Source: Loxodes magnus (Eukaryota > Ciliophora > Karyorelictea > Loxodida > Loxodidae). From it: a stretch of 64,000 nt of DNA. Under the pieces are notes generated by a model. That model saw nothing but the letters and a program-made list of their open reading frames with translations, was not told where the DNA came from and searched no databases. Positions 1 through 64,000 of this stretch are shown here, in pieces; position 1 is the first letter of the stretch; every line of letters starts with the position of its first letter. The position numbers and the translations under genes were made by a program. Location of the stretch: the NCBI GenBank assembly GCA_946699065.1, contig CAMPDV010000098.1:434001-498000 (forward strand). The letters are read 5' to 3'.

Positions 1-895
1 TATCCTTTTTTCAGAGCTCATTCTCATATTGAGACAAAAAAAAGAGAACCATGGTTATTTGGAACTGAGCACGTAGACATAATCAGAGCTGCAACTAAAA
101 TAAGATACCATTTGCTTCCATTTTGGTACACACTATTTAGAAAATACGCAGCAAATTCAGTTCCAGTAATAACTCCACTATTTATCAAAACCTAAAATAG
201 CCTTCTAGTGGTAGAAGACTAATTATTCGTTGGAAATGCAATTCTAGTGAAACCTGCTGTAAAGCCTTAATAAACAACTGTAGAGATAAAAACAGGTTAG
301 GATTATCCTTTTTGGTATAACTTTTATAACCTTCAAAAGATAGAAGTTTAAGATAGCTAAATAAGTAAATCAATTGATAAAAATGAGATAGGTGTTCTTA
401 TTAAGCCAGGAAGCATTTTAGTTACATACAAAGAAGTTTGTAAATCCACTGAGATGATGAAAAAGTTTCCTTATACACTGATAATTGCTTTAGACTAAAA
501 TCATTAAGCCTAGGGAGCTTTCTATGATGATGATTGGACAAGCTTTAGTTTCCAATAGGTAATTTATTATACTTCAGGGTCAATATGTAGAGTCTAATCT
601 CATCTTCAAGAACTTAGAACTAAGTAATGAACTTCTAAACAGCAACTATGAGAGTGAATCTTAACATCTGGTAGCAGAAATCAAGATATTAGGTTTGGAA
701 AAATAGTTTTAAGACGTGAAAGTCAATGTAAGACTTTAATATATAGGGAGTTTCTAAAGAAGCATAGTTCAGTTTTAGCAATTAGGTTTTGACTATAACT
801 AATCTAGAAATCAGATTAAACTAGGTATGGAAAATTAGTTTCGGTTCTTGAAAGGTTATTTCAGCTCGAACTTATACATTTATTCTATATATTGA
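1..895 (+). CDS. GANAB: Glucosidase II alpha subunit (GH31 alpha-glucosidase), C-terminal part
   Basis: The gene enters from the left edge in frame 1. The first residues read FFRAHSHIETKKREPWLFG, the strongly conserved GH31 stretch found in ER glucosidase II alpha, followed by RYHLLPFWYTLF. The enzyme trims the inner glucoses from N-glycans on new glycoproteins in the ER lumen. Catalytic residues lie upstream, outside the window. The visible part is about 290 residues: the end of the barrel plus the C-terminal beta domains. UAA/UAG encode Gln throughout. A 19-nt intron (559-577) interrupts the frame and removing it restores one frame to TGA at 893-895. The call is firm; the 5' part is missing only because of the window edge. 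Confidence 0.93.
559..577 (+). other. 19-nt spliceosomal intron in GANAB
   Basis: GTAATTTATTATACTTCAG lies between codons (phase 0). Removing it joins two coding stretches in one frame up to the TGA at 893. Same length and GTAA...AG form as the introns at 18832 and 21262. Confidence 0.85.
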
Positions 896-1420
896 AGTTA
901 AGCTTTACCTTTTATCCTCCTTACTCTAATTTTATTACCTTTATTAAAATAATTTTTATTGGTTTCCTTCTTTAGTCTCTCTTTTTTAAGTAATTGGTTT
1001 AGTAATTGAAGCAGTATTTATATATTCAAGGAATGACAAATAAAGCAAAGAGATTGAAAGATTATAAATAAATCTACTTTGATACTTAAAGTGAGAAATG
1101 ACAAAGCTATGCATATCTCATAGCTTGATAAATAAATCAGATTTAGAAGAAAAATAAGGTAAATAATCCAAACAGTCAAAAGTGAGTATTTATCAAATAA
1201 TTATCCAGCGCTGATTATAAAAATGCTTTATATGGAATATCATCTGATAGAAAATAGCTAGAAGGTAGAGAACGAAGATATTTAATATCTAATAACATTG
1301 CTGAATAAAGTTAAATCTGGCTACATAAAATCCTTTTAATCAGTGATTCTAAATATTAAACAATGAATATATTTAAGCTTCTCAGTTCTATATTATTCGT
1401 ATAAATTAAAGGTATATAAA
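896..1420. other. Intergenic, AT-rich
   Basis: I see no protein-like frame on either strand here. It holds the 3' flank of GANAB and the 5' flank of the ATG10-like gene. Confidence 0.5.
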
Positions 1421-2056
1421 ATGATAATGACCGAAACGGAATTTATAAGTTAAGCAAAGCTTCTAAGCTAAAAGTAAAGTGAGTGAAAAATATTGGAAGT
1501 AGATCAAGGGATAGAAACAAAGATATATATCACGAGTGAGTAGTTATATAATATATAAGATCAGATTCTGCTAATTCTTAATATAGTCTATAATAAAAAT
1601 TATTAGGTTCCAACTCTCTATTTTCGATTCCAGGATTTATAAGGCTAAGTAATGTATAATCAAGTTAAAGAAACGATTGTTGCAAATATTGAGGAGCATC
1701 CTATCCTCGGAACTACCTGATATTATTTGCATCCCTGCGAAACCTAAAATTTGCCTGTTAAGTATTTATTTGGATGAATGAGTGTAGTTCTTCGTAAATT
1801 TAACATTGAGCCTAAGATAGAACTATTGGAATTAATTAAGGTATGGGAGAGTTAAATTGGTATAATGGAGAGTGAGAAAAGCCTAGACTAAAATTTTTAA
1901 GACATAAAGTGTAAAATACGCGTTTTTTAATTTTTTTTTAAACTTAATCACAAAAGCCCTTTAAGTAAGATACATCAAAGTAGTCTAGTTTAAGGTATAA
2001 AAATTAATAAAGCTTCATTTTAAAAGCCTTTTAGGATATTCTAAATACTAAAATGA
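1421..2056 (+). CDS. ATG10: ATG10-like E2 enzyme of the ATG12 conjugation system
   Basis: ATG10 moves the ubiquitin-like ATG12 onto ATG5 during autophagosome formation. The frame carries the family hallmarks: YQVPTLYFRFQDLQG in the middle, then EEHPILGTTWYYLHPCET, with the catalytic Cys in HPC, then FGWMSVVL. TGA codes Trp inside both of the last two blocks. The start is the ATG at 1421 (MIMTETEFISQA); 1427 is an alternative. The C-terminus is unclear: after IELLELIK at about 1835 the frame loses protein-like character and stays open to a TGA at 2054-2056, which overlaps the ATG of the next gene. A short intron near 1845-1870 leading to an earlier TGA is more likely than this overlap. Family length (about 150-220 aa) fits either end. 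Confidence 0.8.
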
Positions 2057-2499
2057 TAAAAGCAATTCTAATTCTAAATAACCATGGAAAAGTAAGATTG
2101 ATGCGATTTTACAATAAACTGGATATAGAAAAAGAAGAATTAATCAAATAGCTGTTCTAACAAATAAGTTCAAGACCTGAGCATTCTTCAAATTTTCTCC
2201 CATCTAGTCTATTTGGATCTGATTTTAAAATAATATACAGAGTGTATGCTACCCTTTACATTGTATTTGTAGTAGACTCTGCTGAATCTGAATTAGGAAC
2301 TCTAGATTTAATATAAGTTTTTGTTGAAGTCCTCGATAGAGTTTATGGTAACGTATGCGAGCTTGATATTATTTTTCATCCTGATAAGGCATATTATATT
2401 CTAGATGAAATTGTAATTGGTGGAATGGTGTAGGAGACTAGTGCTATTGAAATTTGGCAGCAAGTAGAAAGCTATGAAAAGTTAGCTAAAGACAGTTGA
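2053..2499 (+). CDS. AP3S1: AP-3 adaptor complex sigma subunit
   Basis: 148 aa, no intron, TGA stop at 2497. The small sigma subunit of the AP-3 coat sorts cargo from endosomes to lysosome-related compartments. The start [20 protein letters not shown], the middle [40 protein letters not shown] and the end [20 protein letters not shown] follow the clathrin-adaptor small chain fold throughout. The features favour AP-3 sigma over AP-1 or AP-2 sigma, notably NNHGK at the N-terminus and GGMV near the end. Length matches the conserved core of the family. Confidence 0.95.
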
Positions 2500-2840
2500 T
2501 TGGGCTTTTAATAACAGCTTAAATATTTCATCTATAAGCAAAATCGTTTTATAGTCAATCTAAATAGACATAGCACTTTGAAATCATCTTAATGATTAGT
2601 TCTAATTATAAAGCATAAGTATAATTTTACCCTTAGACTCCTTTATTAAAAATTGAGTTTGATAAAGAATAAAAATAAGGGATGTATCTTTTATATTCTA
2701 GGATTGAATCATAATATAGATGATTATTTATTTACTCTTTAAGTAATTTCTTTGGTTGACTTGTCATAAACAAAAAAGTCTCAATTTATGAAAATACCGG
2801 ATGAATAGAATATTAAATATCGAGTCCAAATTTTCTTTAA

Positions 2841-3323
2841 TCATAAAATATCTTAAATATATCTGAATCAATTCTAATCTTTGTTATAGTAGAAACTCTC
2901 TTTTGTTCCTTTCCATTTTCCAGGCTTAAATTTCTAATTTCCTTTTGTAAACTACTGAGTTTTACTTCTAGCTTCTCTCCATTTTTTCATTACTTCTTCC
3001 TCTTATTAATCATATGCTTTGTTTCTCTGTTACCTGTCAAATTCATCTTATAATTCCTTTTGAAGGAATTCTTACGAAGGTGGTTCGTTCTAAACTCCAC
3101 GAAGCCAGTTATTCCATAAAGGATCATCTTAGCCTACTAAACCTCTAAAAGGAGAGTTTTTAAATTCTCTTTCACGTGCAATGGGAATTCCTCTTCAATC
3201 AACTACTTGATAAAATGCATTTCCATATCTGTCTCTTCCTACAAATATTTTCCCATCCTGCTCTCCATGCAATACTTATCTAAACTCAAATCACTTATTC
3301 CAAACTCTTTTAAGAAAGTTCAT
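2841..3323 (-). CDS. NDUFAF2: NDUFAF2-like complex I assembly factor (mimitin family)
   Basis: 160 aa, minus strand, convergent with AP3S. NDUFAF2 (B17.2L) is a mitochondrial chaperone for late complex I assembly, a paralogue of subunit NDUFA12. The core reads GRDRYGNAFYQVVDWRGIPI, matching the family pattern VGTD-GN-YY followed by NWRG; the Trp of DWRG is encoded by TGA. FKPGKWKGT near the C-terminus matches the late PGSW-type motif of NDUFAF2, which NDUFA12 lacks. Start ATG at 3323 (MNFLKRVWNKW); stop TGA at 2841-2843. NDUFA12 itself is the main alternative, but WRG and the tail favour NDUFAF2. Confidence 0.8.
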
Positions 3324-3702
3324 TTACCTAAAAATATCTAAATTTAATTAAACTTCTTAGTTAACTATTTTACATTATACAGCTACTTAAGACTAGAATA
3401 TGATTCCTTCTAATTAAATCTAAGGATATTTTCATTAACTTTATGCATTTTAATTTGCTATTCCATTTTGAACTGATTGCTTTCAGCCTTATTACTATCT
3501 TCTCATCTGCTTATATATAATATATCCTTATAAAGGCCAAAGTATATAAGTCTTTACTTGTCAATACTTCATTACTTAGAGTATAAAGGATTTATTGATG
3601 TTTTACCATATAGAATGTAGATAATTAGAGGGCTAAGAGTGAGGGTGAAATAGTATTTGAAAGCATTTTTGTATTTTAGAAAGTTAAGATTGTATAAAAA
3701 TA

Positions 3703-4803
3703 ATGGAACTTAAACCTTAAATAGTTAAGATTGAAGCTGATCCTATGGATGGACGTCATTCATTTGCGGTTGTTTGTCTTGATAAGCCTAAAAGAATAAT
3801 TGTAATAGGAGGTTGTAATAACAATGAAGAGCTGGGTGATGTTCTTATGCTTGAGTTGGAAAATAAGCATAAACACTGGAAAAACATAGTGAAGTTAAAT
3901 TAAACTACTACCGGATCTTGTGCTATTTAGCTTAAAAATAGAGTTTATGTATTTGGAGGCTGAAATTAAAAAGAGTACTGCAACACGTCTTACCTCATTA
4001 ACATTGAAAACAGATAATTCTAAAACTAAAACGAAAACAGAGATTATGAATTGCCTAATGGTAGAAGAGATGCTAAAATGCTGTATATTTAAAAAAGTAA
4101 CTCTGTACTGCTATTTGGAGGATGAAATTCAATCGATTGAACAAATTCAAATACTGACTATGATTAAGTCTGGTAACTAAGGCCTGATTGGAAATGAAGC
4201 ACACTTATGATTCTATAAGAATCGCCACTAGCAAGACGAGGACATACTATGCTAGAAACTAAAGATGGTGACATATTAATATATGGTGGAGTATATGGAT
4301 ATTCCAAAGTATTAAACGATATTTATATACTAAAAGTATCAGAAGGAATATGAGTTAAACCTTTGAAAGAAGACAAAGCTTAATAGATTCCTTATAGAGC
4401 TTTTCATACAAGTGTAATTTATAAAAATTAACTAGTGACGTTCGGAGGGTTAAATGAAAAATATGAGCTGTCTGCAGATTTTTGAAGCTTAAATTTAGAT
4501 GACTATTCTATTTAATATATATAGTTACCAGAAGCTCCTTAACCAAGATTTGGACATGGAATGGCTCTTTTCTAAGAAACTATTTTTATTTTTGGCGGAA
4601 TGGGTTACAATAATCAATGCTTTTCTCTAAGTGAAATATGAATGTGGGGTGAAGGAATTCAAGGGAAATGGAATTTCGGTCCCGAAGTTTATCCTCCTCA
4701 AATACCTGAAAATTTAAAAGTGTCAAGAGGATATCATGAAAAAAACCAATAAGACTTTAATCCTACAAGTTACGGTCCTTTAAATTAGAATCCACCAAGT
4801 TGA
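3703..4803 (+). CDS. Kelch-repeat beta-propeller protein
   Basis: 366 aa if the first plausible TGA (4801-4803) is the stop. Six kelch blades are visible from their double-Gly motifs: IIVIGGCNN, RVYVFGGWN, VLLFGGWNS, ILIYGGVYG, LVTFGGLNE and IFIFGGMGY. The paired aromatic residues after each GG follow the usual kelch pattern, and several of those Trp codons are TGA. Such a propeller is normally a protein-binding scaffold; no BTB or other partner domain precedes it. The same frame stays protein-like after 4803 as a very hydrophobic stretch (separate entry), so this UGA may be read as Trp and the protein may be longer. Confidence 0.85.
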
Positions 4804-5388
4804 ACAGTTTAGATATTATAACAAAAATAGGTTATTTAAAATTATTAATTCAAACACTCTTAATTATCATCAATCTACTTACAACTGAATTACTAGAAAC
4901 AATCTAATAATCTTGCTTTTAAATACCTTAGTATTTTCTAAGCAGGAGCTCTTCAGTTTATTAACTAAAGGCTATAAACTTATAAAATTATCTTCTTTTT
5001 GGCTTGGTTAGCAGACATTTAATGCTTATTTATCTGAAATTATTTATATATATAATGAGAAGCATCCTATGCTAATTCTTGCTTCTAACCTTTAATTATA
5101 AGCCTAAGAATTATTAACTAAGTGATCATCTATGTTGATCTGCTTATTATTACTCATGTTGCTTTAATTATTATATGAGTTAACTATTTTAGCTTGTAAT
5201 CAAAAGAAGCATCTAATAGTATTAAGATCTATTAAAAAAGAAATTTAATTGTATAGTATATGTATCTTTTTATAATAGCATGCTTATTTACTTACTTATA
5301 TGAAGTTATGATATTTAATAATAATATTAATCAAAAAACAAGACAGTTGCTCTCATATTCATTTCCGTTAGTTATGTTACTAAACTGA
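4804..5388 (+). other. Possible multi-TM extension of the kelch protein
   Basis: The kelch frame continues past the UGA at 4801 without a new ATG to a TGA at 5386-5388. From about 4990 it encodes several hydrophobic spans, such as IIFFLAWLADIQCLFIW, LIISLRIINQVIIYVDLLI and IVQYMYLFIIACLFTYLY, separated by polar turns. The pattern faintly recalls TMEM185-type membrane proteins, but I would not name it. Its 3' end overlaps the convergent FHA gene. In-frame TGA density is about what chance gives, so a non-coding reading is also possible. Confidence 0.4.
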
Positions 5389-6656
5389 TTGTACATTCCA
5401 TTCATATTATCCTGCCCGCCATTTATCATTTGTTGCTTTTTACATCTTTATATGAGCAAGTCGTGTTATCCCTTTAACTAAATCAACTTTTTCAAAACTT
5501 CGTTATATTTAACCTGGATGCTTCCTTAATCAACTTCTATTAAAGTTGCTTTAAAAATTGTATTCCACATTTTTATTATCATATTCTCTTTAATTTCGGT
5601 TTATTCACTTATATATAGCCAAGATCCATTTGTACTAGGTTTAGCTCCGTTTCCATCCACGAGAACCCATAAATTATCTTGCAATTCAATAGTTATCTGA
5701 ATTTTTGAAAGAGACTCGTCATTTAAAGTCACATCACATAGAGAACTCCGTCCTACGCTTATTTTGGTTTATTTTCCTTTGAAATAAAATGTTTCTCCCT
5801 ATTTCTAGCTATCGAAAATACTTATTCTTAGAATTTTATTTTTCAATTTTTTATTTTATTCCTTTTGATCGTTTCATGATAGTAAATTTATCATTAGAAT
5901 ACTCTCTCCAATTTGTATTAAGTAGTTATCTTTTAACTCTAAAGAACTTTGAATTCTTATGAAGCTTCCAAATCCTATTCCTAGATCCTGTATATAGTAT
6001 TTCAAGTTTTCTAAGCAAAACCATATTTTGATGCATTGTCCTCTTTCTTGCTGATTTTTGCGAACTGGAACTACAAAATCATTTATTATTTCATTATCTT
6101 TATTTAGCTACTTTGCCTTCTTATGCTTTTTAGCTCCAATAAATACAACTCCATCTTCATTTTTTTCCCTCAATGTATTTTTGAGTCCAGTTGAATAGAT
6201 CTAAAGTACTTAGCCTTTTTATAAAACATGTGAACTAGTCACTTTTAACTGAAGGCTTGGAACATAGTCTTTCAATAGAGTTAGTAGATGGAAAGTAGTT
6301 TCTTAGCTATAGTTGTACTTAGTCTCGTATTAGCCTTAATACTATGCTCCATTAAGCTGAGCTTATAATCTAATCTGCTTTATAAGATTTAAATTTTCTT
6401 TACTTTCTTGAACATCTTTATTATGTTCTGTAAGCTTTCGAACAGTCCCCTTTGGCTTTTTTTTTGCATCCTTATCAATACTTTAATAAGATGAGAATCT
6501 TCTTTTCTTATACTTCTAGGATTGAACGGTAATATCAGGGCTGTAATATCTATCTTCTTGAAACAGATACTAAGAGTTAATCTCTTGAGTATTTAGTTCT
6601 GAGTTGTTAATCATTGAAATATCTTACAACTATCGTTATCCACAAGCACCTCCCAT
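5331..6656 (-). CDS. Tandem FHA-domain protein with a possible lipidated N-terminus
   Basis: 441 aa, intronless, TGA stop at 5331-5333. FHA domains bind phosphothreonine. The clear FHA is at about residues 297-390: ISVGRSSLCDVTLNDESLSK with the conserved G-R-S and later S/N-x-x positions, then a NGSWLY strand (TNGSWLY replaces the usual NGT). A second FHA-like half at about residues 165-260 contains YYIQDLGIGFGSFIRI and LKDNYLIQIGES, a form common in protist FHA proteins. The start MGGACG puts Gly at position 2 and Cys at position 5, which fits N-myristoylation plus palmitoylation and thus membrane attachment (inference). The region between is Lys/Gln-rich. No kinase or phosphatase domain is seen. 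Confidence 0.85.
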
Positions 6657-7203
6657 TTAATAAGATATAGATAAGTTTTTTCTAATCTTCAAATAGCTGC
6701 TAAATTACTTAATTTTTACTACTTAATTTTATTTAACTTTACTATCTTATTTACGTATTTCCTTCATCTAACTAAATCTGGTCATTTGATAGCTTCAGTT
6801 TGCTTATTTTTAGTATTATGTAATACAATGTTATTGTATTTCAACTCCTATTATAAATAAGGGATAAGCATTCATATATAGAAGGAAAAAATGCTTTTTA
6901 TCTGAAATTAAACTGCTTGCTTTTGAGGGTAATTTTATTACATCTAACTTAGAGCTTTTTGTCTAGTTTTGATGATGTTAAGCTTTCTATAAAGTATAAT
7001 GAAAAGTCTTAATTTGGAAGACTAGATTATTCTATAATAAGTAAGGTATAAAACTCAGTCTTATCTGCATAAGACTTTATAGATGCTAGTTACTTTATAT
7101 TAGACTAGTCATTACTAAATAGTTAGTAGCGATACTATATAATCGAAGCTTTATCCCATTTCTTAAAAGATATCACTTCATTATTCAAAGTTTGTTCGTT
7201 ATG
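6657..7203. other. Intergenic, AT-rich
   Basis: Upstream flank of the FHA gene. I see no convincing frame on either strand. Confidence 0.45.
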
Positions 7204-8330
7204 AGTTCTCACAAATAGAGAAAAAAGGAAGTCAATTATCGCTAATTTTTTCACTAACGAATAATTGCTTCCTCCAGCTATCCTCAAAATGAGCATCTTT
7301 GAAATTTCTAATTATACAGAGTTTATTAATAGTTAGACTTATATATCAAATAAGGCAATTTTTAGTGTACTAAATAACTTAAAATCCAATCTATTTAAGC
7401 TATCTCATACAAATATAAAATAAGTACATACAATATCTTACCAAAGCTTTAGTATCAAAGTCTGAAAATAGAGATTAAAGTTATATATAAATAGAAGTAT
7501 TTGAATAGATCTAATACACTATATCAAAAGTATCTTTAGTATTAATTTTAAATTAGTCGTATCTTTTATTCTAAGGTCTATATGATCGATTGAAAACAAG
7601 ACCTAATATTATTTTAGTTAGTAAAAGGTTTATGCTTAAACAAAAGAGATTGCTTTTAAAGGTCAAACTATACCTGATATATTCCTTGTATTTCATTTTC
7701 GAAAATAGAAAGCAGAATGTTAGGTTATTAGATAAGCTTTATAGATATAAAATCCTGATTGGCTTAAAAGGAGAATATATGCTTGAAAATCTAAAGGAGT
7801 ATATTCTAGTCATGCCAACTTCATTTTAACTTGCTATCACAAAGAAAGCAATTAAGAAATATTTCCTATCTTTTATTAATAAAAATCCTTAGTATTTATT
7901 CTAAAAATAGTTCATAATAAAGCAGAAAAATTGTTGCTTATCATTCTTGATTTACACCTAGTATGACAGGATAAGCAAGATACATAACTAGTTTCTATGA
8001 TCACTTCTATAAAAATTTCTATTAAAATGAATCAGAATAAGGACCATATAAAGGTAAAAATAGCTAATCTTGTTATTAATATTTGAGTGTTAAGTATGAC
8101 TTAAGAAAAAGCAGTAGTAAAGTTAAAAAATAGAAGCTTGTAGATTACTTACTTTTATAAATCCTATCTCTTAAAATATCTTCAAATTTTGATAAAAATC
8201 CTTTTAGATTAGCTGTGGAGAATCATCATTTTACTTATTAACTTCTTTTGCCTCAACTTTCTTGATTTATACGTTTTACTAAAATGAAGCAAAGAAGCTA
8301 TAGAAGAACATCAATAGAGGCTGAAAATTT
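7204..8330 (+). other. Doubtful coding stretch, possible decayed or multi-intron gene
   Basis: Three overlapping plus frames each hold protein-like pieces. One frame from ATG 7204 reads through about 370 codons with few TGA and includes VAYHSWFTPSMTGQARYI near 7940-7990. A second frame near 7255-7400 gives LPPAILKMSIFEISNYTEF. I could not join the pieces with the short GT-AG introns used elsewhere, and no family is recognisable. It may be a broken gene, a gene with introns I missed, or chance openness in AT-rich DNA. Confidence 0.25.
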
Positions 8331-8478
8331 AAGCATAAGTTTACTCTTACTAAGGTTATAAGTCCTATGATATTAAATTAGAATAGAGCATAGAGCAAGC
8401 ATAGGTTAGATAAAAGAGTAGGAATAAAATAATTAATAGTAATTAAAGGAAATTAATTAATTAGAGTATAATATTAAT

Positions 8479-9516
8479 ATGAAAGCATTATTAGTTCTTA
8501 TTTCTTTTCTATACTTTAACTTGGTCCATAGCGAATATTGTGTTAGATGAATTGAAAGAAAAGCTTTTGAAAATACTTGCTTCAATCGAGAAGAAGTTAT
8601 GAGTTATATTCCTTAATGTGATTCTAGCAAAGTATGCACCCTTTATTCATTTTATGATGGAACATCTTATTCTAACTGTCTTTCTAAGGCTTCTTATTCA
8701 TCAATATATGAAAAATACTGCCCACGAAATTTAATAGATTATTATAATTATTTTAGATGTAGCAACTATTGCTATTCTGGAGAGTGCAATTGAGAGTATT
8801 ATTAAGAAGAACATGGGGATTGGGAGGAAGGATTAACAAATAATGAAGAATGTGATGAAAGCGATGCTTGTGCATCACACTAATGCTTATGTGGTCCTTC
8901 TCCATCATCAAATGGAAGATGCACAACCAGTGTTTATGATGATTCATTTAAATATTTATGGAATAAAATATGCAACAGAGAGACAATTACACTAGAAGAC
9001 GCATGCATTTATTACCTAAAAATAATAATGGGCCATTTCGTCACATCAGTTTATGAAAATTAAGCTTAAATGCCTCACCTAAAGAATTATAATGATTTTA
9101 AAGATCTTATTGACGTTTATAAGTATAAAAATGGAGACGACCCTGATAATAATAGCAGTGACAACAGTAAATTATGGTTAGTGCTATTAATAATATCTGC
9201 TATTGTTGTGATCCTAGTCATATTTCTTGTAGTGCTATGCTGTTGTAGATATAGAAGCAAAAAATTCAGAACTGGTAGTAAGAAACTCCAAGGAAGCGAA
9301 CTAGAGCCAAAATAATTTTATAACTAGCCTCAAAAAGAATTCACTATGGAAAGACAAGAATTAGTATATTAATCTCCTAGAAATATATCCTAAAATCAAA
9401 ATGCGCCTTTATTAAAGAAAGAGGAACATAAAAATTCTATTTTTGTTCCACCTGGTGAAGAACTTATGGAAAACGAAAGAAAAATTCAACTTATTGATGA
9501 TTATTATAAGAACTGA
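8479..9516 (+). CDS. Secreted-type, Cys-rich single-pass membrane protein
   Basis: 345 aa, no intron, TGA stop at 9514. It starts with a signal peptide (MKALLVLISFLYFNLVHS), followed by a roughly 200-residue ectodomain with about 20 Cys, many in closely spaced pairs (YCPR, CSNYCYSGEC, CDESDACASHQCLCG). One transmembrane span follows near residues 233-255 (LWLVLLIISAIVVILVIFLV), then CCCRYRSKK, a palmitoylation-like juxtamembrane patch, and a polar cytoplasmic tail of about 85 residues. The layout is that of a type I surface protein. I do not recognise the family. Its 3' end overlaps the minus ORF at 9486 by about 30 nt. Confidence 0.8.
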
Positions 9517-9731
9517 GAATATTTTAGATTAGCTACTTATAATTTCTTTACTTTTATTAAATGTTCTAAATATAATCTCTCATTTTCAACTCCAGCATAT
9601 TTTATTTTCTATACTGTCATTTTATCTCCCTATACTTCTAAATCCTTTTTATAAGTATCCTTTATGGTGATAAATTTTGAAACTTTTAGAGCTCTATTTT
9701 TATTAGTTTTTCTATACATATCAAAAACCAT
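9486..9731 (-). CDS. Small hypothetical protein
   Basis: From ATG 9731 the frame gives 81 aa beginning MVFDMYRKTNKNRALKVSKF and ending at TGA 9486-9488. Charged and aliphatic residues alternate as in a real protein. The same frame is open upstream toward 9880 and would add a hydrophobic segment (YYFFVILII) and CLNGASKQVNSNVL, but no ATG is seen there, so a first exon or an earlier start is possible. It lies between the BRAP2 stop and the Cys-rich gene. No family assigned. Confidence 0.4.
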
Positions 9732-9882
9732 TAATACATTCGAGTTAACTTGTTTAGATGCACCGTTTAAGCAACCAATTAATAAACATAATTAAAAGAG
9801 AGTAAAGCAAGGTTATTTTTAACTAATATTTGATGATATAATTAGTATAACAAAGAAGTAATATTGAACATATTTAATAGTA

Positions 9883-11331
9883 TCATCTTTTCTTACTTTT
9901 CTATTTCTTTTTATTCCCTTGAACTAAAACTATCGAAGAGTTCTAAAACATTTCTTAGTTGTTTTCCATCTTTTGATGAAACTCTAACTCTTTTATTTAC
10001 TATTTCAATTCATTAATTTCGTTTTCTGCTTCTTGATTCCATTCATATACTTTTTTACTGGTGGATTGCTATTTTTCCCTTAGTTTTTCCTAAAACATTA
10101 AGTTTATTTTCTCTTCCATTTCTATCTTTTAAAGTAACTGTTGCTTTTCCTCTTCTAACTACTTTTGTATCTCTTCTTGCTTATTGATTCTTTCCTGTCT
10201 ATTCTTTTTTTTATTTATTTGCTTATTCATTTTAATTATCCTTTAGTTTAATGTAGCCTCTTTATTTTACAGCATTTAAACATAATGTTCTCTGGATGCT
10301 TCGAGTTAAGTAGTTAGCAGCTGATTATATTCTAAAGTGATAGCTTCCAGCTTTTTATTGAATAAGGTTCTTTAATCTAATTTACTGATATCGCCTGATT
10401 GTACTTACTGCTATTACTGCTAGATGTCTTATATATCTTCTTACATTCCTATCAATTTTCCATCCACGTTGTTTATGATAACTCTATGCAGATTTTGCTA
10501 AGAAGCGTAATCCCATATTAGTTAGCTGTTCAAATTTTTACTATAGACATGTTGAGATTCATTGTAATGGAGAATTGCATGCTCCTAGCATCCTACGTTT
10601 CCACATAATAAGCAAAGCCATAATTCTGAATTATTAACGCTATTGTTACAAAGGTCACATTTTACTTCCTCAGGAGGCGAAATGTGATATCTGCACACAG
10701 GACATGTTTGTTCATGCCATTCTAATAAACATTTCCAATGGAATCTATGCCCACAAAGAACAAAAAGAGTATATTAAATATCCAAAGAAATATGCTAGAA
10801 CAATATTGGAGGCTAAATTGGTTAAAAGCCAAGCTGCTTTTGTTCTAATATCTTTTCAAAGGCATCTAGACAAATCGGACACTTTTCCTCCTTAAACTTT
10901 TAAGGAGTCAAATTAATCCATGACTTGAATAAAATTTCAGGCGAACTAAACTAAGAATTTTCCAAGTTTTAGTCAATATCAGAAATAGAAATCTGCTAGA
11001 CAAAGCGTAGTTAGCATTTATCTTATTCAATGGAGTTAAATTCTTTTCCATTAAACTGCTAATAAAACTCTATTGCTATTTACGTATTCTTCATTTTCAG
11101 GAGGATTAGATAATCACAAGGCGATGCACAGTTTAACACTCTCATTTCATCTATATTTTACTCAAATTCTTCAACGAATTTACAGAACTCTGGAGCATAA
11201 ATATGGCAAGGAATATCAGTAGCTAGAATATAAGGACTTTGGATTTCTTCAAAGTTAACTTCATCATAGACTTCAATATATCCTGTGTGCAGCTCTATTT
11301 TAGGATTTCCGATTCAATACTAAATCTTCAT
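9883..11331 (-). CDS. BRAP: BRAP2-type E3 ubiquitin ligase (RING-H2 + UBP zinc finger + coiled coil)
   Basis: 482 aa, no intron, TGA stop at 9883. Domain order matches BRCA1-associated protein 2: an RRM-like N-terminal domain (about 1-120), a RING from CPICLDAF near residue 151 to CPVCRY near 212 with LCGHRFHWKCLLEW between, a UBP zinc finger from CDLCNN to CGNVGCQEH (about 224-290), then a long coiled coil (about 330-450) and the basic end SSIVLVQGNKKKQKSKKR. The RING has an unusual insert of about 30 residues between its first Cys pair and the CGH motif. In other eukaryotes BRAP2 binds ubiquitin and nuclear localisation signals and tunes Ras/MAPK signalling. Start ATG 11331. Confidence 0.93.
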
Positions 11332-11388
11332 ATTAAATTATGTTTATTAGTCAAACTAAAATTCAACTATTTCCTTTTTCTTTAATTA

Positions 11389-11604
11389 TCATAATATAAC
11401 CTTAATTTACTATATAGGTAGATTAAAACTACCTACCTTTATACAAAACTGAATAAGAAGATTAATCTCATTGAGTAACTTATTATCTTGCTCAAGAACT
11501 GGTGACTTTCAATATAAATTACCTTAAGCACATTGAGCCTTCTACTATTCCTTCTTTAAATTTGTCTAAATTCAATCATTATTAATTTTATTTATGCTAG
11601 CCAT
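11389..11604 (-). CDS. Small helical protein, hypothetical
   Basis: 71 aa from ATG 11604 (MASINKINNDWIQTNLKKEQ) to TGA 11389-11391. Heptad-like hydrophobic spacing (VLEQDNKLLNEINLLIQFCI) suggests a short coiled coil. One in-frame TGA reads as Trp in each half. It lies directly upstream of BRAP2 on the same strand. Its short length means chance cannot be excluded. Confidence 0.4.
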
Positions 11605-14394
11605 TAAATAAAATCTAGTTACACTTAATATTGACTAATTATTAGATTTATAGAAAAGTGTTTATAGTGTAACTGTGTAGGCTACTATTGCTTATATAAA
11701 GATATAAGTCTTAAAATACTTCCTTGGCTATTCTTATCCTATTTTATGTATACCAGCTATTAAAAATTACTTGTAAATATAAAATTAATCATAGTTATTC
11801 ATTTTTGCCTTTAAATTAAGTTGTTTGACGTTTTAAAAATTTTAATTTTTAAGGCCATAAATCATCTTTAGGATATTCCTGGAAATGATTTTTAATACTG
11901 TTAGCTTTTGTAATTTTTGTAATTTTTAAATCAGTCTTTAATACTCTGAATCAGTACTAGATCTAAAGATGTTTCTCATACCTTCCATTACTTTTATTGA
12001 TCTAAACCACGCGAAATATATTGAATACCTTGTTTTCTCTAAAGCTTATTGTTTCCTTCTAATGTTTTATTCTCTTCTAACCTATTTATTCAATACTCAA
12101 GATAGATCTCTGTTTCTATGATAGATAGAAAAGTAGTGCATTTAGAAGTGTTTACAGTAAAGCGTTATATTAACTATCTCCTTTTTGAATTAATTCCCTC
12201 TAGCTTATCTAACTATTCAATTTTTACGCTTAGATCTATAAAAGAGAAAGCAAATAGTAAATCCTATCTAAATTGAGTTTATCTGGAATAAGAAATAGAG
12301 AGAAGGTATTAATAATGGTATAAAGTTAAAATTATGTATTCTAGTTATCTAAATATTGCTAAAAGCTAGTACTATGTATCTTACCATTCAAAGCGTTTGC
12401 ATCAATAAATAACAATATTGGCGCTCTATTAGTGGATAATTTAAATTGAGAGATAGGCTAAATATAGTCAGAATCTCAAGTTAAAAGCTATAAAGCATAA
12501 ACACATAAAATCAATTTCTACTAACTTTGCTTGAAGTAGGAAAATGGCTATTAGCAATAGACTTGAACTAAAATCCTTTCATATTAAACTATACTTTAAA
12601 TAATATAATCAAACATAGCTAAAGGTTATGCATATCTAATAATACTTTAAAAGAATAATATTTAAAATAGTTCTATTAAGAAAGATTATAAGCTCTACTA
12701 AAAATACAGTGTAAGCATAATGCTCTTATTAGTACTAAAATAGTTTGTTTGGAGTATAAATATAAGTTGTAATCCTTATAGAGCATTTAACTTGCTTGAT
12801 TTAGGAACTATAGTCAGCAATGAATAGTTCTAATCTTAGGAATAATCCCTTAAGTTTTATAGATTTGATTTTAGCGGTTCTATCTATAAACTCATTTGCT
12901 TAACCTCTTTTTTATATTTCTAGATAATTATTTACTAAAGATATTCAAATCTTAAATTTTAAGTCACTTATTACATACTAATCAAGAAAAAAAAAGATCC
13001 AAAAATTCTCTCAAATTTAAATATTTGGAATTCCTCATTTTCTTTTCATTTTATAAAAGAAAGATCTTTAATAATAAAATTTACTTCTATGTTTATCTCT
13101 AAAGCTCCTTTAATTACTTCAAAAATCATATAATCCCTCACAACTATGATAAACTTAATCCCTCTCCTAATTAAACCCTTCTAACAAACTCTCCAATCTA
13201 TAAAGCAAAACTATAATATTCTTATTTCAAATGCTGATTATCTATCTTTGAATAACTATATAATCTAACTATTTATAATGATAAAATACTACTAAGGATG
13301 ATAAATTAGCTGTATATATAATAAATAAAGCTTACCTTATAATTTCAAATTTATATTTAAAACTGTATTTCTATCTTCCTCCTTAATAGATGGTTGCTAT
13401 ATTTTTGCCTATTTATCTAGATTTATAAGGGAATAAGTTAGTCTACTTTCTATTATTTGTAAGTTCCATCCTAATACCTTTCATAACCTTATAAAGCAAA
13501 AGTTTAAACAATTAACTTAAGTATATTTATCTATTGAAAATCCTTTGTGTAACTTTAAGTCTGCCAATAATCTTTAGCCTTCTAGTTATCTCTAATAATA
13601 TCTTAATAAAAGGAAACTAGTAAAACTATGCTGCTTATCTTATTCACTTTACTATTCTTAAAGTAGTCATTAGTATTTATCATTCTAGCCTTTAGATTAT
13701 AAACCTCTCTTCCATTTTAAGCTTCATACTTTGCTTACTTATAAGATAGAGAGTAAGTTTTAATGATTTGGATATCTTTATAACTTAATTCAGCTGCTTA
13801 TGCCCTTTGAAATATATAAAGGAGTCTAGTATTAAAAGCAAGGTGATACTCTATACTCTATGCTCAATCTTATGAATTTAAATATTACCTAACTATATAA
13901 AAATCTGAACTCAGTCTTAAAAAAGAGATAAGTAGAAGGTATTAAAGGAGAGCTTAGTATAATGAATGCTATTATAATAATAGTAAGTAACTTTAATGAT
14001 CATTAATATAGAAGAGCATCTAGTTATATAGCTAGTCTAATTAAAGCTAGGGGTATTAAACTAATCGCTTAGGACTAAATATAACCAAAATGTATTTTGA
14101 AAGAATCTTCTATAATAAGTTGCTGTTCTAGTATGATAAAGTTGGGATATTGTCATTAATAAGAAAATTCCCTTTAAGTTTGCATAAAAGACTATAAACA
14201 GTTAAATATATTAAAATAGGTATTAAGGTTTGCTAGTAAACTTAGCAAAGGGAATAGAAACCTAAATTAGATAATAGATAAATAGTAATTCAGCCAGTAA
14301 GAGAATAGAAGACTATTTCTCTTTCATAAGAGGAAGAGGATTGAATAACATATTACTGCAGAAATGTTTTAATCATTATCATTTAAAATAAAAT
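11605..14394. other. Gene-poor AT-rich stretch
   Basis: About 2.8 kb. All frames on both strands are broken or low in complexity, and AGCTT/AAGCT-like words are frequent. I see no conserved protein, RNA gene or clear repeat array. It could hold decayed sequence. Confidence 0.5.
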
Positions 14395-15246
14395 ATGAAA
14401 TTGAGAAAAAATTTGAAATTGAGCCCTATTGACTAGCAGTTTAGTCATAATAGACCTTAATCAAGTAGAATGAACAGTCATAATTCTAACCACAAAGCCT
14501 TGCAAACCTAATTAATAAACTAACTATCTCCATAGCCCTACTCTAAGCTAAATTAAAACAGGATATCTAATATGTTTGATTAATAATTTGGATTTGAAGG
14601 CTAAGTGAAGATAAGATAAGTGAAGATTATTTAGATTAAATAAAGCTTAGGACTTAAAACCTAAAAAAGAAAGCTTAACTTATAATAGAACTAGAAATCT
14701 CCTCCTATCTTAAAAAATTAAAGTATTAATCCATTTCTAGAAGCAGAAATAAAGAATTAAGAATCATAAAAGCTTTTTACTAAAAGGTGTGATAATATTC
14801 CTATTGGATGTGGAATTAATGAGAGAGTTAGTCCGAAATTTATTACTCTTAAAGACTATTTTATTAATAGAAGTGCTCCATGAGTGATAAACTAAGACGA
14901 AAAAATAGAAGGAATGAGAAAAAGCTTATAGTCAAGAAAAGGAACAAGAGAAGGCTTTAGAAGAGGCTTAACCTGCTCTTAAAGCAACTTGATAGATCCT
15001 AATTTCCTATAAAGTACAATAAATAACGCTTAAGGAATTAAGGTTCATACTTTAACTAGGTAAGCCATTCTATCTTAGGAGTTAGTCAAGAAATCACATG
15101 AGGAAAGCAAAATTGAATTTTATTACAGCTGAGAAGAAAAAAGAGCTATGATGTTCTATATCTTTGTTAATTATTATATAATTTCAACTTTGTGGATTAT
15201 CCATTCTACTCCAAATAAATCAAGTGTCATCTTAATCTGCAGATGA
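14395..15246 (+). CDS. Hypothetical protein, Lys/Gln/Asn-rich
   Basis: 283 aa from ATG 14395 (MKLRKNLKLSPIDQQ) to TGA 15244. The N-terminal half is basic and Gln/Asn-rich and probably disordered. The middle looks ordered (KRCDNIPIGCGINERVSPKF), followed by an Arg/Lys stretch (MRKSLQSRKGTREGFRRG), then a hydrophobic end FYIFVNYYIISTLWIIHS that may be a membrane span or a buried helix. Three TGA codons would read as Trp. Alternative splicing at the 3' end cannot be excluded. No family recognised. Confidence 0.6.
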
Positions 15247-17116
15247 TAGTATTAAATAAAGTAAAACTTAAGATTCTTAATTATATTAAGAAGATAAAAG
15301 GTACAAATTAAGGTTAAAATATAGCTATCTATTAGAAAGCTTCAGTTTAAATAACCTATTGCCAAGTATATTCTAGTCTTCTAGGTATTTAAAAAAAAAG
15401 TTTTAGTCTAATTATAAACTTAACAAAGAGCTTCAAAATAATAATTTCAGTGCTTAAAGAGCCTATAAACGAAAGCTTTAAAAATGATTATATAAAGAAT
15501 TTTAGTCTTTGAAAGTAAAATAAAAAGAAGAATAAGAAAAGTTTAATTAAATTAGAACTTCTTTAGCTCCATCATATTGTAATGCTACCTTTAGACTTGA
15601 CATTCGAATAAGGATTTTTAACTTTAAGTTTTTATATTCCTTTGTACTAACTCAAGTTTTTATAGTTATCGATGAAACTTAATCGGTTAATCTAGATTTG
15701 GTATAAAAATTTAATAATATGATGAAGAGTAAACCTTATAGATATAAAGCTAATGATCAAATAGATATAATATACTATGAGCGAAATTCTTACTAAAGCA
15801 TAAATCTAATAATTTGGTGCTAGCTTATCTTCTAATCTTGGAACTTAGAGGCATTAGTGTTAGTTCCATTATAATATCAATTTCTCTGCTTTTAATTTTT
15901 TTTTTCATATATTCCTCCAAATTATCTTATTAATACTCCCTTTGCATTCCTTTAGAATGCAATAAATTATTAATATCTCTTATTCAGTTTTTAATTTAGA
16001 GACTTTGTATAGCGAGTATTGTATATATTATTGGATAAAGTAGATGCATTTCCAAAATATTACAGTTATAAGAATAAACACTCTAAAGAGCAATAAGTTG
16101 CTATGAAAAGCGCTTATATATATCTAAATCTTTCTATTCCTCAGCACAGTCATATTATATTCTTACCTTTATTATAACGAAGTAAGATTAATGATGTATA
16201 TATTACCTCTAACTAGCTTTAAATAGTGATTTCTACAATTTCTGACTATTAGATTTGTAATAATTCAAAGCTTACTAGTTGTTCCTTTCAATTTTTTATA
16301 TTGAAGTAAGTTCAAAAATATTGTAAGTTCTTCTTAGAGCTTAATTACTCCTATAAATGATTGCTATGTAGTTTACTTTTACGATCTTCAAATTGGTATT
16401 AATTTAGATTTATTTATTAATATGCTTTAGATACTAAACTAAGATAAGGAAGATACTTTAAGCTAAGAAATTATAATCAGGACCCTTTTGAAGCAATTTA
16501 TCAAATGGTAACACAAAATGCTCCTTAAAAGTGGGTTCTATCAATCTCCAGAAGAAAGCAAAAGACAAATTTTTAATTATAATGCTAATTGATTAAGGAA
16601 ACTAGTTCTGAAATGAGTTACATTACTCTAGCTCCTTAGTGAAGATATAAGAGTCTAATATTTTAAGTGGTGGTTTAAATTTAATGCTTAAGATCTATAA
16701 TTTAAAGACAAATCTTTATTATGAAAACTTCCTAATTCCAAAGGAGTAAATTGGCTATATAAAAATAAACAAAGCGACGTTATACGAAAAAAAAATTAGT
16801 TTGAAAATATAAATTTAGCATAAGCTTAAGCTTTCTAAAAGAGAGCTTAATAAGATTTAATAGCTTGATTCTCTTTTCTTAAGTAAATTCATTTTATTTC
16901 TAAATTAAAAGAGATTTAATCATTATTTGATTAACTTAACTATAAGGTAGATTAGAGATCAGTGGTATTAAAGATGTGCCTCTGGTTTATAAATTTAGCA
17001 AATATTGTAATTGGTTTTTCCTTGATTTTATACTAAAGTAGGTATGCCTTAATATTAGCTTTTGATAAGCTTAAGCTTTACGATTTAAGATAAAGCATAT
17101 TTATTAATTTTATAAT
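15247..17116. other. Intergenic, AT-rich
   Basis: Roughly 1.9 kb with no frame that looks like protein on either strand. It contains the upstream flank of VPS13. Confidence 0.5.
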
Positions 17117-20100
17117 ATGAATACCGTATTCGCTAGTGTGTTGAATAAAACACTTGGAGGATTCGTTGAAAACTTAGATTCGAGATAGCTTAATCTTTCG
17201 ATGTTTTCGGGTAAGATTAAACTAGAAAGACTGAAAGTGAAGCCACAGTTCATTGATGATATGAATTTTCCTTTTTAGCTTGTAACAGGCTACTGTGGAA
17301 AAATTCATATAGAAATACCTTGGCTAAGTTTGGGATCTTCGCCTCTTATTATTGAAGTTAGTGATATCTTTCTGCAGATTAAGCCAAAAAGTTCTGATAA
17401 ATGGGACGCAAATCTAGTTAGAAGGCAAATAGAGAGTAGTAAATAAGCTTCTCTCAGAAATTTTGAGTTTCTGCATACAGAACAAGAAGCATCATCCTAA
17501 AGTTCAGGATGGATGGGAAACTTCGTCCAAAAGATAATAGATAACGTGTAAATAACAGTTAATAATGTCTATATTCGATATGAGGATGATATCTCCTCAG
17601 TTAAGCCATTTGCAATAGGAGTGATTTTGTAAGCTCTTATTATCTAAACTTGCAACGAAGAATGGAAAGTTTAATATGTATCAAATCAGAATTTAGCTCG
17701 TAAGATTATTAGCATTGCAAACTTTAGTTTGTTCTTAGATTACGAAAATCCCACTTTCGTCAAGTAAAGTGATTTTGTATCCTGAAGTTCAGACGAAACA
17801 GACTAAAATTTCCGATAAAAGCATAGCTTTATGGTTAAACCTTCTTCTGTTGATATTAAAATCATACTTAATAGGAAAATAGAGCCTGACTATGAATACC
17901 CAGCTATAAAGTGCGAAATAAATTAGTTTGGAACTATGACTTAAGCAATAGAATGCCCCCATATAACACACTTACTTAAGTTCTTAGAGTTCTTAGGAAT
18001 TTACAGTGTTTACTAGTAAGGAGTGAGTGCAAAGTTCAAGTGAAAGACATTAGAGATAGAAGATTCATTGGAGTATATGTAGATTTATCAAGAATACAGA
18101 TAATCTCTTGGAGATGATAAGAAAAGCAGTCCTCTTGCTGAAAATTTAGTTATGATTGAAGGAGGGTATTAGATCAATGATTTAATAGGAAGTAGATAAG
18201 CAGCACTTTTATAATTGAAATTCATAAAATAAATAGAAGCCAAAAATAAGGAAATTACTGAGATATAAAGTAAACAAGTTGAAGGATATGGATCTATGTT
18301 TAAAGGATATGTTGGATTAGGTAAATCGAAGGATTAGAAGCAAAAAGAGTAATAAGAATCAGATTAAAAGATTTTATAGTTAGTAGATGAAATTTCCAAA
18401 CTAGAGGAGAAAATTAAGGAAATGCAATAAAATTTGCAATCTTATATTTAATATGAAGAAAACTCATCTCCTCCATAATATCCAGAAGATTACATTAGCA
18501 TGGAAATTATACTTAATTTTTCTAAAATAAAACTGCAAATTTCGGAAAAAAACGAAGAGAAACTAATTTCTTGTAGCATTCGTAAGCTTAAAATATGCTA
18601 TCAAGCCAAAGAAAAGTCTATGATTGTAACTTTACAGCTTGGAAGGGCTTACTCTAAAGATCATGTTGTTAAAAGTGAGGCTTTTCCTTTTCTATCTAAT
18701 ATAAATAAAGAGTCTGCAAATTAAGACTATTCTCTAAATTTGAGGTACGAGACCAATCCTAATACCATGAAGTAAGCAGACTTAATTTTAGAGCTTAAGA
18801 TTTTAACTTCATTTGATTTATTCATAAACTAGTAAGTTTTCTTTACACAGCGAATCTATTTTATATTTCTAATAGGTTTTGATTGACGCTATGAATGTAT
18901 AAGTAGATCTTAGTCAATATAGTAAAGCAGCTGAGAACTTGGCATTAGAATATGTCCAAGTTGGAAAGACTGCAGTTAAAAATGTGGTTAAAGGTAATTT
19001 TAATAGATATGGAATGTTCATTAACATAGAAGTTGAGTCCCCTACTTTAATTATTCCTTTAAATATAAGGTCACTTCAGGAAAGAGTTTTTGTCATAGAC
19101 ATTGGCAAATTTTTCCTTAAGTCAGATTTAAGACATTATGAGCAAAGCATTGATTACAACTAAATAAGCGATGAGGCATAACTCTATGACGTTTAGAGAG
19201 TCACTCTTCAAAATTTTTCAATATTCATTTGTCCAACCCTTCCAAACTATAACGTTCAAGATTTTTCGACTTAAGAGCAGTTTATGATAGTAGACAATTC
19301 TAGTTTCTCTTTAGAAATGAAGAGCTGCTTAACTCCATTACATCCTATTTTTCCAACTGTAAAAATAGACTCTGAAATACCTTAGATAAACTTAACTTTA
19401 TCTGACCAACTATTAAGATTCGCTTTTCTCTATTTAGAAAATTTTAAAGAAGTCTATTAAGAAATGGCCAAAAACTTAAATCCAAAAAATAAAGCCTCAC
19501 CAGACAATTAGCTCTTACAAGATATAAACACAAGCTTGATTGAACTAGAATTTGAAAATGCAAATGAAGAGCTAAAGTAGATAACAAAAGAGTAAAGTAT
19601 CGTTAATTCTGAGTTTAATTTTGTGCTTAAAAAAATGAGATGTCAGCTAGAAACGTAAAAGAAAATAATATTGGATTCTGAGATCCATAATATTTAACTT
19701 AATTTTGACACTGGGAAAAAGGGATAAATGAAGATGGTTATGATTCTCGAAAGCTTTTACGTTCAGGACAAAATTTCTGACTTATAACCAGCTTTCCGAT
19801 TTTTAGCAGCTAATCCTAAGCATAGTGGATAAGAAATTTAATAAAGAGATTCTAAAAACTTTCAAGTGGCTGAACTTAAAAAGACGAGTCCTCCTTTAAC
19901 GGACCGGTTTTACTCAGCTGAAGAAGATTAAGAAGAAAGTACGATGGAGCCAAATAAAACTGAAAGCTCGCTAGCATAAATAATAAATTAAACCTAGATA
20001 AGTTAAAAGGGATTTTAAGAGGAAAACAATTAGATTTATATAAAAATTCTATCAAGCACTGAAAAAATGATTATCAATACCTCAGTAAATGATCTAAGAG

Positions 20101-23100
20101 TCATTTTAAGTTTCAAAACCATTATTTAGCTTGCATAATGGTTTTATGTTCCTTATAAAGAAGTTAATCAAGAAATCAAAGCTTAGAAAACCAAAAAAAA
20201 AATAAAGACCAAGAATATGTTATTTGCTGCTATGTACAATAACTTATCCATGAAGTTTGATGAAGTGTCAGAGAAAAAAAACTTATAATTGCAATTGAGT
20301 TAGAAGTAGAAGTAGGAAGAAGAAGCTTTAAAAAAGGTAAAAAGCTTTAGAGAGTCTAAGAGTGCACTTAAGATTAATTTCTCTTTTAGTAATTTCGAAT
20401 TTTGAATGGTTTAAAAGCCAAATGAGGAAAAATCTCTAGTGTTCGAATTCCATTATAGTATTTTTGGAAAATATGAAAAAATCATAAAGAAGCAAATTGG
20501 TCTGGATTAAAACAACTAGGCTTTGCTAATTAAAGACTATTAATACTTCGATTAAGGATTCTTATAAACTAATTAAGTCTGAGCTCATCTTGGATTAGTA
20601 CAAGACAATAAGATCTAAAAAGAAAGTTCTATTGAGATGATTAAACCTTGCAGAATGATTTGTCTCTTTGAAATCAAAGGCTTAGAAAAGAGCTAAATCT
20701 ATCAAATCTAAATAGATATTGAGAGCATTTAAATAACCTTTGGATATCTAGAAATCTTATTCTTTAACGATTTAAAAACTTAGCTCTCTTACTTCTTCTA
20801 GAACATAATTCCTAAGGAAGACAAAATGGATAGATAGAAAAAGATTTAAGATCAACTTTAAAAAGCATTCTAAGAAGCAGATATCGTTTAAAAGGAAAAG
20901 GAAAAAGTAGAGGATTAAGTAAAATTAATAGCAGACGTAAAATTAAATCTATCAGGAGTCAAAATAATTCTACTAGATGATACTTAGGCAATTAAATACC
21001 AATTGTTCTATATGCATTTACATAAAATATTAGTTAACTATGAAATGAACACCCAGCCATAGAAAAGTGATGAAAAGTATTTTTATCTTTGAATATAATT
21101 TGGTATAGAATCCGAGTTTTATAATATGTAAGTATGCGCATGGGAACCTGTAATTGAAGATTGGAGTGCTAATATAGAAGCAAGTTAAAAATCCTTAAAG
21201 CACCCTTTCGTAATTAACTTCAATAGCGATTAGATTTTTGATGTTAATTTTTCCTTTGCAAGTAAGTATTTAAATTATAGTGGTTGAAAGCTCAATGAAG
21301 TATGTTAAAAATTTCAGCAAACATATGAATGAAAAAGAAAGCTTGAACACTGATTAAGTTAATATTGGTTTAGAAAATACAGAAAAGAACTTTGTGATAT
21401 ATAAAGTAAAAAATGAATTAGGAGTTCCTATAAAAGTGTGAATTGAAGAGGAGCTACTCTTCTTAGATAAAACAGTGTGGAATCTTAAAGGCTAAGATGA
21501 AATAAAATTTACAGAAAATGTAAAATCAAAGTAATAAATTTCTAAAGTACCTTTCGAAATATCTAAGAAGCAATAATCCATAATGATAGGAATAGAAATT
21601 GGTGACTTAAAATAGAAAATTCATAATATTCCAGTGGATATTATTTCTACTAAAGCTTACCGCGTCAAAGAAGAATAAGATATTAGCTTTTTCAAAATGT
21701 CAGGATTTATTATCTCTGTTCAAGCGAAGGGTAATACTCGTCTTATTTTGGTTTAATCACATTTAGTCTTTACTAATAACATTAACAGAACTCTATATTT
21801 AAAAGTGGAGTAAGATCCAAACAAGCCTGACCAAGACAATGAAAGTTTAGAAGTAAAGTCAAAGTAATCAGTATTTATGCCTTTCTTATGGTCTGTAAAG
21901 CAGAAGCTATTAATCTCCTTAGATTCTAAAATTGATTTCTAAGAACTGGTTTCTAATATTTATCTAGAATTAAGTGTATAACGAAGTAGAATAGAAGGAA
22001 AGACATTCAGTCTAGGTGAAAAATAGATTTCAATGGATATTGTTACTTATAAATGTGACTAAGAAGAGGAAAACTTACTGATTAACTAAACTCATATCAT
22101 CTTCAATTTCCCCTTAATCATACGAAATTTAATTCCTTTTGATCTCTAATTATGCTAAAAAATATATGGCAATGAAGAGTATCTTATCCAGAATTTTTTA
22201 CCTACTAAAGACGAAGAAATATAAGAGTTATCGAAGAATTAAGAAGATAAGAAAATTTACTTCAAACTAATGGGATGAGGAACACATTAAGATAATTGCA
22301 ACTTAGTTAGCTAAGAAATATAAGTTTCAGACTTTATTCAGAATAAGGATTTAGTTCTAGAGTTTAGAAATATATAAACTAAAAATTAAAGCCAACTATA
22401 AAAGGAAGAAGAGGATATTTAAATTAAAAAACGAAAAATTTCAAATATTGAAAGACCTTTTAATAATAATTAATTAAAACCTTATCAACGTACAGTTTCA
22501 AATATGGAAGTTCTACTTAATAAAAAAACAACTTAGTAGTTATAGAAAGTTAAATTGTAAATATATTGCCATAAAGAATAAAACATTCTGAAGAAGACTG
22601 ATCATATAGATTTTACTTTAAGAAAGGTAGTATAACAGAGAATAGAAAGCCGGGAATTTATGTTTTACTCTAAGTATTGGATAGTAAATAAAACGAATCT
22701 AGATTTGGATATTGGTGGACTAAATATTATGTAGAAAATTGAAGGAAGAAATATAAAATTATATAGTAGTCCTAAAGAGCAGTAGTCTAAAACTTAAATA
22801 TGCTTATCTGGTGAGATTTAAAACGAATGAACTAAATAGTTTTCACTAGAGTCAGTTGGAACTGCAGGTTGTTAAATACTTAAGGGGAAAAAATAAGATT
22901 CCTCTCAAGAACCAGATTATAAATATATTGGAATTAAAGTCTAAAATGCTACAGCTCCCTTCGTTTTCACAAAGGTAATTACAATTGTACCGAGATATTA
23001 AATTAGAAATTGCTTGAAGCATTCAATCTAAATTAAATAGAAAGATGGATCTTCATAAGTACAAATTGATAGTGATGGTAAGTGATAAACATTCAATTTC

Positions 23101-25649
23101 GATAAAACTAGTAAAGAGTGCTTAGTATAAATAACCGAAATTAATTCTGACTAATGGTCAGTTCCATTTAGTGTTGATTAAATAGACGATTTCTAAATAC
23201 AATATAGTCCTAATTAAGAAAGCATTTAGAAAATTATATAGAAAGAAAAAGAGGCTATCAAATCTCAGCCATAAAAGAGTCTTAATCTGAATCGATTTAT
23301 TTAAAAAGCAGTAAAGGAAGAAAAACCAAAAATTCACTGGAGCTTACCACAAGAATTAAATAATTATAAGGAAACAGTTCGTATAATAACTGCAACAGGT
23401 GACGATGCAACTATTTTCATTACTATATGTAATCCTTCATAGCCTGAGTTCATAATAAGAAATGAAACAACTGGTAATATTTAAATAAGGTAGAAAGGAA
23501 ATAGCTCTTGGTAAGAAATTAAGAGTTTCAAAAACTTTCCCTTTGTATATTCTAACTTATAAGAGCAGGTTAAATTAATCGAAATTCAAATAAGTACGTA
23601 TACTTATATCTTTTCAATTGAACAGGTTAACAAATTCCCAGAAATAGTAATAGAAAAAAAGGTATTTGAAGTGGAAGTTTTATGTAAAGGATCAACTAGA
23701 TATTTGATAGTTAAATAGTAGAGATAAGAATCATTTCTGTCTGGAAAATTAAACCTTGATATATTAGCTATGAAGTAATACTTAGAGGCAAAATAGAAGG
23801 GAACTCAGAACTTGCATTTTAATTTAAATATTAAAGGCTTTGGAATGAGCATGATCGATGATCTTCCTTAAGAAATATTCTATTTTATAGCCTATAATAT
23901 AAGGATAGAATACTAATATGAATAAATAGACTATTAGAACTAATAAATAGCATAAAAGTAAAACTTAGAATTAGAAATAAAGCATATACAATTAGACTCT
24001 TAAAGGTTAAGTAAAGTGGTTAATCCTATTATTTTTAGCCCTTCTTAGCTTCTCCCTGAAAATGAGGAAGCTAGAGATAAAATGACCCCTTTTATAAAGT
24101 TTATTATTAGAAAGGAAAGAATAATAACAGGATTTAGTTCTGAAGATAACTTTACAGGAGGTCTAGGAGTGCTAGATAAGTTTGACTTGATGCTGTTCAG
24201 AATTGGATAGATGGAAATTAATTTATATTAGCAGCATATGCTTGAATTTATTGACTTTATGCTTAGGGTATAAGATTTAGTTTTCGCTTAGGAGAAAAAT
24301 GAAATTGGAAAAAAGCTATCTCTAAAAGAACTAAGTTATATGCTTGAAACAAGTGACCCAGTACTTGGATATGAGCCAGCAGATACATCACAGAAAGCCT
24401 ACTTTGAGAAAGTTCAATTAAATGACTTATAATTATTATTTTCAGTGACTAAAATAGCAAAAGAAAGGAACATTTAAATAAACCCAAGATACTAGTTAAC
24501 AAGCTGAATCCACAAAATGAGTGAATAAATGATAAACATTAATGAAACCCAATTTTTCTTTGAGAGAATTGATATTTCTTAGTCTTTCCAAACTCTAAGC
24601 AATTTAATATGAACTATTATTATGAATTACACTAAATAATCTGCTTACTAGTTTTATAATATCGTAGGCTAAATTACAATTCCTAATCCTATAAATCAAA
24701 TAAGCAAGATGGGAAGCAAGGTTAAGTAAATTATTGGTACTAAGGAAAAAGAGACATTTAAGGGAGTTAAAAATCTCGTTAATAGAGTGACACAAAGTTG
24801 TGGCTAATTTATAACTGGAATTGTAGAAACTGAAATAGTATCTTTGCATAGAGGAACTTTAAATCTATATTGCTTTATGAAAACATTAGAAGGAGAGAAA
24901 AAAATCAAAGTTACAACTCCTTTCGACTTTTTTGATGGCTTATATATAGGAATGAAGTTTAATAATATAGAGCAAAGTGATGGCCTTACAGGAATTGTTA
25001 AGAAACCTTGCCAAAGGTATAAAATAGAGGGAGGAAAAGGATTCTTAAAAGGATTGGGAAATTCAATTTTATGTGCAGGAACGTCATAATTCACTGCTTT
25101 TGTAGGAAGAACTAACAATTTAGCAGATGGAATTCTTTAAAGCACATAAAGAGTAGTAGAGACTAGAAAAATGAAGAGGTAAAGATTTAGAAATCCTAGA
25201 TTTTTCGGTCAAAAGAAGATATTGGAAGAATATAATGAATAGATATCAAATGCCTAGCATGTCTTATATTAACTAGAAAAAGGATAATATTAAAAAGAGA
25301 GGTAAGTAATTAATGTAGATTGCTATTTTGCTTCAATATGTAAGATGAAGAATTTAATGATGGCTTGGATCTAAATATCCTGTTTTCTTAAAAGCATTTA
25401 CTTCTCATTGAGAAAGATAAATTATTAGCATCTATAGAAGTCGCACATATTCAACTTTGCGAAATTCGCAAAAAGAAAGGTGAACAATCATTCTACCTTC
25501 ATGTTTCTGATGATTTAAATAAGAATAGCATGTTCATTAGCTCAAGTTATAATAAACTAGCTACGATTTTTAATTTTGTAGAAGAGTAACATATTAATAC
25601 AGACTTCCAAGTAAAAATAAGAAGAAAGCGATTGGTAAATTTATCTTGA
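17117..25649 (+). CDS. VPS13: VPS13 bridge-like lipid transfer protein
   Basis: About 2825 aa after removal of three introns (18832-18850, 21262-21280, 25302-25318); the exon sum is an exact multiple of three and ends at TGA 25647. VPS13 forms a long hydrophobic groove that moves bulk lipid between membranes at contact sites. The start MNTVFASVLNKTLGGFVENL and LNLSMFSGKIKLERLKVKP are the Chorein-N signature. NVYIRYEDD and SILYFQQVLIDAMNVQVDLS follow, then the long repeating-groove and adaptor-binding region. Near the C-terminus come GLTGIVKKPCQRYKIEGGKG and GFLKGLGNS, the ATG2/VPS13 C-terminal amphipathic motif, then a PH-like end with RLLFCFNMQDEEF. TGA serves as Trp at many places. Length is near that of other VPS13 proteins (about 3100 aa). 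Confidence 0.96.
18832..18850 (+). other. 19-nt intron in VPS13
   Basis: GTAAGTTTTCTTTACACAG. Its removal joins FDLFINY to ESILYFQQVLIDAMNVQ, a conserved VPS13 stretch; without it the frame is lost. Confidence 0.9.
21262..21280 (+). other. 19-nt intron in VPS13
   Basis: GTAAGTATTTAAATTATAG. Removal restores the reading frame: ...NFSFA|MVESSMKYVKNFSKH. Confidence 0.88.
25302..25318 (+). other. 17-nt intron in VPS13
   Basis: GTAAGTAATTAATGTAG. Removal joins QYQKER to LLFCFNMQDEEFNDGLDL and leads to the final TGA at 25647. Confidence 0.85.
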
Positions 25650-25774
25650 AGAACCTATAAAGCATTCCTAATTAGGTAAATAGCCTATTTCATAATAAAG
25701 CTCAACAATCATGAAAAAATTATTTTAACTTTTAGCAAAATTAACTATTCTCTAAAATAATTAACTCTGCTTAT

Positions 25775-26083
25775 TCATTTCAAGTTATACAAAATTTCTC
25801 TATTAGATCTTCCATAATATAAACTCTTTATTTCTTAGGCTTTTATCTTGTAAATTAATATTCCACGCTCATTTATAAAGTTAAGTTGACTTTATATGTA
25901 CTAAAAAGTGAATCCTTGGAGTACACATCTAACCTTTTCTTTCAATAAGAGTTCCTGCTTTTGAATTATGATATCTGCAAAACTATCCTAAGCTTATATT
26001 ACTTTTACCATATTAATAGATTGCTCACTTTGTTTTAGCTTATTTCATTCTTCATATCATCGATCAACCTGAAAACATTGCAT
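25775..26083 (-). CDS. Small hypothetical protein
   Basis: 102 aa from ATG 26083 (MQCFQVDRWYEEWNKLKQSE) to TGA 25775, convergent with VPS13 and about 125 nt from its stop. Composition is protein-like, with a helical first half and YYGRSNREILYNLK at the end. Two early TGA codons read as Trp. No family recognised. Confidence 0.45.
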
Positions 26084-28334
26084 ACCAACTTTTATTTTCT
26101 GGGTAATTTAAATGATTATGATTAAAGCCTAATAATATAAGTATATAATCTTAGTTCTATGCTTAGTAGATACCTTTAACGCCATGCCTAATGATTTCTC
26201 TAAGGCAGCACTCAGTACTAATTAGATACAAAAGGTTAGAAAGATTTATTATTAGCTTTCTTTTTTATTTTTAAGTAGTAAAATTGCTTATTTTGACTCT
26301 TTTTAGTCTTCTAAGAAAATTTCTTTAGATCTATAAGAACTACTTACTTCTATAATTTCATAAGCCTGACTAAAAGTACTATTAGCATTATTACACCAAG
26401 GCCTTCAACTAAACTTTTAACCTGCCAGCCTTAACTTTCTGAGTTTATAATTTTAGATAATTAATGCTAGCAAATATACTGATTGAAGCTAAAGCTTCAT
26501 TATACCATTTCTTGACCAAGCCGAAGAAAGTAGTAAATTGACTAAAAAATTTCAAAGAACTATACAAATTAGAGCTTCTAGGCTTTTCCCTTCACTTTGA
26601 GTTAAGCAAAATAATCTCACTAAAACAGGGAAATTTATGTTTATACTAGCTCAAGAAATACAATGGTAACAGTAATTAAATGAAATAGTCAACTATTTGA
26701 AGCATTAACTTAAACTCAGTCAATAATGCTTATACTTTAACTAAGATATTATCACTTTGTTCTGAAAGCAGCTTAATTTATAGTGAAGAAAAGCTAAGCT
26801 TTAAGAGTTAAATAAGCTAAAATAAAAGATTGATATAGCAGCTAGCTCTGCTAGAGCTGTATCAGGTAATCTTTAAATTAGAGCGTTAGAGGACATTTAA
26901 TTATATACATATATAAGATAGTTAAAATTACTTAGGATTTAGATTGCTAAATATATATAGGAGAACATAAGCAGCTATTAAGATAGAAGGTATTTAAGTA
27001 CTTAGCTAATTATACTCCTTCTTACCTTAAATAATCACATGCTATACTCTATTAATTTAATAAGCTATAGTCTAGAAGTAGAAGGTTACTAATAAAATAG
27101 ACTAAGCATTAATCTATAAATAGAACTTAACTATCTAAAGGATTTTCATTTTTCAAAGAGAAACTAAAAATTTGATATATAGTTTGTTTAAAGGAAAAGT
27201 TAATGTTTAAGTTAGAATAATTACTATAAAAACCAAGAATGACAAGCATTAAGCAAGAACTAAAAGCATCTAATAAAGTTAGAAATAAAGCTTTTAATTG
27301 ATTTGATTGGCAACTATATAATTACTACAATTCAAGAACACAAAATTGATAGTTTCTAGGATTATTTAAGATATGAAAAGTCTTAAGTAAAACAAAATAA
27401 TTTATTTTATCAATTAAAATTAAAGTTTAAAAGCTAACTATCATAGGAATTTTATACCTAAAAAGGAAAAAAGGCATAAGAAAAATATAGGAAATACCTA
27501 ATAAAAAAATTGATTTAAATATATTAAGCCTAACTCTCTTAATAGGTGCAATCTACTAGTGGAATGAAGTGTTTAATAGAAATGTTATTACTCTATTTTA
27601 AAATTAAGTCAATAACTAAAAATTAACCTAAAACTGTTTTAATCAAAAAGGGAAAACTTTCGATTTGCTTTTAAAGGAAAGAATGCGAGTATAATGTATC
27701 TATCTTCAGTTTTTGGTTAGTAATGTGATTAACTCTAAGTATTTAGGATTTTAATAATTTGAGCCTTGTAGTTATCCAATTAAAAGCATAAATATTAAAG
27801 GTAATTTAGTATATATAAGTCTTAAGAATTAAAAAAATAGAATATAGAAACACGCAAAAATTATATGACTAGCTTATGAAATTAAGCTAAAGAAGCAAAA
27901 TAATAACAGCTATTCAAATGTCAACATTTCAAAAGCTTTTAAAAGCTTCAAATGGTAGGGAGATGATAAAATAAGTTTACAGTTATAAACTAGAATAAAG
28001 AAAATAATACATACTAAATACTTAATTAACTTAAGCCCTTTAAAATCTTAATGCTTAAACTAAACATACATCTTGATGACTAACATCATTTTATAATATC
28101 TCATCATTAAAGAGAAGCTTACAGGTATTTATTGAATTACCTCTGTTAAGTATAAGGTAGAAGTTAAGAAATGAAGTATACTTAAGAAATGAGGAGATTA
28201 TAAAGGAGTGCCTTATATATTAAATGCTTAAGATTTATTATTTTATAGTTTTGCGTCCATTTTTTAAGAATTTGAACTCACTTAAAATCCAAGATCTCTT
28301 TTTACTGGTAAAGCTGATTTTCTTATAAGCAAAA
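26084..28334. other. Gene-poor AT-rich stretch
   Basis: About 2.2 kb with only short, low-complexity frames. It includes the upstream flank of the anoctamin gene; I see no RNA gene or repeat array. Confidence 0.5.
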
Positions 28335-30755
28335 ATGTCTGCCGACCAAAATGAAATTTAAACAATGCTCCAGCAAAGTACTAAAGATGATAAAGCTTAG
28401 TCATAAAACTAGTAAAACCAATAAAGTTGATAATAGGGAAATAGATTGAGTACTTAAGAATTGTAAAATGAAGAAAAAAAGCAGGATTAAGAAGAAACGT
28501 TAATAGAGATACAAGGTGTAAATTAGAAATAAGAGTTAAATGATTAAGAGATAAAGATAGAGTAAATTATGTTGAATGAAGAATAAAAGCAAGATAATTT
28601 AATCAAAGATGATAAACAAAATTAGTACCTCAATATAGAACAAAAAGAAGAATAAAAAGAAGAACAACCATCTAACGTCAATTCACGTTTTTCTCCAATA
28701 AATGCAGATTTAGTTTTAGTCTTTAAACCGTATCCTGCAGAATGATCAGAAGAAGATATAACTCCTGAAGAGTAAAAATAAATCTATAACGAAATTTTTA
28801 CGTTTAATGCAACTAAAAACCCTGCTAGAAACCTTTAACTGAAAAAGTAGAGAGATGAAAGATGGACATAAAATATGAAGAAGAAAGACTTTTATGAAAC
28901 TATGAGATAAGACACATTAGTTTTGCTAACTAAAGTAAATAGAAACCCTGAGTTATAGAATCATTTGCAAATAACAATTGAAACTGAGGAAGATGAATTG
29001 AAGGACAAATCAAAGGTGATAACAACATTCTACCTCCTTAATATTTAAGAAAACGTATTAGACAATGCAGCTGATCGAATTGACTATAAGCTACGCTTTA
29101 ATAAATAAGTAGATGATACTTAAGATCCTTATTTTAAAGATCAACCTGCTTATGCTAAAATTGAAAAAAAGTACTTCAGAACGAAAAGACATTTTTTTGA
29201 AGTTCACTAAAATGGTTCTATTTATAGGCAAGTAGATAGAATCCGAATTCTATCTACTATTCTTAACCAAAAACTTAATACTCCTTAAGCAAGTAGACAT
29301 AAACTCTTCGAAACATTTGTGCCTCAAGATCCAGCTCCTTTAGAAAGTTTATATAGTAAGTTAAGAAAATGGACTTTTGTTTAAAGAATACCAAGGGATG
29401 AGCTTCGTAATTATTTTGGAGAGAAGACTGCACTATACTTTTGTTGAATGTCTACACTGGCTAATTGACTTATTTTTCCTTCTGTCATCGGAATTGGCTG
29501 TTTTATTGCAGGTGTAAGTATAGCAGGCTCAGGGACTAATCTCTCAGACGATGAAGATGAAAGAAATTCTAAGTCTTATATTGATTTTGCATATGCAATT
29601 GTTTTAGCTCTCTGGGCAGTTTTATTCACAGAGAACTGAAAGCGAAAATAAGCTGAACTGGTTACTTTTTGGGGCACTAATGATTTTGAAGAACAAAACT
29701 TCGTCAGACCTGAATTTAAAGGCGTTGAAGGCCCTTCAAGAATAGATGGATAGTGAGAAAAAAATTTTGATCCAAGAAGTAGGAGAAGAAGGATGATTCT
29801 AGCAGCAGTTTTACTATCCATTTATCTAGGAATTGCTGTTGCTGTCGCTATTTGGCTGATGGTTCTTAAAGCTATGCATAAAGATAGTAAATGGGCTCCT
29901 ACAATAATTGGAATAAGCATTTCTTGCTAAATCAAAATAATGAACAAGTTTTACCAAATAATAGCTAAAAAACTAACAGACTGGGAAAACTGGCGTACAA
30001 CAAATGAATATGAAAGTGCTTTGTACTTTAAAATATTCTCATTTCAATTTGTAAACTCATTTATTTCCCTTTTTTACTTAGCTCACATATAACCTTTCGT
30101 TAGTGGATGCAATAAAGAAAGATATAACGACAGTTGTACTGAAGAGCTCTTTTAATAGCTGCTAATTTTATTTGGAATGTTTATTTTCTTCAACTCATTA
30201 GAAATAGGAATTCCTCTGCTTAAAAAGAAGTTAGCTTAGTCAAAGCATTAATAGAAGAGTAACTTGTATGTTCAAAGTAAGATGGAAAGTGATAACATAC
30301 AAGCAGATTATATGGAAATTATGATATGCTTTGGATATATTACTCTCTATGCTCAAGCATTCCCTCTTTCAGCCATTTTTGGATATTTCGCTATAGTTAT
30401 AGAAATAAAAGTCGACTGCTATATCAATTGTCGATTAAACTAAAGATCTTATCCTGATGGCGCATCAGGCATTGGCATCTGGCAAGGAATCCTTGAGTTC
30501 CTAGTTGTTTGCATGATATGTACAAACTGCTGGCTTATTTTTATTACTGAGCAGTACTAAGATATTAAGGACAAATCAAGCGACTATAGTCAAGTAGGAT
30601 TTCTTATTTTCATTTGTGTTTCCTATGGAATTCTAGTAATCATGCACACTATTAGAGAGACAATTCCAGATATAAAATTAGATACAAGAGATTTACAAAA
30701 AAGGCATACTTTTATAATTGAGTCCAAATACTTTGAAATTGAATCATCTGATTGA
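28335..30755 (+). CDS. Anoctamin/TMEM16 family membrane protein
   Basis: 806 aa, no intron, TGA stop at 30753. TMEM16 proteins are Ca-activated chloride channels or phospholipid scramblases. The N-terminus is Gln/Glu-rich (about 110 aa). A cytoplasmic domain is followed by the family entry motif RIPRDELRNYFGEKTALYF, then about ten membrane spans including LANWLIFPSVIGIGCFIAG and YAIVLALWAVLFTENWKRKQ, the typical W-kR-x-x-E segment before the VRPEFKG loop. ITLYAQAFPLSAIFGYFAIV and DGASGIGIWQ correspond to the helices that carry Ca-binding acidic residues. Several membrane Trp are TGA. Which of channel or scramblase cannot be told from sequence alone. Confidence 0.93.
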
Positions 30756-33700
30756 TTGAGTTCAATTTATAAATACTCTATCTCTAGACTCTTAATTTCT
30801 ATTTAACATAATGAATTAAATCAAATCATTCACCTTAATCATCTACTTATTTCCAGCCATTTCTGCAAAGCTTTACCATAAAGCTAGCATCATTTCTATC
30901 AAACATGTCAATTCTAAACTTATTTAAATAGATATAGAGTAATATAAATGCCCTTATGAAATAATCTCTAGTACATAGCAATTCTAACCTTAAACTAATA
31001 TTACTATATTGGTTTTTATTTATCAATCTACTTTGTACTTCTTCATACCTATTTTAATCAAAGAATTTTAGCTTTTAAACAAATTATATATTCTAGCTTT
31101 TATATCAACAGTTATAGCTATAATTTAGCAAAGTTACTGTTGTGAAGCTAATTTAGAACGAATGTTATTAAAAAGATAATTATATCTAGAATGCCTTTAG
31201 TAAGCTATAAAGCATCTTATAATATGAATGACTAGATTTATTTGCTAACCAAATCAAGTTCTTAGCTAAGAACTTGACTTAAAGGATGGAGTTATATCTC
31301 TAGTTAAAAATGTTATAGCGTTTGATTATCTGAATATGGATACTTAATTATGACTTAATCGAGTTTATTTTATAAAACTTCACTCTTAGATCTTATTTAT
31401 GCTAAATGCAATTCAGACTTAAGTTGAGCCATTTTTCTCACAAGCCTTGCTAAAATTTTAATTATCTAAAGAAGTTTACACTGTAAATTCATATTTTCTC
31501 CCTTATGAAGATTGAAGAGGTTTGAATAAAACCTTTATATACCTTTGGATTTTTTCTATACCAAATATTTTAGAATAGGAGTTTTGAGCTCTCAAACCTC
31601 TGAAATTGAATTACCAAGTATTTTAATCTTCATAGATGAATCCTAATTTATCCTAAGTTATTTAATACCAACATTTACTAAATGCTAGTTGATGCTTAGT
31701 AATAACATCTCTCTTCTATTTTGGTCTACCAGAATAGGAGTTTTATCCACGTTAAAAAATAAGAATTTATCATATGATAATCAATAATAACTAAGCAATT
31801 GTGATTTAGCTTTACTGATTTAATGGGGTAACCTATTTAAAAAAGGAATACTTAAAGGTACTTTCTACTTCAATAGTTATAATAAGGGGCTTTATTTATA
31901 AGGCTGGATTTCTTAAAATTGCTACTATTAGAAGGTATCTGATTAACTAGAGATATTTACCAGATTTATTGCTATAGCATCAATTAGAAAGAACATTCTT
32001 TGCATTTGAACATACAAAAGGCTAGCTAGAAGCAGTTAAGTATCGAACTAAGGAAAAAGGTAAAGATTGCTAAGTCTAAAATAACATTTTGAGTCCCAAG
32101 CTACTATCACACCTTTTAAACTATAGTAACAGAATCTAGAAAAATATACTTGAGCTACTATAAGTTAGATTTAGTGTTAATTCAATAAAACAGGTTACTA
32201 TAACAATTATTTTAACTTTCAATGTAAAATGGAAGTAAATAAAGATTGAAATCTTATTTTAGAATCAACTATAATAGAGAGAATTATTTAATGAAGAAAG
32301 ACAAATAGATGAAACTTTATTTTATCAGTCCAAATATAACTAACTTATAAACTAAAAATTTGCTATTTAGGAAAAAATTTGATCAATCTAGATTGAGAAC
32401 AATGCAGTAATTAGGTTAAGTAGATTAAACAGTATTTAACATTATTTTCTAGATTCGATGAAATTTTTTAACTTGTATGAGGTTAATTGAAGATTAAGCC
32501 CTTTAGATCATACATTCTATAGCACATATAAACTATACAAATGGAAAAGCTTAAGCTAATTACTTAAATAAAGTCGTATATATTTAATCGCATTTAGTCA
32601 AATAAACTACATTGATTTATCGTTAATGGATGAATTTATAAGGTTTTAGCTTCTTCTTTATGTGAATTACCTTCAACATCAATTAAGTAAATTTATATAA
32701 ATCAATTTATTTTCCTTAAGAGGATTAATTAAATAAGGTTATTTTTAATATACACTCTTTATATAGCTAAATACCTAAATTTTCATATCTTCATTTGAAA
32801 TTTTCAAATCATATGTAAATAAAATTTGAGCTAGTAAATTTAGCAATCTGATGAGTGTTAGAATTGAAGCAGTATTCTGTTATTTATAAGAATAAGCTAA
32901 TTATTAATCAGCAAAATTTATATTTAATCTCTTATATAGTTTCTTATCTATAGAATCGGAAAATCCTGGTTTAAATTTTATTTTTTAAGCAATGAATTTT
33001 ATAATTTTACTACTATGCGAATCTTAAGAGATACCTTATTTAATATTATTATTTGAATCTAGATTCAGTATTCATACTCTCTTTCTTTAATCGTTTTTTA
33101 CTTCTATCTACAATATATAAATATTTATTAATTAATCAACTTATTGACTAAATATATTCAATACTTAATTCACTCTTCTTGCTCTAGATGGATAATTTTA
33201 TCATCATTTTAAACTAAATCTCTTTCTTTTAGTATTTTATCTTCATGACATCATTTAGCCAAATTAGGTAGCTACTATAAAGTTATTGTTTACTCTATAT
33301 AGTTTCAATAAAGAGAGCTATTAAGGTAAATTTTATTTCTCGATATAAATGATACAAGTTATATGAGAATTTAGTAGGTAGATGCTTATAAAAGACTTAG
33401 TTTATTTTCCTATTTATATTTAATTGTTTTTATTAGACTTCTTTATTATGCTTAATCCATAAACTTCTAGATTTAGTGCATTTTTTATTTAATTTTGGTT
33501 CTAAGTTTAGCATGCTGACAAGAGTTCTTCTACCAATACTTAAGAAAAGTAAGCTTAGTAGGTAGAAGTATTGGCTTAGTTATTAGATTAAATAAAATAG
33601 TTATTATCTTAAGGTTTCTTTAGCTATTACTTTACTATCCCACTTAAATACTCAAAGCTTTGATTTAATTACTTCTATTCCTAAGCTTCAAACTACCTCT

Positions 33701-33759
33701 ATATATCACTCAATCCTAGATCACAAAGCCTTCTATTCACAAAAACTTACCTTTTCCTT
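30756..33759. other. Gene-poor AT-rich stretch
   Basis: About 3 kb, the longest empty stretch in the window. No protein-like frame stands out. A weak inverted-repeat pair (TATGAAGATT near 31504 with AATCTTCATA near 31625, and GAGGTTTGA with TCAAACCTC inside) could form a hairpin but may be chance. Confidence 0.5.
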
Positions 33760-34284
33760 ATGAAGTTGCCTGTTTCTCCCTCTTTCTTGGCATTCTCATA
33801 AAAAGTATTCTTTTCAACTAAGAAAATTAAGTTAGAAAAATAGATAGCAAGCAGTCCAGAACTAAGGCCTATTTTGAGAAGTCAAGTTTCTTTCCAGAAG
33901 ACTCATTAAGAAAACAAGCACACTATGAACGAGAAATTTCTGTTTCATTAGTTATATAAAAACACCTTTTTATCTACTAGCTCAGAGTTTATCTTCTATC
34001 TTACTCTTGTCTCCTTTATATGGAATTATAAATTTAAGTTGCCTCAGAACATCTTAAATTATAGTTATCTAGAATTAATTAATAGAAGCTTATTTCTAAA
34101 GATCAATAGGTAAAAAAATGTATTTTGATGGAATGTTAAGAAGTAGAAATTAGATTATTAGGTAGGTTTGGTAAAGTAATATAGTTAAGTAGAAATGAAC
34201 AGGCAAAAATAACCTCAATACTTATAATTTTAGCTAATCTAAAAAGTACGTGAATAAGGTATAAAAAGAACATTATTGATTTGA
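33760..34284 (+). CDS. Hypothetical small protein, weak
   Basis: 174 aa from ATG 33760 (MKLPVSPSFLAFSQKVFFST) to TGA 34282. GC content is higher than the surroundings in the first half, and the N-terminus is basic and hydroxyl-rich like a mitochondrial presequence. One hydrophobic stretch (EFIFYLTLVSFIWNY) is present. No family recognised and no introns seen, so treat as tentative. Confidence 0.35.
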
Positions 34285-34765
34285 TATAAATAGAACTATA
34301 AAGATTATTGATGATATAGTTAATCTTCTAGTCCTTAAAAAGTCATCTTAGCTATTAAGATTTTTCTAGTTATCTTTCTTGAATAATTTAACACAGCTTC
34401 TAGTTTAAAAAAATTAGATAAATAACTTATAAATGTTTGCTAATTACCTTCAGTTATTTGCTTAAGTAACTTAAATATTAACTTTATTAAAATTCTTAAT
34501 TTATATAATAAGAAAAAAAGCAAATTATTTAGCAAGTATTTAAGCATTCTTTTAAGACTATAATCAAGCAAATAGTGAATGGAGAGTAAGCATATGTTTT
34601 AAGTAAATGCAAAAAAGTATTACCATGTATTAAAGCAAAAGGTGGGATAATATAAATTACAAGGTATGATCAAATAAAAGCATACTAAACTAACTACTTT
34701 TCTTCCATTTTTTATATTAGATTTAGAAATATGGAATAATGAATGCATTATATTTAGTATTTTTT

Positions 34766-36304
34766 ATGGAAATGGAGGAAAATAGTAAGCTTAATGAAAG
34801 CTGAAATTGAGATATTGTTATTCTGTCTATTGCTGTGTGCTTGAAAGGAATGGATAATATGCTAGGAACTACTGAAGCGATTTAGTATTCAGCTAGAGTA
34901 AAGCATAGAGTTAAAATAGCTGTAAATTTTGGATTTGCTATAGGATTTGGAGCAGTATGGCCTATGCATTTTGTGAGTGTGACTGCTTTTAATGTAGGTA
35001 CTAAAATAAAGTACGATTTAGTTTTGACGATAATATCAGCATTTTTATGTACTATAGGTGGGGCGATAGGAATGTATTTTCTAACAGTTTAAGAAATAAA
35101 GAAGAAGCATATAGCATTATGTGGTATTTTTATTGGAATAGGAGTAATTTTGATGCATTACATAGGAATGGCATCTATGAGGTGTGTTGATATGACATAT
35201 GACTGATATATGGTTACCTTTTCTTGCTTAATAGCTATTATTGTTGCCTTTGTAGGAGCAATAATTCTCTATTTAATAACCCATAATATTCTAAGAAAAA
35301 TGTAGCCTTTCATTTTAACAGTTGCAATATGTGGGATGCATTATACTGGAATGGCTCATATAGAATATGAAAAGATGGATTGTGGTGAGGGATATTAGTT
35401 ATAAGCAGAAAACTTACCCTTTTTGATATAAGGATTAGCAGCTTTAATATAAATACTGGTTAAAATAACGACAGCTATTATATTATCACGAATATAGAGA
35501 CAAATATCTAAAGAAGAACAGGAATACATTGATATGATTAACAACTTACATATTAAGGAGTTCTACAAATACTTTAAAAAGAAAGTTTCTTACTTAAAAA
35601 TATTATAAAAGCAAGTATATTCAGAGAACCCAGAACCATAATTATTTTAAGATTTTTTATCCCAGTTAACTCCTTAATAACTAAAAACTACTTTTAGTGA
35701 AACATAAAAATGACTAAATACTAAATAAATGGCAGTGTAGAAAAAGAAAAGTGAGTAAGAGAATCAAAATATGGAGAAAAGCTAATTTCAGTTGGAATAA
35801 GATCTAAAAAGCATGAAAATTGATATAGAAAATACTCCAAGAAGCTTAGATTTAAATAAAAAATCTATTAATAGCCCTTCTTAATATAAAATACTATAGT
35901 AAAATGAATCTATTAAATAAAAAAATAAATTAGATAATATTATCTTTTTATCAGATTAACAAAAGGACCAAACTAGCAAGGAAATAACTAATTGAGGTTT
36001 TGAAAATGAAATATAACTCAATAGTGAAAATATCAGTGATTTAATGCTATCTAGCGAAGCGTTCGAAGCAAGAAAAGTAGAAGTTAGTTAAAAAATGTAG
36101 GAAAAATGGATCCTAACAGATAGAAAAGAAGAAAAAGTAACAATAAAAGATAAAAAAGAAAGCTATATTTAAAATTATTTTCAATATATAGTAAATAAAA
36201 TTTTTCATTAATAAGCTTAAGTAAAAAAAGTCTGACTTAAATCAGAAGCTTCGGACATTAGCTCTTTTATTAGAGTGAAGTATTATTATATTAAATAAAT
36301 ATGA
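34766..36304 (+). CDS. MHYT-domain membrane protein with a Gln/Lys-rich cytoplasmic tail
   Basis: About 512 aa if the TGA at 36302 is used; TGA 36233-36235 would give 489 aa. The N-terminal 230 residues form a seven-span MHYT module: MHFVSV near residue 69, MHYIGMASMR near 129 and MHYTGMAH near 192, evenly spaced by about 60 residues as in the family. In bacteria this module is a sensor thought to bind copper through the Met/His pairs, usually linked to cyclic-di-GMP enzymes. Here no GGDEF, EAL or cyclase follows; instead a helical linker (SKEEQEYIDMINN) and a polar tail. The start at 34766 (MEMEENSKLNESWNWD) was preferred; ATG 34739 is upstream in frame. Confidence 0.82.
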
Positions 36305-36402
36305 ATCCAGTATCTTCTGAAATCTTAATTAATAATTATTAAAATATCATTACCCTTTTGTTTGATCTTTAATCTGTCTTGAGAAAAAACTAGCTAAAGC
36401 CC

Positions 36403-36420
36403 TTTTTTTTTTTTTTTTTT
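36403..36420. repeat. 18-nt oligo-T tract next to a TA-rich run
   Basis: Eighteen consecutive T, followed by TA-rich simple sequence to about 36465, just 5' of the LINE. It may be the tail relic of a minus-strand retroposon or simple slippage. Confidence 0.6.
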
Positions 36421-36475
36421 GATCATTATATAATAATTTATATATATATATATTATATTATATAAAATATTAAGT

Positions 36476-36494
36476 ATTAAATATTAAAAAAGAT
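36476..36494 (+). repeat. Left copy of 19-bp direct repeat (putative target-site duplication)
   Basis: ATTAAATATTAAAAAAGAT is repeated exactly at 42123-42141, on the other side of the LINE ORF. Flanking bases differ on both sides, so the match ends sharply. Confidence 0.7.
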
Positions 36495-39400
36495 ATATAA
36501 AAAAAAAAATGGAAAGAATTAAATCTTTTACGAAGAATTAAATACTTCTTTAGAATTTACCATAGAGTAAAGATTTACCGAGCAAAGGTCAAATAATTAA
36601 AATAGTGGAAAGACCAACACTTTAATTTGGAGTTTTAGATCCTAATACCAAATACTACTTAACTAAAATTAAGAAAAATATTATATAAATTTTGAATAAT
36701 ATTTAGAATATAAATTTTAATTGTTTCTTACGAATACCAACGAAAATGTTGGCAAAATCTTAAAAGAGAATTGATGAACTATTAAGTGCTTCATAGGTAA
36801 TTCAAAACAACAGAAAGTCAAAAAAAGCCAGCAGTTTGACTCTATAAAATTACCGCCAAATTGAATGGCGGTTAAAAGATATGAGTTAAAATGTAAAAGA
36901 TAAAAATAAGGAAAAGATATTAAATTTTGAAGATTAAAGTTTTTCAAATTATGATTAATTCGGATTAGAAATTAAAAATTTGTAACGAGCTGAAAAATAT
37001 GAATAAGAATATTAGCAGTAAATTTTCTATTAACATAATAAAACATCTAAGTCAATAGAAACACAAACTGAATATTAATAAACATTTAATTAATCTACCT
37101 AAACATATGAGAAAAAAGTTTAGTATGATCAATTATATAATAAGATTAATAAAGAAACACAAATTTAATAAGAATTATTGCAAACAAATACTTCAACTTA
37201 AACTTTACTTTAAGCTAATTAAATATTTACTCAAATTGAAATGAAAAACTAGTAAATAAAGGATTTGAACTTAATATAAGAATAATTGTAATTATAAATT
37301 TAAGATTTAAATTCATAGCAAATATATCAATAAATTGATCTTAATGAAGCTAGGAACAAAATCTCATTATAACAAGCTCATATCTAATCATTAGATAATG
37401 AATGCTATTAACTTAAAAATAAAATTTAAGAATTAGAACAAAATTAGGAAGAATAAAATTAATAGGCAAATTAATTAATTTCTGCATATTAAATGTAGGT
37501 ATAATAACATAAAATTAATATTGAGAGCTTAATCTTATAGAAAGAAAATGATATTTAAAATACTATTTAATTCTATTCTCAATAAATAAGAAACTCTTTC
37601 AAATAATAAAAATAATATTCTGATAATCACACCTAAACTTTTCAAGAAATGTAAATAAAATCATTATAAACTAACTAATATATATAAACTGATCAAAATA
37701 ATAAGATAACTTTAGAAAATTATAGCTAAACTCTAGCAAATTAATAATTGAACAAATAAATCTAAACATAAAAAACGTTTATGAATAATCATGAAACAAT
37801 GACTAATATTACTGAATAACATCTAAATCATTTTTATTAGGAGTGTAAATAATCGAAATAAATCAATTTAGAATTATAGCAAGTTTATAATGATTTGAAT
37901 ACTAAATATATTTAATTAATTAAGGAGCATGATCACTAATTTGAGCTAAAATTAAATGCATATGCTGAGATATCATAACTTTAAAAAAATTAAAAAAAAT
38001 CTTAGGTTCAGCAATTTTAAAAAGCATTAAAATGAGATGTAGCAACTCAAACCCTTAATTTTAATAATAATGACTTGAGAGAAAGTTAAAATTTAATATA
38101 AGACTTTTCTAATTTTATAACAACAAATAATTAATCCTCTCATAAAGATTCTAATTCAGTTGATTTAATAATATTTGGTAAGAGAAACTGGAGAGATGCT
38201 CACCTAAATCAAGAAAAATTAAATCTAAAATAACGAAATCTATTATTTAATTTTGATATTGAGGAAATTATAAAGAGATATAACTTTAAAAACGAAAAAT
38301 TTGTATAATTTTTAAGATAAAAAAAATGATAAAATTAAAATCTCTTAACCACTATCGAAAACAGATTTATTACGTTATCTTGCGAACTTGATTATGCTAC
38401 ATGTGATGGAATTTCAGTTCCTATAAAAATAGACCAAAAACTATCTTAATAATATGATACGTTAACTTTATATACTATTATTTACTACAGAAACTCAATG
38501 TTATAAGCACCAAAATTACTTCACATTTAAATAAGCAATAACTAAAAATTCCTTTGCATCTATGATCCAGGTCTTAAAGGTGGAGTAAAATAGAACTAAT
38601 TAAAACTAGCACATTGTAACATGAATTCGATCTAAACAAAATAATTAAGTATTGAATAATTTACTAAACGATAAGAAATTGATATATTTTCTATTAATGA
38701 AACTTGACAGCATCAATATTTTACTCCTATATCAATTTATGGGTATAGAACTTTCTTTAAAAATTGTGAAGACTCTTAAAGAGCAGGGGGTGTTTGTTTT
38801 ATTGTTAAATAAGAACTTGATTCGAAATAAATAGAATTGGATTTTGGTTAATAAAATAATAGATTTCTACTTATAAAAGTAAATGATATGTATTTTGCTA
38901 CATGTTATATGCCAACTGATGAAAAGTCTTTAATAATAAAAGATTAATCTTACTCAAACTTAGAATTAATACTTAGAGAAGTTGGAGATTAAGCACTCAT
39001 ACTAATGGGTGATTTTAACGCTCTTTTGCATGGATATGGTAGCAACAATTAAATAAACTCTTAGGACAATGCTTAGAGACTGCTAAAATTCATTGAAGAT
39101 TATGATATGCAAGTATTAAACAATTAAAATTTGGATACTTTTAGAAGTAGAGTTAATAATAAAACATATTGCAATGATTATATTATTGCTAACTATCATA
39201 TTAACATTAACTAGATAACTGAGTTCTAAGTTATTTAAACTAGTGCACTTGATACAGATCATTTTCCGATATTATTTAACTTAAATATCTCAAATATAAA
39301 CAGGAATATACCGATACTTGCTCCCAGAGTTAATTTCAAGATTAATAAACTTTAAAATTTAGAAATAAGATCTTATTACAAAGCTGAATTCGATGGATGT

Positions 39401-42122
39401 TCAATTGTTTTTGATATGATTAATGAAAATAATATAGATGAGCAGTATAATTACATTAAGTATGTTTTAATAAATAATGCAGATAATGTTTTAGGATAAG
39501 TTTGATAAAATAACAATTTTAATAGATTACCATCCAACTTAATTTAAAGTTTTAATGCCGCAAAATAAGCACAAAAAGATTACTAATAGGCTTTATAGTA
39601 AGAAGGAAGAGTAAATTAGATTGTAATAAAATTAGCTTAAGAAAAAATTAAAAAATTCAATAGATATAAAAGAAATTACTGAAAATTCAAAATAAAATAA
39701 GCTAAAAATAATAGAGAAGAAATGAACAAAACTCCACCTAAAATGTTTAAATAAGCAAGAAAAATCTTAAATCCAAAAAAGCGTAACAATATGTATTTAG
39801 ATTAGGAAGGTTTCACTCAATTCATAAAAAATTGAGAAAATAATGTTTTTAATAAGCATAATAACATAAATTAGGAAGAATTAAAAGCATGCAATTAAAA
39901 AATCGACAATATTTTTAAAAATTGTGATTTTGTTAAAAAGCATTAATAGTCTTATCTGCAAGGATTAGATCTCTTTAGTTTTAATGAAGTTTAAGTAATA
40001 ATAAAAAAACTAGCTAATAATAAATCATCAGGTGCTGATGGTATTAAAGCAGAATTAATTAAATATGCAAATAAAGAGTTTCATATTATCCTTTGAAAGT
40101 TTATGAATAATATATTAAGAGAATAAAGAATTCCTAATGAATTAAAGTAGATAAGAATTCTCCCTATATACAAAAAAGGCTCAAAAAGTGATTGAAAAAA
40201 CTGGAGACCTATAGCTCTTATTAATATAATACTAAAAATTTATGACAAACTATTAACTTAGAGACTTTATGAGTATGTTAATTAACGTAGAATTATACAT
40301 CCTTCATAAAAAGGATTTCTTAAAAAAAATTAAACTATGCATCATGTATGGACTTTATAACAAATTATTGATTTGCATAAAAGATGAGGAAAGAAGAAAC
40401 AACTTATTACTACTCTTATAGATGTAGAAAAGATGTTTGACACAATTGACAGGCGATTACTTTTTGATCATTTAAGAAGAATAAAGCTTCCTTTAGCATT
40501 GATTAATAGTTTTGAATCTTTTTATAAATAATTAGATGTTAGATTTATTTTAGATGGGACCTTATCTAGAAATTTACTTTATAATAACGGAGTATTATAA
40601 GGGAGTTCTCATGGACCAATACTTGCTATAATCTTTTATGATATTGTAATAAGATATATTGAAACTTATTAAAAAAAGCGTGGTTTTAAAATATGTGGTC
40701 GAATATTTATTACTAAGGCTTGGGCGGATGATTTAATCTTATTTTCAGATGAAACGAATATGAATGCATTGATTTAAGCAACTTGTAAAGTTTTTAGATG
40801 AGTAAAGTTAACTATTAATGTAGATAAGTGCGAGTACATCTGCTTCTTAAAGAAAAATTAAAGATAAAATGATTCTAACCTAAAAATTACTTTGAATAAC
40901 ATAGAGATTAAAAAATCTAAAAATATAACATATTTAGGATACAAATTTAATGAGCATGAATACTATAAATCTCATTGCAATGAAATATATTTAAAATATA
41001 GATAATGTGTAAATGGCGCTATTTTGTAACTTTCTAAATATAAAAATATTACACCTTCAAACTATTTACAAATTTTTCGATCTTTTATTCTTCCAAAAGT
41101 AGAATATGGTTCAGAAGTAATCCCTTGATCTATCATCCAAGGAATTAAAAAGATTAAAAATAATATTTATGCGAGCTAAAGAAAAGTAGCAAGATAGGCC
41201 TTATAAAGTCCGAATGCGACCTTTAATGAATCATGTTTTATAGATTTAAATTGGTTACCATTTGAATATTATATTACAACAAAATACATAAAATTTTATA
41301 CCAAAATAAAAACAGAAACTTAATTACAACCTGATTCGGATATTAGTTTTCTTTTTAATAGATCTAAGAGTGATAATTTGCAATACTTTAAAAATCTTTA
41401 GAAGTTGACCAAACACTATTAAATAGATTTAGAAAATACTAATGAAACTTAATTACTTATCAAAGAGGTGAAAACTTAGTTACAAAAGAAATTTTATCAA
41501 GACTCAGTGAATCGGATGAGTAAAATGTCTACAACAAGTTTCTATTTCGGAGAAATAAAAAACGATACTGAAAAATTTCCTTATTACACATACACAACAA
41601 TTAACAAAAACAAAAAAAGAGAAATAATTTCAATTTACAAGCTAAGAACTTTTAGTTACAATTTTCAGCATGATTTGAAGAAAAGACATTACGAAATAAA
41701 ACATTCAGAATTTTGCAACTGTGGATAATTAGATACAATCTAACATATTGAACAATGTGAATCTCTAAAAGATTTGATTTAAGAATTTTAAGATTTCAAA
41801 AACTATGATTTGCTCAAACTTGTGACATATAATTAAACTTATCTTAATCAAAATTTTCCAACCTTAAAAAAACTAATACATATTGATTTTAGAATAAAAT
41901 AATTTCATAAAAAGCTACTTAGAAGAAGAAAACAAATTCTTGAGTAAAATAACGAAATTTTATAAGATACATTGAATTATGAAAGCTTTGAAAGTTCCAA
42001 TGGTGATGAAGAAGAAGAAGAATATGAATCAGATATTGACCAAGAAAACTGATCGGGAAATCTACTAAACTTTCTTATTATCTATATGAAAATATAGTAA
42101 AAACATATTAAGTAATTAATTA
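36495..42122 (+). mobile_element. Full-length non-LTR (LINE) retrotransposon
   Basis: The stretch between two exact 19-bp direct repeats holds one long ORF with endonuclease and reverse transcriptase and almost no UTR: about 14 nt before the ATG and about 70 nt after the stop. There are no long terminal repeats, as expected for target-primed insertion. The element sits between the 3' ends of the MHYT gene and a convergent coiled-coil gene, so no gene is broken. No poly-A tail is obvious; the 3' end is AT-rich (ATTAAGTAATTAATTA). Confidence 0.8.
36509..42052 (+). CDS. LINE polyprotein: coiled coil, APE endonuclease, reverse transcriptase, zinc-knuckle-like tail
   Basis: One uninterrupted frame of 1847 aa under the ciliate code, with hundreds of TAA/TAG Gln codons and a TGA stop at 42050. 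Residues 1-650 are Gln/Asn-rich and coiled, in the place of ORF1. An APE-type endonuclease spans about 695-930: CNMNSI, SINETW, RAGGVCFIV, LILMGDFNA and TDHFPI, all key residues present. The reverse transcriptase spans about 1140-1480: SSGADGIKAELI, WKNWRPIALIN, HPSQKGFLKK, TLIDVEKMFDTIDRR, GVLQGSSHGP and the catalytic WADDLILF. The usual Phe/Tyr before ADD is Trp. Near residue 1736 CNCGQLDTIQHIEQC matches the C-terminal Cys/His motif of many LINEs. It looks intact and could be active. Confidence 0.93.
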
Positions 42123-42141
42123 ATTAAATATTAAAAAAGAT
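42123..42141 (+). repeat. Right copy of 19-bp direct repeat (putative target-site duplication)
   Basis: Exact match to 36476-36494. The A/T-rich content lowers its significance, but the shared AAAAAAGAT end and sharp borders support a duplication. Confidence 0.7.
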
Positions 42142-42366
42142 TGAATGATGTAATTAGTTTGATACTGGGAAGCGATAATTGCCAAATAGTAACTTTTCGA
42201 AAGATAATCTAAAAAAATTTAAGGATGGTTCTTGATTTATTTTTGCTTGATAATATTAAATCAAAATCAAATATTATCCCTACTTAAGTTTCAATCTTCG
42301 AAAATTTTTAATTTGACTGAAATAAAACTTTTATATTGTTTTGAGTTAGATAAAATTAATAAAATT

Positions 42367-43320
42367 TCAATTTGTTTAAACTTCAAAAGCAGGAAATATT
42401 CGCTTCTGTCTACTCTTTCCTCGTTGAAGGATATTTGGTGTACTTGTGTAAAGAGCCTTTTCTAAATTAATATAAGCTTCCTTTTGCAAGTTTTATGTTT
42501 CTTTCAATCTCTTTATCATTTCCATTTCAAGCTTTTCCATTTTTAAAACTTCTCTTTCTTTGTATTATTTGTCTTCTTCAGCCTCTTGAACTCTATTAAT
42601 GTAATTTATTTGTGATTATAGGATTCTTTATTCATGATTAACCCTAAATTTGTTCCTTCGAATTTGTTCCTCCTTTTTTAATTCCTTGACTCTCATGCTT
42701 AGACGTTAGATTTATATCTATTAAGATTCTCTGATTTTTTGCTCTTCAAGTCTCTTTCTCTATTTTTATTATGACGCTATATTCCTTTTAAAGCTGTAAA
42801 CACTTTGAAACGTCTCAACTATATTATCTCTAATCATTTGCTTCCTCTTCTAGAACTTTTCCTTCTACACTTATATCTGCTACATATTTAACTACTACCA
42901 CTAGTTTTTAAGATTGATACTTTCTTGATATCTCTTCTTATTCAGCATTACTATCTCACATTTTTTATTAGTCAATTCTATTTTCCTCTTGCATCTTTCT
43001 TCCTCTAGCTGAAGTAGTCTTATTCTATTATTCAATATTTAGGCATCTTAATCCAAATTCCTTCTAATTTTCTAAGCTTCCATTAAAGAAGGAGTAGTTG
43101 ATCTTAGACTTAAAAAGGTTTCGTTAGTGATAGAAGGCAATCCTAAGTCTTCTTATTTCTTCTATAGATGAATAATAGCAAATTATGGATCTAAGGAATT
43201 TTCACGGGTGGTTTTAGGAGATTGCCTCAGAAAGTAAGCATCTTTCTGACTAGGTTTATTGTACTACCTTTTTATTCGCTTCTAATAAGATCTCTCTGTT
43301 TTAGTATTTTCACTTTCCAT
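42367..43320 (-). CDS. Coiled-coil protein
   Basis: 317 aa, no intron, ATG 43320 (MESENTKTERSYQKRIKRQY) to TGA 42367. Residues 1-95 are Ser/Thr/Pro-rich with TFLSLRSTTPSLMEAQ. From about 100 to 290 the protein is an almost unbroken charged coiled coil (LLQLEEERCKRKIELTNKKC; LKKEEQIRRNKFRVNHEQ). The end is basic (ILQRGKSRQKRIFPAFEV). This profile is usual for ciliary, basal-body or cortical structural proteins in ciliates, but nothing identifies a specific family. Confidence 0.75.
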
Positions 43321-43769
43321 TTTTGATTTAAACAAAACAATAAAATAATTACATACTCTTATGAAATGCTGCCTTTAGTAGAGGCTACTAGGAAATTCTT
43401 AACTCACTTGCTTCCTAATTTCATTACAAGAAGAAGTTTCTAATGTTAAGTATGAATCTTTGACTTTAAAAAGAAGAAAGATATGAGTCAATTTAGTGTC
43501 TTCAGACTTAATTAGCAAGCTCTCTTGCAACTATAATAATCTCTAAATATACAACTAAATAGTATATTATAAGACAACATAAGATCCTTAGGCATATAGG
43601 TACTAATTAAATAATAACTCTACTAGCGTTCAAAATAGCAATGGTAGCTTTTATTAATATCTATCCTATGTTTTGACTATTTAATATATTAACTGTTAAA
43701 GGGAAAATCAACGGAAGACTATTGAATGTAAGTTAAAAGTAAAGAATAGGAGTTTAGTGTCTTTCCATA

Positions 43770-45002
43770 TCAGAGGAAGGATTAATCAAATAAAATAGGT
43801 TTTTACTACTATATAATCTATATTTCATTACTTTTAGTCTGTTTTTACACCCTTTACAGATTGTACCAAGTGCTTGTGCCTCCTTTACTCTATTCCATGT
43901 CTATATTGCTTTTTAATCATTATAAGTTAACGTAAGAGTTCTAAGGAGACTTTCCATAGCTGACAGGCGAGACTTAAGCCATGATTGGTATTTATTCGAT
44001 ATTTTAATCTGCGTCTTAGGTTAGAATTGATACTTCTGATTGAGATGGAATTTTTTTAATGTCTGTAGTTAGTATTTGGATGTTTTAAGTGAATACTCCT
44101 AGAAGTGTAGCAACTATGCCTATTATATATATAGTTGAAAACTTCTAGTCAAAGTATATATAAGAGATTACACATCCAAATATAGCACCCGTTATTAGGT
44201 TTATATTCAAGAATTCTTAACTTTTAATTTTTAAGATGAGAGGCTCAAATCAAAATTAGCAGATTGTGCTGATACAAAAAAGAATGTAGAACAAAACTGT
44301 GTTTGGTTTATCTTCAGCAGTGTCGTTTTAGCTGTACTCAAATAAAAATGTTTCTGTCATTGTTATCAAAGAACCAAAAAGGCAGTGGAAGGTATAGAAC
44401 AAAACATACTCATTGTTATCTAGTAACTTTTAGATACTTATAACTGATCTGTATTATAAAGATTACATAGTGAATAATAGAGCTGTAATTATTATAAATA
44501 AGTCTCCCATTAAACCCTGATGCATAAAGTTATGAGCGAATCCATTCTTAAAATTAATGTCTGAAATTATTAAAAGACTACATCCTAAAAGAATAAGACC
44601 TGATCCAAGGATATTCACTAAAGGAAACATAAGCTTTCCAAAAAACCTGTGAATTATCATCATAAAAACGGCACTTAAAAGGCTTATGAGACATCCAGAC
44701 CCTATTGAAGTTTAATCACAGGCTTTCAAAAAGAAATAATAACACTAGCTTTGTAAAAACCCAGTAGCTAAATATTTTCATATCTCCTTTCACTAAATTG
44801 AATTACTATACTTTCTTGTATTAAATATCATATACAAAGCGAAAATAGCGAAAGCGATAGAATAAGAAAAGCATAATTAAAGGAAAACAGTGTTAGCATT
44901 GGATTTTTGAAGTTACTTGTTAGTAATCAGTACAGAAGCCTTAGAAATTGATGTTATTTAAGCCAAACCAATTCCTAGTATTAACATTACTAGTTCTTTC
45001 AT
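43770..45002 (-). CDS. SLC35F-like drug/metabolite-transporter family protein
   Basis: 410 aa, ATG 45002 (MKELVMLILGIGLAQITS) to TGA 43770, no intron. About ten hydrophobic spans are seen. The stretch YFFLKACDQTSIGSGCLISL, then SAVFMMIIHRFFGKLMFPLV and a GSGLILLGCSLLIISD helix, has the two-repeat EamA/DMT pattern seen in SLC35F proteins (solute carriers of the secretory pathway or plasma membrane; substrates mostly unknown). The cytoplasmic tail of about 110 aa is Gln-rich. TGA reads as Trp in CQFWFEP. Assignment to a subfamily is tentative. Confidence 0.7.
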
Positions 45003-46531
45003 TTTTGTCTTTAATTATTTATTATTAATTGTGAAGTCATTATTGCATCCTTTCAACATACTTAATCAACTGTTTCCTTTTAATTTAATTAGTAATCCTC
45101 TTGTAGATTATCTAAATAAAGAAATTAAATAGTCACATTTTTGCTTAAAAGCATTGTACTTTTAATTTCTAACTTGATAGATTAAGTATGGTAGTTATGA
45201 TTTTTATTGATTCTTAGTTAAAAATTCCAAGTTGGTTCTATTGGAAGAATTTTATAAACTTATAAGTGATTTTCAATCTACAACTTACTTTTTATTTAGA
45301 TGTATAGAAGCATTATAAGAGGGAATTTAAGCTTTAGTGATTAACTTTTGTAAATAGCTTTTTCATTATTTATTCACTTCCATAACTCAATTTAGAGTCT
45401 GCAGTATGCTTATACTAAGAACTTGATTCTAGATTCCAAAACCAAACTTTTTTTGATCTGATCTACTTAAAAATAAGCATATAATTACACTATAATACTA
45501 ACCTTATATCATCTTAGTAATTATAAGGTTAGTTTATCTGCACCTAGCTTTACCTTATTTCTTATTTCTAACCCTTAGCAGTTAGAGGCTTTTAAGATAT
45601 CATTATATGTTATTCTACTACCACCTTACTTTTAGCTAACTCCTATAAAATCCAAAGATACTAAATATAACGAATTAATTCCTTATTGATTAGTTAGTGC
45701 TTTGTATATAGTAATACTATAGCTATAGAAAGAGCAATTCTAAAGTAAAAGACTGCAAAATGGTTAGTAATTAGTTTGAATAGCAGACTAAATGTTATTA
45801 TTTAGAGAAGTAAAAAGAGATACAAAGCTTTTAATTAATAGTTAAGGTTTAATATTGTTTACCCTATTTCCACATTGGTTATTATATTGATTCTATAAAC
45901 TACTAACTCATTTGTCTTGCTAAATTTGCCTCTTAATAGTTTTCCTATTTACTTTTTTACTATAAAAGCAAATCATTATAGATATAAATCTATTGGCCAT
46001 TGTAGCTTTTATAGAATTTAAACTCTTTTGAAACAAACTTGAATGAAATTTTATGAGAAACTAGTATAAGCAGATTGCTATTAATTTAAGTAGAAATTAG
46101 CTTGTTACTTCCTTGTTAGATAAAGCTAGTTTAGAAATGAAAACTATTTTTTTAGCTTAAAAATGATAGCCAATGATTGAAAAAGGATAACGATGTATGT
46201 GAATAAAATGTAGATTCAGCTAAACAAGCTTTTAATATTAATTCTTCATATATCATATACATATTTCTGCCTTTTCTACGATGAATTAGGATAAAATTAG
46301 TTAAAATAGGATTAAATAGAATTAAGTAACGCTTTACTTAAATCTAAAAAACCTTTAATTATTAGCTAGAGTAGATCTAAAGCTTATTTGATGGTATAGT
46401 TAATTATTGCTGACTTAGTTGATCGTTCATTCATTTAAAAAATGAAAAATTAGTTATAGTAGATAAGATGATGACAGTGCAATAGTGAAGTTTATATAAT
46501 TGTCTGTAGTAATACACTATTTAATAAATAA
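45003..46531. other. Intergenic, AT-rich
   Basis: About 1.5 kb with no supportable gene between two minus-strand genes. Confidence 0.5.
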
Positions 46532-48856
46532 TCAGTCAAAATATTTCATAAAATCAGGACTTTCTTCATCAGGTAACTCTTCCTAAATAACTGTGTTGCC
46601 TAAATCTCCTTTATAATGCTTGTTGATGACATTATGAACAAATAATTCGAGTTGCTTTTCATTTATTGAGCATTCATACCCAGTCCAAATAAACATCTTT
46701 TCTTTTGTACAAAGGATCAGGAAAGCATCTTCTGTCAACTCATCCTCTTCAATATTTTTCAAGCCTTTAGTATCTGGATAAACATATAACAGCGGCATAT
46801 CTTTAGGTTTGCTTTAATCTTAATCTTCTCTTTCTTATTCATGAGGCTCTTCATCTTCAGCTTCATCCAACTAAATGCTTACAAAACTTACCGGCATATA
46901 TCAGTCATCTCAGTCACTTTTTTATTCAACTTTAAACTAAATTTCTTCTAAGAATTCCTCAGGTTCATCACCTTACTCCATATACTCCAATTACTCAGCT
47001 TAAACTTTTTCATAAACTCTCATTCTATCAACAAAGTACTCAACCGCTTCAATATAATAATTCAAATTATATTCATGGACTAATTCTCCTTTCCAAATTA
47101 TTATTTTTTCTCCGTTTGTTATGATAAACATTCCTCGAGGGTCAAAAATAAATTAGTTTTGCTGGTATTCATCAAATTTAAATTTACATACTATTCTATA
47201 AGGTTATTCAGCACAATGGGAGCAAATTGTATATACCCTATATTTGTTTTTGTCAAAATCTCCGTTGACTCTTTTCTGTCAAATTATGAGCTAAACCTGA
47301 AATCCTTAATTTGGAGCTGCAATTCCTCTTATTTACTTTATCTTCTCTAGTGCCATTGGCATTGATAAATTGGAATCACAAAACATCATATATGCCAAAC
47401 AAATAGTGATTGACCTTGACACACCATGTTAGCAATGGATAAAAATCTTACCATTATTTGCTTTAACATATTCGATCACATCGATACAATAATAGAAAAT
47501 GGATTCGATATTTTCTGTTTTACTATCTTTTAAGAAAAAAGCAAGATATTCAAAATGTTCTTAGAAGTAATTAGGACACATGTCTGCTGCAGTATTTATT
47601 ATGTATGTAATACCTGTTTATTGCAGTAATTTCAGATCTTAAGCTACAACCATTCCACCAACATATAATAATCCAGGTATTACTTCTGATATTTTATTAC
47701 TAAAAAATTCCAATTTCATTTACTTTCTATTTGTATCTCTTAAATCAACATCCTAATCATGTACTTCAGGGTCATATTATTCAATTGATTATCTTTCTTA
47801 TTCTCTTGTTTACAAATTGCTGAATTAAAGCTTTTAAAGTTGCTCTTTCTTACTCTCTTCATGACTTGCTTATTAATCCTTTTGTAAAGGAAGACTCTCA
47901 GCCTTTGAAGATTTATTAGGTTGTTGAGGATTGTTAGAGTTAGCTTTTATCCTTAAATTAATTTCATGAGAAGAATCTTCTTTTTCCTTTTCTTTTTCTT
48001 TTTCTTTTTCCTTTTCTTTTTCCTTTTCCATTACCTTTTGATCTACATCTTAAAGAGCTTCTCCATCTATAGTCTTGAATAATTTTTTCCAGTTTACATT
48101 ATTTTACAACACAAGCTTTTTGCTGAAAAGGGTAAAAGATTCTTATTTTTAGCCATACAGTCTTTTGATAAATCCTACATTAAATAACTCCTATACATTA
48201 CTATTAACTGCACTGTCTTTAACTTGAATCCCTGAAATAAGCGTTTTCTATCCTTTTTGGATTTTATTCTGTCTAATAACTCCTCCTTAGCATAAGAACT
48301 TTAAAAAATTCTACAAGCTTTGCGTGTCTTGATTCTTTTTATGACTTCACTCTAGAATATTCTATAAGCAAATGGCTTTTGCATATGTATTTGCTTTAAG
48401 AATTTTAGTAGCTTTGATACCATTTCAAACCTATAAAATGAACTTAAAGTTAGAGCTTTATTTTTAGTTATTTGACTTCTTAAGTTCATTTTAATAGTCA
48501 ATGTGATTAATAGTTTCTTATAAGCCTTTAGGAGTAAGTTTTTCGTTGATTCCTTAGCAAATAAACCATAGATTTTTAGGTGCCTATTGCAAGTTATTTT
48601 CCAACTCGTTATAAACAAGCAGAACTATATAGCAAAAGTCTTCTTAAATCTTAAAAGTTTACAATTCTTTGCTAGAAACGCCATAAGCTTTAAACTCTTT
48701 CGCAGGAGAGAGTTGCCATATTTTAAGATGAGCAGTCTTATCAGAATTGTTTTAAACCTCGAACTCTTTTCTATTTTTGTAAAGGTGCTTTGAAGTACAG
48801 CTGAGAATATCGTCTAAAGAAGTTGCATGTTTGTCAATCGTTAAATAATTTCCCAT
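46532..48856 (-). CDS. MKP1-like dual-specificity phosphatase with gelsolin-like domains
   Basis: 774 aa, no intron, TGA stop at 46532. A dual-specificity phosphatase domain (about residues 385-530) starts ISEVIPGLLYVGGMVVAQD and holds the active site IHCQHGVSRS (Cys near 474, CX5R complete, preceded by the Asp-bearing loop). A C-terminal gelsolin-like region (about 555-765) includes FIFDPRGMFIITNGEKIIIW and DAFLILCTKEKMFIWTGYEC. The N-terminal 220 residues (LKIWQLSPAKEF; LWFICQGINEKL) also look gelsolin-like. Phosphatase plus gelsolin homology is the layout of plant MAP-kinase phosphatase 1. MGNYLT at the start fits N-myristoylation. A Lys-Glu run (EKEKEKEK) lies near residue 275. Likely role: inactivating a MAP kinase near membrane or cytoskeleton (inference). 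Confidence 0.88.
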
Positions 48857-49174
48857 TTATATTCTATTAATTAAGCTATTTATTTATTTCCTTTTTTCTT
48901 CCTTTTGAATATTTCAATTTACTCTAGCTATGAAATTATTACCTACTTACTCTTAGCTTTATTACTTTCTTTCTGCTATAAGAGCTTTAGCCTTAGAAGC
49001 TGCTTTGTTAGTAGAAGATTGGATAGAGTTTTAAATATGCTTAAAGGCGTTTGATGATGATTTAAGTTAAAAGCTTAAGGATTATCTTGAAGTTTTCTCT
49101 GAGGCTATTAAAGAGAAAAAGTGACGCAGGAATATAGAATATAAGTAGTTAGCGAGCATAAGGTATTTAGAGTA

Positions 49175-50199
49175 TCATGATGATTTAAAATAGTTAGAGG
49201 TATAACTAAACACTGATTTAGATTGTCTGTTTTTAAATGCTTTCGTAAAAATCTGGAGCTTTATAACCTGAATCTCCCATTTCTATATTACTTTTTACTT
49301 AAGTCTGTCTAGTTGCTGTTGATATTGTATATCCACCTTACAACTAAGTTGGAAATATCATATCAGGGCAGAAATTAGGAGGGGTAAAAGGAACTTCTCC
49401 GGTCTTTTTAAATTTGTATCTATAGTAAATTACTGAAAAGCAGAAACATAGTAGAGCCAGTAGGAGTACTAAGAGGATTAATATGCCAAACGTTTTCCAA
49501 GGGTTATATAAACTATAGTCTTATCCTCCTCTGCAATCTGATTTTCATTTAACATTTTCTACTTCTAAAATGAAACATTACATTGATAACTTAGACACAT
49601 ATTTAAAGCCTCGTTTTCCTTCACAAAGCTTGGTAGGCAATAAGAAGTAAATGTAGTGAATTTTTTAGTTTAATTTTCCTCTTTTCCACATAAAGCTAAA
49701 GAGCATCCTTTTCCACATTCTTTGCATTCTTTGATGGGTTTACTAGCGCATATTTGAAATTGGTTCTTCCTATCTTTAATAGCGCATTATAACTCTAAAG
49801 TCAAATAATACCTGTATAGTTAGTCTAAAGGTGAAAGTTGCTATTTTAACCTCATATGTACATATAAAGTTACTTATTACAAACAGATAAAACATCCTAA
49901 ACTATTCCTTAAGGAGTTTATAACTCAAGACATATTAATTCTTACTTACAACTAGGCCATTGCATTTTAACATCCTTTTAGCATAAGCTTTAGTCCCTTT
50001 TATCAGTTATCATTGCATACTTTACTTGACTGAAAGAGCTAATTTTAAGGTCTAACTATTTATAATTCTAGCCTATTTGATACTCTTAGCATTCGCTCTA
50101 TTAACTTAGTTCCATAACACTCCCAATTTTAAGTTCTTTAGTTTCCTAAGCGTCTAAATTTCTAATAAAAATGACTAGGACGATAATTACTAAACTCAT
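49175..50199 (-). CDS. Cys-rich single-pass membrane protein with tiny introns
   Basis: About 324 aa after removal of two well supported 17-nt introns (49795-49811, 49565-49581) and one tentative 16-nt intron (49283-49298). Signal peptide MSLVIIVLVIFIRNLDA, then a Cys-rich ectodomain (ICASKPIKECKECGKGCSLA), a transmembrane span (FGILILLVLLLALLCFCFSV) and a short tail starting YYRYKFKKTGEVPF. The layout resembles the gene at 8479, but I see no clear sequence kinship. The C-terminus is uncertain: without the third intron the frame runs on for over 100 codons into the phosphatase gene's leader; with it TGA 49175 ends the protein. Confidence 0.7.
49283..49298 (-). other. Tentative 16-nt intron in the Cys-rich membrane gene
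   Basis: Reads GTAAAAAGTAATATAG on the minus strand. It leads to TGA 49175, but the unspliced frame (EMGDSGYKAPDFYES) also looks like protein. Confidence 0.4.
49565..49581 (-). other. 17-nt intron in the Cys-rich membrane gene
   Basis: Reads GTAATGTTTCATTTTAG on the minus strand. Removal joins NMCLSYQ to QVENVKWKSDCRGGQDY and brings the transmembrane segment into frame. Confidence 0.8.
49795..49811 (-). other. 17-nt intron in the Cys-rich membrane gene
   Basis: Reads GTATTATTTGACTTTAG on the minus strand. Removal joins LQTNYT to ELQCAIKDRKNQFQIC. Confidence 0.8.
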
Positions 50200-50440
50200 A
50201 TGCTTTACCTAATTATATAAATGCATTAATATTTGCTTATTAACTCAGGGGTAGTTCAATAATAGATCTTTAGGTAGAGCTAGGTAAAGCTGTTTGGGAA
50301 AAAGACAGTAATATATAAAGCTAGGACATAATGACTAGAAATAAGGATATAGAGTAACTAGAGAAGAGTAGGAAGAGGAGTTTATTAGTTGTATTAAAAG
50401 AATAAATTTTAAAATTTAGCTTATTGGTTATGAAAATGTC

Positions 50441-51100
50441 TCAATCATATCTAATATTCAATTCTTCAGATGTCAATCCTGCTGGAGATAGCTTATAAAC
50501 TAAGACCTTGTCACCCAAATAAATATCTCTTTCAGCTGCTCTTTCAAGCAAATCCTTAGCCAATTACATTGGATCTCCATTGTAGTTATTTTATTAGTCC
50601 AAAGTTACAGGAACACTCTAGTTTTTCGCTCTAAGCACAGCATCTAATACTGGTTGTAGCAATTCTCTAGAAGATCCTGCAGAAGCGTAAGTAGATTGGT
50701 TATAGCATCCAAGAGGGTCATAGTCATAAACAACAGGAACATTATTTTTATCAAGTCCAGCTAAAATAGGTAAGCAATAGTAAAAAAAGAACCTTCTTGA
50801 GTAAAGTGTAATTGCAAGTAATCTCGCTACAGAATAAACATCTGGCTAATGACCAGTCAAATGTTGGTAATTTTGAATTTTAAATTTCATAAGTTTCTGT
50901 AATTTTTCACAATCAACCTACATACCTACTCCTAAGAAGTAAACTTTATCAGTAAGTTAGTAAATTCTAGAAGTTTAACGGGAGAGAATTGAGAAACCTT
51001 GACTTAATCTTGTATCACATCCCATTATTACAGAATCTTTGTAACAAAAAGCAATTGTGTTTCCGCCGTTGCTTACATAAGGAGACCACTTTCTAGCCAT
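50441..51100 (-). CDS. PSMB1: 20S proteasome subunit beta6
   Basis: 219 aa, no intron, ATG 51100 to TGA 50441. It is a non-catalytic beta subunit of the 20S core. WSPYVSNGGNTIAFCYKD, IMGCDTRLSQGFSILSRQ and LAITLYSRRFFFYYCLPI are specific to beta6; LLERAAERDIYLGDKV matches its C-terminal half. The N-terminal Thr nucleophile and cleavage site are absent, as in other beta6 chains (Asn replaces Thr in GGNTIA). There is only a very short N-terminal extension. Confidence 0.95.
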
Positions 51101-51622
51101 TTTTTATAATAAATTTAGAATTTAGATGATTTAGATTAATAAAAAGACTTACAAGAAACATTTCTTTTATAGTCGAATCTTAAGCTTTAACCCTTTTAAT
51201 ATAACTAAGTTTTCTCTTTTGATACTAATTTATATAATAATAAAGATCTTCTCTCTTTAGCTTTTGATGTCTATATTTTGATTCTTATCTATCGTAATTA
51301 ACCTTATTTTGTTTAATTACCTTTTGCTATTTGATAAACTTAACACTAGCTTATGCTCTATATTGACTAAATTCTATATGCCTATCTTCCTAACTATCAG
51401 CTCGATAATTGATGATGTCATCTTTCGAAGCTTTATTAGCTTGATAGTATTCTTAATAGCTATATATACATAAATCTTTAAATAGCTTCGACATTATAAA
51501 TTTAGTTAATGCTTAAACTTAGAGAAATAAAGATAAGATTAGAGAGTTTGGAATATTGATGCTTTAATTAACTTTATATAATAAAAATGTTACGATTAAA
51601 AATGTTAAACTTATTTGTTTTT
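51101..51622. other. Intergenic, AT-rich
   Basis: Short spacer between two minus-strand genes; no frame or RNA gene supported. Confidence 0.5.
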
Positions 51623-53420
51623 TCATTTTGCTGCCTTAATTTTATTATAAACGAAGTAGCCAGTAACAGCAATGCCTGCTACTAATGTTAAAATTTTGAA
51701 CCAATTTCCAGAATCTTTTTCTTGATTCTTTTTTTCTGGAGTTGATTCTTTTTTCTATTCTTTTTTTTGTACTGATGGTTAATTCTTCTCAGGATTCTAT
51801 TCTGTTTATTAAGTTTATGCTTCATTTTAAGTGTTCTACTCTTCAGGTCTTGGAGAATTTTATTTCTATTCTTCTGTTTTCTTGAGTTTTCCACCAAACA
51901 TCTCTTTTTCTTTTTATTCAGCTTGCTTTTTCAATTTCTGAAATCAATATTAAAGTATAACTTACAATTGCTTCTTCATACAATTTTTTAATTGATTCTT
52001 AATGCTGTAGAAGATAAGCAGCCTTGGATATTTATATGGCTTCTTCATAGTTTTATAATGCAATCAATGCTTCAGCTTTTCTCATCATTGCTTTTGTGTT
52101 TTATGAATCTAATCTCAAAACATCATCAGCTAATTATATAGCCTCTTGCCATTTCTTTAGTTTAATACAGCAAAGAGCAGCATTGTTTTAGCATGCTATT
52201 CTAATCTTTTCCAGATTGCTTAAGATTTACTCATCTTTACAATTTGGAAAGTATTATTAGAACTCGTAGCAGTGCTAAGTTCCCTCAAGATACTCTTATA
52301 ACGACATGTCATATAAATTCTACTTGAAGAAATCATTTCCAAGTTATTTCAGTTAATTTCCTTTTTCTATTCATTTTTCTGGAGTATTTTCTTCAACTTA
52401 TTAGGTTTCTTTCTTTTCAGCCTATTATGATTCTTGTTTTTCAACATTTTATGGTTCTTATTTTTCAACTTTTTATGGTTCTTGTTTTTCAGCCTATTAT
52501 GGTTCTTATTTTTCAACCTTTTGTGGTTCTTGTTTTTCAACTTTTTATGGCTCTTATTTTTCAACCTTTTGAGGTTCTTATTTTTCAACTTTTTATGGTT
52601 CTTGTTTTTCAGCCTATTATGGTTCTTATTTTTCGACTTTTTGAGGTTCTTGTTTTTCAACTTTTTATGGCTCTTATTTTTCAACTTTTTATGGTTCTTG
52701 TTTTTCAACCTTTTGAGGTTCTTATTTTTCAACCTTTTATGGCTCTTGTTTTTCAACTTTTTATGGCTCTTATTTTTCAACTTTTTATGGTTCTTATTTT
52801 TCAGCCTATTATGGTTCTTATTTTTCGACTTTTTGAGGTTCTTGTTTTTCAACTTTTTATGGTTCTTGTTTTTCAACCTTTTGAGGTTCTTATTTTTCAA
52901 CTTTTTATGGTTCTTGTTTTTTTTCAGGTACATTTTATTATTAAGTAGCGACTTAAGTTTTTTCTTCCTTTTAAACTTCCTTAACAGTAACTTATTATGT
53001 TTCTTCTACTTTTTAATTTTATTGAGGTTCTTATTGTTTAACTGGCTCCTATTACTTTTAAATAGCTGTCTTACTTTATTCCTCAGTTTTACTTTATTTA
53101 ACTTCTTCGCTTTTCCTATTTTCTTCTTACTTTTATAATTCTTAAGCCTGTTTTACTTCTCCCTTTTATGATCCTTATTCTGCAGACTAACTCTTTTACT
53201 CTTCCTAAGCAATAGGTTTTTCTGGAGGCTTTTAAACTACTTTTTATTCCTAAACTTGCAGTTTTTCATCTACTGGCTAAGCTTATTACGGTTCTTTATC
53301 TGATTAAGTCTAAACATCAGGAGATTCTGCAGGTTCTTCCTTTACTACCTGAAGCTGTTCACTTTTTAACTAGGATTCGCCTAACTTTTAAAATTCTTCA
53401 GGTTTGTTTGCCTAAGCCAT
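51623..53420 (-). CDS. Tail-anchored TPR co-chaperone-like protein with a KQEPQKVE repeat region
   Basis: 589 aa after one 28-nt intron (51938-51965), TGA stop at 51623. Residues 1-165 are Gln/Glu/Lys-rich, then about 20 copies of the octapeptide KQEPQKVE (about 165-335). A three-motif TPR block follows (about 357-490): GNDFFKQNLYDMSLQEYLEG, IACQNNAALCCIKLKKWQEA and SQNTKAMMRKAEALIALQNY. The exit helix KKLYEEAIKLKKQAEQKEKE with MFGGKL resembles FKBP-type immunophilin co-chaperones, but no FKBP domain is present. A single hydrophobic span at the very end (ILTLVAGIAVTGYFVYN, then KIKAAK) marks a tail anchor. The TPR clamp could bind Hsp90/Hsp70 tails at a membrane (inference). Confidence 0.85.
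51938..51965 (-). other. 28-nt intron in the TPR gene
   Basis: Reads GTAAGTTATACTTTAATATTGATTTCAG on the minus strand. Removal joins LYEEAI to KLKKQAEQKEKEMFGG and keeps the frame to the tail anchor. Confidence 0.85.
52430..52922 (-). repeat. 24-bp tandem repeat array inside the TPR gene (about 20 units)
   Basis: The unit encodes K-Q-E-P-Q-K-V-E, with variants Q for K at position 6 and A for V at position 7. Units differ mainly by synonymous changes, including CAA versus TAA at the Gln codons, and in places alternate as pairs, suggesting expansion of 48-bp or longer blocks. All frames of both strands stay nearly free of stops, so antisense ORFs here are shadows. Confidence 0.9.
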
Positions 53421-54584
53421 ATTATTTAAATACAACAGCTATTTATGTTTAATACTCGTTAATTCTTTTGTAATATAGATCACCTTACTAGCTAATTTCA
53501 GCTATTTATACAAGAGCTATGCTCTTATAACTCATCTAAGATTAATAGACTAATCACCTATTATAGAAAATTATAATTCTAAACTCTTTCTTTACTATAT
53601 CCAATTACCTTCATTTACAGAGTCCTATTCTCTAATACCCTTGCTACTTAAATACATAGCTTTTGGCTCTATTACATATTTGTATTTATCTAATTATCTT
53701 AGCTCTTGGCAACTATAGCTCTTGTTAATACCACTCTAAAGCTTCTGTATTATGGTTATCTAATGTAATTTAGATTTATTCTATTAAATTAAATAGTAGC
53801 TTTTATATTATACCTTAGTAGCGATTAGCCTGATTTATATTTTATATCTTTATACAACTTTTCATATAATGCAACTATTGTTAATTAAGCTAGTCTTTAG
53901 TTAATGTTTTATCATAGAAATTATAGTTTAAGTTTTCTTTTCTTATTTCTTAGTGAATTATAGTATGATACTTAGTATTAATTTTTTTAGCTTGCTGCTT
54001 CCTAAATTTTCTTTGTTGCTTTTGAGATAATTAAGGGCTATTTTTGGAAAAGCTGTGAAATAAATCAAGCATTTATAGATTATAGCAGTAGCCATTTCCT
54101 TCAGTTATCTATATTTTATATCCATTATCAGCTATTATATTCCTATCTACTTTTCACACTTCTAAACTATCTAAATCCAATTACTTAGCAATCTCATGTA
54201 CAGATTTCTCATTAATAACTGTATTTAAGTAAAGCAATTTCTTATATTTAAAGATCTGTCTATTTATATTGACTAAAATTCCTTGAATAGAAGATATGAT
54301 AGTACATTAGAATAACTTACTTTACTAAAGTAAGATTTAAAATATAATCATAAGGTTAAAAATGTATAACTGTATTATATTTACCACTGCAGTAAATATC
54401 TTGCTCTAGCTTATTAAGCATCAATCTTATTTATATACATTGTCTTCATTAGCTTTTAAATAACTAGTATAATTCTTTGTTCACTCCTTTATTTTGATTA
54501 TATGGAGGTAAGTTTCAGTATCTAGGTGTTTAATTTTGAGTTTTATTAGAGTGAGTTAATTAGAGTAAGAAAAGTATAAATAAA
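53421..54584. other. Intergenic between divergent genes, AT-rich
   Basis: About 1.2 kb separating the TPR gene (minus) and the gene at 54585 (plus). It must hold both promoters; I see no distinct motif. Confidence 0.5.
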
Positions 54585-57127
54585 ATGTTTAAAGAGCTAT
54601 CAGAAGATGGGTTTATCTAGAACCTATACACTCTACTCTGGTAAAAAGATAACTTCATGGCTAAAATACCTAACATCTACATACCTGATACTATTATATA
54701 CTTCAGAAACCAGCCAATTCATTGATATTTCACTTCTAAGGTAGATGGATAAGTTCTAAAGAAGAACCCTGATAAGTACAAGTCTTCTATTATTTTTGAG
54801 TAATTCACTAAAAGAATCCCTAAAAGTAAAGTTGTAGCCACTTTCTATCAGTAAAGCTAGGAAGGAAGAAAACTGGAAGTTAAATTTCTGACAATTGAAG
54901 ATTTTAACTCCTTCATAACGAACTTAAATATTGGTAGTGGAGTCTTATAGAAGTGAATTGAGCCTAAATCGGATTTTAATGTGATGCATAAAGCTATTTG
55001 AAGCAGCAAATTCTGCTTCCTAGAAAAAGTGCAAAATATCCATTAAATATCGGATCTGAGAATGAATGTATATGAAAGAGCTGTTACATTTGAAGGGCCT
55101 CCTCATCATACAAAGGCAAGTAAGTTAAAATTAATACTACTATAGTTGGTGTAAAAGGGAATGAAATACCTAACTTATTAAGTTCTATTTGTAAATCTAT
55201 TGCTTTACATATTGATAACTGTACATATGGTAAAGTTTAAATTAAAAGAATGACTATATTTTTCAAGCAGGACGAAAAGGAACGATGATGACTTCTATAT
55301 TCTACATCTATGAGAACACAAGATCATGCAAGCAGAAGAAAAGCCTAAGATTAAAAATAGAATTTCCTTCCTTAGAAGGAATTTCGTCCTTAAGTACCAG
55401 AAATTATTGACTTGAAAAAAATGACAACTAAAGCAGAAAATCCTGCTGATATGAAAAAGGATAACATCTGTTATGGCTGTAATAATAACTTTTTATAAGA
55501 ACAGCTGTTTTCAGTACCTTATAAGATTATTATCAACCATTGAAATACTACTATTAGAAGCTAGCAAGAGAATAACATTCAAAAGAAAGGCAAGCAAGTT
55601 TATGTTCGTACTATTGATTCTAAGTATTTAAAAGAACATTAGAAGGTAAAAAATGCGAATACTGATATTCCTGAAATTATATGCTAATTACATCCAAAAA
55701 TGAAAATAGAGTAATTCATGATACTTATCTAGAACCCTATGTTTTTAAACAAAACAGCAGCTACATGCTTAGACTGCTATTTAGATATTACTTCAGTAGA
55801 AACTATAGCAGGTTTAATGCCAAATGCTAAATAAGAAAATTTGAAAGGAACACAGGCATTAAGACCTGATATGCTTTTCTGCAAAAAAACAAAAAAGCAG
55901 AAGTCCTATAATTCAGAAAGATCACTTTCCTTTTTTGATAAAGAGAATTCAACATTCATTTCATTAAACTAATCATAAGCTGATCAAAAAAGGGATTTCA
56001 ATAGTATATAACTAAGTGGAGCCAAAAATGGAGGAGGAGTGGTTTAGCTTAATTAAAATTAAAGCTTTAAACGCTTTTATTCTTAGCAAAGAAAACTTGA
56101 TGAGTAAAACGATTTCCAAAGACTAAATTAAACAGAGATACTGAATAACAGCGTATACATTCTTACCAATGACAACTAAAAATGGAATGAAAAATCCTAG
56201 GAAGTGGATATAAATAAAAGATACTAAACTTATTAAAAATAAGTAGCGAAAAAGGAAAAAGAAACTAAACTATAAGAGAAGGATTAAATAGAAGATAATC
56301 CCCAGTTAAATGAGAGCTTAAATTAAAAAACGTTAGTTAGAAAAATCCAAAAATCTTAAAAGGAAATTAAACTCAAAAGTTAAAATTAAGATTAATTGCC
56401 AGATATTTACTAAAATTAATAAACCTTTACTACCTAAATTGATAAATTAAAGCAGGCCAGGCCTCACTCTAGTTCATCACAAGAAGATTAGCAAGAAATA
56501 AAATCCTATTATATAGATATTAAAAAGAAGAAGTTAGGAGATTAAAATGACATCAAAGTATAGACAGAAAGGAAAAATAAAGATGCCAGATAAAAAGAAA
56601 TTTAAAATTAAAGGTGAGATTCTTACTTTAGATCAATAAGTTTTACATCTAGATAAATGGAAGAAGAACGTTTAAATAGTTAGCTTAATCAAGAGGTTAA
56701 TAGCAATCCTAAATCAAAGAAATAAGAACTACAAAAAATCTATGGAAAAATTTACGAGCAGAAATAATTCACCTTTAAGGAAATTCCCAAATAATCTATA
56801 AATGAAACTAACTCGAAGAAGCATAAATTGCTATAAGAAACAAGTCACTAGCAAAGTAAATCATTTATTGACACAAATCAGCTTAATCGAAGTAAAACTG
56901 AAATAAAATAAAGAGAAATACATACGAAGAAGATTATTATGTCAGATTAGCAAATAAAACTAGTAACCTTATATAGAAATTTATACTCTAATAAAAAAAG
57001 CTCCAAGCAAAACCTTAATTTCGAGATACAGAAATACGAAAATACAAATAATAATAGAAAATTGCCTGTAAGTTGTTAATATAATTAGGATAATAATAGA
57101 ACTTAAGATGTGGATAAATAGAGTTGA
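54585..57127 (+). CDS. Conserved-looking protein of unknown function with a CxxC pair
   Basis: 838 aa after one 26-nt intron (55120-55145), TGA stop at 57125. The first 350 residues look folded: VLQKWIEPKSDFNVMHKAIW, MNVYERAVTFEGPPHH, LHIDNCTYGKVQIKRMTIFF and KERWWLLYSTSMRTQ. The block with YERAVTFEG followed by the aromatic WxLL segment recalls conserved but unnamed protist (for example kinetoplastid) proteins, from memory and unverified. Two Cys pairs (CYGCNNNF and CLDCYLD, about 90 residues apart) could bind zinc. The remaining 430 residues are Lys/Gln/Asn-rich and probably disordered. Confidence 0.75.
55120..55145 (+). other. 26-nt intron
   Basis: GTAAGTTAAAATTAATACTACTATAG. Removal joins GPPHHTKA to IGVKGNEIPNLLSSI and restores the frame. 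Confidence 0.85.
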
Positions 57128-57690
57128 AACATTGTAATTTATTAAAATAGTTAAATTATACAAAGCTTACTTACTTTTATATAATACTTAACTACTTAAA
57201 TTGCTTTTAATTAAGAGATAACAGGACTCTAAAAAATTAAGTAATTAAGCGAACATAAAATACCCTAGATTATAGGATAATAAAGTACCTATTTTATTAA
57301 TTTTCATTAAAAGAAATTTACAGTCTAATACTTTTTAAGAAAAATGATTAGTTAGCAAAACTCAAAAAACCTTAGTCAAATGTCTATTTTTAGTAGTGAA
57401 ATACAATATAGTAAGTTGGTAGTAATAAAGTTGCTTATTAAGTGAAGATTTTTTATAAATGCATATAGTAAAAGTATTTGACATTTCTTAGCACAAAAAA
57501 TTAAAGTTCATAAATTTAGTATATGGAGAGTGCTGAGTTAGAAACTTATTATTATTAGTTCCTATTTTAATGTATAAGTAGATTATTATTATAAAATAGA
57601 ATACTTTAATATGAATATTATGCTTGCAATTAGGGTTATTAATATAGGTGATTAATTCTGAATAAAACAATAAATATTGAAGTTTATATT
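57128..57690. other. Intergenic between convergent genes
   Basis: AT-rich, no supportable frame. Confidence 0.5.
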
Positions 57691-60202
57691 TCAGCCTTCA
57701 AAGTTACTATTATTTAAACTGACTTCATTTATTTCTTCAACTTCGTCTTAATGTTTACTTGCATGGTGCATTCTAGATTGATTTATGCTACTTTTATTGG
57801 AGGAGGTTGATTAAAAGTTTTTATCTTGAGGAATTTAAAAATCAAATATCTGTTCGTTATCAATTGTTAAGTCCTCTTTATGATTAGAAGAATTTAACCT
57901 TTTGTAATGAATTCGGTATCCAGAGTCAAAAGTTCTATTTCCAGAATTCAGAGTGTTGCTAACTTTTCGGATGCGATAAAGCTTAATTCGAGGGAATTAT
58001 GAGTCGAAAATTATTTTTGATTATAAATCAAAATGGTTTTTGAGTATAGCTCGTTACCATTTCGATCCATATGAGTTATTTAAATTATCTCTATAGAAAA
58101 ACTTCAAAATAATCTTACGCTTTTTTACTGTTTAGTTAAGAAGTCATTCTAGGTTTTAATGAAAGGCAATCAGATTTCACTACTTATTATGGCTTTGATG
58201 GGTTTTATTTCCACTCATACCTAACAGACATTTAATTAAATTACTCTTACCTTGAAGTGAGGGCCATTTACTTGGATGGATTATTTCCTTATTAGTTATA
58301 ATAAGGTTGATATTTTTGCAATTTCTCATGTATATGCTATAAGTTATTGTCATACATAGAAAGCTATAGAAGTTAAGTAATTTTTAGTTCCTGGCTATTT
58401 TTACCCATTATTTGCTTTGGAGAAAATTGCTAGAAGATAAGATTTCTTTACTTAGGATCAAGCTTTTAAAGTTGATGAAAACGGTTTGGAAACGTTTTAT
58501 TCTGCAGTTTAGTACTATTATCTCTCATTCAATATTCCTATTATTATTTTTGTGTTATTTAATTTTGCTTTATCAAATTATCCACCACTTTTGTGGAAGT
58601 ATAAGCTTCTTCAGGATCATATTTAACTTGCTTGTTTCTATTTTTAAAGTCTATATCTTCATAGGATTTTTTAAAACTCCTTAAGGTTTTAGGAGGGGAC
58701 TTAGACTTTTATTTATTTTTATGAATCCTTGCAGTTTCAGATTTTTACCTTCTATTTTTAATTAACTCTATTTTTTTCTTTATTGGGCTGATTTTCTTTT
58801 CTACCTTTTCTTTTTGATTGGATTACTTTAGTTCCTTATTTGACAATTCATTTATTTATTTGCTTTCATTTTATTTAGGACTAAATATTTAACTATTATC
58901 ATTTGTAAAATCATCTTCATATACGTTTTCCTCGTATGGCTATCCAAAATCTAAACTTTTATAAACATTTTGAACTTGAGAATTATCTTCTTGTCTATTT
59001 TATCCTCTTGCAGGTGGTCTCTAGCTATATAATTAAGTGCTGAATGAGTTTTCATTTTAATCAAAACCTGAATGTTCAATTCTAGTTTAATAGCTTTCTC
59101 TTCCAGAAGTGAATTTAGAGTTTTCCATCTTTTTTAGATTCTCATTATTTTAGGAGGCAGAAATTTTTTGATTTTATAGACTTTCTTCAAAATCACTTTC
59201 ATATTTAGCTTCCAGTTCTTCATAACTTTCATCATTTTGATTTTTCCCTATTTCTTAACTATGGAGATTACTCTCAGTTTTCTTAATATTGAGAGTAAGC
59301 TTTTATCTTTCACTTTAATCTTAGCTTTATTAATCACTTTTTTATTCATTAATATTATTTCATTTTATCTTCTTGGCCATTTTCTTAGAATCTTCTTACT
59401 ACTTATTTTAAGGTGAATTTTAGGAAGATTCTTTCTCAAAATCTTCGTTTTCATAATCATCTTAGCTTTATACTTAAAGAGTGCTTAATTAAGGATCTTA
59501 TTAATTTGATATAGTAGTGCCTTGGATTTTTTTTCCTTCGTTCTATTGTTAAATCTTTTTACTTTGATTAAGGAGTTTGTTATTTTCTTCTGATACATCA
59601 AAAGATTGTTCGTTTTCGTTTTCTTCATTTTCTTTATTTTACTCAATTTATTAATTAACTAATAAACTTTAATCTTATTGCTTTTTACTATATGATACAC
59701 TTTCTTTTTTCTATTCTTTTTATATTTATTTATTTTCTGAATCACTCTTAACACTTTTTTTACTCTAATTTTGCTCTTCGTTTTTACTTTCTATTGATTA
59801 CTAATTAGGCAATGTGGATAGTTTATTTTCCGCTTGCTCAGCAATCTATTTTTTATTTTATTCTTATTCTTAAGGCCGTTATTTATTATCTTATCCTATT
59901 TTACTCTCTTCATCTTTCTGCCTTTAAATTAAACTCTCCCTCTCACTTTACTATTCTTAATCTTACTCCTATCTTTGCTAATTTTCTTACCTTTTTTCTT
60001 AGCTTTCTATTTTATCAATTTTTTTACTTCTAAAGTTCTGTTTTAACTTAAATATAGCCATCCTCATTTAGTACTTATCTATAGCTCTCGAAATATTCTA
60101 ATCTCTCTGTTAAATTTAGCTTTACTTTTTATAAAGCATTCTTTTAACTTACAAGCTTTTCCTATCACTAGCAAACTATTCAGCTTGAAAGCTTTAGAAC
60201 AT
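57691..60202 (-). CDS. Large Gln/Lys/Glu/Ser-rich, mostly disordered protein
   Basis: 827 aa from the first in-frame ATG at 60202 (MFQSFQAEQFASDRKSLQVK) to TGA 57691, with one 28-nt intron (58091-58118). Residues 1-400 are low-complexity coiled or disordered sequence (QEKRQENQQRQEQDQEQQSE). Acidic patches such as DYEDENEDFEKE-like runs and PYEENVYEDDFTNDNSQ lie mid-protein, followed by KKSPPKTLRSFKKSYED-type basic blocks. The C-terminal part (LNNSYGSKWQRAILKNHFDL; FPRIKLYRIRKVSNTL) looks more ordered. Acidic EDDF-type motifs occur in microtubule-associated proteins, but I cannot name it. The frame stays open about 360 nt upstream of this ATG, so a missed first exon is possible. Confidence 0.75.
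58091..58118 (-). other. 28-nt intron
   Basis: Reads GTAAGATTATTTTGAAGTTTTTCTATAG on the minus strand. Removal joins TSQLNSKKA to DNLNNSYGSKWQRAIL. Same length as the intron at 51938. Confidence 0.85.
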
Positions 60203-61476
60203 GATTCCTATCTATTAATCTTAATCTTCTTAATTTTGCTTCTAGCGGATAGATAGTTTTTATCTCTTTTTTTTAAAGAAGATCTAAAGTTTGACAATCT
60301 TAAGGATTTAGTCTTAGTTAAAATTAGTTTCCATTTATACTCTTATTTAAACTTTATTACCCCTTTAACTTTATTTTCTATCTCAACTCTCCAACTCTTT
60401 ATTTTATCTCCTATTTCTGACTTTTAGCTCTATATTTGAGAGATATTTTTAGCTAAGGTTATATTTTTATTATAATTAAGAGAGGAGGTGTAGCTAAAAG
60501 CTATTGATAGATTTAAGTGAGGAAGGAAGAGAGAACTTAATAGAGCGTAAGTAAATGCAATGCAGTTTTAACCTTCAAATCTTAAAGTAAACTTGAATCT
60601 TAAGAAGCTTTTCAGTTATTTAATATGCAAGCAATTATCTAGATTCTATAGTAAGGACTAAATAAAGCTATATTATACAAAAGGCTGCTAGCAACACTTT
60701 TAAAAATTATCTGTATTAATTACCTTTATTAAAGCTTTCTAATATATAATTCCATTCCTTAATAAGCTGCTAATTATTTCCTACTTTACTGTATTTAGAA
60801 CTTCAAAACTAAATTAGACTAATGATATCCGCTCAAGTAAGAGTTGAATTGAATTATATTACTATTACTTTTACAGCTTAGGATATAGATTAACTGATAG
60901 CTACTAAATAGCTATAAATAATGGATATACTTAGAATACGATAAACTTTCTTAATTGGTTGATTTATTTCTTTATTAAAAGATATTTTATATCTCAAGCT
61001 ATTTAATCCAAGTAATCTATTTATGTATAAAACTAACTTTGCTATCACGTCTAGTTTATTATAAAGCTAAGCAGAAGTAGCTTTTCAGTCAGCTTAAGTC
61101 AATAATTCTTAAAAGCAAGATAGAACTTAGAAGCATTTAAAGAAGTTCAGTTAAAACCTGATTTTGCTTAAATACTCCTTAGAAAATCTGACATATAATA
61201 TTGCAAATTAATCTCTAGATCTATAAAGAAAAAGAAGCTTAATAAGCAAGAAACAATATAGCACATTTCTAGGATGTTATAAATAAAAGCTTAAAGATGA
61301 ACTGTTTTTTTACACTTCTAATCATATTCTTTATGTGAAGAATTTAGATTTCTATTTTATAAGAAATAGATCTACATCTACTGAATAAAGGATAAATGTA
61401 TTGAGATGAATGTTGTAAAGGAAATTAAAATATGGAATAAAGGATTTATTTTATCTTACTATATAACTAAATAAAT
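60203..61476. other. Upstream flank and intergenic, AT-rich
   Basis: The first 360 nt keep the minus frame of the neighbouring gene open (SEIGDKIKSWRVEIENKVKG) without an ATG. The rest shows no gene. Confidence 0.4.
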
Positions 61477-61785
61477 TCACAAACTGCTTCTAAATTACTC
61501 TCTCTATAGCTATTTCAGCAAGATTTGCAACATCATTAAAACTACAAAAACCCAAAACACCAGAACTAATTTATTTACCTCTTTTAACCGATGAAACATC
61601 TTTTAAGCAATTGACATGCTCTGCAACTCCTTCCTTCTTTACTTCTCCTTTTCAATTTCCTAGAAAGTCCTAGAAATTTCAATACAGTTCTGAACAGTTT
61701 GGTTCTTATTAGAGAAGTCAAGGAAAATTCTTTTTTTAAGTAGCGTTTCTTTAACATTCTTTTCAATTTTAATACTATCAGCCAT
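61477..61785 (-). CDS. Small tail-anchored coiled-coil protein
   Basis: 102 aa, ATG 61785 (MADSIKIEKNVKETLLKKRI) to TGA 61477. A charged helical segment (ISRTFQEIEKEKQRRKELQS) leads to a single hydrophobic span near the C-terminus (LVLVFWVFVVLMMLQILL) and a short polar end. This is the layout of tail-anchored ER/Golgi proteins, including small SNAREs, but no SNARE zero-layer residue could be placed with confidence. No intron. Confidence 0.65.
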
Positions 61786-61985
61786 TTTATAAATATCAAG
61801 CTAGTTACTAATACCAAGTAAGCTTATAATTATAGTTTAATACTTTAAACTTACCCTTAATACCTTGTGTTCTTACTTATAATGCTTATTTATTATATCT
61901 TTGAATAGCCAAATTATATATTATCCTAGGGCTAGTCTTCCTTTCTATGAATCTAATTTAAATTTAAATTTTTATTTCGTTAATA

Positions 61986-63131
61986 ATGAGCGAGTCAGAT
62001 CTCCCGGAATGTCCTATTTGCTAGGATAAGCTTGCGAAGGAACTAGTGACAACTCCTTGTGGTCATGTATTTCACAATGATTGCATAAACTAGGCTATTT
62101 TCCATAACTAGAAGTGTCCTTATTGTAGGAAGCAAGTATTAGTGTCGTAAGTAATTAGTCTTCATTTCAATGTGGAATCAAAGAATAAGCAAAACTTAGA
62201 GTAATTAAGTGAATCTATTGGAGTTAGTAAAGAAGATGCTAAGAATATTCTAGTACTACAAGCTAAACTAGAAGCTTTGAATGAAACTAACTAGAAGCTC
62301 AAAAAGCAAAATGAAGATTTGTAGGATACAACTGAGAACTTCAAAAGAACTAATTAAACGCTTCAAGAACTTTTAGAGAGTTAGAAAAGTGAATATAGTA
62401 GATACAAAAATGAAAACTTTACCCTTAAAATAGAAAACGAATAAAAGACCAAGGAATTAATTAAAGTTAAGGAATTAAACTAAAATAAGTTTGAGGAAAA
62501 TAGGAATTTATTACTGTAGAATAATGAATTAAGAAGAAAGCTAGCATTGCATAATAAATTGAACTAGAACGAGCAATTGAATTTTGAAAACTGAATTAAT
62601 GAAATAAGGCATAACAGAAATTTCGAAGAGTAGTCTAAGATATTTTACGAAACTCTTCAAATCAAAAACTTAAAAGTAATGGAATTAGAAACAATAATAA
62701 AAGAGCAGAAATAAGCAGTGGATAAAAGTACTGAAACTATTAAAAAGTAAACATATCAGATCTAAAAGCTAAATGAAAATAGCAAAGTCACCTGTCAAAA
62801 TTATGAAGAAAGAATCTAGTTACTTTAAGCCTAGATAAATCAAGATGGAAAGAATGATATTCAGCAGCAAATCAAAAAGAGAAAAATAGAGATAGGGTAA
62901 ATGACTAATATTTTGTAAAGTTAACCAGAATAAAAATTTCAATTCAACAATTAGCCTTAAATTTTATAGTAACAACAGAATAAGAATAGTTAAGTCATTA
63001 AAGGAAGCTAGGCATAGTTTGTACCTGGAACGAACTAGGAAAATTTCAATATTTATAACAACTTCAACGCAAATAAAAACAATCACAATAATTTTAAACT
63101 TAAAATAGGAAAGACAAATTTCAAGCTTTGA
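61986..63131 (+). CDS. RING-finger coiled-coil protein, TRAIP-like
   Basis: 381 aa, no intron, ATG 61986 to TGA 63129. An N-terminal C3HC4/RING-H2 finger (about residues 9-50) reads CPICQDKLAKELVTTPCGHV, then FHNDCINQAI and CPYCRK, with all eight metal ligands. A coiled coil follows from about 70 to 300 (LVLQAKLEALNETNQKLKKQ). The tail is Gln/Asn-rich and ends IGKTNFKL. An N-terminal RING followed directly by a long coiled coil is the TRAIP/NOPO layout (an E3 ligase in genome maintenance), and the RING is compatible, but other RING/coiled-coil ligases share it. Confidence 0.8.
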
Positions 63132-64000
63132 CACTTATTTGATTATTCATTTCTTTCTGTATTTTTTATAATTGTAATATTTATTCTAAAATAATAACCA
63201 ATAACAACATAAATATCTAAATTTAAAGCTAATTAAGAAAAAGAGCTACTTTAAGAAATCTAAGCTTCTTTATATTTTAATTGAGTAGGTAGCTTTAATC
63301 GTTTATATTACCTAAACCTTCAATCTAAATTCATAAATCCACTCCCCGTTATTACTCTTTTAATAGCGAAGTCTGATTATAAGATTAAGTTATAAACCTT
63401 GTTCATTAAGTAGAGCTAAGTTAGTACTTTAGTTTCTACTATAGATAGAATTAATCAAATTAAAAAGGTTTAATAACACAGCTTAACACTAAGTTAAGCT
63501 TAAAGCATAAATGTATGCTTTGAGAGCTTAGCTTTACTTAAATACTCTAATATATAAAACTTTATTACTAAATCCTAAAGGTAAATACTAATAAGCATTA
63601 TAAACTAATTATAAAAGTGATGGAATTAGCAGATAATTTTTGATATGTTTCTTATCAAATTTGACTAAAAATAAGCACTGTAATTATAAACTATAAGTAA
63701 GATAAATGAATTAAAAGTAGTTAGATACAACAGTTCTTTATTTTAAATTAAAGCAAATAATTTTAGAATCTAAGTTCCTATACTTTTATTCTCACTGATA
63801 GCTAAATAGGAAAAATCTGTTCTATTTAAATGTTCAACTTTAAGATTAATTGATAGGTATAAAAAATATAAGCTAGAGTTTTAAGTTGAAGAATTTAAGT
63901 AGAAAGGGATGAAATTAATAGGAAGTTTAAGGGTATAGTAAGATAGTAGTATTTACATTAATGTTTAATTATCATTAAATGAATTTAACCATGTATGGCC
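63132..64000. other. Intergenic to window edge
   Basis: AT-rich DNA with no supportable gene or RNA. Confidence 0.5.

Follow-up and report, generated by a model that had tools for sequence, protein, structure and literature searches.

What do the codons UAA, UAG, and UGA mean in the window, the stretch of 64,000 nucleotides analyzed here as a whole? The answer that we favor, with a probability of roughly 0.93, is NCBI code 27, in which UAA and UAG are read as glutamine and UGA is read as tryptophan within a gene and as a stop at its end, the window being nuclear DNA from a karyorelict ciliate, for which Loxodes or one of its close relatives is the likeliest candidate. Code 27 with its context-dependent UGA has already been published, and the window is an independent confirmation. 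A codon that serves both as an amino acid and as the sole stop tests how ribosomes distinguish the end from the middle, and genes of the window can serve for such tests, PSMB1 in the case of the stop and the anoctamin gene in the case of tryptophan.

Reading frames and residues at UAA and UAG codons

The longest open frame is 235 codons with the standard stops and 550 codons with TGA as the sole stop, and 34 TGA-only frames of at least 300 codons were found, against 14.6 in order-2 shuffles. Frame length alone is weak evidence for the code, because shuffles give almost equally long TGA-only frames (mean longest, 484 codons). Homology is more telling. The Pfam gathering score was reached by 15 proteins of the window, and in 14 of these one or more families have in-frame TAA or TAG within their best stretch; the exception is an MHYT-domain protein, whose best stretch contains TGA instead. 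An earlier note on this DNA had claimed about twenty proteins that become continuous only with TAA and TAG as glutamine; read-through is borne out in these 14, and the number of proteins is 15 rather than about 20. No Pfam match above the gathering score was obtained in the six frames of 11605-17116, 30756-34765, and 25650-28334 or on the minus strand of 6657-8707; in the other gaps the search covered some of the frames, including one minus-strand frame in each of 44360-46532 and 60062-61985. No tRNA was found in the window.

The anoctamin (TMEM16) gene (28335..30755, plus strand) encodes 806 amino acids with no intron and contains 6 sense TGA and 42 TAA/TAG codons. In a masked-codon test over its columns 335-790, using the best 120 of 346 homologues, the highest-scoring residue was glutamine for TAA (5.7; runner-up, -0.1; 7 columns), glutamine for TAG (3.0; runner-up, 1.6; 3 columns), and tryptophan for TGA (7.7; runner-up, 1.4; 4 columns), in agreement with the earlier note's assignment of code 27. 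As a control, the assumed residue was recovered for 33 of the 41 anoctamin codons with at least 4 columns. The same note had called for the residues aligned with these codons to be tabulated, and glutamine is the best residue for TAA and TAG both in the anoctamin columns and in PDB alignments of seven other genes (eleven pairs; 56 TAA cells and 22 TAG cells), where 40 of 48 standard codons with at least 8 cells were recovered. Tryptophan occurs in none of the 8 TGA cells of these seven genes, which are uninformative cells; only one block of the PDB kelch alignments was strong enough for use. At the level of sequence comparison, homologous columns establish the meaning of each of the three codons.

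These columns also bear on the reading of the genes as standard-code pseudogenes or an assembly artefact. The standard code does give internal stops in all 14 homology-supported genes, as that reading expects. Random stops would give no residue preference, whereas TAA and TAG columns favor glutamine and TGA columns favor tryptophan; we consider the pseudogene or artefact reading scarcely credible.

UGA within genes

TGA accounts for 55 of the 116 tryptophan codons in the 14 homology-supported genes, and sense TGA makes up 0.55% of codons in the window. Among the best 120 of 346 anoctamin homologues, the residue aligned with the TGA at residue 435 (29637..29639, plus strand) is tryptophan in 120 of 120. 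The same homologues have Trp (52) or Phe (68) at the TGA of residue 371 and Trp in 47 of 120 at that of residue 378, the LANW site of the earlier note; the residue at position 474 is not Trp, half being Asp or Glu. The Pfam Anoctamin model scores 324.2 bits with TGA as Trp and 302.9 to 311.0 bits with other readings, and VPS13_VAB scores 124.2 bits with Trp, the best of seven readings (others, 111.8 to 122.6 bits).

Could UGA encode another residue, such as Cys, Sec, or Arg, as in other ciliates or in selenoproteins? Cys, Arg, Tyr, or Phe equals or exceeds Trp in NDUFA12, Kelch_4, and Kelch_6. Against this stand the invariant tryptophan at anoctamin residue 435, the lead of Trp over five other readings by 13 to 21 bits in Anoctamin, and its first place in VPS13_VAB, which leave another residue very improbable.

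The claim that TGA falls at conserved tryptophan positions holds in part: it stands for anoctamin and, with Trp best in 4 of 8 Pfam families, partly for the kelch protein, and the NDUFA12 model does not support it at the WRG site of the NDUFAF2-like protein. The kelch protein (3703..4803, plus strand) has 7 sense TGA and 20 TAA/TAG codons. Trp lost in Kelch_4, Kelch_6, and NANM; for PF24681, Lys scored 194.9 bits over 3 stretches and Trp 171.7 bits over 2, scores that are not comparable because the stretch counts differ. NDUFAF2 itself is expected to carry WRG. In the NDUFA12/NDUFAF2-like protein (2868..3323, minus strand; 2 sense TGA), Trp ranks last among five readings under the NDUFA12 model, at 26.3 bits versus 29.3 to 29.8.

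Other domains separate the readings to differing degrees. The SLC35F transporter (43770..45002, minus strand; 410 amino acids, 4 sense TGA) scores 93.2 bits with Trp and 93.1 with Arg, although its EamA match scores highest with Trp; a PDB search of SLC35F gave no match. A LINE open reading frame encoding an endonuclease and reverse transcriptase (36509..42052, plus strand) comprises 1,847 codons, including 11 sense TGA and 162 TAA/TAG, and its RVT_1 domain scores 88.8 bits with Trp versus 89.4 with X. The MHYT-domain protein (34766..36235, plus strand; 489 amino acids, 5 sense TGA) has a TGA at residue 147 (35204..35206) inside its best-scoring MHYT stretch, residues 124 to 168. This TGA had been called a stop by the codon model and gene finder; the call was rejected, as the codon sits within the domain and the score rises on read-through, from 63.6 bits if stopped at 35204 to 88.7 as Trp and 85.6 as X.

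A first protein search with anoctamin gave two matches, perhaps owing to the Gln-rich N terminus. In the anoctamin tree, the window protein falls in a 42-tip clade with a Stentor protein (support, 0.747).

Short introns and the remaining genes

VPS13 (17117..25649, plus strand) was modeled as 2,825 amino acids with 11 sense TGA and introns at 18832-18850, 21262-21280, and 25302-25318, the last a prediction only. The first two are required by frame changes between homologous parts; candidate lengths for the first are 19 to 40 nt, none of them 15 or 16, and the length of the second is limited to 19 or 25 nt. These two frame-demanded introns fit the Loxodes magnus pattern, in which most introns measure 16 to 25 nt. 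Three further introns of 17 to 19 nt are gene-finder predictions, and the agreement in length is partly built in because the gene finder was set, after published Loxodes data, to favor introns of 17 to 19 nt. A motif scan for short introns was at chance, with 63 hits versus a shuffle mean of 55. The 3' part of a GH31 glycosidase (Pfam GH31; 1..851, plus strand), truncated at the window edge, has predicted introns of 19 nt each at 559-577 and 728-746, which rest solely on the permissive gene finder, and this gene was excluded from codon counts.

The remaining genes encode an FHA-domain protein (5331..6656, minus strand), a BRAP2-like protein with BRAP2 and zf-UBP (9883..11331, minus strand; start uncertain), a dual-specificity phosphatase with a gelsolin repeat (46532..48856, minus strand; 5 sense TGA), a TPR protein with octapeptide repeats (51623..53420, minus strand), and a RING-finger protein (61986..63131, plus strand).

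Gene ends and comparison with known codes

That UGA is also a stop can be read from PSMB1, a proteasome subunit gene (50441..51100, minus strand; 219 amino acids, 8 TAA/TAG) in which the conserved C-terminal Asp is followed directly by TGA (50441-50443). On sequence evidence, PSMB1 is the sole gene here whose end is fixed independently. A protein search with PSMB1 gave 4 matches. TGA terminates 18 of 18 final gene models and none needs a UAA or UAG end; this agreement is partly built in because the gene finder was offered TGA alone as a stop, other ends carrying a higher penalty. The earlier statement that TGA ends every resolved gene has independent support in PSMB1 and is partly built in for the rest. 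Of the genes put forward as clean tests, PSMB1 is excellent, AP-3 sigma adaptin (2053..2499, plus strand; 148 amino acids, 4 in-frame TAA/TAG, TGA stop) is usable after extension to the start at 2053, and VPS13 is a single gene only with its short introns removed.

Sense TGA is absent from the last 48 codons of the 14 homology-supported genes; near gene ends 0 were seen versus 3.3 expected in 14 genes and 4.3 in 18, a count biased by the gene finder. TAA is also scarce there: over the final 40 codons it makes up 15 of 50 Gln codons, versus 522 of 951 elsewhere in the 14 homology-supported genes (within-gene permutation, P = 0.002; P = 0.0007 in 18 genes), the 40-codon limit having been picked after the profile was viewed in bins of 20. 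In the last 20 codons it is 7 of 24 versus 530 of 977 (P = 0.02). UAG is not depleted in the last 40 codons (16 seen versus 11.0 expected). The absence of sense TGA and the UAA deficit near modeled ends lend indirect backing to the proposal that UGA is stop or Trp according to context near the mRNA end. Over the 60 nt downstream of the stop in 18 genes, UAA occurs 22 times in frame and 25 and 24 times in the two alternative frames, which gives no backup-stop signal.

A Condylostoma-type code (NCBI 28), with UAA, UAG, and UGA each sense within genes and each able to stop near the mRNA end, would likewise deplete UAA in the last 40 codons if UAA still terminates there. UAG, however, is undepleted in the window, whereas C. 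magnum loses all three according to the portion of PMC4967479 used here, which also gives 0.042% sense TGA for C. magnum versus 0.55% in the window. With the PSMB1 stop being TGA and the frame-demanded VPS13 introns unable to have the 15 to 16 nt of heterotrich introns, we judge such a code improbable.

Under code 27, internal UGA would be read by a tRNA-Trp(CCA) whose anticodon stem is shortened, to 4 bp in the Loxodes magnus pattern, and which competes with eRF1, and proximity to the poly(A) tail may tip the last UGA toward termination; both steps are drawn from the literature. That UAA is deficient and UAG is not may reflect some remaining ability of the release factor to recognize UAA. It is possible, although we would not bet on it, that UAA retains a residual stop meaning near the mRNA end, with eRF1 weakly recognizing it, CAA and UAG taking the place of UAA-Gln over the last ~40 codons, and UAG wholly free. 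Two codons rather than one would then be ambiguous, and the code would have three grades: UGA (stop or Trp), UAA (Gln, risky near the end), and UAG (pure Gln).

In the portions of PMC4967479 on which we draw, Condylostoma magnum (NCBI table 28) resembles the window in that all 64 codons are sense and the stop is set by position near the mRNA end, and it differs in that UAA and UAG terminate too. The Parduczia sp. code (Swart et al. 2016, PMC4967479) has the same three codon meanings and a UGA stop as in the window; its UGA usage is 0.120% versus 0.55%, and those portions name only UGA depletion for it. For Loxodes magnus, the corresponding sections of PMC11441545 report UAA and UAG as Gln and UGA as Trp and sole stop, with UGA and UAA but not UAG depleted before the stop; introns with a mode of 17 and a mean of 19.3 nt, compared with 15 to 16 nt in heterotrichs; and GC contents of 18.6% in 3' flanks and 33.5% in coding sequence, next to 0.205 (60 nt) and 0.298 in the 14 genes here. 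Short 3' UTRs are a further part of the L. magnus pattern. The PMC11441545 sections hold no contradiction with the window; the published depletion covers ~20 codons, and the UAA deficit in the few genes of the window is clearest over 40. Shared by L. magnus, as described there, and the window are the codon meanings, the depletion of UGA and UAA but not UAG, AT-rich 3' flanks, short introns, and LINEs of 5 to 6 kb.

Gene content and gene models

The window is AT-rich (GC of 0.20 to 0.30 in 2-kb steps across its 64 kb), and a self-trained codon model, followed by a gene finder allowing short introns, predicted genes on both strands. Fifteen proteins matched Pfam at gathering score: GH31, AP-3 sigma, NDUFA12-like, kelch, FHA, BRAP2, VPS13, anoctamin, MHYT, LINE, SLC35F, dual-specificity phosphatase, proteasome beta, TPR, and RING. 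Four further gene models were without a match at this score. The LINE aside, the set consists of ordinary nuclear genes of a eukaryote. An in-frame TAA or TAG was found within the best-scoring domain segment of at least one family in 14 of the 15 matched proteins, and the remaining protein, MHYT (34766-36235), has a TGA within its best segment. This MHYT-domain protein is present in a ciliate, yet Pfam describes the family as a bacterial signalling repeat. Rfam (gathering score) and tRNA searches of the 64-kb window found nothing, and six-frame Pfam searches of three long regions (11605-17116, 25650-28334, and 30756-34765) gave no family above gathering score. The TPR gene contains a 24-nt tandem repeat of about 22 copies (52392-52921) encoding octapeptide repeats, in which different copies have TAA/TAG or CAA/CAG at like Gln positions.

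By hand, AP-3 sigma was extended to 2053, SLC35F was extended to its full frame, and BRAP2 was shortened to the start given by a gene-finder prediction. The final sets comprised 14 homology-supported genes with complete ends and 18 genes in all, GH31 being excluded as cut by the window edge. The reading frame of VPS13 (17117-25649, forward strand) shifts twice between stretches with homology. When no intron length was favoured, candidate GT-AG introns restoring the frame were 19 to 40 nt long at the first place, the second allowed 19 or 25 nt, and no GT-AG candidate of 15 or 16 nt occurs at either. The other introns, of 17 to 28 nt, are predictions of a finder set to prefer 17 to 19 nt; in a motif scan of the window, the splice motif alone was no more frequent than in shuffles.

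Meaning of TAA, TAG, and TGA within genes

TAA, TAG, and TGA were masked before alignment, so that the answer was not assumed. Of 346 homologues, the best 120 were aligned with anoctamin (the TMEM16 gene, 28335-30755, forward strand), and each codon was scored over its columns in residues 335 to 790. TAA returned Gln (7 columns), TAG Gln (3 columns), and TGA Trp (4 columns), the assumed residue being recovered for 33 of the 41 codons that had four or more columns. Among these best 120, the TAA at residue 532 lies opposite Gln in 83 and the TAG at residue 608 in 76. The TGA at residue 435 is opposite Trp in all 120, that at residue 371 opposite Trp in 52 and Phe in 68, and that at residue 378 opposite Trp in 47; at residue 474, half of the residues are Asp or Glu and the six commonest do not include Trp. 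In 11 PDB pairs covering seven genes other than anoctamin, both TAA (56 cells) and TAG (22 cells) again returned Gln, and 40 of the 48 standard codons yielded their own residue; the eight TGA cells held no Trp and pointed to no clear residue. These results bear out the earlier note's reading of TAA and TAG as Gln and, from the anoctamin columns, of internal TGA as Trp.

Pfam bits were also compared with TGA translated in turn as Trp and as alternatives. Anoctamin scored 324.2 bits with Trp and 302.9 to 311.0 with TGA left masked or read as Cys, Arg, Phe, or Tyr, and for VPS13_VAB Trp came first (124.2 bits) and Phe second (122.6). Trp is well supported, mainly by these two proteins; results for the others were mixed. 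In the kelch protein, where TGA had been placed at conserved Trp positions, Trp was best in four of eight families and not in the other four, and the top family gave 194.9 bits over three stretches with Lys versus 171.7 over two with Trp. Trp and Arg were not separated for SLC35F, while EamA in the same protein preferred Trp. In the LINE, Trp gained 3 bits over the masked reading in the endonuclease and lost 0.6 in the reverse transcriptase. The NDUFAF2-like protein, also offered as a Trp example, is not supported as one by the NDUFA12 model, which preferred every other reading tried.

Gene ends and the codons preceding them

The claim that TGA ends every resolved gene holds for the proteasome subunit PSMB1 (50441-51100, reverse strand), the other ends being set by a finder that offered TGA alone as stop. 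PSMB1 contains eight internal TAA/TAG codons and aligns with the human and Plasmodium subunits through their final residue, Asp, with TGA directly after; the alignment to the yeast chains in its structure list reaches only residue 213. Four relatives were compared, and the three full-length ones all have a C-terminal Asp. PSMB1 is thus the clean case of a TGA stop. The finder wrongly stopped the MHYT gene at the TGA at 35204; with this codon read as Trp, the MHYT score was 88.7 bits instead of 63.6, and the codon lay inside the best stretch. Of the 19 modelled TGA stops, 9 were followed by T, and of the 67 sense TGAs, 35 were followed by A; these are small numbers, taken from models preceding the MHYT correction.

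Across the 9928 codons of the 14 genes, 55 sense TGA (0.55% of codons) and 61 TGG were counted, and UGA therefore makes up almost half of the Trp codons. The last 48 codons of all 18 genes contain no sense TGA, where the last 40 would be expected to hold 3.3 (14 genes) or 4.3 (18 genes); this absence is partly built into the gene model, and the UAA deficit is not. Within the last 40 codons, a limit picked after viewing bins of 20, TAA accounts for 15 of 50 Gln codons, versus 522 of 951 elsewhere (P = 0.0007; 14 genes). Permuting Gln codons within genes gave P = 0.002 for the set of 14 and 0.0007 for the set of 18, and limits of 20 and 60 codons gave P = 0.013 and 0.018 (14 genes). TAG, at 16 versus 11.0 expected in the last 40 codons, is over-represented if anything. 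Of 44 codons tested in the first set of 19 models, none was more extreme than TAA. GC falls from 0.298 in coding sequence to an average of 0.205 in the 60 nt past the stop (14 genes).

The codon meanings, the PSMB1 stop, and the codon profile near the modelled ends are observed here; behind them, tRNA-Trp would compete with eRF1 at UGA, and nearness of the poly(A) tail would decide the outcome. A deficit of UAA and not UAG may reflect continued recognition of UAA by the release factor near gene ends. The deficit itself has been published for Loxodes magnus (PMC11441545), and a limited literature search found no test of a release-factor cause.

The LINE and comparison with known codes

The LINE ORF (36509-42052, forward strand) has 162 TAA/TAG and 11 TGA in frame among its 1847 codons and hence stays open only if these codons are read as in a code of this kind. 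The intact ORF is flanked on both sides by a 19-nt direct repeat without mismatches (36476-36494 and 42123-42141). It is the longest word common to the two 150-nt flanks, a length reached in 1 of 2000 shuffles, and is likely a target-site duplication from a recent insertion.

Position-dependent termination was argued for Condylostoma magnum and Parduczia by Swart et al. in 2016, with sense UGA at 0.042% and 0.120% of codons, respectively (PMC4967479), in contrast to 0.55% in the window. A tRNA-Trp(CCA) whose anticodon stem has 4 bp is reported from Loxodes (PMC13092985). L. magnus is described as using code 27, with UGA and UAA, not UAG, depleted before stops, GC of 18.6% in 3' UTRs versus 33.5% in coding sequences, introns with a mode of 17 and a mean of 19.3 nt, and LINEs of 5 to 6 kb (PMC11441545). 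The window most likely derives from Loxodes or a near relative. Among the features taken from that description, the window agrees with L. magnus in every one open to test here, and it therefore contributes confirmation of a code that was already known.
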